Below, piece after piece: positions 1 through 64,000 of a stretch of DNA of 64,000 nt (positions are counted from its first letter, which is position 1; each line of letters begins with the position of its first letter). Origin of the DNA: Symbiodinium natans. Taxonomy: Eukaryota > Sar > Dinophyceae > Suessiales > Symbiodiniaceae. The notes beneath the pieces were generated by a model. That model did not search any database and had not been told where the DNA came from. It saw only the letters and a list, made by a program, of their open reading frames with translations. The stretch covers positions 111,001 through 175,000 of the forward strand of contig CAJNDS010002095.1 of NCBI GenBank assembly GCA_905221605.1, written 5' to 3'. The position numbers and the translations under genes are program-made.

Positions 1-45
1 AAAAGTTTCAGCGCCCCAGGGGGCATGATCTCTTGAATGAACAAG

Positions 46-129
46 TTTAGGGTTTAGGGTTTAGGGTTTAGGGTTTAGGGTTTAGGGTTTAGGGTTTAGG
101 GTTTAGGGTTTAGGGTTTAGGGTTTAGGG
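46..129 (+). repeat. Telomere-like array (TTTAGGG)n
   Basis: About 12 nearly perfect TTTAGGG units on the plus strand. It is the first tract in the window and is interstitial, since unique sequence precedes and follows it. Confidence 0.95.
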
Positions 130-494
130 CGACTTTGAGAGGGTTCCGGGGTTGTACCCAAAAGGTCGCACCCCTGGATAAATAAAAAATATTCATTGGA
201 CAAATATGATCAGTTTCATCATGAAAAAGGAGACTTTAACCGAAGACCCTAACCCTAAACCCTAAACCCTAAATCCTAAACATCGAACCTTGCTACACTC
301 ATGAATTTCTGCTGAAGCTGAGGGTCTTAAGAGCTCGAAGGCCAGGGTTTAGTGTTTAGGGTTTAGGGTATAGGGTATAGGGTTTAGGGTTATGCTCTGC
401 AACGCTGCTTGTAGGTCCTCCTGCCAAAACGGCGAAGGAATGATGCTGGCAAGCACTGATCTGTCTGACCTTCCTAAACCTTGAACATTGCCGA

Positions 495-725
495 TGTAGG
501 GTCACCCTAAACCCTAAACCCTAAACCCTAAACCCCAAACCCTGAACCCTAAACCCTAAACCCTAAACCCCAAACCCTGAAACCTAAACCCTACACCCTA
601 AACCCTAAACCCTAGACCCGAACCCTAAACCCTAAACCCTAAACCCTAAACCCTAAACCCTAAACCCTAAACCCTAAACCCTAAACCCTAAACCCTAAAC
701 CCTAAACCCTAAACCCTAAACCCTA
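495..725 (-). repeat. Telomere-like array (CCCTAAA)n
   Basis: About 33 units in CCCTAAA orientation. The left third has point variants; the right part, 620-725, is almost perfect. It ends 30 bases before a plus-strand exon-like island. Confidence 0.95.
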
Positions 726-755
726 AGGGCTCCCATACCCCAAGCCCGCCCCCAG

Positions 756-831
756 CAAGAGTTTCGTGGGCCTGGGTGGCACGGTGGACAGCTCCCGAGG
801 GGGGCGGCAGCTTTTTGTGAAGAGCCTCAGG
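756..831 (+). CDS. Plus-strand exon-like island
   Basis: 76 nt after the pyrimidine-rich acceptor CCCGCCCCCAG, reading KSFVGLGGTVDSSRGGRQLF and VKSLR, with donor AGG|GTTCAGGG directly starting a TTTAGGG-type intron. It ends in phase 0. Confidence 0.5.
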
Positions 832-837
832 GTTCAG

Positions 838-1078
838 GGTTGTGGGTTTAGGTTTAGGGTCTAGGGTTTAGGGTTCAGGGTTTAGGGTCTAGGGTCCAGG
901 GTCTAGGGTTTAGGGTTTAGGGTTTAGGGTTGAGGGTATAGGTTCAGGGCTTGGGGTAGGGTTTAGGGTTTAGGGTTTAGGGTTTAGGGTTTAGGGTTTA
1001 GGGTTTAGGGTTTAGGGTTTAGGGTTTAGGGTTTAGGGTTTAGGGTTTAGGGTTTAGGGTTTAGGGTTTAGGGTTTAG
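838..1078 (+). repeat. Telomere-like array (TTTAGGG)n
   Basis: A degenerate left part is followed by about 17 perfect TTTAGGG units at 957-1077. It starts directly at the putative donor of the exon at 756-831. Confidence 0.95.
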
Positions 1079-2397
1079 ACTTGGGCCTTAGAGGGCTTCC
1101 TATTTAGCAGCTTCAGGGTCCAAGTACATCTTATATAGGTACATGGATCCTTAGGGAGGCCTTAAACACCCCTCGATGGGTGCTCTTGGTTTGGGGTTGG
1201 GGTCCCTGGCGCCTACTTTCGTAGGAGATTGGGGGGAGGGGGGGTGTTCGCCCTAAATCCTAAACCCTAAACCCCCAAACCCGTTAGACATGGCCAGCCC
1301 AGGGTTCAGGGTTTAGGGTTCAGGGTTTAGGGTTTAGGGTTTAGGGTTTAGGGTTTAGAGTTTCAGCTTTCGGGAGTTTGGGGTTTAGGGAAAAAAACTC
1401 GAGCGTCACGCTGGGAAGTCGGAAAAACACCCGGAACCCAATCACCACAAATCAAATCGACTAACTGCAGTCAGAAGACGTAAAACAGCATGCGCAAGCA
1501 GCAAGGAGTGTATCGTCCATGCTCAACCCTAAACCCTAAACCCCTACACCCTGAACCCTAAACCCTAATATCCGTCCTTGCAGCCCTGACCGCCCCAAGC
1601 CCTCAATCTCCAAACCCTTGGCCCAAAAGCTCGCAGCCTGCGCGCTCCTTGTAAGCTGTAGGGTTTAGGGCTCGGGGCTCGAAACCATACATGGGTCCTC
1701 TAAACCAGATACTGCAGGCTCTTGCATTGCACGGACAGCAGCAGCCAAGCAGCCCAAACCGACCCTTCTTCGACACCTTCACCTGCCAGGTGTGAAGGTG
1801 TAGGGGTTTACACTGAACTTTGGGGCTAAACACAACACCCTATACACTATAAACCCCAAACTCTAAACCCTCAACCCGAAACCCTCAACCCTAAACCCTA
1901 AACCCTACCCTGAACTCCTCTGGGGAGGGCTAACCCCTTCCCCCTTTTACTAAAGACCACCCTCATAATTAAAACACTTTCCGGAAAATATCCAAAAAAC
2001 ATGTTTAAAACCCAATTTGAATTGGGGGGGGGGGGTCAAGCCTCCAATAAACCCCTCAACACAAATAAAACCCTCAGAGGGTTTAGGCTTTGGGTCTAGG
2101 GTTAAGGGTTTAGGGCTTAGGGTTAAGGGTTGAGGGTTTAGGGCTTAGGGTTAAGGGTTTAGAGTAATTGATTACTTGAGTAACCCTGAAGTCTAATTAT
2201 GACACTTCGATAAAGAAACCTCCCCCTAGTAATAACAACACATTTCGAGCTTTTGTTGGGGGACGGGGGGGGGGGGGGGGGGAGGGCGTTTAAGATCAGG
2301 GGGAAGGGATTAGTTTGACATGGCCTTGGGTGCCATGATTGGGGGGAGGAAAGGAGGGGCGCTTATGAGGAAGCCTGGAAGTTGAGGGCTTAGGGTT

Positions 2398-2482
2398 TTT
2401 TGGGTTTAGGGTTTAGGGTTTAGGGTTTAGGGTTTAGGGTTTAGGGTTTAGGGTTTAGGGTTTAGGGTTTAGGGTTTAGGGT
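2398..2482 (+). repeat. Telomere-like array (TTTAGGG)n
   Basis: About 12 perfect TTTAGGG units, followed by G/T-rich degenerate sequence to about 2800 in which GGGTTTTTGGGT-like words recur. Confidence 0.95.
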
Positions 2483-2834
2483 TCAGGGCTTTAGGGTTTT
2501 TGGCCGTTAGCGTTCTGGGGTTTTTGGGTGTTAGGGTTTTTGGGTTTGTTTTCCTTTGGGTGTTCGGTTTTTCGGTTTGGGGTTTTAGAGTTTGGGGTTC
2601 TTGGGTTTTCGGGTGTTAGGGTCTTTGTGTGTTCGGGCTTGTGGGTTGTAGGGTGTGGGGTTTTGTGGTGGGGTTGGCAGTGCTTAGGGTTTTTTTTGTT
2701 TTGGGTTTTCTGTTTTTGGGGATTAATGGTTTTTGTTTTTTGGTATCCTTTGGGTTTTAGAGTTTTTGGGTTTCACAGGAGGGTTTATGGATTCTAGGGT
2801 TTCGTGGTTTTAGGGTAACCCCTTGAGCTTTCAG

Positions 2835-3663
2835 GGACTACCCGCTGAAGTCAGTAAGCCCTGTTGAAGTTGCTTAGAGGTTTAGCGTGGAGTTGAGGAG
2901 TGGAAGGTGTTGGGTCTTGTCTTTTTCCAGTCTACGGCTCGGGGTACCATGGCCCCTGTTGCTTGGCTTGGGTGTTGGATTTTGGGTCCGGGGTTTAGGC
3001 TTTAGGACTTGCTGTTTGGGGCTAACCGTTAACCCCACCCACCCTCAGGATCAGACCCCATCGCACCCCTAACCAAACCTAAATCCTCAAAACCCGAAAG
3101 TCAGCCCTACCCCTAAATCCTAAGCCTAATATGTCCTCTCAACCCAAACCCCCAGCCCGCAACCCTGAACCCGAAACCCGAAACCCCAAACCCTAAACCC
3201 CAAACCCTAAACCCTGAACCCTAAACTTAAATCCAAAAGCAAGCGCCTAACCCCAAGAGGCCTGCACCGCGAACCCTCAACTATACTCCCCTTAGAACCT
3301 TAATAAAAGTAATATTTGTTAATACCCTCTTGGGTTTTAGATAAACAAAAATGAAAAATGATTCCCACAGGGGGATATAGTCAACTCTGAACCCTACTCA
3401 GCCCTCAACCCTTCTGAACGGGTCCAGAGAACCCCGAACTCTTCATACAAGGTGCCCGATTAGCCCAAAACAAGTCCAAAAGCAACAGCCCAAAGAACGA
3501 AGAAAGACCCTTTGAGCTGTGAGACCTAAACCCCTAACCCCTAAACCCTAAACCCCTAAACCCCTAAACCCTAAACCCTAGAGCCTAAACCCTAAACCCG
3601 CCTTGAACCAGCTCGTCCACTCCGTTGGTGGCATCGTCCGCCTCAATGGGTTGAAGCTCCAGG
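2835..3663 (+). CDS. Two small plus-strand exon-like islands
   Basis: 2835-2853: 19 nt between GAGCTTTCAG and canonical donor GTAAGCC (GLPAEV or DYPLKS). 3612-3663: after TTGAACCAG, reading LVHSVGGIVRLNGLKLQ and ending before GCTTTATG (GC donor). Their phases can be made compatible with the neighbours but not uniquely. Confidence 0.3.
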
Positions 3664-4740
3664 GCTTTATGACTATAGGATGGCCCTTAAACCCCCCTGA
3701 AAAGGGTTTAGGGTGTAGGGTTTAGGGTTAAGGCCTAAGTATGATCCTCTTAAACGCCAAAAGGGAAAATGTAACATGTTCCAAGGGCCTACCTAGTTGA
3801 GCAGGGCTTACGTAGGGTTTACATTTACAGGGCTTATTGGCCTCTTACGTAGAGGCTTATGCCTTGGGGTAGCCCGGAAACCATATTATGATAAAACAAG
3901 CCCCTTGGGCATACCCTTGAAAAGAAATTAAGGGGAATGGTGAAATCCTCCTGTATATTCTCCTGACCTAGGTCAAAGGGTATGGGTGTGAGGTATGTTG
4001 AACGATGCTTAGAGCTTAGGGTTTTGTTTGGGAACTCTTCGAGGGCCTTGTTCCAGGTGAGGGGGCTGAGGAGTCTATGGATTTAGGGGATTGAGGGCTT
4101 TAGTGGTGACGGGGGTTTAGAGTTCAGGGTTAGGGTTTAGGGTTTAGGGATTTGGGTTTCGGGATTTGAGTTTAGGGTTTAGGGATTAGGGTTTCGGGTT
4201 TAGGGGTGCAAGGTTTTAGGGTTTCGGGGTTTAAGGGAGTCGAGTCCAGAGGCAGGGCAGTTCCTTTGTAAAATGGGCCCAAACCCAGTAGCGAAACTTT
4301 TCGTTTGACGCGCCCAGCACCCAAACGCAAAACACCCCAATCAAACACCGATCCCCCAGCCCCCAACCCCCCTCAACCCCTCGCCCCTCAACAGCTAAAC
4401 CGCTTAGCCGTTTAACCCGAAAGCCCAAACCCCAAACCACACAGTGGAAGCCCAAACCCTACACCTTAAAGCATCTTAAGCCCCGAGTCGTGGCGGCCTA
4501 AACCCTAAACCCCACACCCCAAACCCCAAACCCCAAACCCTAAACCCTAAACCCTACCCCCTGAAGGCGAAGTTTGGCGTGCTCTAGTTTGGTGGTGACT
4601 TCGAGGATAAAGGGCTCACGCCTTGGGGCTTGCAGTTTAGGGTTTAGGGTTTTTTGGGATTCCGGGGTTTAGGGATTCTGGGTTTTAATCATCGGAGCTT
4701 TAGGCTTGGGTTCAGGATCTGGGGATTAGGGTTTGGATTT

Positions 4741-4880
4741 CAGTTTAGGGTTTAGGGTTTAGGGTTTAGGGTTTAGGGTTTAGGGTTTAGGGTTTAGGGT
4801 TTAGGGTTTAGGGTTTAGGGTTTAGGGTTTAGGGTTTAGGGTTACGGGTTAAGGGTTAAGGGTTAAGGGTTTAGGGTTTC
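4741..4880 (+). repeat. Telomere-like array (TTTAGGG)n
   Basis: About 14 perfect TTTAGGG units, then three TTAAGGG units, ending just before the acceptor of the exon at 4906-4972. Confidence 0.95.
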
Positions 4881-4905
4881 GGGTTTAGGGTTCCTTGCCC
4901 TTCAG

Positions 4906-4972
4906 TCTCAGCCACGTGGTGGACAGGAGTAGGCCCGTGTCGGTGGTGGACATGCTCATGCTCCTTGCAACC
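4906..4972 (+). CDS. Plus-strand exon-like island with telomere-repeat donor
   Basis: 67 nt after TTCCTTGCCCTTCAG, reading LSHVVDRSRPVSVVDMLMLL and AT, ending ACC|GTTTAGGG. Confidence 0.5.
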
Positions 4973-5252
4973 GTTTAGGGTTTAGGGTTTAGGGTTTAGG
5001 GTTTTGGGTAACCCCAAACCCTAAGCCTAAACCCTAAACTGCAAACCCGAAATCCCAAACCTTAAACCGCAACCCCCAGACCGCAACCCCTACACCCCAA
5101 GCCCCAAACCCTAAACCCTAAGCCCTAAGCCCTAATCCCCAAACCCTAAACCCCAAGCCCTGAACCCTAAACCCCAAACCCTGCACCCTAAGCCGTAAAA
5201 CGCTAGATACCCCAAGGCTGCAGCTGTTGGGTGCCGAGTTGGGGCGAGGCTT

Positions 5253-5356
5253 AGGTTTAGGGTTTAGGGTTTAGGCTTTAGGGTTTAGGGTTTGGGGTTT
5301 GGGGTTTAGGGTTTAGGGTTTAGGGTTTAGGGTTTAGGGTTTAGGGTTTAGGGTTT
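5253..5356 (+). repeat. Telomere-like array (TTTAGGG)n
   Basis: About 14 units with a few point variants, right half perfect. Confidence 0.95.
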
Positions 5357-5446
5357 AAAGTTAGGGGTCTGGCGGTTACAGCCAGGGCTTAGGGTTCGGG
5401 GACTCGGGCCCCCGCACAAGAAGCCCCAGGAGAAGGGGCTGCTAAT

Positions 5447-5567
5447 TGAAGGCAAGTCTAGGGCATTGCGTTCAAGTAGGGTTCGCGTTTTGAAGGCAAG
5501 TCTAGGGCATTGCGTTCAAGTAGGTTTGAGTCTTGAAGGCAAGTCTAGGGCATTGCGTTCAAGTAGG
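5447..5567 (+). repeat. Three-copy 43-44 bp direct tandem repeat
   Basis: A 34-base core starting TGAAGGCAAGTCTAGGGCAT and ending GTTCAAGTAGG occurs at 5447-5480, 5491-5524 and 5534-5567. The cores are identical. The 9-10 base linkers differ slightly. It is not telomere-derived and no frame is favoured. Confidence 0.9.
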
Positions 5568-5887
5568 GTTTGAGTTTTAGTGGGAGTCTTAACCCAAAGC
5601 CTGAGGACCCGAAACCCTAAACCTTAAACCCGAAACCGCCCTAACCCTAAACCCTTACACCCTTCAAAACACTGTAGGGTTCAGGGTTCAGGGTTCAGGG
5701 TTCAGGGTTCAGGGTTTAGGGTTTAGGGTTTAGGGTTTAGGGTTTAGGGTTTGGTAGGGTCTTAAAGCCCCAGACAAGCCTCCATCGACCCTCAGAGGCG
5801 ATGTGCTTCGATGTTGCAGGAACTCAGATGGCCCCCCCACCATTAGGACACATCTTCTCACTTCGAGCCATGAAGCCACTCGAGGCT

Positions 5888-6001
5888 TAAACCCTAAACT
5901 CTAAACCCTAAACCCCTAAACCCCTAAACCCCTAAACCCTAAACCCTAAACCCTAAACCCTAAACCCTAAACCCTAAACCCTAAACCCTAAACCCTAAAC
6001 C
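5888..6001 (-). repeat. Telomere-like array (CCCTAAA)n
   Basis: Starts with CCCCTAAA octamers, then about 10 perfect CCCTAAA units. Confidence 0.95.
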
Positions 6002-6067
6002 ATGCTCAGGTCCTGCCCCGGACACCGGCGTGCATGTGCGCGCCCGAGCAGCAGTCAAGAACCAGGG

Positions 6068-9000
6068 TCACGCAACATGGAGGGTTCCATAGCGCTGTTC
6101 CTTATCCGGGCTTCGCGGCAGCTGGGCGTACTCTAAACCTAAACCCTGAATGCTACACGCTAAACCCTAAACCCTAAACCCTAAGCCCTAAACCCTAAGG
6201 ATGTACCCGACTCCATAGCGAGCGAAGGAAGCCACCAGCTTGAAGGGCTGAAGTGACTGGAAAGGGGCCGCAGCGAAGGCTGGAACCCCAAACCCTAAAC
6301 CCTACTTCAGCCTAAAGGCGGGTTTAGGGTTTAGGGTTTAGGGTTTAGGGTTTAGGGTTTAGGGTTTAGGGTTTAGGGTTTAGGGTTTAGGGTCCAGGGG
6401 GTTTGAAGCTTAGGGCTCAGGGAGTTCGTTTTTTCCCACAGATGTGCAAAGGCACGGAACCTGAACGGCTTTAGGGCTAAGGTTTTAGGGTTATGGGTTT
6501 AGGGTTTAGGGTTAAGGGTTTAGGGTTTAGGGTTAAGGGTTTAGGGTTAAAACTTGGGATGTTCCCCCTTATATGAACAGTCCTGAATATGGATTCCATT
6601 ACCCAATATTCTAATCCATATTACGGACTGTTAGTATAAGGGGGAACAGCTCAAGTTTAGGTTTTAAAACCCATTTCTAATTGCCCTTTCACGGATTCGG
6701 GATCAAGTAGTTTGGTTTGGTGTTTCATTGCAAAGTTCAGGGCTCCTACTCCCACCCTACGGGTACAGTACACCAAACCCGACACCGTAAACTGTACTGA
6801 CCCTAAACCCGAAGCCCGAAACCCGAACCCTAACCCTAAACCCTAAACCCTAAACCCTAAACCCTAAACCCTAAACCCTAAACCCTAAACCCTAAACCCT
6901 AAACCCTAAACCCTAAACCCTAAACCCTAAACCCTAAACCCTAAACCCTAAACCCTGACCACCGCATGGTGCGGTGCTCCTCTGTAAGGAGGCCATGCTC
7001 AGCGTCCTCGAGGGTATCTTGTCCTGCATGGACATCTGGGGCGAAAAACCTCAAATCCATGAGCCCTAAACCAAAGAAAGCCTTCATGAGCCCTAAACCA
7101 AAGGAAACCACAACATGATCTAAACGCTATACCTTGAACCCTAAAATTCAAAAACCTGGGCCTAAATCCTGAATCCCAAAGCCTTAAACCCTGGAAAAGG
7201 GAAAGGCGCCGCGAAAACCCTGCAGCCCTGCGCCGTAGAACCCGCAAGACGAGCCGCCCAAAACCTTCATGTAAAGAGAAGAGGAAAGAAAGAGCATTTA
7301 GGGTGTAGGGTTTAGGGTTCAGGGTCTAGGGTTTCGGCTTCAGCGTTCAGGGTTTCCGGTGTCGGGTTTAAGGTTTAAAGCCCAGAGCTTCCGAAACCCC
7401 TTAGTCAAGGAACATTCCGCGAAAGATATGCCCATACCCGTGAATTACGGAACATTCCTCAGTCATTCTACGAACCCTCTAGTACAAGTAGGCCCTATGA
7501 ACCATAGAAGACACTGAAACCTCAACTCCTAAACCTTAAACCTCAACTCAACTCTATAACCTCTGTGAGCCCCCGAGACCCCAAACCCTAAACCCTAAAC
7601 CCTAAACCCTAAACCCTAAACCCTAAGCCCTAAACCCTAAACCCTAAACCCTAAACCCTGAACCCTAAACCCAGATGAGCTGAGCTGGTGGTGGACCAGT
7701 CCTGCAGGGCGAACGATCCGGCTGATGACGAGGCCTGACGGGGTTGAGGGTTACTAGTCCTTAATGGGTTAGGGTTAAGGGTTAAGGGTTAAGGGTTAAG
7801 GGTTAAGGGTTAAGGGTTAAGGGTTAAGGGTTAAGGGTTAAGGGTTAAGGGTTAAGGGTTTAGGGTTTGGGGTTTGGGGTTTTGGGGTTTGGGGGTTTGG
7901 GGGTTTGGGGGTTTTAGGATTGGGGTTTTAGGGGTTAGGGTTTGGATCTTCCCCCTTCTACTAGCATTCCTTAATGGGCGATTTTAGTACCCCTGATTAC
8001 AATCCCTATTAACGACTTTGTGTTTCAGGGGGAGCATCCTAAGCTTAGGGTCAGAACCCTGAAAATCAGGGTTTGGGGTTCAAGGGAACCTTCAACAAAC
8101 GGTTGTGGGGGCCTTGATGGGTCTAGGGTCTAGGGTCTAGGGTCTAGGGTCTAGGGTCTAGGGTCTAGGGTCTAGGGTCTAGGGTCTAGGGTCTAGGGTC
8201 TAGGGTCTAGGGTTTAGGGTTTAGGGTTTAGGGTTTAGGGTTTAGGGTTTAGGGATGCAAAGGCGCAAGAGCTTAGTTCGAATCGTCTGGGGGATCCTAG
8301 AACAGCAAGGCTTCACACCAGCCCTTGGGGCTCTGTAGGGTTTAGGGTTTAGGGTTTAGGGTTTAGGGTTTAGGGTTTAGGGTTTAGGGTTTAGGGTTTA
8401 GGGTTTAGGGTTTAGGGTTTAGGGTTTAGGGTTTAGGGCTAGCATATGAAGTAGTTGGCTTGTTTTGTGTTCTTGGAGGGGGGGGAGTGCTCGTGCCTTG
8501 CCCTGCCAAATGCAAGAGTACCTGCGGACTACACAGTGCATGTCACATGCTTTCACGAACCTTATAACCCTCAACCCCATAACCCTCAAGCGGCCTCGAT
8601 GTTGTGCACTTCTTGCTGGGGATTACATGCAGCTGTCTCCTTAAGAAGACATTGAAAAAGGCCGTCCCTGAGGCAAGGAATGAAAGACTCTGCGCCCTAA
8701 ACCCTACTGCTGTATGGCTCAGTGGCCCAGAAGCTATATTCTAATGAGGGTACCCTTTTTGGGCTTGGTTACTTTAACCAACATGAGGGGAAAAGGCTCC
8801 TACTAGGCCACCATGATAGGGGGGCCCTCTTCTCGGCCTCTCCCGACGCGGCAGCGTCAACCGCATTGTCAGCTTCTTTCGAGGGGCTGGCCTCAGGAGG
8901 ATAGTTGGAGAGATAAGCTCAGGATTGTCGAGCCCTAAACTCTAAACCCTAAAAGTCTTAGAACCCAAACTCTAAACCCTCAACCCTGAACCTCAACAAT

Positions 9001-9294
9001 TCGAAAGATTGCCCCGTTCTAGACTCCTTGCGTAATTGGTCTTAGATGAGGTCTCAGGAGTTCCGGTCACTAGCCGGGATACGAGTTCAGGGTTGAGGGT
9101 TCAGGGTTCAGGACTTAGGGTTTCAGGTTCAGGGTTGAAGGTTTAAGGGCTTCAGGGTGCTTTCAAGGGCTTACAGGGTTTACAGGGCTTTAGGGTTCAT
9201 AGGGCTCATCAGGGTTTATTTCGGATTTAGGATCAAGAGCTATCAGGTACCACTATTAGTGTGACTACCACTACTACGATTACTACTACTACTG

Positions 9295-9370
<76 letters not shown>

Positions 9371-11096
9371 GCCTACGCCTACGCCTACGCCTACTACTAC
9401 TACTGCTACTACTTCTACTACTATTCCTACTAGTCCTAGTACTAGTACTAGTACTATGACTACTACGACGACGACTACCACGACGACGACGACGACGACG
9501 ACGATTTCTGTTACTAGCAAGTCCATCCCGCGGACGCAAATACTTTCTTGGAGCTCCTTGCCACTGAGGAGTTTGTAAAAATGATCCACCAGCTTGGGCC
9601 CGCCTTTGTGAGTTCTACGAGTAAGTACAGGTCAGGGTTTAGGGTTTAGGGGTCTAGGAGTTTAGGAGTTCAGGAGTTTAGGGGTTAAGGTATTAGGAGT
9701 TTAGGAGTTTAGGGGTTAAGGGGAGCAAGGTGAGGGCTTAATCATAAACCCGAAACCCTAAATCTTGGGGCTTGGGGTCGCCACGAACCGTATCAGAACC
9801 GTCTTCTTGCCAGACTGGCCTCCAAGGCTTCGAGCCCTGGGGCTCAAGGTTTTTTGAAGGGTTTAGGGTTACAGGTTTAGGGTTTACCTTGATCAATGCC
9901 TCCGTGTAAGACGCACGAAAGACACATCAGGGTCTCGGTCCATGGTGCGCGGTATAGGCTTTTCAGGGTCTCAAGGTGGGGCGCGGCCTAGGGCCTAGGG
10001 CAAGGTGTGTGGCAGACTGGGAGGGCGATGGTAGGCACGTTTTTTTTGGCCGTGGTTCAAAAGGGCACATTCCCACGGGAACGCGCGGCAAGTGGCAGAT
10101 GTAGGTTTGCCGTGCAAATCAAATACTTTGCGGAGGAAAAGCAGCGGCTGCTGCCGAATGGTCCCCGAATGGTCCCCGAATCGTGTCCGGATTGGTCTCC
10201 GAATGGTCTCCGAATGAACCGCGTCTCCGAATGGGTCTGGGTTGGATCTAACAGGGGGGGGGGGGGGGGGGCGCCGGGTTCAGTTTGAGCAGTTTGGGGT
10301 TTAGGTTTTGTAGGGTTTAGGTCTTAGGGTGTAGGCTGGCTGGGTTTCGGGTTTAGGGTTCAGGATGAACAGTGTGACGCGTGTACAGTATAGGCCCCCA
10401 ATTCGGCCCCCCCAATTCGATGCTGTTTCAAATCCAGGAACTCATCAGACCAACCACTTTTTGGCACCCAAAACAACCCGGTCCTCGCCGCAATTTGTGA
10501 CCAACGCCGACCCGCCCATGGACCCAACTCCTGCCGCATGCCTGGCCCAACTCCCAACCGTTTTTTCGGAGCCCGAAACTGCTTATGCACCCCTGTCTCA
10601 AGGTTTACCCCAAACTAGACCCTGAACCTTAAACCCTGAAACCCCAAATCCTTAGCCCTAAGCCCTCAACCCTTGGCCCTAAACCCTAAACCCTAAAGCC
10701 TGAACCCTAAACCCTAAACCCTAAACCCTAAACCCTAAACCCTTAACTCTAAACCCTAAACCCTAAACCCTAAGCCCTAAACCCTTAGCCCTAGACCTCC
10801 TCCCCTTCTAGTCAGGCCCCCCCAAAAATAAAGAAGGTTCTTCCTTACAAGAGAAATACAGGGATTGTTGTTGTTGTTGTTTTTTTTTTTTTGTTTCACT
10901 TTTTTGGGGTTCTTAAGCAAACAGTAGTAGCACTTAACAATAAACCCTAAACCCTGAAACCCTTAAAGCCTTAAACCCTAAACCCTAAACCCTAAACCCT
11001 AAACCCTAAACCCTAAACCCTAAACCCTAGGGTTTGTTCTAGTGAGGACCCCGCTGCCTGCTCCGACACGGCCTCGCGCACTTTGGACGCCTCCAT
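6068..11096 (-). CDS. Gene model F, at least six exons, function unknown
   Basis: Minus-strand spliced model. Exon 1 at 11050-11096 starts with ATG, preceded by TCAAAG|C, and reads MEASKVREAVSEQAAG. It ends with 2 spare bases and a GT donor. Exon 9785-9827 starts with 1 base (LGGQSGKKTVLIRF, GT). Exon 7671-7734 starts in phase 0 (SFALQDWSTTSSAHL) and its donor is the telomere word G|GTTTAG. Exon 6960-7023 starts with 2 bases (QDTLEDAEHGLLTEEHRTMR, GT donor). Phases match across these four. Exon 6194-6256 (PFKLVASFARYGVGYILR, donor AGG|GTTTAG) joins in phase to 6068-6100, which ends EQRYGTLHVA-stop. A linking exon between 6960 and 6256 is missing; about 6420-6465 (FRAFAHLWEKTNS) is a candidate. 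GKK resembles a nucleotide-binding turn but does not fit the Walker A pattern. No family is recognised. Confidence 0.5.
6551..6657. mobile_element. Family 1 inverted-repeat (MITE-like) element, copy 1
   Basis: 107 bp foldback. The left end AACTTGGGATGTTCCCCCTT pairs with a right end that reads, in complement, AACTTGAGCTGTTCCCCCTT. The termini continue as TATA-AACAGTCC. Seven related copies or remnants lie in the window. It has no coding capacity, so it is a candidate non-autonomous DNA transposon. A target-site duplication is not clear. Confidence 0.8.
6829..6957 (-). repeat. Telomere-like array (CCCTAAA)n
   Basis: About 18 nearly perfect units. In model F this array is the intron sequence beginning at the donor of the exon 6960-7023. 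Confidence 0.95.
7573..7672 (-). repeat. Telomere-like array (CCCTAAA)n
   Basis: About 14 units, ending at the donor of the exon 7671-7734. Confidence 0.95.
7762..7862 (+). repeat. Variant array (TTAAGGG)n
   Basis: About 14 uniform units of TTAAGGG, a one-base variant of the telomere heptamer, then passing into TTTAGGG and TTTGGGG. Confidence 0.95.
7943..8046. mobile_element. Family 1 MITE-like element, diverged copy
   Basis: It shares the CTTCCCCCTT ... ATTCCTTAATGGG left half and the GGGGGAGCATCC right end with family 1. The terminal pairing is partly eroded. Confidence 0.6.
8119..8254 (+). repeat. Variant array (TCTAGGG)n followed by (TTTAGGG)n
   Basis: About 13 uniform TCTAGGG units switch abruptly to about 6 TTTAGGG units. 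Confidence 0.95.
8253..8334 (+). CDS. Plus-strand island bounded by telomere repeat at both splice sites
   Basis: 82 nt. The acceptor is TTTAG|GG of the preceding array. The frame reads MQRRKSLVRIVWGILEQQGF and TPALGA. The donor is CT|GTAGGGTTTAGG. It lies inside an intron of minus-strand model F, so either the strand assignment or the model may be wrong. Confidence 0.35.
8337..8438 (+). repeat. Telomere-like array (TTTAGGG)n
   Basis: About 14 perfect units. Confidence 0.95.
8722..8812. mobile_element. Family 3 MITE-like element, diverged copy
   Basis: GTGGCCCAG at the left pairs with CTAGGCCAC at the right. The interior shares GAGGGTACCCTTTTTGGG and TTGGTTACTTT with other family 3 copies. 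Confidence 0.55.
9254..9520 (+). repeat. (ACT)n / (ACG)n trinucleotide microsatellite
   Basis: ACT repeats with blocks of ACGCCT, ACTAGT and finally (ACG)n. Long frames on both strands (poly-Thr, poly-Val, poly-Ser) are by-products of the repeat. Confidence 0.95.
10150..10240 (+). repeat. Short tandem CCGAATGGTC-type repeat
   Basis: The word CCGAATGGTC or close variants occurs six times in about 80 bp, followed by a G run at 10,253-10,270. Confidence 0.7.
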
Positions 11097-11133
11097 GCTT
11101 TGAGGCTTCGCGTGGGGATTAGGGTCTCGGGCA

Positions 11134-11330
11134 GGGTTCAGGGTTCAGGGTTCAGGGTTCAGGGTTCAGGGTTCAGGGTTCAGGGTTCAGGGTTCAGGGT
11201 TCAGGGTTCAGGGTTTAGGGTTTAGGGTTTAGGGTTTAGGGTTTAGGGTTTAGGGCTAGGGTTTAGGGTTTAGGGTTCAGGGTTTAGGGCTTAGGGCTTA
11301 GGGTTTAGGGTTTGGGGTTTCAGGGTCGCA
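11134..11330 (+). repeat. Variant array (TTCAGGG)n then (TTTAGGG)n
   Basis: About 12 uniform TTCAGGG units, then TTTAGGG with scattered variants. Confidence 0.95.
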
Positions 11331-11643
11331 AGGTTCAGCGTGGGGATGACCTCCTGTTTCTTACTTGGGAATGAGGGAATGAGGGCCTTAGGATTATATA
11401 GGGCCCTCATGCCCTTATTCCCAAAAAACCTAAACTCCAGATGGGGGCATAACCGAACTTGCACGACAGCTTGCGCCCCTCAGAACGTCTGCTCAGAACT
11501 CCTTGAAGGCTGCCTTCCCTCACGCTAGGGCTCCAAGGATACAAATAACACCGACATTGTAAACTCTAACCCTAAACCCTAAACCCTAAACTCTAAACCT
11601 AAAACTTTGGAGCTGGAGCCTTAGGGTCAGTGTCTTAAAGAGC

Positions 11644-11709
11644 CTCCGGCTCCACGTCCCTGGCCACGCGCAGCGAGGACTCCGCCGGCGTGCGCACGCC
11701 AGCTTCTCC
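11644..11709 (-). CDS. Isolated exon, unknown gene
   Basis: 66 nt, 22 codons, reading GEAGVRTPAESSLRVARDVE. Acceptor CCCAAAG|G. The donor is GC (GGAG|GCTCTT). It lies between models D and F. Its phase does not fit the last exon of D as drawn, so it may belong to an unseen short gene or a missing exon may intervene. Confidence 0.45.
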
Positions 11710-12781
11710 CTTTGGGCTGTGGCTTCGGTTGTTGGGGGTTTAGGGTCTAGGCTTTAGATTTGAGGCAACTTGGGGTACATGGGGGTTTAGGGTTTAGGGT
11801 TTAGGGTTTAGGGTTTAGGGTCTAGAGTTTGGGTGGGGTTTAGGTCTTGCGCTTGGGGTTTAGAATGTCAGTTTCGGCTTCTTGGAGCCTTCTGACCCAG
11901 AGTTGAGATCTAGGGTGGCTCAGGGTGCCTTCTGGGTTCCAGCAAGTTTGGAGCCAGACAACACCAACAAAACAAGGAGCCCATAATTTTGTGGCAAGAA
12001 GTCCGTCGGTAAGAGTACCTCATTTTTTGGGGCTCCTACAAAGGGTATATAGGAATTAGGGTTGAGGGTTTGCAAGGGCTATGAGGGTTTCAAGTTTCTA
12101 TACAGGGGATTATAAGGGCGATATGCGGGCTGTATATAAGGCCATAGAAGGTCATATACGGGCTTTAGCAGGGTTAGATCTAGTTTCCTATAAAGGTCTT
12201 TAAAAGGGTTTGGGCTATATTAGGGGTTTATAAGGTTATATGAGGGCTCCACAAGGGTTAGGGAACTCGTACCCACCTTCCTACTTTGAAACAGCCCCAA
12301 ATCCCAGCCTTTCAAGGGAGTAATACTCGAACCTTCTAAGGATGTACCCCTAGGTCGTTCCCTTAATCTCCGTACTCCTCATATGGCCCTTGTATGCCTT
12401 TGAAAGATCTTTAAACAGGATCGCAAAGGGGTCCAAAGTAGAAGCCCATGACCCATCTTTAGCCTCAAAACTTCAAAACCCTAAGTAAGGCGTCCGCCTG
12501 TAGGGATCCAAGTTGCAAGCCCTGAACAACAAATGCTAAACAAAAGCCAAACCTCCAACACTTAAACGCACCACACTCCGAAAACCTCTGAACCCCCAAA
12601 CCCTCCCAACCCCCAGCCCCGACCCTAAACCTATGCCCCAAACTCAAGAAATGTGTACCTAAACACTACAACACTACACCCTAAACCCCTTGCTAACCCA
12701 AATTCCTAAACCCCTAAACCCCTAATCCTCCTCAAATCGCACAAACCACTAAACCCTAAATCCCAAACCCCTAACCCCAAC

Positions 12782-15700
12782 CCGCCGGGGGCCTCTGTTC
12801 CCGATGGCTCGGCGTCGGCGTCCTCCTCGTCCTCGTCGCTGCGCCCCTGGGAAGCGCACAGAGGTGTATGTGCCGTTAAGCTTTAGTGTTTAAGGTTTAG
12901 TGTTTAGGGTTAATGTTTAGGGCTTTGAATGGTTCAACGGTGTTCAGGGTTTGCGGGGTGTTGTTGTCTTTGCTTTACTCGTTCTTGTTATTCTTTGGAG
13001 AGTTCTTGGGGCTTCAGGGGAGGGAGGAGCCGGTCAGAGGCTTAGGATGGAATTCGGGTTTAGGGTTTAGGGTTCAGGGTTCAGGGTTTAGGGTTTCAGT
13101 CTTACCTTTCAGGATTCTTGTAGCCCAGAGCCACATTACAATACGGACACCCTTTTTTGGTTGGTTACTTCATTGAGGGAAGCTAGAACCCAAAAAAAGC
13201 CAAAGGGTACCACTGGGCTATTGAGGATTTGGTGTTTGCAGTTTCGTTAGGGTTCAGCGTGTGTTCGAGTAGCGCTTTTGGGGTCTAGGATGAGAAGTTG
13301 GGACTATGGGTGAAAAAAGAAGCCCTGAGCCCTAAACACGCCGAGGTGGTGAGAGCAAGGCTGTTTTGTTGGAGCCACATGAACTTTAAACATGGGTCAT
13401 ATACACCCTAAGCCCCAAACCCTAAACCCTAAACCCTAAACCCTATACTACTATAATTCCTATTAAGGTAACATGAACCATCGACCCTTTCAGGCTTCAT
13501 TGGGCCCCAAGGTCCGCTAGGGTTTGAGGTTCTGGGCTTGAGCCTGCTGGTGGCATTTGGGCCAGGGCTTGCTATGGTGCATGCTGGGAGGGTTTAGGGT
13601 TTAGGGTTTAGGGTTTAGGGTTTAGGGTTTAGGGTTTAGGGTTTAGGGTTTAGGGTTTAGGGTTTAGGGTTTAGGGTTTAGGGGTGCCGTATTGGGGGTT
13701 TACGGAAATAGGGGACCCCAACATAGATCCTCAAATAGTAGGATCTCTTTTAAGTAGGGACTCCCATAGGGTACCCCAAATTTCGGAATCGCCCATATAC
13801 TTATGGGGTTTCCCAAAATAGGGGCACCCCTTTCATACCCCACATGGAATAGAAGCCCCTTCAAGGGACGCCCACAAAGGGTACCCCCATTTTTGGAAAC
13901 CGCCATATGCTTATGGGCTGAGCTTCTTGGGGGAAGATACAGGCTAAGTATAGCCGAAGGGTGTGGCTCTAGCCACTAAACCCTAAACCCTAAACCCTAA
14001 ACCCTATACCCAAACCCTCTCCAGAACACTCTACAGCTCTAACCTTGCCTCGGATGGCACTTCTTCTGACCCGTCGACGTCCTCTGCAGGATTCCGTCGG
14101 CTTAGGAGAGAATCTAGGTTCTCTAGGGTTTAGGGTTTAGGGTGTAAGGTTTAGGATTTAGGGTTTAGGCTTTAGGGTTTCAAGTCTGTGCCCCCAATAA
14201 GGGCCCTTGGTTTGGTCCATCTCAACTGTTGCGTATTTAAGAATAGAAAGAGAGTGCTCTGGGCACAGGCAAAATATCCAGGGGCGTGAGGGTAAACCTT
14301 GAAGCTGAGCGTCTTCAGACCAAGCCCTAAACCCAAAACCCTGAATCCTGACCCTAAACCCTAAACCTAAACCCTAAACCCTAAACCCTAAACCCTGAAC
14401 CCTAAACCTCAGGGCACCCCCCCCCCCCCCCACCCCCCCCTCACCCCCCTGGTCCTTCACTAGCATGTACGAACAGCCCGTGCTGCGAAGGGCGCTATTT
14501 CCCCCCGACGTCATGGAGTCTCTCGTTTTTTCCAGGCAGTATTTCGGGTTTTTAGGGTTTAGGGCTTAGGGTTTAGGGTTTAGGATTTAGGGTTTAGGGT
14601 TTAGAGTACCCTAAGCCCTAAAACAGTGAACCCCGAGTCCTTGGGTGCAGGCTTGATGGGCCCCTTAAGAAAACAAGTCCCTCTAGGTCTAGGGTTTAGG
14701 GTTTAGGGTTTGGGGTTTAAGGTTTGGGGTTTGGGGTTTAGGGTACCGGAAGCCCTTAACAGGAAACCTTTCAGACCCCTTAAGAAGACAAGTCCCCTCT
14801 GGCCTCTGTATCCGACTGCTCCTGGTAGGTGTGGAAGAGTCCATCCTGCTCACGCAGGTGAGGGTTTAGGGTTTAGGGTCTAGGGTTTAGGGTCTAGGGT
14901 TTAGGGTTTAGGGTTTAGGCTTTAGGGCTTAGGGTTTAGGACTTTGTTCGTTTTTTGCAAGGTTAAAGGCCTTCCATCCTACATTCTATATGGTCACCTC
15001 TTCAAGGTCTGGTCCCTTGCGAGGTCCTCATTACAGGGCGGCCCCGTTTATTTCGGGTACCCAAAAAGGGACCATAATTTCTTGGTTGTCCAGTACCAGT
15101 ACCTAGGGGGACTAAAGGTTAACCTCTGGGTTTATATTATAAGGGGAACTCCACTACTAAGATTTGGAAAACCTACCACGGGAATTGCGTAGTGGTTTAG
15201 TACGGGAGAAAGTCAACGCCCTGAGCCCTCCGAAGATTATATCCTGAACTCCCAAAACTGGGCCCCCTGAAGCCGCAAAAGCCCGCCCCCTGAACCGCAA
15301 AGGCCCTAAACAGCACCAAAACACCCTGTGCAAACCCTCAGAAACCCCAACTATAAAATGCCTGCAAAACCCTACCTAAAAGGCCCTTAAAAAGCCTAAG
15401 AAACCCTCAAAACCAGCTCAAAAAGGCATTTTAAAACCCTACTAAAAGGCCTTTAAAAAGCCTAAGAAACCCTCAAAACCAGCTCAAAGCTGTGAGCCCT
15501 AAAAAACCCTGAACCCCCGAGTCGCACTTTCAAGCATCCACGGCACGCCTGCTTCCGAAACTCCCGGATGAAGTCCTTCGAACACGCACGTGGGTCTAGG
15601 GGTTTAGGGGGTTTCTAGGGTGTGGGGTTTTAGGGTTTAGGGTTTAGGGTTTCGGGCTTAGGCAATAGGCCCTGACAATCGTTCGGTCTTCTGCAGGAAG

Positions 15701-18700
15701 ACACCTTCTGCACCTCCGGAAGCTTTGAGGCAGAAGGTGTACATATGCGGCACCGAGCTGGAGCATTTAGGCTTCGGGGCCAGTATGGCCTTCTTCAACG
15801 TGGCGAAGCTTGGAGTTTGACCGCCTGCCTGCATTCTTTGCACGAGGCTGTGGATGCGGCGAAGAACCTGAAGTTCGTGCTCTCCTCCCTGCAGAGTGGT
15901 GTTGCCACTCCCGGAGATCAGAGGGAGTCTGTCAGGCACCTCCCTCGCCACGCTGGCCGCGATGACGTCCCACGTCAGGCCCTCGATGGCTGCTTCCTAG
16001 AGCACATTAGGGTTCAGCGGCTGAAGGAAACGATCTTAGGCCATCTCTGTGGGTGTTTAGGGTTTTTGAGGGTTTGTAGGGGTTTTAAGGTTGGGGCTTG
16101 CTCAGCCCTTCCAATATGGAGGGTTCAACCGGTACAACCTTGGGTCTTTCTTTCTTGGGGATCCGGACCACCGTGAGTCGGAAAGTCACAAGTCTCGAGG
16201 TTGTGGAGCTTGGGTTAGTTTTCGTTCCGACAAGTCGACAACCCTAAATAGGACCCTGCAGTTTAGGGTTTTGGGTTACTTACTGGCCCAAAACCCAAGG
16301 AATAATAAAAGTTTAAACTTTCAGAATAAACTACCTTATAAGAAGCCCAAAAGTTGAAAAGTTGGGCTTTGGGCCAGTGAGGTTATAGGGTTCCTACTAG
16401 ACCCAAGATTTCCATGTTTTGGGTTTAAGGCAATGATAAGAGAACCCCAACCCAAAAAAGGGAAGATAATGGCCTACTCCGGGTCCTAGAAACCCTAAAC
16501 CCTAAACCCTAAACCCTAAACCCTAAACCCTAAACCCTAAACCCTAAACCCTCGCTGTCGCTGCTGGTCGGGGCGGTCCTTCCTCAGCTCCCACCACCTC
16601 TTCACCAATTCCTCGGGTGCGGGTCGGCTTGGTCTTTGGTTCACAAGGGTTACGGGATCTCTTTGGTTCATAAGGGCAACCAAATAAACATGTTCTTCCT
16701 TAAACGGGCACTATGAAGGCTTTTTGTTCTTTACAATCGGGGGCGTTCTGAAGCAACTGGTAGCCAACAACAAGCATAAGGAGGCATAGCAAACCAACCC
16801 ACATGTCTCTTGCAAGCTGAGAATGTGAGGTTTGGCGGCAAACTCTTCTTCGGGTAGTTGCATGGTCCCTCCTTCATTGAGTATAACGATATCCCTGGTC
16901 TATCCTCTAAAAACCATGCGCCCACAACTCAGAACGCGAAGGTAAGAGGACCATATGCAGGGACCATGTAACTTCGCTTAGACAAAACTTATACATCCCA
17001 CACACCAAACCCGAAACCCTAAAACCCTAAACCCTATAAACACTGAACCCAAAAACCCCAAAACCCTATACCCCAAACCCCTCAAACCCTAAACCCCTAA
17101 CGCCCTAAAAACCGAAAGCCCTAAAACCCTAAAACCCTGAAGCCCTAAAACCCTAAACCCTAAAACCCTAAAACCCGAAGCCCTAACCCTAAACCCTAAA
17201 CCCTAAACCCTAAACCCTAAACCCTGGGCCATGCCCAGGTTCTGTGTGCTCTTCCCGAAATCGGTGGCCCCACTGACCCAGGTTATGGTCCTGGTGCGGT
17301 TTAGGGTTTATGGTTTCGGGTTTCGGGCTTCGGGTTTCGGGTTTGGGGGCGCGGAGCAGTGGCACGTAGTACTTAGAGGTTCAGAGGCTTAGGGTTTAGG
17401 GTTAGAAGCCGAAAACTATGTGTCACTGTACTTATAAGCCTCCCAAATCTAAGCAGGTTATAAGTACGGTTATATCGGGGGGTTACAAGTACCCATGAAC
17501 CTCCAAGTGCAGACCCATAACTTCAGGCTTCCAGGGCGGGCGTTGTGGGTTGAGGGCGGGCGGGCGGGTGGGGGGGAGTACTATAGGGATCTACCAAAGT
17601 TTATTTGGGTGGGTCATAGAAGTATAGAGAAGTACAAAGGATCTCTGCGAGCAAGATTTCGTTTCTAGGTTTTCATGGCCATAGTACTGTGGGGCTATTG
17701 CGTTCTCCGTGACAGTGACAGGGTGTGGGGTTGACGTGGTGTCGACAGTGTTCTCGGCAGTGTTCTACCACAGCAGGCCTATTTCGAAAGACAGAAGTAC
17801 GAGTGCACGACCTCATGACTCGGTCACGGGTCACCCAACAATGCAGCTGCTAGTGCTTAACAATCCGTAAACCCTAAGCCCCTTTTTGGCAAAGTTGAGT
17901 GTGCAAAATGCCACGTGACCATATCCAGACGTGGTCCGCCAGGCTAGAGGTTCAGCGACAATAATCGGACTTTCGGGTTGGGGGTTCCAGGGTTTCGGAT
18001 TGAATCGACAAAAAAAGCTCTTCCATCGTTAAACCCTAAATCCCAAACCCTAGACCCTAGACCCTAAACCCTAAACCCTAAACCCTAAACGCTTTCCATC
18101 CTCATGGAATTCGGTTTGTTTTTTGCATTTAGGTCTTAAGAACGGCTTGGCGTGAGGCAGGTCGAAAGACGGCTCGTAGGGTGGAGGACGGTTCGAGGCC
18201 TAGGAGTGGAGAGCCTATAGCGCTCCAAGGCGTTGGGGTTGAGGGTTTTACCCTAAACCCTAAACCCTAAACCCTAAACCCTAAACCCTAAACCCTAAAC
18301 CCTAAACCCTAAACCCTAAACCTAAACCCTAAGCCCTAAACCCTAAACCCCAAGCTCTAAAGCCTAGGTTAGGGCCTTGATGTCGCAGGTCTCATGCAAG
18401 GGGACGTCGACCTCAGATTTGCCTTGGCAAGGCTTGGGCGGAGGTTTAGGGTGTAAGGTTTAGGGTTTAGGTTTTAGGGTTTAGGGAGCTACCACGAACT
18501 CGGTCCACCTCACAAATCAGACGGACAAGTAACAGAAACATATGACTACTGCCATAATCTGTGTATGTCTATTTGTATGAATATAAATACCCAAAATACA
18601 TTTAAACACACATATATATATATATGTACATTGTTGTATACAATGGCTATGCATGCAGTGGGCAGGTGTTGCGCCGAGCTCCGCACGCAGCCACACCCGC

Positions 18701-18723
18701 TGGCTCTGCTGGTCGAAGATGGC
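12782..18723 (-). CDS. Gene model D, 11 phase-consistent exons, partial
   Basis: Minus-strand exons in order (start phase bases, spare bases at end): 18675-18723 (0,1; AIFDQQSQRVWLRAEL), 18376-18422 (2,0; KSEVDVPLHETCDIK), 17223-17272 (0,2; WGHRFREEHTEPGHGP), 16550-16627 (1,2; APEELVKRWWELRKDRPDQQ), 16172-16208 (1,0; STTSRLVTFRLT), 15754-15996 (0,0; 81 codons, includes IEGLTWDVIAASVAREVPDR), 15528-15575 (0,0; DFIREFRKQACRGCLK), 14804-14845 (0,0; DGLFHTYQEQSDTE), 14445-14482 (0,2; HGLFVHASEGPG), 14044-14083 (1,0; basic), 12782-12846 (0,2; SDEDEEDADAEPSGTEAPG). Every junction is in phase. Donors are GT (three are G|GTTTAG within telomere repeat) or GC at 18675, 18376 and 14804. The protein is soluble, helical and charged, with an acidic end. 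Possible earlier exons lie at 19.2-30.2 kb. No family is recognised. Confidence 0.6.
13121..13220. mobile_element. Family 3 MITE-like element
   Basis: 100 bp with perfect 8-bp ends TAGCCCAG and CTGGGCTA, flanked by TTG on both sides. Interior CCCTTTTTTGGTTGGTTACTT and GAACCCAAAAAAAGCCAAAG. Confidence 0.8.
13590..13682 (+). repeat. Telomere-like array (TTTAGGG)n
   Basis: About 13 perfect units. Confidence 0.95.
14403..14440 (-). repeat. Poly-C runs flanking an exon donor
   Basis: C-rich runs of 14 and 8 bases just downstream of the donor of the exon at 14445-14482. Similar C or G runs of 10-23 bases occur at about 2269, 10253, 29990, 32526, 34731, 35630, 36784, 42967, 45657 and 46682. Confidence 0.85.
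15365..15490 (+). repeat. Two-copy tandem duplication of about 65 bp
   Basis: CTTTAAAAAGCCTAAGAAACC...AACCAGCTCAAA occurs twice, in A/C-rich sequence. Confidence 0.75.
16279..16381. mobile_element. Family 2 MITE-like element (diverged copy)
   Basis: 103 bp. Termini CTTACTGGCCC and GGGCCAGTGAG are inverted repeats. The 4 bases GTTA flank both ends as a likely target-site duplication. It is closely related to the copies at 19.8 and 30.3 kb. Confidence 0.8.
16851..16977. mobile_element. Family 7 inverted-repeat element
   Basis: GGGTAGTTGCATGGTCCC at the left pairs with GGGACCATGTAACTTCG at the right. Related elements lie at about 25,130 and 35,785. Confidence 0.6.
17370..17510. mobile_element. 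Family 4 element, diverged, with internal telomere-like words
   Basis: ACTTAGAGGTTCA at the left and ATGAACCTCCAAGTGC at the right. GCTTAGGGTTTAGGGTTAG is inserted near the left end. The interior GGTTATAAGTACGGTTATA matches family 4. Confidence 0.6.
18249..18350 (-). repeat. Telomere-like array (CCCTAAA)n
   Basis: About 14 units with minor variants, in the intron after the exon at 18376-18422. Confidence 0.95.
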
Positions 18724-18799
18724 CTCAGGGGAGCTTCTATGAAACCCTGACCCTGAACCCTAAACCCTGAACCCTAAACCCTAAACCCTAGCCCTAAAC

Positions 18800-18918
18800 C
18801 CTGAACCCAAAACCCTATAAACCCTATAAACCCCAAAAAAACCTATAAACCGTATAAACCGTATAAACCCTATAAACCGTATAAACCCTATAAACCCTAT
18901 AAACCCTATAAACCCTAA
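18800..18918 (-). repeat. Variant array (CCCTATAAA)n
   Basis: Nine-base units CCCTATAAA and CCGTATAAA, repeated about 11 times. The complement, TTTATAGGG, recurs at 20.6 kb. Confidence 0.9.
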
Positions 18919-19189
18919 ACCCTCCTAGCCCCCCTTAACACAATACCGTGGGAACGGGCTCAGACCTGATACGCCAAACCCCCACGACCCTAAACAAGAA
19001 TCCCTAAAGCCAAGTCTAAACTCTAGTGAGAACTGGTCCTGTGACCTCCCGAACTTCCCAAAACATCCACCCCAAGCATCACCGAGCTGTCATACTCCTG
19101 AATGGATATGTTCCCTCAGAGACTTCCCTAAACCCTAAACCTTAAACCCTAAACCTTAAACCCTGAACCCGAAACCCTAAACCCTAAAC

Positions 19190-19492
19190 CCTCGAAATCC
19201 TCGCAGAAGACGCAGATGAAGCCGCTTTTGCCCACATTACGCCTCCTCCTTGGCTTTTAGGGCGGCTCGCCGCTCCCTCCTTGCTTAGAAATCTGCACGA
19301 GGGTTTGAACCAACAGTGGTAACAGAAAGAGGTTTAGGGTTTAGGGTTTAGGGTTCAGGGTTTAGGGTTTAGGGTTTGGGGTTTAGGTTTAGGGTCTAGG
19401 GCTCAGGGTTCAGGGTTCGGGGTTTGCGGGGCATGCTGGCTGGGCCCTCCGGCAATTCCGGATAATATTCCGTCCTGGCCATCTCCGTGAAG
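19190..19492 (-). CDS. Two exon-like islands, possibly upstream part of model D
   Basis: 19446-19492 reads FTEMARTEYYPELPE after a TCAAG acceptor, with a possible GC donor. 19190-19224 reads GFICVFCEDFE, ending at GAGG|GTTTAG in telomere repeat. Other frames are also open in both, so frame and membership are uncertain. Confidence 0.35.
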
Positions 19493-19806
19493 CTTGAGAG
19501 CCCATCGCTCCCAAGCTTCCCATATATGAAAGGGTTTAGGGTTTAGGGTTTAGGGTTAACCCCTCCGTCCTAAAAGAGTCCCCAAAAACCCACGGGTACA
19601 AGAGGGGGTAACCAAGGTCGATTCCCCTCAAGCAGCTTGTCAAGCCTCCTTTCCCCCCTTTGGAGCCGGCAAGCCCCATAAACCTTACAGAAACCCTAGA
19701 AGCCCTGCAAAGCCTGTAAACACTGTAGACCCTGTAAACCCTAGAAAGCCTATACACCCTGCAAACACTATAAACCCTACACACTTTGTTATGAACCCTT
19801 ACAAAC

Positions 19807-19907
19807 CTTACTGGCCCAAAACCCAAGCAAATAAAAGTTGAAACTTTCAGAATAAACTACCTTATAAGAAGCCCAAAAGTTGAAAAGTTGGGTTTTGAGC
19901 CAGTAAG
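19807..19907. mobile_element. Family 2 MITE-like element
   Basis: 101 bp with termini CTTACTGGC and GCCAGTAAG. It is flanked on both sides by AAAC (4-bp target-site duplication). The sequence is identical to the copy at 30,279-30,379. Confidence 0.88.
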
Positions 19908-20472
19908 AAACCCTGATAGACCTTTACAAACCCTTACAAGCCCTTACAAAACCCTGCAAACCCCTGTAAACTGCCTGTAAAACCCTGAAGCTGGCCATGG
20001 GACCCTCTTTACCTAGGGTTTAGGGTTTAGGGTTTAGGGTTTAGGGTGTAGGGTTTAGGGTTATACCTACTCATTAAGAGTAGTTACTACTAAACTGCAG
20101 GTAAACAGAGTTCCAGGTCGGACTCTTCGGACCAAACAGAGCCAGAGCTTCTAATGGGCCTGGTGCTTACCGGGTTTGAGGCTCAGGGCCACCCCTTCAA
20201 ACCTTACTTGGCGGCTCATGCTGCTTATTCACCAATTATGACTGTACTTACAACTTATAACCCACTTGTAAGCCCCCTAAGCGCCCCAAATTTTCTATCA
20301 CAAAGTAGGGCCCAGAAATTGAGTGCCCATAAATGGAGCCCTCGACTGAAGATCGGAAATTTCGAACCCTAAATAAGCCCCCCAAATCCCTGAACCCTGA
20401 ACCCTGAACCCTGAACCCTGAACCCTGAACCCTAAACCCTAAACCCTAAACCCTAAACCCTAAACCCTACAC

Positions 20473-20524
20473 CGAGGGCGCGACAAACTTTCCCACGCCA
20501 TAGCGCTCGAGCATCCACTCGTGC
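20473..20524 (-). CDS. Exon-like island
   Basis: 52 nt after acceptor CTCCTCAG|G, reading HEWMLERYGVGKFVAPS and ending at TCG|GTGTAGGG, where telomere repeat begins. RYGVG also occurs in the exon at 6194-6256. Confidence 0.5.
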
Positions 20525-20574
20525 CTGAGGAGCCCATGGGCTCAATAAGCCGAGGCTTTACCCTGTGCGGCTTA

Positions 20575-20745
20575 GGGTTTAGGGTTTGTAGGGTTTATAG
20601 GGGTTATAGGGGTTATAGGGTTTATAGGGTTTATAGGGTTTATAGGGCTTGTAGGGTTTATAGGGTTTATAGGGTTTATAGGGTTTATAGGGTTTATAGG
20701 GTTTATAGGGTTTGGGGTTTAGGGCTTAGGGTTTAGGGAGACAAC
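20575..20745 (+). repeat. Variant array (TTTATAGGG)n
   Basis: About 12 units of a 9-base telomere-like variant flanked by TTTAGGG. Confidence 0.9.
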
Positions 20746-21068
20746 CCTCAGCCCCAGACACAAAACCTTAAGACATACCCCCCCCCCCAGATAGGGCCGA
20801 AGCCACCTCCCACGAGCCGTCGCCCGAGGGTTTAGGGTTTAGGGCTTAGGGTTTAGGGTTTGGGGTTTGGGGTTTAGGGTTTAGGGTTTAGGGTTTAGGC
20901 TCTTGCTGTGCAACTTCCTCCCCGAAAAGGAGGCGCCGATTCCGGGGCTTTTAGGAGAGCCTTAACCCTAAACCCTAAACCCTAAACCCCAAATCCTAAA
21001 CCCTAAACCCTAAACCCTGAAAAGGCATACTCTAAACCCTCAACCCTCAACTCTTACCTGAATCGTTG

Positions 21069-21100
21069 TTTTTTTTTTTTTTTTTTGGGGGGGGGGGGGG
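21069..21100 (+). repeat. Poly-T/poly-G homopolymer junction
   Basis: About 18 T followed directly by about 14 G. A second T(23)G(17) junction occurs at 53,423-53,462. Confidence 0.9.
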
Positions 21101-21327
21101 CCCATCCCATCAGGAGCTCTGGGGCCTAGCTGGCTCGAAGTCGGGATTTGGCCAGTTTGGGCCCGAAGGGAGGGATTGGGCTCAGGGCTTTGGGGTTGCA
21201 GGATCCTAGCAATCCTAAAGCCCTGTAGAACCTCTAAACCCGAAGAACAAACAAAACCCCAAACCCTAAACCCTAAACCCTAAACCCCAAACCCAAAACC
21301 CTAAACCCTAAACCCTAAACCCTAAAC

Positions 21328-21405
21328 CCTTTTCGCTTGGTACTGCGGTGACCACTCGGGATTGGACGTCAGGATCGCCCAGATGCATAGGTGGTCCGCC
21401 CAAAC
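21328..21405 (-). CDS. Exon with telomere-repeat donor
   Basis: 78 nt, 26 codons, phase 0 to 0, including VWADHLCIWAILTSNPEW and SPQYQAKR. Acceptor GTTTGAG|G. The donor AAAAGG|GTTTAGGG is the first unit of a (TTTAGGG)n intron on the coding strand. One of the clearest exons in the window. Function unknown. Confidence 0.6.
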
Positions 21406-22721
21406 CTCAAACGCCGCCAAAGGGTTTAGGGTTCAGGGTTTAGGGTTTAGAAGTTTAGGGTTTAGAAGTTTAGGGTTTAGGGTTTATGGTTTCGGGTTTA
21501 AGGGTTGAGGGTTTAGGGTTGAGGGTTCAGTTTGCCTCAACCCTAAACCCCACAACCCCTAGCCAATCGGGAAAGCCCCAAACCACCCTGAAACCCTAAA
21601 CCCTCAACCCCAAACACAGGCAACAAAAACCATAGGTTTCGGGTTAGGCGTTCAGGGACCCAAAGCCCTCGACCCCAAAAGCCTTAACCCTAAACCCTAA
21701 ACCCTAAACCCTCAACCCTTAAACCCTCAACCCTAAACCCGAAATTTCTATGTGAATCGACTACATCCTGTCATCCTGAAAGCTTCTTTCTTCGCAGCCA
21801 CGTGTGGAGGAACACTCATGACACCATGCATGGTTCCGCGCGTTCCGTGCGCTTCTGGCATTGCTACATTTCCGCTCTGCGAGTCTGCTGTGCGCAGGCA
21901 GGCGAAAGACCCGAGGAGCAATGGAGGCTCCATGGTGGAGTGGGTAGGCCTTGACACGGACGACTCTAGCGTCCTGACATAAAAACAGATAAAGAGTACT
22001 TCTTCCTTACACACTAGTATGCTAATATAGTACTATCATCATATAATCACAGAACCACCCTACATCTTAAACCTTGGAGAGTTTATGGTCTGAGGCTTCG
22101 AGGACGTACGAGTTACGTGGTCTCTACCTGATTTCGTCTTACTCCTCCGGGGACCAGAGAATTAAAATGTTCAACCTTATTTTTGCTGCAAAGTCAGGAC
22201 TCCTGAATATTTCAAGCTCATCTCGTGCCTAAGCTACTTCGCCCAGCAACCTAGGATGAAAAAAGGGTGCCCTTTTCTGCTTAACGGGGTACCGGTTAAT
22301 AGGGGAACAACCCAGCGCCCTCCCCCGCAACCAAAACACAAAAAGGAGTACGTAATAAACAATAATAAGAATAATCATCCAAATAAAATCACAAAAAAAG
22401 AGGGGAATATGTAACGGCACTACTTGGCATCCTGGTCCTTGGCTCGGCGCTGAAGCCTCCACATCCTACATCTTAGACCTTGGGTTTAGGGCCTGAAGGA
22501 CGTATGAGCTGCCAGGTCTCTACCTGAGTTAACTTCGTGGGCACATCGGATTGCACAAAGACTGTGCATCCTTTCGGCCGTTTTTGCATCCTTAGGGCCG
22601 TTTAGATCCCGGACGCCCTACCATCGGTACAGGGTTTAGGGCTTAGGTTTGAGGGTTTGGGCTTTGTAGGGTTTAGGGTTAAACTCTAAGCCCTCGACCC
22701 TCAACCCTGCGCCATTCTTAC

Positions 22722-23155
22722 CAGACCCCGAGCGCCTGAGCGTCGCGCTTGGCCCCCCGAGCTCCCCAATGCTCTCTCGGGTTCCCAGCGAGTCCACTGA
22801 CAGTGCCGCTATGAGGGTGTAGGGCTTCAGGGGTTTAGGGCTTAAGGGTTTTAAGGGGATTAGGGGGTTCAAGGGGTTACAGGGGTTGAAGGGGTTTATG
22901 CGGTTCAAAGGGTTTAGGGTGTGGGGCGCTCCAAATCATATTTGACGTAGGATTTTTGGGGAGTTCCGATTCGATAAGGCACTAATACAGTGGACCTGCT
23001 GTCGGTTTGAGGAAAGCGGTGGCCGCCGGTGGAAGCGTGTCGAAACGGCACTCTGGCGGCAGGCCAGAAATGAATAGATTTGAGTGAGTTCATACACTTT
23101 CGACATATACCGTTGCCCAAAGGTCCCAGCACCCACAGAAGGAAAGACACGGCAC
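22722..23155 (-). CDS. Two exon-like islands
   Basis: 22996-23155: 160 nt after CTCAAG|G, including GQRYMSKVYELTQIYSFLAC and RQSAVSTRFHRRPP, ending AACCGACAGCAG|GTCCAC in phase 0. 22722-22796: 75 nt after CTGTCAG|, ending at the canonical donor GTAAGA. Two frames are open there (LAGNPREHWGARGAKRDAQ or SLGTRESIGELGGPSATLRR). Confidence 0.45.
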
Positions 23156-23583
23156 CTTGAGTCAGCTGCTCAAATGCATTGCTCAAAATCGGACCTATAA
23201 TGGGGGTTCGGGTAGGCTCCTACAGCAGTAGACCTAAACCCTAAACCGCAAAACCCTAGGTGTATTCTATAAAACCCTCAACCCTAAATCCTGAAACCCT
23301 GATGCCTACAACCCTACAAACCCTAGTGCGAAGTGGAGACGAGAATGTGGGCATTGGGACCTTCCGGCCTTGCAATCCCAGCGTGTTTGGGTCTTTAAAA
23401 TCTCCCTACGGAAAGCGACGGGCGTCTGTATGCCGGGAGTTGCCGCATGTCACTCACGCTGGCTTGGGATTAGTAGGGGTTTAGGGCTTCGGGAGGATAG
23501 TGTCTCTCTGCCCTGCAGCCGAAACCCTAAACCCTAAACCCTAAACCCTACACCCTAAACCCTACAATCCCACATCCCAAATC

Positions 23584-23622
23584 CTGGACTCTGATTCCGA
23601 AGCCGACGCTTTGAGGTCGGGG
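23584..23622 (-). CDS. Small exon-like island with possible GA donor
   Basis: 39 nt after GGCAG|, reading PDLKASASESES and ending AG|GATTTGG. GA donors are known in dinoflagellates, but a 39-base island is weak evidence alone. Confidence 0.25.
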
Positions 23623-24239
23623 CTGCCGTCGGCATTTTTCCAAATAATCGCCAACACAATCCCTTTGTAGATGGTCAGTTCTCTACAGTGACACTAATCT
23701 GTAATGTTCTTATCCGCAAACCGCCTAATCCGCAAACCCCCTGAGGATTGAAGATTACTTAGGATCCACACACTGTGTGGTCTCTTTTTGGGTACCCTAA
23801 GGGTGTAGAGTTCATTGTTTAGGGATCAATAATACATCAACTAGGACAATCATGTAGAGAAGTGATCTCTCTCTCTATATATATACATATACTTATATAT
23901 ATGTATAGATATAGATATAGATATAGATATGGTCACTTCTCTAAAATATGGTCCTTTTTGGGAGTGCTTCTTCTAAGGCGGCCCCTATTGTTAATGGTAG
24001 CCAACAAGGGACAATTATTTAGAGAGCCGGCCACACAGACACATATCAGGTGCAGCCGCCAAAGGATCCAACTCTTATTGCATCGGTACCTCTGTTACTT
24101 GAACCTACGCCCTAGACCCTAAACACGAAAACCCTCTGAGGGCTTGGGTCGTTTTGGGGATACAGGTTGCTTGGTCTCAGGCTTCTGGCGGTTCCGGGAT
24201 GTTCGCAAGACACAAGGCACATGCCTAGTGCTAACAGGA

Positions 24240-24240
24240 G

Positions 24241-24280
<40 letters not shown>

Positions 24281-24360
24281 AGAGAGAGAGAGAGAGGGAG
24301 AGAGCGGGAGAGAGCGAGCGCGAGAGGGAGAGGGGGAGAGAGGGAGAGAGGGAGAGAAGA
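24240..24360 (+). repeat. (GA)n microsatellite
   Basis: GAGAGA repeats with interruptions over about 120 bp. Arg/Glu and Leu/Ser frames over it are by-products. Confidence 0.95.
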
Positions 24361-24850
24361 GCAAGAGTAAGGGACGAAAGTCCAGAGAACCACCACCCAG
24401 ACCGTACCTGGGAGTCTAATATTTATCTACGGCATTTGTAAAAACTAAGAGTAAGCAATGCTAAAATGGATGTGAAGCCTCAACCTTCCTTCATAAATGC
24501 CCTTTTCATGCAGCAGGTGATGCAGGCAACTCCCAGGTGATTGCATTGCCTTTTCGCTCGAACTCCAGAAACCACCCCTACACGCTAAACCCTAAACCCT
24601 AAACCCCAAACCCTAAACGCTAAACCCTAAGCCCTAAACCCTAAACCCTAAACCCTAAACCCTAAACCCTGTTTGGACGGTAGGGGGGGGTCCTTAATGC
24701 AAACATGAAACCCTAGACCCCATGAATCCCCACACCCCAAACCCCTAAGCCTAGGTCTACGCACGCTTGGGAGTCGATGTCCTCTGAACTGAACCCTAAA
24801 CCCTAAACCCTAAACCCTAAACCCTAAACCCTAAACCCTAAACCCTAAAC

Positions 24851-24892
24851 CCTAGAGCAGGTGGTTTTGTGGAGTCGCCGAATTCTTTCTGG
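24851..24892 (-). CDS. Exon-like island with telomere-repeat donor
   Basis: 42 nt, phase 0 to 0, reading PERIRRLHKTTCSR between CGCGGCAG and AGG|GTTTAGGG. Confidence 0.4.
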
Positions 24893-25129
24893 CTGCCGCG
24901 GCGTGGGTCCCAGAGGCAGCAAGGGCATGCTCACAGCCGAACCATCGGTTCAAGCCTTCTGAGGGTAGGGTGTAGGGTTTCGGGTTTAGGGGTTAGGGTA
25001 GTTTAGGGTTTAGGGTTTAGAGTTTAGGGTTTCGGGTCCCTCAAATTGGGTTTAGGGTTTAGGGTTTAGGGTTTCGGGTTTAGGGTTTAGGGCTAGGTAT
25101 TAGGGGTTGGGGTTAAGGGGCTTGTGGCG

Positions 25130-25253
25130 CCTTAATGTGGTCCCTTACCTCCTGTAAGGGGTTCTGAATTGGGGCCCCTTTGGCTGCATAGGGTATATGC
25201 GGGGTATATAAGGGGTGTATCAGAGGTCCCTGATCTAGAGTCCACATTAAGGA
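25130..25253. mobile_element. Family 7 inverted-repeat element
   Basis: Perfect ends CCTTAATGTGG / CCACATTAAGG. The interior GGTCCCTTACCTCCTGTAAG matches TGGTCCTTTACCTCCTTTAA at 35.8 kb. Confidence 0.7.
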
Positions 25254-25794
25254 GTTTCAAGCCTCGACGAGAAACTAGCACAAACCCTCAAGCCTACGCG
25301 CGATTCCCTTTATCAACCAAACCCTAAACCCTAAACCCTAACCCTAAACCCTAAACCCTAAATGCTAAACCCTAAACCCACACCGCCTACACCCTAAACC
25401 CCAGACCCCAGACCCTAAACTCTAACCCTACAAACCCCGAGACACAAGCCAACCATCTTCAATTCAAAACACTAAACCTTACCTAACCCCCCCCCCCCCG
25501 CCCCAAAGGGGTGCAAAATCATGGTGCTTTGACAGAACATTGGGCTATTCTTACATGCTTTGGGGTTCAGGTAAACCCCAAAGTCTAAACCCGAAACCCT
25601 AAACCCTAAAACCCCAAAGTCTAAACCGGAATCCTAGACAGCCGAAGTGGAGATGTGGGTCTCCCTGCACTACTTGGAGGTTCAGGGTACGTAATATAAA
25701 CCATCAACCCTCAACCCCAAATCCCCAAAGCCGCCTTAGACCCCCCCAAACTTTACAACTGGGACCCAAGTTGTTGCGACAGCCCGAGCTGTAC

Positions 25795-25825
25795 CAAGGT
25801 GCCCCGTGGCCACTTCGAATCAGAA
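25795..25825 (-). CDS. Small exon-like island
   Basis: 31 nt between TTCAACCCAG and donor GTACAG, reading SDSKWPRGTL. Confidence 0.35.
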
Positions 25826-26660
25826 CTGGGTTGAAGGAGCTAGGCTTAGGGTTTAGGGTTTACGGTTTACGGTTTAGGGTTTAGGGTTTAGGGTTTAGGA
25901 TTTAGCGTTTAGGGTTTAGGGTTAGGGTTTAAGGTTAGCGTTTAGGGTTTAGGATTACGAAGCTTTTGGGTTTAAAGGTTGTTTTGGGCTTTTTGGCTAG
26001 TATGGCTTCAGGGTTTACAGGGTGTTGGGTCTTTGTAGGTAGTGCTGGGATTTTTTGTGTAGGGCTTGTAGGGCGTATGGGGCGTATAGGGTTGTTAAGG
26101 GAGACCAGAAGCCCTAAACCCTAAACCCTACACACTACATCCCAAACCCTTCGGTTGAGGTTCTTTAGGCATAGGCTGTGGAGTTGTCAGTTCAACTTCT
26201 TGAAGGGCTCGGGCCTTCAAACCCTAAACCCTGAACCCTGAACCCCCTAAACCCTCAACCCTAGAGGAAGCTTTAAAGACAAAGTTCAAAACCTCAACCC
26301 ACCCTGGGGCTGAGGATGGGTACAATTCGAGCTTAGGGCCCCACATCGCAAATCAACCCCGAAATTTGTGAAAACCTAAAACCTAAAGCCTAAACCCTAA
26401 AACCCTAAACCCTAAATCCTAAACCCTAAACCCTAAACCCTACCTTCTACCTCAACCCACAAAACCTGGCACCTTCAACCCCAAACCCCTAAACTCTCTC
26501 TAACCCTACACACTGAGACCAGGCCCTGCAGGCAGCAACCGGGTTTAGGGTTTAGGGTTTAGGGTTTAGGGCTTAGGGCTTAGGGCTTAGGGTTTAGGGC
26601 TTAGGGCTTAGGGCTTCGGGCTTCGGGTTTAGGGTTTAGGGTGTAGGGTGCGGCAGCAAC

Positions 26661-27227
26661 CCAGCGAACAGATCGAGTGTGGGCACTTGGAACGTGAATG
26701 GAACTGGCGAGCTTCTCAACCACTCGCATTGCACCACGTCTAGGAGCGGGAAAGCATTTTGTGGGTGCAAGGCCACTGCGTCCACCAACCCTAAACCCTA
26801 CACCCTAAGCCTTAAACCCTAAACCCAGCTGCCTAAACCCAACTGCCTAAACCTCTACCCTAAACCCTAAACCCTAAACCCTAAACCCTAAACCCTAAAC
26901 CCTAAACCCTAAACCCTAAACCCTAAACCCTAAACCCTAAACCCTAAACCCTACGCCTAGACTTCTGGCACTGGGCACTTCGAGCGCCCCATGCCCGGCC
27001 TAAACCGAACCTCAGCTTTCTGAAGCTCAGCTGCAGTTGAGACCCCTTGTGGCGAGCGTAGCAGCCCGAATCGGGGTTTAGGGTTTAGGGTTTAGGGTTG
27101 AGGGTGTCAGGCCTAAAAACCTAACGCCCTAAGCCCGAACCCCAACCCTGTAGCTCCTGACGCGCAGAGATTGAGAAGCCCTCGCAGGGAGTGGTATCTG
27201 TCCTGCGCATGCGCCGGGTCGAGGTTC
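26661..27227 (-). CDS. Three exon-like islands
   Basis: 27147-27227 reads NLDPAHAQDRYHSLRGLLNL after CCTAAG|G. 27011-27045 reads VSTAAELQKAE between CCACAAG|G and GAG|GTTCGG. 26661-26739 reads RGAMRVVEKLASSIHVPSAH and more between GCTCCTAG and TGG|GTTGCT. Frames are convincing singly, but I could not settle one phase chain through all three. Confidence 0.45.
26860..26953 (-). repeat. Telomere-like array (CCCTAAA)n
   Basis: About 13 perfect units. Confidence 0.95.
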
Positions 27228-27594
27228 CTTAGGGGTTTCACCTTGGACCCCCGCATTTAGGGTTTAGGGTTTAGGGTTTTAGGTTTAGGGTTTCGGGTTT
27301 GAATTTGAGGTCTAGGGAATAGGGTTCACGGCTTGGAGACTAAATGGAGGTTGTTCGAAATTGCTTGACGGGGAAACGGCCATTCTTCGCTAAAAGTGGA
27401 TTGTTGTTCGCGGCCTCATCGCGGACTTTCTCGGAGCCTATCTTAGAGACGTGTGAGGTACTAGAGCATTGACATGATTTTACATAGAAATGCAATACCC
27501 ATTTCTTGTGCAAAATATGCACAACCAGTGAGTGACATGTTCTGTACAAAACATTACTAAGTATTTTACTTCGAACATCCCCACCCTCTCTTGG

Positions 27595-27845
27595 TAGAGA
27601 TACTCTGGGGTTGGGCACTCCAGGGACACTCTGGGGCTGGGCACTCGGGAGACACTCTCGGGGTTGGGCACTCCAGGGAGTCTCGGAGGCTGGGACTCTG
27701 GGGTTGGGCACTCCAGAAAAACTCTGCGGTTGGGCACTGGGCACTGCAAGGAGACTTTTGGGGCACTCCGGGGAAATTCTGGGAGGGAGACTCTGGGGTT
27801 GGGCACTCCAGGGAGACTCTGGGTTTGGGCATTTAGGGACACGGA
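27595..27845 (+). repeat. Minisatellite, unit about 27 bp
   Basis: GGGTTGGGCACTCCAGGGAG-type units repeated about nine times. The flanks at about 27,380-27,437 and 27,930-27,988 are diverged direct repeats sharing GCGGACTTTC/GTGGACTTTCGCGGA. Proline/serine frames across it are not considered genes. Confidence 0.85.
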
Positions 27846-28639
27846 GCAGACCGGGCGAGGAGAAGAGTTCCGGGCCAGGAGAAGAGTTGAGTTGAAAATC
27901 TAACAACCCCACACCGAGGGTGGGGAATAAACATCTTCACTAGCAAATGCTGGCTTTCGGGGGCCTCTTCGTGGACTTTCGCGGACCCCTTATTTCAATC
28001 GCAGCTGTCGTCCCAGTATAACTCGAAGACAAAGAGCTATTGAACATAAACCCTAAACCCTAAACCCTAAACCCTAAACCCTAAACCCTAAACCCTAAAC
28101 CCATATAAGGTTTAGGCTTTAAGGTTTGAGGTCGAAGGTTTATGGTTCTTGAATCTTAAGGCTTTCAAGAACCCCCAAAAAAGCACCGGGGGCCACATCA
28201 GGGGTATGTTCATGCAACCCTCTAGTGAGTGCAACCTTAGGGGAACCCAAACAACCCTCAACCCTCTACCCTAAACGCTACACCCTCAACACTCAACCCC
28301 GAAAACCCGATACCCCGAAACCCCTAAACCTCTAAATCCCGAAACCCCTAAACCCCTAAACCCCTAAACCCCAAAACCCCGAAACCCCTAAAACCCAAAA
28401 CCCCGAAACCCCTAAAACCCGAAACCCCAAAAACCCGAACCCCCGAAACCCTAAACCCTAAAACCCGAACCCCCTGAACTCTAAAGCGCCAGATTGGCCT
28501 CGACGGCTCCTAAAAGCAGAGCTTGGCTGACTTCTGAACCCTCCTAGAAGTTTAACCTTTCGGCTCCTTTTTTTGTGGTTTCTACCAAAAACCCAAACAG
28601 ATTGTAAAGTCCTAAGAGCCAGCCAGAAGGAAGCCAAGC

Positions 28640-28674
28640 CCAAACCCTAAACCCTAAACCCTAAACCCTAAACC

Positions 28675-28713
<39 letters not shown>

Positions 28714-28795
28714 ACCCTAAACCCTAAACCCTAAACCCTAACCTGAAACCCTAAACCCTAAACCCGAAACCCTAAAACCTAAACCCTAAGCCAAG
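28640..28795 (-). repeat. Variant array (CCCTCAA)n within (CCCTAAA)n
   Basis: Seven uniform CCCTCAA units sit between CCCTAAA tracts. Confidence 0.9.
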
Positions 28796-28889
28796 TCAGA
28801 GGGGCCTGCAATTCGTCACATCTTCAACATCAGGGGACCCTCGTCTGTTTCGCGGCAGGAGTCGACAATTACCTGGTTCGCGATGTTAG

Positions 28890-29012
28890 GGTGGGGTTTA
28901 GGGTTTAGGGTTTAGGGTTTAGGGTTTAGGGTTTAGGGTTTAGGGTTTAGGGTTTAGGGTATAGGGTTTAGGGTTTAGGGTTTAGGGCTTAGGGTTTAGG
29001 GTTTAGGCTTTC
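28890..29012 (+). repeat. Telomere-like array (TTTAGGG)n
   Basis: About 17 units, nearly perfect. Confidence 0.95.
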
Positions 29013-29049
29013 GGCTTTCGGCTTTAGGGTTTAAGGTAAGTTTAGGCTT

Positions 29050-29101
29050 TAGGGTTAAGGGTTAAGGGTTGAGGGGTTGAGGGGTTGAGGGGTTGAGGGG
29101 T

Positions 29102-29161
<60 letters not shown>

Positions 29162-29163
29162 GG
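29050..29163 (+). repeat. Variant array (TTGAGGG)n
   Basis: TTGAGGGG octamers pass into about nine uniform TTGAGGG units, abutting a family 1 MITE-like element. Confidence 0.9.
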
Positions 29164-29167
29164 ATCC

Positions 29168-29272
29168 GGTTGGGATGTTCACCCTTATACTATAACAGCT
29201 CCTTAAGAGTGATAGTACCCCCCTATTCGAATCCCTATTAAGGACTGTTAGTATAAAAGGGAACATCCACAG
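29168..29272. mobile_element. Family 1 MITE-like element
   Basis: Left end GTTGGGATGTTCACCCTTAT pairs with right end ATAAAAGGGAACATCC. The internal AGGACTGTTAGTAT matches the other copies. Confidence 0.75.
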
Positions 29273-29921
29273 GTTCAGGGAGTAGGGTTTAGGGTTTAGG
29301 GATAAGGGGTTCATAAGGTTTGGGGGTTATCCCCCTCCTAGTGTTCAGGGGGTTCAGGGTTTAGGGTTTTAGGGTTTTCGGGTTTAGGGTTTAGAGTTTA
29401 GAGTTTAGGGTTTAGGGAATATTTCCCTCCCTGAGGGTTCAGGGACTTAGGCTTAGAAGTATAAGGGTTTGGCTGCTCCCCAAACCCTTCAAAATCCACC
29501 ACCCCAAAGCCAGAGACAGGTAAAACTCAGAATCCAAACCCACCAGTCGAAACGGGTTAGGGGGGGTTTAGGCATGCGACACATCCCCAAAAAGCAAGCC
29601 CGCAACAGTAACAAACAAGCCCTGGCGTCCGGAAGAATTGCATAGCGCCTTTGTGCAAAGATGGCACCTGCTTTGGGGATTTCAGGGCAGCTGTTGTGAG
29701 TCCACCCCATCCACTAAACCCCAACCCCGTGAACCTACACCCTAAAGCCCTAAACCAGAAACCCTCTTGCTGCAGGGGTTGATCTGAATTAGAGATTTTT
29801 GGAAGGGGGCTGTCGTTGCAGTACGTTGTAGTATATTCTCAGGGTCCGGCTGCAGTATATTTCTCAGTGTCGGTTGAGGGTCTATAGGGTCTCAACCTCG
29901 TCAGTAGCAGACCCCCTGAAC

Positions 29922-30247
29922 CTCCCAGGGGGGGCCTCTGGCCACCTCAGGCCAGGCGGGTGCTCAAGCAAATGCAGTTTTGGTGAACCCCCCCCCCCCC
30001 CCCCCTGACACCCCCTTGCAACCTTCCACAATCTGCTCTTCGCACCTGACGAGGCTTTCGAGCCTCTGCTGCATCCCAACCTTAACAGCGTCTACGCCAT
30101 ATTCCAGCAAACCCTAAACCCTAAACCCTAGACCCTAGACCCTAAACCCTAAACCCTAAACCCTAAACCCTAAACCATGTATGTCCAGTGTGCCGGTTCC
30201 GCTGTCGAGCTCCAGAACGCGGCGGGGTAGGACATCTGTACGGCCAC
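29922..30247 (-). CDS. Three phase-0 exons
   Basis: 30176-30247: 24 codons, VAVQMSYPAAFWSSTAEPAH..., acceptor TTTATCAG, donor ATG|GTTTAGGG in telomere repeat. 30012-30068: 19 codons, QRLESLVRCEEQIVEGCKG, acceptor GATGCAG, donor GTGTCAG. 29922-29945: VARGPPWE, acceptor GGCCTGAG, donor GTTCAGG. All start and end in phase 0, so they join. A further island at 29,667 downward (VPSLHKGAMQFFRTPG) also starts in phase 0. They lie just downstream of model B's stop, so they may be the 5' part of the next gene. Confidence 0.5.
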
Positions 30248-30278
30248 CTGATAAAGAGCATCTGGCTGATGGCGTTAA

Positions 30279-30379
30279 CTTACTGGCCCAAAACCCAAGC
30301 AAATAAAAGTTGAAACTTTCAGAATAAACTACCTTATAAGAAGCCCAAAAGTTGAAAAGTTGGGTTTTGAGCCAGTAAG
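30279..30379. mobile_element. Family 2 MITE-like element, identical copy
   Basis: 101 bp, base-for-base identical to 19,807-19,907. Flanked on both sides by TTAA. Identity over the full length 10.5 kb away suggests recent transposition. Confidence 0.88.
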
Positions 30380-30810
30380 TTAAGCCCTGAACCCTGTCAA
30401 TCAAAAGGGCAGGGAAGGAGGGAGCTAGGTACCTCATATCCCCCCTGTATAGTAGTACCCTTTAAGCAGTATCGGACGGTGCCGAATTCCCATTCCCTAC
30501 CGAGAAGCCGTAAAGATACATAGAGGCAACAGAAGCTGTACCCTAAACCCTAAACCCTAAACCCTAAACCCTAAACCCTACCCGGGGTCGGTTTGGGATC
30601 CTTACAAGGGGAGCTCAGGATACTAAATCTCAACTCGCTGGTTCTTTGTAGGGCAACTCGAGAACTATAGGTTTAGGGTTTAGGGTTTAGGGTTTAGGGT
30701 TTAGGGTTTAGGGTTTAGGGTTTAGGGTTTAGGGCTTCGGGCTTAGGGAGGCTTAGGGTTTAGGATTTAGGGCTTAGGGGAGTTTTAGATTCGCACCGAC
30801 GCTTGTGCTG

Positions 30811-33800
30811 TCAGTCGCTTCGTTTGCGGGTCGTGAGCCCCCGAGTTTCGCTGAAGACGAAGCCCTTGCAGAGCTTCTGCGCGAGCTGCTGCTAAATGAA
30901 GCCCTAAGCCCTAAGCCCTAAACCCTAAACCCGAAACCCGAAACCCTAAACCCGAAACCCTAAACCCTAAACCGCAAACCCTAAACCCTAAACCCTAGAC
31001 CCTATAAACCGTAGTAAAACCGTCCTCCACGCAAGGCACAAGGCTTACTTAAGGTCTATCGGGTTTAGGGTTTAGGGTACTTCCCGCCTTGTAGACCCCC
31101 TGGTTCTTAGCAGGGAATGGGGAGTGAGGTACCCTGCATAATCCCTTCAAGTGTGTAAATGGGGAGATATAGGGTACCTCATTCCCTCATTCCCTACTAG
31201 GAATCAGCCAGTAGAAGGCTGGGCTCCCTATGAAGAACGCAACAAAGACGAAACACTAAACCCTAAACCCTAAACCCTAAACACTAAACCCTAAACCCTA
31301 AACCCTAAACCCTAAACCCTGAACCCCATCTGCAGCTGTCGGGGCCCTCCCAGTGAGTTTGACGTTGCCCTTCACAGCGATGTCGCCGTTGGCCCTGTAC
31401 TCCTTGCTGAAGGCACCCTACAGCCTGGACCCTAAACCCTAAACCCTAAACCCTGAATCTTAAACCCTCAACCCTAAACCCTAAACCTTAAGCCCCTAAA
31501 AACCATGAGGCTTTTGAGCTTGGCGAGTCTTCGAAGAAAGGGGGTCGGGGTGTGCAGGAGGGTTCACGAGTGGTAGGGTTTGGGGTTTGGGTTTGGGGTT
31601 TGGGGTTTAGGGGTTAGGGTCAAGGGTTTAGGGTTTAGCGTCTACTCGGAGGTTCATGCTACTTATTAACCAATTATAACTGCACCTATAACCCACTTAT
31701 AAGCCCCTCAAGTGCCCTAATATGGCTATAAGTACAGTTATAAGTACAGTTAAAATGGGTTAATAAGTACGATGAACCTCCGAGTAGAATTACAGGGGTT
31801 TGGGGTCTGGAGACTAGGATGTTAGGGGTGTTGGGGTCGTTTCAGAAGGAAGGCCTGGCGCAACATCCTCAGCCCTACACCCTACGTCCTTCAGCAGGGT
31901 AGCAGGCAACGAAAGCAAGAACCAACCTTTCAAGCTCGAAACCCTAAACCCTAAACCCTAAACCCTAAACCCTAAACCCTAAAACCCTAAAACCCTAAAA
32001 CCCTAAACCCTAAACCGTAGACGAAAGAGTCGGCCCTCCTGTTACAGGGTCTCGGCGTTAATCTCGTGCTGGCTTCGAAGACTTCTAGGGCTTCGAAGGC
32101 ATTTGTTTAGGGTTTAGGGTTTAGGGTTTAGGGTTTAGGGTTTAGGGTTTAGGGTCTAGGGTTTAGGGCTTCGAAGGCATTTAGGGTTGGTCAGGTTTGA
32201 TTCAGGCCTTGGTAGGTACAATTATGTAGGACAAGTATACTTTGGGAGTTTAGGGAGGGCGTCGGGTTTAGGGTTTAGGGTTTCGGGTTTATGGTTAAGG
32301 GTTTAGGGTTTGGGGTTTAGGGTTTGGGGTTTAGGGGCTTGCGGTCTCTCGGTGGCTGCGGCTGAGGCGAAGGGACTCGTTAACAGCGGCCGAGGCGCAA
32401 CCGTCTGGTCAGCTCCCAGAGCGCCCGTGAACGTGATCTCTCCCATTGTGGTGTCGTCCTCTCTTACACTCTGAACCTTGGGATGCTCCCCCTTATGCTA
32501 ACAGTCCTTCACAAGGATGATAATAGGGGGGGGGGGGGGGGTACTGTAATCCCAATTAAGGAGCTGTTAGTAGAAGGGGGAACATTTTAACCGGAACCCG
32601 CTTTCAGGGAAGTTCCGGGATTCAGGGTTTAGGGTTCAGGGTCCTAAGCCCTAAATCCCCAAATCCTAGATTAAGATTGTAGTTAGTAAGTGCTCAAAAT
32701 GGCCCTAACCACATTAAAAAAAAGGCCGTTTGGACACCATTTAAAATACAATTAGGACATTGGTTCAAGAAGGTCCCATTTATGAACTACATGCAGGAAA
32801 AGCATTGTGTTTCTACTATTTGCTTGGGAATTATCACGTTTTTTGGGGTTCTGAGTGTAAAGTGTAGCTACTGCGAAACAGCATTTAAGCCCATGATTGG
32901 GTTTGTGCTCTCGAACTTCGAATCTGTAGGGAGAACCGGAATAGGGTTTAGGGGCCTTGGGGAAAAGGGGGTCGTGCGCAAGGGTTCAGGGTGTGTGTGG
33001 TTTAGCATGTGGGGAGGAGGGCTTCGGGGGCGTAAGATTGAAAGATCAAACAGGAACTTACGTCCTTCAAGCAGCGAATCCCTAAACCCTAAACCCCTAA
33101 ATTGCTAAATTTCTCAATCCCTAAACCCCTAAATCCCTAAACCCCTAAACCCCTCAATCCCTAAATCCCGAAATCCCTAAATCCCTATACCCTTATACCC
33201 TTCCCGAAGCACTCAACAGCCATACCCTAAACCCTCAACCCGACTTGAACTCTGAACCGAAGAGGTTTCTGGGAGGTTTAGGGTTTAGGGTTTAGGGTTT
33301 AGGGTTTAGGATCTGGTGATTCGGCTTCAGAAGAGGCGCGTTGCAACGTCAAGGTTCAGGGTTTCGGGTTGAGGGTTTTAGCGTTTAGAGTTTCCCTGCC
33401 CCAATTCAACCTACCGCCTAAAGCCCCCTGTAAGTGTGCAGAAAACCGCAAAACCAAGGTTGCAAGAATGTCTATACCTCCGATCGAGAAAGTCGGGCTT
33501 CGGGTGTAGAGTTTAGTCTCAAACGCATCACGCTGCCAAAGAAATTGTGGCCAAAACCTGTCGTACTCAAACTGTACGTGTGTAGTAAGAACTAAGGGGT
33601 CTAAGCTTGGTATCTGTACTGCTACGAGCAACTGGCTATGACAGATATTTGGCGTACTCGGAACCTTACTTCGAACTACCCATGAACCTCGAAGCAGCCT
33701 TAATCCCGCAAAGCCCTAAACCCTAAACCCTAAACCCTAAACCCTAAACCCGAAACCCTAAACCCTAAACCCGAAACCCTAAACCCTAAACCCTAAACCC

Positions 33801-44407: not shown

Positions 44408-47400
44408 TTATCAAAGACCAGCCCCCGTGAGCAGGGATTCGCGTTTGCTGTGCACTGGGCTTGAGTGACGAATTTTCTGGCAATGTGTAGAATAGCCGAG
44501 TGCTCAAACCTTAAACCCTAGACGCTAACCCTAAACCACCCTAAACCCTAAACCCTAAACCCTAAACCCTAAACCCTAAACCCTAAACCCTAAACCCTAA
44601 ACCCTAAACCCTAAACCCTAAACCCTAAACCCAAAACCATAAACCCTAAACCCTAAACCCTAAACCCTAAACCCTAAACCCTAAACCCTAAACCCTAAAC
44701 CCTAAACCCTAAACCCTAAACCCTAAACCCTAAACCCTAAACCCTAAACCCTAAACCCTGGCCGCGGGGCTCGAGGCGCTGTGCCGTCGGGGGTCGCAGC
44801 TGCCGGACCTCGAAGCCTGCCTGGGGGAGCAGATTTTTAGCAAGGATGGGTGTTTTTTAAGGTTTAGGGTTTAGGGTTTAGGGTATTCCGAAGTATGATC
44901 CTCTTAACTTGGGATGTTCCCCCTTACACTAACAGTCCTTCATGGGGATTATAGTACCCTTATAGTACCCCCATAAGAGTCCCTGTTGAGGACTGTTCGC
45001 ATAAGGGGAAACTTCAACATGATGATCCTCAGAACCCCCCCCCCCCCCCGGCCCCACAAAAGGGGATGTATGCAATGTCCAAAGGGCCCACCTAGCACGC
45101 TCCTGTTAAACGCCCCAAAAGGGAAAATGTAAAATGTTTCAAGGGGCCTAGACAGGGTTTAGGGGTTTTGGTGACTTGGGGTTGAAGGGGCTTCGGGTTT
45201 AGGGTTTACGGTTTAGGGTTTAGGGTTTAGGGAGGGTGTCTGGTTGAGACGATGGTTTAGGGCTTGGGGTCCAGGGTTGAGGGCTCAGTAAAAATCATAT
45301 GGGGTTTAGGTTTGAGTCGGTTTGATGTTTGAGTTCCATTTTTGGCCCTAAACCAAAATCCACAACCCCAAACCCTAAAACTCAAAAACCATGAGTCATA
45401 AAAGAAAGAAAACAAAGAGAACCCTCAAACCCAAACTACAAAAAAAACCCTAAACCCGCAAAACCTTAAACCCGAAACCCCTAGACCCTAAACCCCTGAA
45501 CCCTACACCCCAAACACTGAACCCTAAACCCCTAAACCCTCAACCCCTAAACCCTAAACCCACAACCCCTGAACGCCAAACCCTCAACCCCTAAACCCTC
45601 AACCCCTGAAACCCTAAACCCCTAAACAAAGAACCCCTAGACACTCAACCCCTGACCCCCCCCCCCCCCCTAAACCCCTCAGCCCCTAAACCCCCCAACC
45701 CCCAAACACCCAAACCCTACACCCTAAACCCTAAACCCTAGACCCAAACCCTAAACCCTAAACCCTAAACCCTAAACCCCTCAACCCCTCAACCCCTAAA
45801 CCCCTCAAGCGCCCCGCGCAAAGGAAGGGCAGGTCGTAGATGGTCCGAAGGAATAGCAGCCCTCCAGGGTGGCTGTAAGGTTCAAGGGTTTAGGGTTTCG
45901 GGTTTGGGGTTTAGGGTTTAGGGTTGAGGGCTTAGGGTTTAGGGCTTCGGGTTTAGGGTTTAGGGTCAGGATGGGGAACATTTGCTTTCTCAGGGTGGCT
46001 GCGGTCAGATAAGAGCCCGATACAGCAAGTTAGGACCGAAGACCGAATGACTTTTTCACGGAGCCTCCGCTAAACCCTACACCCTAAACCCCGCTAGTAC
46101 CTTGTTAAACCAGTATTTCATGGAAGCCACTTTTTCATGGCACCATAAACCCTAAACTCCTACACTGTACACCCTCAATCCCAAACCCCTAAGCTTTAAA
46201 CCCGAAACCCTGAACCCTACCCGACTGGCCTGCGCTGAAGGCCTTCAACGCAGTCCATAGCCTTGGAGCAACCAGAGCTGCATGGAGTTGAGGGTTTAGG
46301 GTTTAGGGTTAGGGTCTGGGCTTTGTGGTCTAGGGTTTAGGGTATTTGGAGGTCGCAGAGCAGATGATCTTGCTGAAGCATTAGGAGAAGAAAACAGAAT
46401 GCAGGAGAGCAAGTTGCCATCATTCCTCCCTTCCAAACCCCGTGTTGGTACAACACAGGGCTTGGTAAGGGTATAATGATGGTTACCTAGGCCCCTGCAT
46501 TCTGGTTGGCTTGTGCTGCATCTGTTCTGCCTAAACCCTGAACCCTCCTGAGCCCTAGACCCTAAACCCTAAACCCGAAACCCTAAACCCTAACCCCTAA
46601 ACCCTAAACCAAACCGCACCCTGTCAACCGGGACTTCCCACCAGTGCGCAAGTCCTAGTAGCCAAACATGCTTCACGCTCGCCCCCCCCCCCCCCCCCCC
46701 CCCCTTCTCCCACCCACCGATCTAGAGACCGAACCCCAAAACCCAAACCCCAAGCCCTAAACCCTAAATCCAAACCTTAAAACCCAAACCCCAAACACTA
46801 AACCCCAAACCCTATCCCTAAACCCTGAACCCTAAACCCCAAACACTAAACCCCAAACCCCTGAACCCTAAACCCCAAACCCTAACCCCAGCCCCAAACC
46901 CTGAACCCCAAACCCTGAAACTTGAACCCCCAAAGCAAAACCCCAACGCCCAAACCCTGAACCCCAAACTCCAAACTCCAAACCCCAAACCCTACACCCT
47001 AAACCCTGGAAAGCCTAACCCCCAAACCCTAAACCCTAAACCCTAAACCCTGGAAAGCCCAAACCACCCTAAACCCTAAAAGCCTGAGCCCTGAACTTGC
47101 AATCATGCTTGGGTCCCCCACCGCTTGTCTGGAAACGGATACCTGTGCTGCAGAGTTTTTAGGGTTTGGGGTTTGGGGTTTAAAGAGTTTGGGGTTTGGG
47201 GTTTGGGGTTTAGAGAGTTTTGAGGGTTTAGGGTTCAGGATTTCAAGGGCTTAAGGGTTCAAGGGTGTCAGGGTTGCTCCCTAATACTGCCCTCTACTCC
47301 CTGAGGAACCCTAAGCTTTCCCAGGTACCTAAACCGTAAACCCTAAACCCTAAACCCTAAACCCTAAACCCTAAACCCTAAACCCTAAACTCTCCCCAAG

Positions 47401-48604
47401 CTCTCTACCCTAAACACTAGCTATGAGTTGTCAATACTGTAAGGGTGCAACCTGAGGTCCAAGGCTCCAAGGGCTTGGGGTCTATGACAAGACCTGGATT
47501 CCAAACTCTAATCTCCAAACCCGAAGCCCTACACCCTACACCCTACACCCTAAACCCTAAACCCTAAACCCTAAACCCTAAACCCTAAACCCTAAATCGC
47601 TTAAGGTGCCCGAAGCGGCTCCCAGAGCCAAAAGGTCTAGTGCCCAGGGTTGCGGGTTTCGGGTTCAGGGGTTAGGGGTTTAGGGTTTAGGGTTTAGGGT
47701 TTAAGGTTTAGGGTTTAGGGTTTAGGGGCTAGGGTTTAGGGTTTAGGGTTTCCGGTTTAGGGTTTAGGGTGCCCCCTTAGGAGCTGAGGACCACCTCAAA
47801 TGACCACAGGGCGCGAAAACTCCCACGCAAGCGGAAAAAGCGACCTAGATTCCCTTAAACCCTAAGCGGTTTGGGGTTCCGGGTTGGGGAATGAGGGTTT
47901 AGGGTTAATTAGGGTTTAGGGTTTAGGGAAAACCCTGGAGCCCTCAACCGATCCTAGCTTGCACCAGCTGCCAAACGGTCATGATGAGCATCGAAACATG
48001 ACGGTTTAGGGTTTAGGGTTTAGGGTTTAGGGTTTAGGGTTTAGGGTTTAGGGTTTAGGGTTTAGGGTTTAGGGTTTAGGGTTTAGGGTTTAGGGTTTAG
48101 GGACGCCCGAACCCCAAGAATAGCTAGGCACTCTCCGACCCAAGACAAACCTAGGAATAAAAAGTGGTCGCCCTTGTTGGTTGAAAGGGGTTTATACGGG
48201 AACCCCAACCCGTAGAAAAGGAAACAAAGGCCTACTCCGGGTCCTAGTCCAAGAAAAAGATCGGCTCGGGTGGCCAAAAACACAAACCATTCCAAACCCT
48301 AAACCCTAAACCCTAAACCCCAAACCCCAAACTCTAAACCCTTAACCCCAACAAGGGCCTACTCCGGGTCCTAGCTCTCCGTCGACGTTAGTAAGTGGAA
48401 ACAACGACATTTGCCCAAAAAGCCCTCCACCGGAGCATTTTGCCCTAGAAGCCCTCAACCCTAAACCCTAAACCCTAAACCCTAACCCTAAACCCTAAAC
48501 CCTAAACGTTCTGGGAAAAGCTCAAGGCCCCCGCGTCCGAAGGCCGAAGAAGATGACGGCCACCAGGCGAATGACATCCATGATCGACCGAGTCCTCGAT
48601 GCAT
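44408..48604 (-). CDS. Gene model C, seven exons, partial
   Basis: A possible first exon at 48508-48604 starts ATG and ends at C|GTTTAGGG. Three frames are open there, so it is the weakest. Then 47122-47147 (QVSVSRQA), 46620-46654 (DLRTGGKSRLT or LAHWWEVPVDR), 46221-46277 (SGCSKAMDCVEGLQRRPV), 45802-45861 (AAIPSDHLRPALPLRGALE), 44757-44820 (QASRSGSCDPRRHSASSPAA) and 44408-44459 (PSAQQTRIPAHGGWSL). Acceptors are AG throughout and donors GT, three of them inside TTTAGGG repeat. The phase chain closes across all seven with the listed choices, but the 44757 and 48508 islands also read well on other frames, including LEALCRRGSQLPDLEACLGE on the plus strand of the former. Confidence 0.38.
44540..44758 (-). 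repeat. Telomere-like array (CCCTAAA)n
   Basis: About 31 units, one of the longest uniform arrays. Confidence 0.95.
44906..45019. mobile_element. Family 1 MITE-like element nested in another repeat
   Basis: Left end AACTTGGGATGTTCCCCCTT. The right arm GACTGTTCGCATAAGGGGAA is diverged. The flanks match a different repeat found at about 3736-3800 (GTATGATCCTCTTAA before; AAAAGGGAAAATGTA after), so it inserted into that repeat. Confidence 0.7.
45470..47070 (-). repeat. Degenerate CCCTAAA / CCCCAAA / CCCCTAAA repeat field
   Basis: Mixed heptamers and octamers with C runs at 45,657-45,670 and 46,682-46,704 (23 C), interrupted only by the small exon-like islands of model C. Confidence 0.85.
48002..48101 (+). 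repeat. Telomere-like array (TTTAGGG)n
   Basis: About 14 perfect units. Confidence 0.95.
48148..48250. mobile_element. Family 5 repeat element
   Basis: CTAGGAATAAAAAGTGGTCG at the left and GGCCTACTCCGGGTCCTAG at the right. A second copy of that right end sits about 100 bp downstream beyond a CCCTAAA tract, again suggesting telomere-like sequence inserted into an element. Confidence 0.5.
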
Positions 48605-48933
48605 AATGGCAGTTTGGGGTTTAGGGTTTAGGGTAAAGGAGGTTTAGGAGGTTTTAGGATGTTTTCGGAGCTTTTAGGAGGTTTTTAGGAGGTTTGGGAG
48701 GGTGAGCAGCGGGTGTGGGGTTTATAGAGTGCTGGATGATATCGGATGTTAACAGGTTCAGGGGTTCATTGAGGCTCCAGGTGCTTGGCAGGGCTTTTCG
48801 CGTCTAGGAACCCCAAGCACTCAACCCTAAACTGTAACCCTAAACCCAAAAACCTAAACCCTAAACCCCGTCTAGGGTACAGCTTTTGCACGCCTGGCTT
48901 GACAGCATTGGGCCATCGATCCCCTTAACCCCG

Positions 48934-48991
48934 ACTGGCTCTTAGTAGTGACATTCCCCCTACATACGTTAAGGGATTATGTGAGGTATCC
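48934..48991. mobile_element. Family 6 element truncated by telomere-like repeat
   Basis: The left arm ACTGGCTCTTAGTAGTGACA and centre AAGGGATTATGTGAGGTATC are present. The right arm is replaced at once by CCTAAACCCTAAACTC repeats. Confidence 0.55.
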
Positions 48992-49405
48992 TAAACCCTA
49001 AACTCTAAACCCTAAACCCTAAACCCTAAACCCTAAACCCTAAACCCTAAACCCTAAACCCTATCATAAGAACCCGTAACCTCAAACCTTCGGGCCTTTG
49101 GGGTTCCAGAAGCCCAAAGGCAAGAACGTACAATGAACCTGTGGCTGAAATCTCAGGGAACCTTGAACCCCAACTACACCCTAAACCCTAAATCCTAAAC
49201 CCTAAATCCTAAACCCTAAATCCTAAATCCTAAACCCTGAATCCCAAACCCTAAGCCTGAACACGAACCCTAAACCCTGGACCCTTTTGAGCCCAGTGCC
49301 AGACACAGGCCCCACGACTTAGCTAAAACCCTAAACCCTAAACCCTAAACCCTAAACCCTAAACCCTAAACCCATCTCCCCCCTTCTCCCCTCCCCACAC
49401 CAGCA

Positions 49406-50145
49406 CTAGGGCTGCGGCCAGATGAAGGCCAGGGTGCAGAAGATGGCGATGAGGATTATCATGTTCGACCTGGGTCTAGGGTGTAGTTTAGGGTTTAGGG
49501 TTTAGGGTTTAGGGTTTAGGGTTTAGGGTTTAGGGTTTAGGCGAACCCTAAACCCCAAACCCTAAACCCTAAGGTGTACCTAAACTCCCAGGTTCCAAGC
49601 GCGAAAACAAGGGTCTGAAAAGTCTGCATAGGGGTCTAATGGGTTCAAAAACATACCCAAGCACCTGCTCCGGTAGGAATGTCGAGCATGGAAAAGCTTA
49701 GGGTTTAGGGTTTAGGGTCTAGGGTTTAGGGTTTAGGGTTTAGGGTTTAGCCAAACCAGTCCGCATTCGGGACACCGGTACGGCCACGGGGGACGTAATT
49801 TCTGAACTTGTCCTCAGCTAGTTCGAGGTCACTCTGAAAGTCATCCTAACGAAGACTTGCTTAAACCGATAAGGAAGTTAAATACCAGATATCCCCCCAA
49901 GGTCCTACCCAGTCCCAAGCCCTAAACCCCAAGCCCTACGCCCACAAGCTCCGAACCCAGACCAGATATTCGTAAACCAACAAAGAAGACAAGTACCAAA
50001 ACAGTTCTGGGTTTGGGGTTCAGGGTTTGGGGTTTAGGGTTGACGGTTTACCCCCGGAGGCAGGCAGAATACTCAGGCGCAAGCAGAATCGCCTTCCAAA
50101 CAAGTCTGAAGATGTTGTTGCCTTTGTGATGCGCTCAGCAACATT
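49406..50145 (-). CDS. Gene model A, 3' end with C-terminal membrane segment
   Basis: 50052-50145 reads NVAERITKATTSSDLFGRRF and continues CLRLSILPASG, between CAGCTGCAG and donor GTAAAC. 49757-49833 reads SDLELAEDKFRNYVPRGRTG then VPNAD, between CTTTCAG and TG|GTTTGG. 49406-49469 begins with the one base completing TGG, then encodes SNMIILIAIFCTLAFIWPQP and a TAG stop. The last junction is exactly in phase. The hydrophobic stretch is long enough to cross a membrane once, so the protein is probably tail-anchored, or this is its last helix. The 50052 to 49757 junction needs a different splice choice or an extra exon. Confidence 0.6.
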
Positions 50146-50409
50146 CTGCAGCTGAACCCAGTTTCGGGTTTTAGGGTTTCCATGTTTCAGGGTTTAGAGT
50201 TTAGGGTTTGAGGGCTTGGATGTTTTTGTTTAGGGTTTCAGGCCTTAGGGTTTGAGGCTTCAGGGTGTGGAGTTTAATGGTTTTGCGGTTTTGGGCCAGA
50301 GGTTTAGGGTTTTTGGGGTTCAGGGTTTGGAATTCTCATGGAGTGCATAAGTGAACCTGCACAAAATAAAAGCAAGCAGGACACCACCCGCGGATACCCT
50401 ACCCAGATA

Positions 50410-50770
50410 AGCTCACCATCCCAAATCCCCAAACCCTAAAACCGAAACCCTGAACCCTAAACCCGAAACCCTAAACCCTAAACCCTAACCCCTAAACCCA
50501 AACCCGAAACCCTAAACCCTCAACCTAAACCCCAAACCCGAAACCCGAAACCCTAAACCCTAAACCCCAAACCCGAAACCCTAAACCCCAAGCCCCAAAC
50601 CCAAAACCCCAAACCCTAAACCCCAAACCCGAACCCTAAGCCCTAAACCCTAAGCCCTAAACCCTAAACCCTGAACCCCAAACCCTAAACCCTAAACCCC
50701 AAATCTCAACCCTAAACCCTAAACCCTGAACCCCAAACCCCAAACCCTAAACCCTAAACCCTAAACCCTG
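50410..50770 (-). repeat. Long degenerate CCCTAAA array
   Basis: About 50 units with CCCGAAA and CCCCAAA variants, between the exons at 50777-50840 and 50052-50145 of model A. Confidence 0.95.
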
Positions 50771-50776
50771 TGGTAC

Positions 50777-53700
50777 CTCGTCTGTGATCGCAGAGCTCCT
50801 CCGAGGCGGCCCGGGCCTCGATGCCGTGTGGACATGAGGGCTTGGGCTTTTAGGGTTTAGGGTTTAGGGTTTAGGGTTTAGGGTTTAGGGTTTAGGGTTT
50901 AGGGTTTAGGGTTTAGGGTTTAGGGTTTAGGGTTTAGGGTTTAGGGTTTAGGGTTTAGGGTTTAGGGTTTTGGGGCTCTAAAGTTCGGGCCTTAAGCTTC
51001 AGGATTTAGGGCTGGTCAGTGCTTGCCTAAGGAGACTTGGGCAGCCCCATGGTGAATCTAGAGACCTTGAATGCTCAAACCCTAGCCCTAAACCCTAAAC
51101 CCTAAACCCCAAACCCTAAACCCTAAACCCTAAACCCTAAACCTCTAAACCTCTAATCGTCGACTCTTACAGCCTTGTTGCAAAGGTTTAGGGTTAGGCG
51201 TTAGGGCTTTAGGGGGCCGAAGCCCTCAACCCTAAACCCCAAACCCCAAACCCTAAACCCTAAACCCTAAACTCTAAACCCTAAACCCCAAACCCCAAAC
51301 CCCAAACCCCAAACCCTAAACCCCAAGCACGGGTATTGATTTCTAGTCCTGCTTATTCTCCCACTAGCACCTTAGTCAACAATTGTGTTCACCGTTCCTT
51401 TGGTCTTTCTACAGACCAAAACCCTAAACCCTAAACAATAGGAGACCTGGAAAGCCTAGAAACCCTAAACCCGGAAACCCTAAACGGCCCTAAACTGGAA
51501 ACAGTGAACCCTTGCCCCTAAACACTAGAAACCCTAAACCCTAAACCCTAAACCATAAAGCCTCAGCCCTAAACCCTAAACCCTAAACCCTAAACCCTAA
51601 ACCCTAAACCCGAATTCCCGAGACGAGTGGGAGCTCTGAGCCGCCAACCGCGCTCACCTGGTATAGCTCCTCATCCAGGCCCAGGAAAGCCTCGGTGTTG
51701 TGGAAAGGCTTCTTACGGTTTCGGGTTTAGGGTTTAGGGTTTAGGGTTTAGGGTTAGGGTGCAGGGTTTAGGGTTGAGGGTTTGGGGTTTAGGGTTTAGG
51801 GCTTAGGGTCTAGGGTTTAGGGGACGAATGTAGGGGATAAGGGCATACATGGGGGGGGGGGCCTTAGGGATGAGGGCGTAAGGGTAGGTCTAAACCCTAC
51901 AGTAAAACCTCAACCCTAAACCCCATGAGGGCTTAAGGCTTTAGGGGTTCAGGGCCTAGGGGTTTTGGGAAGTTTGCGGCTCGGTTTTGACGACGCCCTC
52001 GGGAGAAGCAAAGGAAGAAAGCTTTCACAAAGCCCGAAGCCCTTAAAGTTTGGTTACGGTTTAGGGTGTAACCCTACACCCTAAACCCCAAACCCTAAAC
52101 CCTAAACCCTAAACTCCAAGCCCTAAACCCTAAACCCCGACCTCAACTCCACAACAGAGGAAGCAGACATCGAAGCCGGGCCGCATGGTCGCACATGACG
52201 TGGGTGAGCATCTGCGAGGACTTGAAGCCTGCGAACTTCCGTGTTTGGACGAGGGGGTTAGGGTTTAGGGTTTAGGGTTTCGGGTTTAGGGTTTAGGGTG
52301 CAGGGTGTTTAGTTGTTGAGTGCGGGCTGGCCTCTTCTAAAGCTTCCAGAAAGGCAACGCGAAGATGTGCAATACACATCCGCGCTGAACAACCTACGCC
52401 CTAAACCCTAAACCCTAAACCCCAAACCCTAAACCCCAAACCCTAAACCTCCTAAAGCCCTACACCCTAAACGCTAGAAGAACACAGGAGGCCTTGAAAG
52501 GGTCAGCGGCTTGGGGAGTTGTTGTGCGTGACAAAGGACATGTACCCGTGGGCAGGTTTCGGGTTTAGGCTGTATGTAGGGCTTGGGACGTATAGGGCTC
52601 AGGGTAGGTTTGGGGTCTGTCCAAATAGGGATCTCTCCAGACAACGCTTCTGCATTCAGACTTGCCAACAAAGCATCGAACTCATCATCGCCTGTCCATG
52701 CCTGTGTGGGATCGAGACCCATGTCTAGCATGTGATTGGCCAGTTCTGGGTCCTTGAAGAAGACGTCTTCGTTGCCGGGAACCGTAACCGGTTCAAATGC
52801 GTGACAAGAACTCGCAGCTTCTGTAGGCTCCATTGGGCAGCCACGCCCTCCTCGGCCAAGTGCTCCAGCTTTGGGTTTAGGGTTTAGGGTTTAGGGTTTA
52901 GGGTTTAGGGTTTAGGGTTTAGGGTTTAGGGTTTAGGGTTTAGGGTTTAGGGTTTAGGGTTTAGGGTTTAGGGTGAATCTCGCATCCCTCAAGCTCTGGG
53001 GGGCTGCTTACTTGGTCTTCCTCCCATTCGCGTTTCTCGTTGGGTTTAGGGCCTAGGGTTTACGGGTTTGGGTTTAGGCCTTAAAGGGCTTGGGGCTTGG
53101 GGGCCTTACAGAAGCCTGTCTCTGAAGCTGTAGCCCGCATACGACTCTTACACAAAAGAAGCTCTCCTCCAGGACTTAGCTCGAAACCCGAAACCCTAAG
53201 CCCTAAGGCCTAAACGCTATGAAACCTGGCGGGGGGGGGCAGGGGTCCTTCAGGACATGGGATTTGGGAGGCCCGCCCTAAACCCAAAACTCTGAGCCCT
53301 ACACCCTCAAACCCTGGGGTTTAGGGTTCAGGGTCTAGGGTTTACCCCACACTCAAAACAAAAAAGACACACAAAAACAATCACAACTGAGGGACGTGTA
53401 AGCAGCGATCGGGCCTGGTGAGTTTTTTTTTTTTTTTTTTTTTTTGGGGGGGGGGGGGGGGGCAATCTCTGCTCGATTCCTGTGAGTTCAGCCCCGTGAG
53501 TATTGAAGCGCTTGAACCCTGAACCCTAAGCCCTAAACCCCAAACCCCAAACCCTAAACCCTAAACCCTAAACCCCAAACCCTAAACCCTAAACCCTAAA
53601 CCCTAAGCGCTAAGCCCGGTCCAGGGGCCCTGCCTTCCCACCATTCCGATAGCGCGGCCCAGTAGGGGGCGATGTTTGCCTGGTAGAGGCGCGAACCCTA

Positions 53701-55668
53701 AACCCTAAACCCTAAACCCTAAACCCTAAACCCTAAACCCTAAACCCTAAACCCCAAACCCTATAAACCCTAAACCGAAGTAAAACCTATGTAGGCCCTA
53801 AACCCCCAACCCGAAAAACACAGGAACAACCCTAAACCCTGAACCCTGAACCCTGAACCCTAAACCCTAAACCCTAGGGATATGGATAGAAGGGGAGCAT
53901 GGAGCATCCGGGGACAAATGTTGGCATTTCGTGAGGCTCCGGTGTCACCGTGTTTCAACTAGGGACCTTGATCTGGCTCTCAACCAATCTTGGTTTAGGC
54001 GTTGGGGTTTATGGCAATCGTGAGTGCAACTCTCAACCCTGAAATAATGTGCAACCAATGTTGCGCAAGGATCAGTCCAGAACCTGCACCCTTCACTTAA
54101 AACCCCAAACTCCTTGGTTCTGAAGTTGAGGCCCTCTAAACCCCCTAAACCCTCGAAACCTCCTAAACCGTAACCCTAAACCCTAAACCCTAAGCCCTAA
54201 ACCCTAAACGATTCTAAATTGGAAAGATGGGAGCCAGGTATCTCATAAGCCACGTTTTAGGATCTGCGTTCGAGGCGGTTGTTAGGGTTTACAGTTTAGG
54301 GATTCCAGAGAATTGCGGTGTCCCTAAACCCTGAACCCTAAACCCTAAATGCCTTCCTTTGCCTTGGGAGGGGCCTTCTAGGCCTACGGAGAAAGTGGGC
54401 TCCCAAAGAGCCCCAGCAGCCCAGCAGGGCGATGGTTCACCATGGGCAGCCTTTGCGCGCTCCATGCGGCGTTGCCGCACCGTGGCTGCCGGTAGGGTAT
54501 AGGGTTTAAGGTTTAGGGCTTAGGGCTTAGGGCTTAGGGCTTAGGGTTTAGGGTTTAGGGTTTAGGGTTTAGGGCTTAGGGTTTAGGGTTCCTGCACCTG
54601 GCCACGATGTGCCATCACGATACCATATTCTAAGCAAAATCACTTGCAAACGCCGATCGGCCTGTAGCAATGTCTGGATGCACACGGCAGTTTCAGTGAC
54701 GTCCCTGTCCGAAACTCCGTGGATATCAAGCGACGGGATATGTCCAAAGGCAGGCTTAAGCTCGAGCGCCCTTGAATCGCCTCCGGCGTACTCAGTAAAA
54801 GAGATAGCGGGCGGCCGCACAGCAGGTCTTGCCTTGGCCTTGGGCCGGTAGACAAGCAGGTTAGGCTCTGGCGAAGACTCCTCCGGCTCAACCCAAATCA
54901 CAGCTGGCGATGAACGCACAGCCGGTGGTGGAGTGCGGGCAAGAGAACGCTCCCTCGTCTCCCCCCAACACCGCCCGAACCCCGGCAACCCAAACTTGGG
55001 TTTAGGGTTTAGGGTTTAGGGTTTAGGGTTTAGGGTTTAGGGTTTAGGGTTTAGGGTTTAGGGTTTAGGGTTTAGGGTTTTGGGTTTTGGGTTTGGGGAT
55101 GTTCCCACCCATACGAACAGTCCTTAATGGGGATTATCATCGGGGGCAATATAATCCCAACTAGTGACTGATAGTGTAAGGGGGAGCATCCCAACCTCAA
55201 CCCCAGAACATGAAACCCGAGGCCTTGCCGACAACCCTGGCACGCTTCAGCCCTAAACCCCATAAAACTCCAAAATCTAAACCCTAAACCCTAAACCCTA
55301 AACCCTAAACCCTAAACCCTAAACCCTAAACCCTAAACCCTAAACCCTAAACCCTAAACCCTATATTATAAAACTCCAAAATCTAAACCCTAAACCTGAA
55401 CCAGCTCACAAGCCCAAGCCAATCCAAAGAACAGGCCTGAAATAGCCTTAGCTAGGCGTAAATATCCCTGAATAGCCTTAATTATGGGGAACCTAGGGGA
55501 GGTAGCCCTAAACCCTAAACCCTGAACTCTAAACCCTAAACCCTAAACCCTAAACCCCACATAGGAAAAAGGGGGGTAGTAGGGGAACCCCTGACTTAGT
55601 ACCTCGATGTCTTCCATCACCTTCACATCGTCCGAGTTCGAGCTGTCCTGCGTGGCGTTGTGGGTTTC
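50777..55668 (-). CDS. Gene model A, 5' and central exons
   Basis: Exons (start, spare): 55603-55668 (0,0; ETHNATQDSSNSDDVKVMED, donor GTACTAAG), 54598-54958 (0,1; 120 codons, including EPEESSPEPNLLVYRPKAKA and DRDVTETAVCIQTLLQADRR, donor GTGCAG), 54388-54485 (2,0; RQRRMERAKAAHGEPSPCWA, donor GTAGGC), 53634-53679 (0,1; ANIAPYWAALSEWWE, GC donor), 53110-53166 (2,1; ELLLCKSRMRATASETGF, donor GTAAGG), 53012-53052 (2,0; PKPNEKREWEEDQ, donor GTAAGC), 52789-52868 (0,2; LEHLAEEGVAAQWSLQKLRV). These seven join in phase. Further down are 52169-52228 (FKSSQMLTHVMCDHAARL), 51658-51711 (KKPFHNTEAFLGLDEELYQ, donor GTGAGC) and 50777-50840 (PHGIEARAASEELCDHRR, donor GTACCA). The first exon and start codon are not found. 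Acidic, charged, no recognised domain. Confidence 0.6.
50850..50970 (+). repeat. Telomere-like array (TTTAGGG)n
   Basis: About 17 perfect units, facing the preceding CCCTAAA array across a 64-bp exon. Confidence 0.95.
52474..52788 (-). CDS. Second strong reading frame overlapping a model A exon
   Basis: Immediately downstream of, and overlapping, the exon at 52789-52868, another frame reads NEDVFFKDPELANHMLDMGL, then DPTQAWTGDDEFDALLASLN, then AEALSGEIPIW before entering repeat. It can be opened from ATG at 52833. Either an exon in a new phase after a very short intron, or a frameshift, could explain two protein-like frames side by side. Confidence 0.4.
   Translation of the reverse strand, partial: VTVPGNEDVFFKDPELANHMLDMGLDPTQAWTGDDEFDALLASLNAEALSGEIPIWTDPKPTLSPIRPKPYIQPKPETCPRVHVLCHAQQLPKPLTLSRPPVFF
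52872..52973 (+). repeat. Telomere-like array (TTTAGGG)n
   Basis: About 14 perfect units directly upstream (coding sense) of the exon at 52789-52868. Confidence 0.95.
53423..53462 (+). repeat. Poly-T/poly-G homopolymer junction
   Basis: About 23 T followed by about 17 G, the same order as at 21.07 kb. Confidence 0.9.
54996..55082 (+). repeat. Telomere-like array (TTTAGGG)n
   Basis: About 12 perfect units between model A's large exon and a family 1 element. Confidence 0.95.
55091..55196. mobile_element. Family 1 MITE-like element
   Basis: Left end GTTTGGGGATGTTCCCACCC, right end GGGGGAGCATCCCAAC, with the conserved ACAGTCCTTAATGGGGATTA segment. Confidence 0.75.
55276..55363 (-). repeat. Telomere-like array (CCCTAAA)n
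   Basis: About 12 perfect units, bracketed by two copies of AAAACTCCAAAATCTAAACC. Confidence 0.95.
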
Positions 55669-56219
55669 CTTGTTTTGGCCTCAGCCCTGAACCCTAAACC
55701 CGAAACCCCTAAACCCTAAACCCTAAACCCTAAACCCTAAACCCTAAACCCTAAACCCTATAACCCTATAACCCTATAACCCTAAACCCTAAAGTCAAGA
55801 CTCTACCCTCTATGACTTATCTCGCCGTGCGGAACATGACCCATCTCTAGAAGACCCGAGGAAGTCCCACTCCCGGCTCACGGGGTCTATTTTTTAGAGT
55901 TTAAGGTTTAGGGTTTAGGGTTTAGGAAAAGGTGCGTCCAAAAAGCAAGGGTTTAAGCTTTGGGGTTCAGGGTTTAGGGTTTAGGGTTTAGGGTGTTCTG
56001 GGCACAGATTACAGACTGCGTACTACCAGCGCATATAATTACACTGAAGTGACATAATCTGTCCGCCCGATCATAATCCCAGTAGTACGTGTAGTCCGTG
56101 TAGTGGACGTCATAGCAGCCAAAGTACTATGTCGGCAGTCTTGCATGTATATCGGCAATGATGAAAAGGATTTATGGTAGTGTTGATAACCAGATAGTAT
56201 TAGAGAGAGAGAGATAGTC

Positions 56220-56462
<243 letters not shown>

Positions 56463-56624
56463 AGAAAATACACACTTCCCGAGTCCTCCAGACTTGATGT
56501 GCAGACAGCATGACCAACTTCGGTTGGCTCAAGGATCAAGACTTGATGCCTGTGCGAAAACATACTTGCAGCTTCGGATATCTCACTTGTGTTGTTGAGC
56601 TCAGTGACCTCAGTTACTTTTTCA

Positions 56625-56636
56625 TGGTAGCGGAGC
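56625..56636 (+). promoter_or_regulatory. Candidate primer-binding site
   Basis: TGGTAGCGGAGC directly follows ...TTTTTCA. Its first eight bases match the start of the yeast Ty1 site, which is complementary to the 3' end of initiator tRNA-Met. It lies 33 bases before the Gag-Pol ATG. Confidence 0.4.
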
Positions 56637-56669
56637 TGAAAGCTCCAGTAGAACTTTGGTAGAGCCCAA

Positions 56670-59600
56670 ATGTCACTTGAAGGAGAGAACGACTTCACCG
56701 GTAAGCTTAGGCTACCGTTGCCACCGACTTTCTCAGGTAAACCTGCGGAATGGGAAGAATGGTCGTGGAAGTTTCGCGCGTACTTGTCGATGTTTGATGC
56801 ACAGGCTGCAAGGTACTTGGAACAGCACGAGAATGATGAGGCACCGCTCACGGATGAGGCACTTGAGGTGCACGTGCTTACAGAAGAAGGTGTTGCAGCA
56901 CTTGATCAGACCGCGACGGCAGGTAGAGTCACTTTCAGTCGGAAGTTGCATTATCTGCTTGCGAACTTGACGTCAGAGTCGGCATTGCTTGTGGTTCGTC
57001 AGAACTACGACTCGAATGGGTTTGAGACTTGGCGTCGACTTGTCAAGAAGTTTGCGTTGCCAGATGCTGCGAGGCATGTTTCACTTCTGACGCAGTTGCT
57101 TGACTTTCGGTTTGGGTCGCATACGTTCGAGCAGGATTTCAACACTTGGGAGACGATCAAGACAAAGTATGAGCGACAGACCGGTGCTGACTTGCCTGAC
57201 AGCGTGCTTGTCGCTACGTTGTTGAATAAGACTTCCGGTGCGCTCCAGCAGCACTTGAGGTTGAATGCTCGGACCTTGACGACTTACGAAGACATCAAAG
57301 CCACGATAGTCGAGTACTATCAGTCCAGGCACTTGATCATGAGCAACTCGTCTTCGTCGAATCAAGGCCCAGCACCAATGGACATTGGAGGACTTAAAGG
57401 AAAGAAAGGCTTCGGCAAAAGTGGCTTCGGCTACTTTAAAGGAAAAGGAAAAGGAAAGAGCAAGAGCAAAGGAAAGAACCCACACTTGAGTTTTCACACT
57501 GCACAGAAAGGAAAAGGAAAAGGAAAGGACTTTGGAGGAAGCAAAGGAAAAGGAAAAGGCAAGAGCAAAGGAAAACTTCGTGGTCAGCATGCTTTGGCTT
57601 GTTGGACTTGTGGCAAACCAGGACATGTTTCGGCAAATTGTCCACTTGGTCGTGTGAGTGCGGTTGATGAGAATGCCACTTTGGATGGCTCGTTTGAAGA
57701 TTGGTCAGTCGATGACACTTGGCAAGTTGGTGACTTTGAGGAAGAATGGTGGAGCGATGACTTAGTCGCAGCGGTAGGACTTGGTTGGAGTGATGAGGAA
57801 TGGTGGCCTGCATGGGACGATGGTTGGTCGTCCACTTGGAGTGATTGGAACGACGACACTTGGAGTGTCGTGTCGCCACCACCTGCTGTTGAGAAGGCTA
57901 CTTCAGCCCCGCCATCGCATGCTGCGGAGCCGAAGGCAACTTCGGGTGCCCCAGTGAGTGCTGTCACTTTGGGAACGCCGCCTGCGAGACTTTCCTCCGC
58001 GGCGAAGCCCAAGGCGACACCCAAGGCTACTTCGAAGGCCTCTGGACTTGCCATTGCGGCAATTACACTTGGGAGCATGTTTGCTGGTACGCAGTCGTGT
58101 TTCGTTTCGCCAACTTGTGATGCATCGCTTGATTGCATGTTGAGTGGAAGCATTGTGTTTGATGGCTTTGGTCGCTCACTTGGTGCACGAAGTGATGTGG
58201 CCACTTGGCAGTTGTCCCCTGTGTGCGACTTGCCGTTGAAGAATGAAGCGAATCAAACTTCGCTCTCGAATCCGACTTCGTTGTCCGATTGGGGTTTGGA
58301 GCACTTGAGTTCCACCTTCTATGACCCCTACTTGGCCGAGCATGAGGTTGCTGTTGCATCAGTTGAGACAGGACTTGAGACTTGGATCCTGTTTGATTCC
58401 GGTGCTGCAGCAAATTGCTGTCCCCCGGACTTTGCTCCGGACTTCCCGTTGTTGAAACTTGAAGAACGAGCACCTCCGCTTAAGAGCATTTCAGGCCAGA
58501 CTTTGCAGATCTATGGTCGAAAGCTTGTTGCCTTTGAGTTGGATGGTCAGCGACTTTGGTTGAACTTTTATGTGTGCGATGTACCGTACAGTGTGATTTC
58601 AGTCGCTAGACTTTTGCAGCAAGGATGCAAGGCAGTGTTGACATCTGAGGGATCTCAGCTTGAAGGTCCCACGGGTGCAACTTTTCCTGTCACAAGACAT
58701 GGTTCACTTCTGTTCTTGTGTCCGACGCTTGCTGAATTTGATCCGAATGAGTATGCAGACTTCAGCAAAGGATTCCATGAACAGTTCGCAGTGAGACCTC
58801 CTCCTGGACTTGTTGCGCCGACCCTTAAGCCCACGTACTACCACGCGGACAGTTGGGTACTTGATGAGGCCAACGCAACCTTGACGAGGCTTCACAAGCG
58901 TGGTCGAGCAACTTTGTTTTCTCCCGAAGGAACCAAGGATCGGCCGGTTGAGTTGAAAGACTTGACAGGTGAACGTGTGACAGTCATGAACTTTAAAGAT
59001 GGTTCGTCTAAAACCTTGAATGATGATTGGCGAAAAAGTGATGATCCCCGAGCAAAGCAGGATAAGTACTTCAAGGGCAAAACCGTCTTCAAACTTGCTT
59101 CGAAACCAACAGGTAGGAGACTTGTAGGCAAGCAGTCAACTTTGCCCCGTCCTGAAGTTCATGTTGAAATGCCACCGCCTGTCCCAAGTTCTAGGACTTC
59201 AACCCAGAAACTTAGTCCAGAAGTTGTCCTGCGAGATCATGGTGAATATGCTGATACTTTCCGAAAGCGAGTGTTTGACTTGGTGGCGGATGAAGCAGTT
59301 GATCCCATGAAAGGTCTTGAGAACTTTGTGAAGAGATCACTTGATGATGTGGATCCACAGACCAATGAGGCCTACACCCACGACACTTGGGTGCAGTTGC
59401 CAACCATGTGGATTAGACTTCACCGTCAGCCACGAAAGAACTTGTTCGTGCCTTCAGAGCGTTCCGAAGGCGGTCCGAACTTGAGCGAGTTAAGCAAAGC
59501 ACGGGTTACAATACAACTTGACGATCATGGGAGCATGAAGGTTGATGAAGACGATTGGACACTTGAAGGTGCAGATCGTGACGTTGTTGAACCCTTTGCT

Positions 59601-62600
59601 TGTGGTGGTGCGACTTGCTTTGAGAAGCGTGACTTGTATGTCAAGGAGATTCCCGAGGTGGCCGAACCTGACTTGTTTGAGACATCGGCCCGGCGACCGA
59701 GAGGACTTCCTGCGCCCTCGGAGCCGACGCTCACGGAGCGTAAAGAGCATGAACTTACGCACCTGCCTTTTCGTTCTTGGTGCCCGATTTGCGTCCGTGC
59801 AAAGAGCAAACAGAACCACAGCAGGACTTTGAAAACGAAGCAGCCGGTCGTTCAACTTGACTACTGCTTCCTTGGAGATAATCCTGAAGAGCCCCAGGTT
59901 ACTCTCCTCACCGCTGTGGACTTGCTGTCGGGCATGGGACTTTCGTGCGTTGTTCCAGCCAAAGGCCGCTCTGTCTATGCTCAGGCAGAACTTCGGAGAT
60001 ACATCCTTGAAATCGGGCGCACTTTTGGCATCTTGCAAATCGACCCCGAACCCTCACTTAAGGCTTTGGTTGCTGAGTTCACTTCGGAGGTAGGCGGACT
60101 TTCGGTTCGTCATTCCCCAACAGGTTGGAAGCAAGCCCAAGGAGCAGTTGGAGTGCTTCAGTCTAACTTGTATGCCCAAATACGCACCCTCAAGCTTGAC
60201 TTAGAGGGAAGGTATTCTGGGTTCACCTTGCAGAAAACCCATCCGTTGTTCACTTGGCTTGTAAAGCATGCGCAGTGGTTGATGAACCGATATGCTCACA
60301 AAAGTGACGGACTTACTTCCTTCGAGAAGCGCTGGGGAAAGCCGTATAACGGCGCACTTTGTCGATTTGCGGAGGTTGTTCACTTTCGCAAAATTGGCAA
60401 ATTTCCCAAATCGGACGCGGCTTGGGAAGAAGGACTTTGGCTCGGAAGAGACACAGAGTCCAACCAGCACTTCGTTGGGACACCCCAGGGTGTGATAAAG
60501 ATCCGTTCACTTCGGCGTAGACCGCCGTCTGAGCAGCTCGACTTGGCACTTGTGCAGTCCCTGAAGGCAACGCCCTGGGACCCTAGAGGCACAAAAGTTG
60601 AGACAGATCACTTTGTCTTTCCACCGCAGCAGCCGAGACCTGGAGAGAACTTGGTTGAGCCACCAGACGATCCGGATGCCATTCCGGAAAACTTAGGAAA
60701 TGCTGGTGACCTGGCGCAAGAACTTGAGCAAGACATGTTGCGTGAGCTTCAGTCGACTTCGGAAACCCGCGCGGCCGCCGACTTGCCAGTGCCTGAGGGA
60801 CCGATGGATGCTGAAGAACTTGCAGAGAGGCAGGACAAGCGCAGTCATGAGGAACCTACTTCCTCCGCTGAAAGAGCTTCCTCTGAGCCTGCGACTTCGC
60901 GAAGGCGCGTAGGCGTCACGACGGAGCGCAAGCGCGACACTTCAGAGGTCCCTGAAGCAGCGACGAAAGTGCAGCGCATTTCGTCACTTGTCCGCTCGCC
61001 TGACCAGCAGATGCGAATTTTCGACTTGAGAATTTCTGCCGTCACCACGAAGCAGGAACTTGAGGTTCCTGTGTGCGTCAACCAAGATGAAACAGAGATC
61101 TCACTTGCTGAGCGTTTGAGCAATCCCTTGTTCTGGCAGTCGCCTGAATTCACTTACGAAGAAGAAAAAGCTGGCATGAACAAGGAAATGAAAAGCATGA
61201 TCGACTTCGACGTCTTCACGGAGCAGAAAATGTCAGACCTGACGCCAGAGCAACTTGCGACTGTAATATCCACAAAGTGGGTTAAAGTTCGCAAAGGCGA
61301 TGGCACTTGTCGATGTCGACTTGTTGTCCGTGGTTATGACCAGCTCATTGATGATCCGGATGACACTTATGCGTCTACGCCCAGCTTGTTGACGTTGAAG
61401 ACCTTGTTGACTTTGGCGGTAGCGCGTGGTTGGCACATCACTTTGGCAGACATCTCCACGGCGTTCTTGCATGCGTTGGTGGAAGGCGATGTTTGGGTAC
61501 TTCCTCCTGTAGAGTATTACCCCGAAGGGGGTGTGGTTTGGAAACTTAAGCGTGCGCTTTACGGCTTGAAAAATGCTCCTGCGCTGTGGCAGACCCACTT
61601 GGCAGCTACACTTGAGGCGCAAGGTTTCCAGCGCATGAAGAGTGATCCGAACCTTTACTTTCATGCAGGTCGGAAGGTTTATGTGTTGTGCTACGTTGAC
61701 GACTTGATGTTGTTCGGCGCAAAGAAGGACGTTGATGCCATTGTAGCTTCACTTCAGAAAGAGTTGCTCCTGCGTATAACCGGTGAGCTTGTCGAGGGTT
61801 CAGAGGCTACTTTCCTTGGCAGAAAGATGCGTCGCACGCCGACTTCCGTTGAGATGTACATGTCCGCGACTTACGTTGAAGGTATGCTTGCTGAGGCTGG
61901 GATGTCCACTTGTAAACCGGCTCCGTCTCCTGGCACGGATGCGTTGAAGAAGGTTTCCGAGACTGCGGAAGCACTTAATCCTGAGGAGCATAAACGGTAT
62001 CGCAAACTTGTCGGTCAGCTCTTGTGGATGTGCAACTTGCGCATGGACATCATGTATGCCGTGAAAGAGTTGTCGCGTGGACTTGCGTCTCCTACGACGG
62101 ATCATTGGGCAAAGTTAAAGCACTTGCTTCGGTATCTTGCAGGTACCAAGGAGTATGTCCAAGAACTTCGCCCGAACATCCGGTTGTCTGAGAAGCATTC
62201 CTCTCTTGATGTTCACACTTACGTTGATTCTGACTGGGCTGGTGATCCTGATACACGGCGTTCCACTTCCGGAGTTGCGACTTACCTGCTTGGCGTTAAC
62301 TTGCAGTCGCACTCCAGGACGCAGCAAACGATTGCACTCTCCTCTGGAGAGGCTGAACTTTACGCAATCGGCGGTGGAGCTGCGGACGCGCTGTTTCTCA
62401 GATCACTTCTCTTGGAATCTCGCTTGATCCCAAAGGTGCACTTGTTCTTGCATACCGATAGCACGGCTGGTAAGTCGATGGCATCGCGCTATGGCACTTC
62501 GCGTAAAACGCGTCACGTTCAGTTAAGACACTTGTACGTTCAAGAGCTTGTAACTTCAGGTATGGTCATCATCCGCAAAGTACTTGGTACCCTGAACAGT

Positions 62601-62687
62601 GCTGATGTACTTACGAAGTACGTGTCTAAAGAAACTTTGGCAAGGCATGTGGGCACTTTGGGCTTGAGGCCCAGAGACGCCATGTAG
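56670..62687 (+). CDS. Ty1/copia-type Gag-Pol polyprotein, 2005 aa
   Basis: One uninterrupted frame. Residues 1-235 are Gag-like (LPPTFSGKPAEWEEWSWKFR near the start). 241-303 is a Gly/Lys-rich basic run. C311-x2-C314-x4-H319-x4-C324 is a zinc knuckle. 344-403 is acidic and very rich in tryptophan. The aspartic protease motif is DSGAA at 576-580. An HHCC-like zinc motif is H1027, H1031, C1038, C1041 (RSWCPICVRAK). The integrase core has D1064 and D1125, but the residue exactly 35 further on, expected to be Glu, is Gly1161 (GGA). Reverse transcriptase has LADISTAFLHA (D1594), the RALYGLKNAP segment and YVDD at 1675-1678. RNase H has YVDSDWAGDPDTRRSTSG (D1853), SSGEAELYAI and LHTDSTAGKS (D1930). 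No stop or frameshift: Gag and Pol are fused without recoding. It would make virus-like particles, copy RNA and integrate, except that the integrase change predicts a catalytic defect. Dinoflagellate origin is inferred from the Gag style. Confidence 0.95.
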   Translation: MSLEGENDFTGKLRLPLPPTFSGKPAEWEEWSWKFRAYLSMFDAQAARYLEQHENDEAPLTDEALEVHVLTEEGVAALDQTATAGRVTFSRKLHYLLANLTSESALLVVRQNYDSNGFETWRRLVKKFALPDAARHVSLLTQLLDFRFGSHTFEQDFNTWETIKTKYERQTGADLPDSVLVATLLNKTSGALQQHLRLNARTLTTYEDIKATIVEYYQSRHLIMSNSSSSNQGPAPMDIGGLKGKKGFGKSGFGYFKGKGKGKSKSKGKNPHLSFHTAQKGKGKGKDFGGSKGKGKGKSKGKLRGQHALACWTCGKPGHVSANCPLGRVSAVDENATLDGSFEDWSVDDTWQVGDFEEEWWSDDLVAAVGLGWSDEEWWPAWDDGWSSTWSDWNDDTWSVVSPPPAVEKATSAPPSHAAEPKATSGAPVSAVTLGTPPARLSSAAKPKATPKATSKASGLAIAAITLGSMFAGTQSCFVSPTCDASLDCMLSGSIVFDGFGRSLGARSDVATWQLSPVCDLPLKNEANQTSLSNPTSLSDWGLEHLSSTFYDPYLAEHEVAVASVETGLETWILFDSGAAANCCPPDFAPDFPLLKLEERAPPLKSISGQTLQIYGRKLVAFELDGQRLWLNFYVCDVPYSVISVARLLQQGCKAVLTSEGSQLEGPTGATFPVTRHGSLLFLCPTLAEFDPNEYADFSKGFHEQFAVRPPPGLVAPTLKPTYYHADSWVLDEANATLTRLHKRGRATLFSPEGTKDRPVELKDLTGERVTVMNFKDGSSKTLNDDWRKSDDPRAKQDKYFKGKTVFKLASKPTGRRLVGKQSTLPRPEVHVEMPPPVPSSRTSTQKLSPEVVLRDHGEYADTFRKRVFDLVADEAVDPMKGLENFVKRSLDDVDPQTNEAYTHDTWVQLPTMWIRLHRQPRKNLFVPSERSEGGPNLSELSKARVTIQLDDHGSMKVDEDDWTLEGADRDVVEPFACGGATCFEKRDLYVKEIPEVAEPDLFETSARRPRGLPAPSEPTLTERKEHELTHLPFRSWCPICVRAKSKQNHSRTLKTKQPVVQLDYCFLGDNPEEPQVTLLTAVDLLSGMGLSCVVPAKGRSVYAQAELRRYILEIGRTFGILQIDPEPSLKALVAEFTSEVGGLSVRHSPTGWKQAQGAVGVLQSNLYAQIRTLKLDLEGRYSGFTLQKTHPLFTWLVKHAQWLMNRYAHKSDGLTSFEKRWGKPYNGALCRFAEVVHFRKIGKFPKSDAAWEEGLWLGRDTESNQHFVGTPQGVIKIRSLRRRPPSEQLDLALVQSLKATPWDPRGTKVETDHFVFPPQQPRPGENLVEPPDDPDAIPENLGNAGDLAQELEQDMLRELQSTSETRAAADLPVPEGPMDAEELAERQDKRSHEEPTSSAERASSEPATSRRRVGVTTERKRDTSEVPEAATKVQRISSLVRSPDQQMRIFDLRISAVTTKQELEVPVCVNQDETEISLAERLSNPLFWQSPEFTYEEEKAGMNKEMKSMIDFDVFTEQKMSDLTPEQLATVISTKWVKVRKGDGTCRCRLVVRGYDQLIDDPDDTYASTPSLLTLKTLLTLAVARGWHITLADISTAFLHALVEGDVWVLPPVEYYPEGGVVWKLKRALYGLKNAPALWQTHLAATLEAQGFQRMKSDPNLYFHAGRKVYVLCYVDDLMLFGAKKDVDAIVASLQKELLLRITGELVEGSEATFLGRKMRRTPTSVEMYMSATYVEGMLAEAGMSTCKPAPSPGTDALKKVSETAEALNPEEHKRYRKLVGQLLWMCNLRMDIMYAVKELSRGLASPTTDHWAKLKHLLRYLAGTKEYVQELRPNIRLSEKHSSLDVHTYVDSDWAGDPDTRRSTSGVATYLLGVNLQSHSRTQQTIALSSGEAELYAIGGGAADALFLRSLLLESRLIPKVHLFLHTDSTAGKSMASRYGTSRKTRHVQLRHLYVQELVTSGMVIIRKVLGTLNSADVLTKYVSKETLARHVGTLGLRPRDAM

Positions 62688-63002
62688 GAGTAACCTACTT
62701 GTGCGTTTCACCCAGGCTAAAAGGAGAAAGACAAGAGAGAGAGTAAACTTGCGAGAGCTACAAATCCGAAAAAAAAACCTTTCTAACTTTCTCCTTCCAC
62801 TCTCCATACCCTGAAAAAAAACTTTCCTTTACCCTGAAGAAACATTTAGGGCTAATTCGTTTCAGTGGAGGTCACTTGCCAGTGTTGTGATGTTGCGCTT
62901 GACATGTCGGGAGCTGCGAGTTCAACTTAAGCTTTTGCCGCATCTGGCTCTCCCCAACCTATCTTAAACTCTAAACCTTTTCCCCTTAGTAGACTTGTTG
63001 CA
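62688..63002 (+). other. Spacer after Gag-Pol
   Basis: Holds a small GTAGG-AGTAA-CCTAC hairpin at the Gag-Pol stop, the polypurine tract, two poly-A runs of 8-9 bases and a pyrimidine tract with AG before the next frame. No protein-like frame and no LTR-type terminus seen. Confidence 0.6.
62719..62743 (+). promoter_or_regulatory. Candidate polypurine tract
   Basis: An uninterrupted purine-rich stretch AAAAGGAGAAAGACAAGAGA-, 32 bases after the Gag-Pol stop, in the place where plus-strand priming occurs in LTR elements. The following bases do not begin with TG, so the LTR start is not confirmed. Confidence 0.4.
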
Positions 63003-63278
63003 ATGGAACAAGAGCCGCAGCTCACTTGCGGGGAAATTCGAGTACTTCGCAGGGCTTTGCGAGTCTTGTGGTTGTACTTGGCCTTGCGCTTTGTCCACGG
63101 CACAACTTGGTGGTCTGGAACAGTGCTTACTTTGGTTGATTTGCCGCAGTCACTTCGCGCAGAAAGGCTGCGCAGAATTGGTGGTTGGTCCAACCTACTT
63201 TTCCAGCTGGTGAGACTTTGCTTGGCCTACGCGATTTGGCCACTTCACCGAATCCTCCGTGACTTGCGTGAAGAATAG
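63003..63278 (+). CDS. Small hydrophobic protein, 91 aa, unknown
   Basis: ATG to TAG. It starts MEQEPQLTCGEIRVLRRALR and then has hydrophobic stretches (VLWLYLALRFVHG, LLFQLVRLCLAYAIW) compatible with one or two membrane-associated helices, ending in a charged tail. Fourteen bases before the ATG is CCTTTTCCCCTTAG, a good acceptor for cis- or spliced-leader trans-splicing. The alternative frame from 62995 looks less protein-like. It may be a third product of the retroelement or an adjacent gene. No family recognised. Confidence 0.5.
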   Translation: MEQEPQLTCGEIRVLRRALRVLWLYLALRFVHGTTWWSGTVLTLVDLPQSLRAERLRRIGGWSNLLFQLVRLCLAYAIWPLHRILRDLREE

Positions 63279-63309
63279 AGTGGTGCAGTACTTTTGGTAG
63301 CCGGAGAGA

Positions 63310-64000
63310 ATGCCGCCGAAGGCGATTGAAGAGGCGCAGCATTGGACTTTGGAGATGCATCAGCGAGCCTTTGTCCAGGACACTTACGCCTCATTTTCGA
63401 CTTTCTCCAACTTTTGGCGACATGAGGTCTTTATGTCGATACTTTTCAGTGGATTGCAGAAGGAGAGACTTACAATTCGGCAACTTCTGTTGATTCCACG
63501 AGATCCGAGAACCAACTTTCTGTTGGTGGTGCCGCTCTTGTTCGTGCTTTTTCCGGGACTTTATCATCCTGGTTCAAGGCAGTACCCAGGACTTTATCAC
63601 TCAGTCCATGGGCCTCCTTTGTACTTTACCTTCGAGCTGCAATGGATTACTTCATTGGCAATCGAGATGCTGGGAGTCCACTTGTTTTCTCCTCAAGAAA
63701 TTAACTTCATGCCGTGGACGTGTTACATTGTGTTGCCGCGGTCGACTTGGGCAAGGCTTATGCAGCGACTTGTGACACAAAGGGTGCTTGTCATTACCCC
63801 AGCCGACTTGGTTTGGACTTCTGGGATGTTGAATGTAGGGTTCTCCCTACGATCAACTTTACTATTCACCATATTTAACTTTCAGTTTCATCCTGGGAGA
63901 GCAGAGTATCAAGAATCATTCGTTGCACTTGGCTTCAGTATCTCTGGTCAAACTTTCGGTGCAATGATGTCTTCTGGAGGCAACATATGGAACAGACGAT
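63310..64000 (+). CDS. Open reading frame running off the window, at least 230 codons, unknown
   Basis: First ATG after an in-frame TAG at 63298-63300. It stays open to the last base. It starts MPPKAIEEAQHWTLEMHQRA. It has a hydrophobic segment FLLVVPLLFVLFPGLYHPG around residues 69-87 and a second mixed segment near WITSLAIEMLGVHLF. The 31-base gap after the 91-aa frame and the shared ACTT-rich codon choice tie it to the same unit. It could be an envelope-like or accessory frame downstream of Pol, or a host membrane protein. No family recognised. Confidence 0.55.
   Translation, partial: MPPKAIEEAQHWTLEMHQRAFVQDTYASFSTFSNFWRHEVFMSILFSGLQKERLTIRQLLLIPRDPRTNFLLVVPLLFVLFPGLYHPGSRQYPGLYHSVHGPPLYFTFELQWITSLAIEMLGVHLFSPQEINFMPWTCYIVLPRSTWARLMQRLVTQRVLVITPADLVWTSGMLNVGFSLRSTLLFTIFNFQFHPGRAEYQESFVALGFSISGQTFGAMMSSGGNIWNRR

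Follow-up and report, generated by a model that had tools for sequence, protein, structure and literature searches.

Interstitial telomere repeat between candidate exons and within introns of the dinoflagellate Symbiodinium natans

Telomere-like DNA accounts for roughly a quarter (21-25%) of the sampled genome of Symbiodinium natans, a free-living marine alga, and introns of real genes in this organism hold much interstitial telomere repeat, a conclusion supported by the gene sequences of two loci, L022 and Ttll10. The starting point was a stretch of 64,000 nucleotides (C1783:111001-175000), hereafter called the window, which very probably represents a piece of the S. natans genome with minus-strand, intron-rich and apparently lineage-specific genes lying amid genome-wide telomere repeat. 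In this reading, arrays would have been inserted by filling of chromosome breaks, purged from exons, left to decay elsewhere and removed from transcripts by splicing.

Positions 1-56000 of the window consist of unique islands alternating with TTTAGGG/CCCTAAA arrays of all ages and in both orientations. A preliminary description, made from the window's letters, had already reported islands parted by (TTTAGGG)n, its variants or MITE-like elements, and measurement bears out the telomere repeat between them: with at most three mismatches allowed per 14-mer, 40.9% of this region is telomere-like, compared with 0.44% after base shuffling. Positions 56001-64000 are almost free of the repeat, and a Ty1/copia polyprotein reading frame of 2005 codons (56670-62687, plus strand; RVT_2, E 2.1e-29) adjoins the telomere-rich stretch. 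Of the MITE-like interspersed repeats, the one at 19829-19906 is identical in 78 of 78 bases, on the same strand, to 30301-30378 and has a relative near 16266-16382. A tRNA scan and an Rfam scan of the window gave no match.

The same repeat is found far beyond this locus. Within the 759,417,921 bases on 2543 contigs that were searched, (TTTAGGG)5 occurs 649,788 times in forward and 648,790 times in reverse orientation when overlapping matches are counted, compared with 17 and 5 for the pattern read backwards as a control. Nine readable, systematically placed 4-kb samples contain 0-46% telomere-like DNA with a mean of 25%, three of them lying at about 2% or less; the tenth (L033) is all N and, counted as zero, brings the sample mean to 22.5%. 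Twelve earlier loci off C1783, two of which had been chosen for holding telomere repeat, average 21.5%. Overlapping loci (L002-L007) were kept out of the samples, and half of L009 and half of L022 consist of N. Because (TTTAGGG)5 is abundant genome-wide and the sampled loci are repeat-rich, the telomere repeat is a genome-wide feature and no peculiarity of the window. Heptad purity of the arrays covers an unbroken range from about 40% to more than 90%, with L012 (a contig start with AT-rich satellite and about 1% telomere-like DNA) excluded from this count as well as from the flanking-duplication tests described below. Neighbouring arrays have the same orientation in 291 of 612 pairs, which is random, and the longest mismatch-free array in the 240 kb examined measures 143 bp, a ceiling that may be biological or may reflect an assembler limit. 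Array register at the array ends displays a mild bias.

Two genes outside the window were examined for such arrays in their introns, both of TTL type: the first, at L022 (C1900:50001-60000), was entered through a TTL-like exon at a fetched locus, namely a TTL-like peptide in the list of open reading frames and then a Pfam match to the end of the TTL domain, and the second, Ttll10, through the list of L022 homologues. Joining the L022 exons by the dinoflagellate rule (GT/GC/GA donors, AG|G acceptors) gives 14 exons over 4.2 kb, which after removal of 13 introns encode 287 amino acids. This chain is 86% identical (247/287) and gap-free relative to protein P0004 of Effrenium voratum, and of 49 homologues found, 42 can be aligned with it over all 287 residues without gaps, nine of these 42 being sequences from transcript collections. 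Both the last exon (23.7 bits) and a preliminary chain of exons encoding 251 aa (51.1 bits) match Pfam PF03133 above its cut-off of 20.1; for the part of the TTL protein ahead of residue 227, no exons were found in L022, and they may lie in its N stretch. Telomere-like DNA is present in nine of the 13 introns and absent from four, and it comprises 941 of 3326 intron bases as opposed to one of 864 exon bases. As its share of intron bases is 28% under a strict and 36% under a loose mask, the earlier statement that telomere repeat makes up the greater part of intron mass goes too far for L022. The annotated Ttll10 of S. natans (P0051) matches C158 exon by exon, and cutting three consecutive introns out of C158 yields 71 of 71 residues of P0051, these introns being 60%, 39% and 0% telomere-like. 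Telomere-filled introns, originally proposed for the window, have thus been encountered in two genes outside it, including two of the three Ttll10 introns, while in the window itself no homologue bridging a telomere gap was found. L022 uses GC six times, GT four times and GA three times as donor, with AG|G as acceptor in all 13 cases; for both genes together (16 introns), the counts are GC 9, GT 4 and GA 3, with AG|G in 16 of 16. These donors and acceptors agree with dinoflagellate spliceosomal introns and with the published S. natans usage of GT 23.6, GC 58, GA 18.4 and AGG 97.1%, as given in the accessible part of the source (PMC10666404).

Both genes also bear on the quality of the assembly. 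Perfect arrays of no more than 143 bp in 240 kb are what collapsed longer arrays might give, and an assembler could have misplaced or copied repeats. Such an artefact is nevertheless highly improbable, as the exons of L022 and Ttll10 keep their order and phase across arrays, many arrays have decayed individually, and long reads went into the published assembly (PMC8045281, accessible part).

For the window, protein coding was assessed from codon usage. The exons of the TTL gene, along with three long open frames from the same genome, the latter being putative genes, served to train the codon model; this training replaced a copia-based codon model, which had given no strand difference (317.3 vs 317.5). 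The exon score of the window amounts to 138.9 for the minus and 98.2 for the plus strand, compared with a mean of 50.4 (sd 6.6, maximum 60.4) in 15 island-shuffled nulls. Hence, the protein-like minus-strand islands of the preliminary description are upheld as far as the signal itself is concerned, but the plus strand is high as well: both strands exceed the nulls, by a wider margin on the minus strand, and the plus-strand excess may be an antisense shadow or come from low-complexity frames. The same strand contrast is seen for L022 (61.6 vs 28.8), a positive control that is partly circular because the TTL chain supplies 288 of the approximately 1540 training codons. On the basis of this coding signal and of the exon pair described below, minus-strand exons in the window are likely. 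Modelled introns of the window are 55% and 41% telomere-like and modelled exons 0-0.7%, the near-zero exon figure being partly built in because the model penalises coding within repeat.

Two further lines of argument for splicing in the window carried no weight on closer inspection. The AG and GT/GC borders of the islands lack any strand asymmetry, with CAG at CCCTAAA-flanked 5' edges in 40 of 150 cases on the minus and 37 of 145 on the plus strand; telomere repeats themselves contain GT and AG. The agreement of successive islands in codon phase could not be reproduced either. Among phase-blind exon calls with a score of at least 6, the minus strand has 6 agreeing neighbours out of 26 and the plus strand 4 out of 10, which is about one third, and this test is without power because even the proven gene L022 agrees in just two of eight. 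The five or more adjacent genes of the preliminary description were not confirmed.

Two related minus-strand islands, 36424-36356 and 36027-35966, are situated about 330 bases apart. The first holds exon VTLKSERDFSISMADERYRKASW (36356-36424), with acceptor CAG|G and donor |GTCTTT, and degenerate telomere repeat starts approximately 10 nt past this donor; the second holds its paralogue, exon VSLMSERDINISLTDELHAD (35966-36027). Their related peptides, VTLKSERDFSISMADE and VSLMSERDINISLTDE, match with an E value of 4e-4 in the window. Over 16 codons, the two islands differ by 16 base mismatches, distributed as 4/3/9 over codon positions 1, 2 and 3, and this third-position excess is a mark of selection on the protein.

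Several other candidate exons were obtained on the minus strand. The highest score of the window, 22.6 (for 54953-54606), belongs to candidate exon ERSLARTPPPAVRSS..IWYRD (54613-54953), which lies in an open frame of 148 codons and whose end is taken from the model; it has no Pfam match and no homologue among the best 8000 candidates by shared words. Candidate exon RGCPMEPTEAASS..SGEIPI (52622-52847) reaches a score of 14.7. At 38980-39055, candidate exon FDASSLGAEYSTPG.. (score 6.0 for 39055-38996) may be part of a beta-repeat gene, and the beta-repeat exon chain gave no homologue at E<=10 among 5314 candidates. Candidate exon VTVRIDASQWSHLE (38249-38292) comes from the gene model. The frame of ..SLKAVKGANIAKLSVNGEFEAPVGSFTKPC (37800-37907) is uncertain, as the gene model takes another one, and for VNFSAISAELGVDVAQTAKAC (37085-37147) the model ends at 37091. 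Candidate exon ..DDTTMGEITFTGALGADQT (32402-32476) is backed by exon score and gene model, and GAFSKEYRANGDIAVKGNVKLTGRAPTAA (31331-31417) by a score of 6.9 for 31417-31364. Finally, a fragment of 106 codons at 15679-15996, likewise on the minus strand, is 62-75% identical to members P0001-P0003 of a dinoflagellate protein family, whose flanking sequence was not found beside it. With the best 8000 candidates by shared words scored, this fragment was the only window exon to give homologues (three matches), and no solved structure was found for the window exons at E<=10. Pfam searches covered the minus strand at 28-56 kb, exon chains only at 1-28 kb and, on the plus strand, only copia; no domain emerged from that minus-strand region, from five window chains or from one further window chain. 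At the fetched loci, two weak Pfam matches below cut-off were seen.

This scarcity of relatives allows a different reading, namely that the window is non-genic and repeat-rich, consisting of decayed exon fragments and pseudogene pieces with arrays between the dead fragments. The 106-codon family piece at 15996-15679 standing without its neighbours, the missing Pfam domains on the minus strand at 28-56 kb and the best exon chains lacking a homologue among the candidates scored would all suit this reading, as would the 48,427 putative S. natans pseudogenes of a published screen (PMC8045281, accessible part). It is opposed by a coding signal that lies well over that of the shuffles and is stronger on one strand, as well as by the divergence of the 36424/36027 exon pair mainly at third positions, and is considered possible but on balance unlikely. 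Intron-rich genes on the minus strand remain the preferred interpretation.

The origin of the arrays was approached through their flanks. Direct repeats not close to the telomere unit were scored around 693 telomere blocks, with ten re-pairings of the flanks as control. Repeats of at least 8 nt occur 45 times (9.6 in re-paired flanks) and those of at least 13 nt 13 times (0.1), while repeats of at least 10 nt flank 25 of the 693 blocks, compared with a control mean of 1.3 and a maximum of 3; the list behind these numbers is not free of telomere-like words, and at least three of its blocks come from a single L015 tandem repeat. Looser flank tests were dropped as they were contaminated by telomere-like words. 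Tight direct repeats of at least 10 nt, which hug the block, were found at 17 blocks (0.9 expected), corresponding to approximately 2-3% of arrays, with at least two of the 17 stemming from the L015 tandem repeat and about five containing telomere-like words. Among pure arrays 3.0% have such tight repeats, among middling ones 2.6% and among decayed ones 1.7%, numbers too small for a trend. Junctions were inspected for nine of the 17 tight cases and one 8-nt case, and some of them hold bare telomere repeat. Two examples with bare repeat between the copies lie in the window: an array with the 10-nt target-site duplication GGCAGCAACC (26531-26661; copies at 26531-26540 and 26652-26661) and an array with the 13-nt duplication TTCGAAGGCATTT (32092-32182; copies at 32092-32104 and 32170-32182). 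At L029, a 22-nt duplication encloses 26 bases of telomere repeat. Altogether, the flanking duplications span 8-22 nt and are seen in a minority of arrays, and it is for this minority that a clean insertion in unique DNA, as expected of an ITS formed by break repair, was found.

Such duplications, together with the random orientations, speak against slippage, by which short telomere-like seeds would have expanded on the spot with no insertion involved. Continuous heptad purity would be in line with slippage, which is nonetheless regarded as quite improbable. Delivery by transposons, i.e. MITEs or non-LTR elements containing telomere repeats, instead of synthesis or capture at breaks, was also considered. 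MITE-like repeats are common in the same DNA, three blocks lie within inverted repeats of at least 11 nt (11-17 nt; 0.3 expected), and LINE-type integration also yields duplications of variable length, with which those observed here are compatible. However, the cleanest cases have telomere repeat alone inside the duplications, and inverted repeats of at least 8 nt flank 10 of the 693 blocks, which is no enrichment over the control (mean 7.9, maximum 13). Moreover, no common non-telomeric body was seen beside the arrays. As a class, the arrays are without the hallmarks of MITEs (terminal inverted repeats, shared non-coding body), and nor do they show, as a class, the terminal inverted repeats typical of introners. 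Carriage by transposons is hence held to be rather unlikely.

Insertion at breaks, the favoured route, would proceed in a few steps. Staggered double-strand breaks would be filled by telomerase or by captured telomeric DNA such as telomere ends, and the fill-in would duplicate the overhang; a reverse transcriptase may also do the filling. Insertions in exons would then be purged, whereas intronic and intergenic ones would be kept and would mutate into the present age spectrum. Splicing of the GT/GC/GA-AG|G type would strip the arrays along with the remaining intron. It is even conceivable, albeit doubtful, that telomere insertion creates introns: if a staggered break hit AG|G with T, C or A as the next base, duplication of the overhang would yield a GT/GC/GA donor at one end and an AG|G acceptor at the other, turning a bare telomere array directly into an intron that can be spliced out. 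AGG followed by T, C or A is present in three of the ten listed duplications, and TTL intron 2 of L022 has TGCGAG|GC at both borders, with non-telomeric sequence in its interior. Both observations are suggestive only. If intron creation of this kind were true, telomere maintenance would be an engine of intron making and genome expansion.

As tandem telomere units away from chromosome ends, the arrays fit the definition of ITS, the unit being taken from dinoflagellates generally. ITS are known from vertebrates, plants and other organisms, and short insertions that accompanied break repair, in some cases with an altered target, have been described among them. The S. natans arrays resemble them in being telomere repeat inside chromosomes, but differ in their load of about a quarter of the sampled genome, in consisting mostly of short dispersed arrays and in lying in introns of both genes examined. 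Introners of dinoflagellates (Polarella, Amoebophrya and others) are likewise dispersed insertions within introns, with direct repeats at the intron ends (PMC7789003, PMC11453091; accessible parts); they carry inverted repeats or a family sequence and make introns, whereas the S. natans arrays are telomere repeat without general inverted-repeat enrichment. In Polarella glacialis, also a member of the Suessiales, the simple repeat (TTG)n occupies about one fifth of the genome (PMC7245778, accessible part), which is comparable in that a simple repeat fills a large genome share, yet its unit is a trinucleotide and not that of the telomere. The dinoflagellate telomere itself is (TTTAGGG)n and shares its unit with the arrays, but it is reported at chromosome ends, and the accessible parts of these reports do not mention large-scale internal copies (PMC11453091, PMC11508785). 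Within the open-licence literature searched, no report was found in which telomere repeat is scattered across the genome, or within the introns, of a dinoflagellate. Judged by that literature, the S. natans arrays are interstitial telomere repeat at a scale and place not found described before.

Interstitial telomere repeat is usually taken for a scar or for a sign of fusion. In S. natans, it is a main component of both genome and introns, and its arrays bear signs of insertion and vary in age. This makes the route by which telomeric DNA enters chromosomes, and the possible seeding of introns, testable now. It also raises the question of how the spliceosome handles pre-mRNA rich in UUUAGGG, repeats of which could form G-quadruplexes. 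The finding furthermore has a bearing on gene prediction in such genomes. If relatives share the trait, it would also matter for studies of coral symbionts that measure telomere length or use telomere FISH with the repeat as a marker of chromosome ends.

The copia element in the window (56670-64000, plus strand), with its Ty1/copia polyprotein ORF of 2005 codons (56670-62687), is exceptionally rich in the tetramer ACTT. Within the ORF, ACTT occurs 160 times, while only 20.7 occurrences are expected from base composition, and 300 synonymous-codon shuffles gave a mean of 56 and a maximum of 73. This excess is confined to one strand (AAGT is found 21 times) and is distributed over all three reading frames (53/49/58). 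Additionally, the copies are evenly spaced at a mean gap of about 36, with a gap variation of 0.39 compared to 0.87 in the shuffles. Past the stop codon, ACTT continues with 40 copies in 1.3 kb, where AAGT is absent. At the other loci examined, no 2-kb stretch reached 30 ACTT per 2 kb. Directly upstream of the ORF, at about 56215-56460, lies a long (TTG)n run, the same simple repeat which, according to PMC7245778, constitutes 19% of the Polarella glacialis genome.

A homologue search identified a piece of a conserved dinoflagellate protein family of unassigned function (P0001-P0003) at window positions 15679-15996 on the minus strand; the family's flanking parts are absent beside it, and this fragment may represent either a captured exon or a pseudogene. 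In locus L013, a minus-strand open frame of 484 codons contains a 123-bp tandem repeat (1394-2549); the frame's GDGSVVTWG repeats appear RCC1-like by eye.

MITE-like repeats belonging to two or more families are dispersed in telomere-repeat-bearing DNA of the window (19829-19906, 30301-30378 and 31648-31788) and of other loci, with copies in L010, L014 and L018. In intron 3 of the TTL-family gene at L022, a hairpin repeat (CTTGGAGGTTCATGG..) adjoins a roughly 100-bp telomere array, so hairpin elements and arrays build up in the same introns. The contig start (L012, C1783:1-10000) is GC-poor (43%), satellite-like and almost without telomere repeat. A putative photolyase/cryptochrome-like gene, read from its peptide (L026, C1900:60001-70000, minus strand), has few modelled introns and neighbours the intron-rich TTL gene. 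Little telomere repeat at a locus seems to go with few introns.
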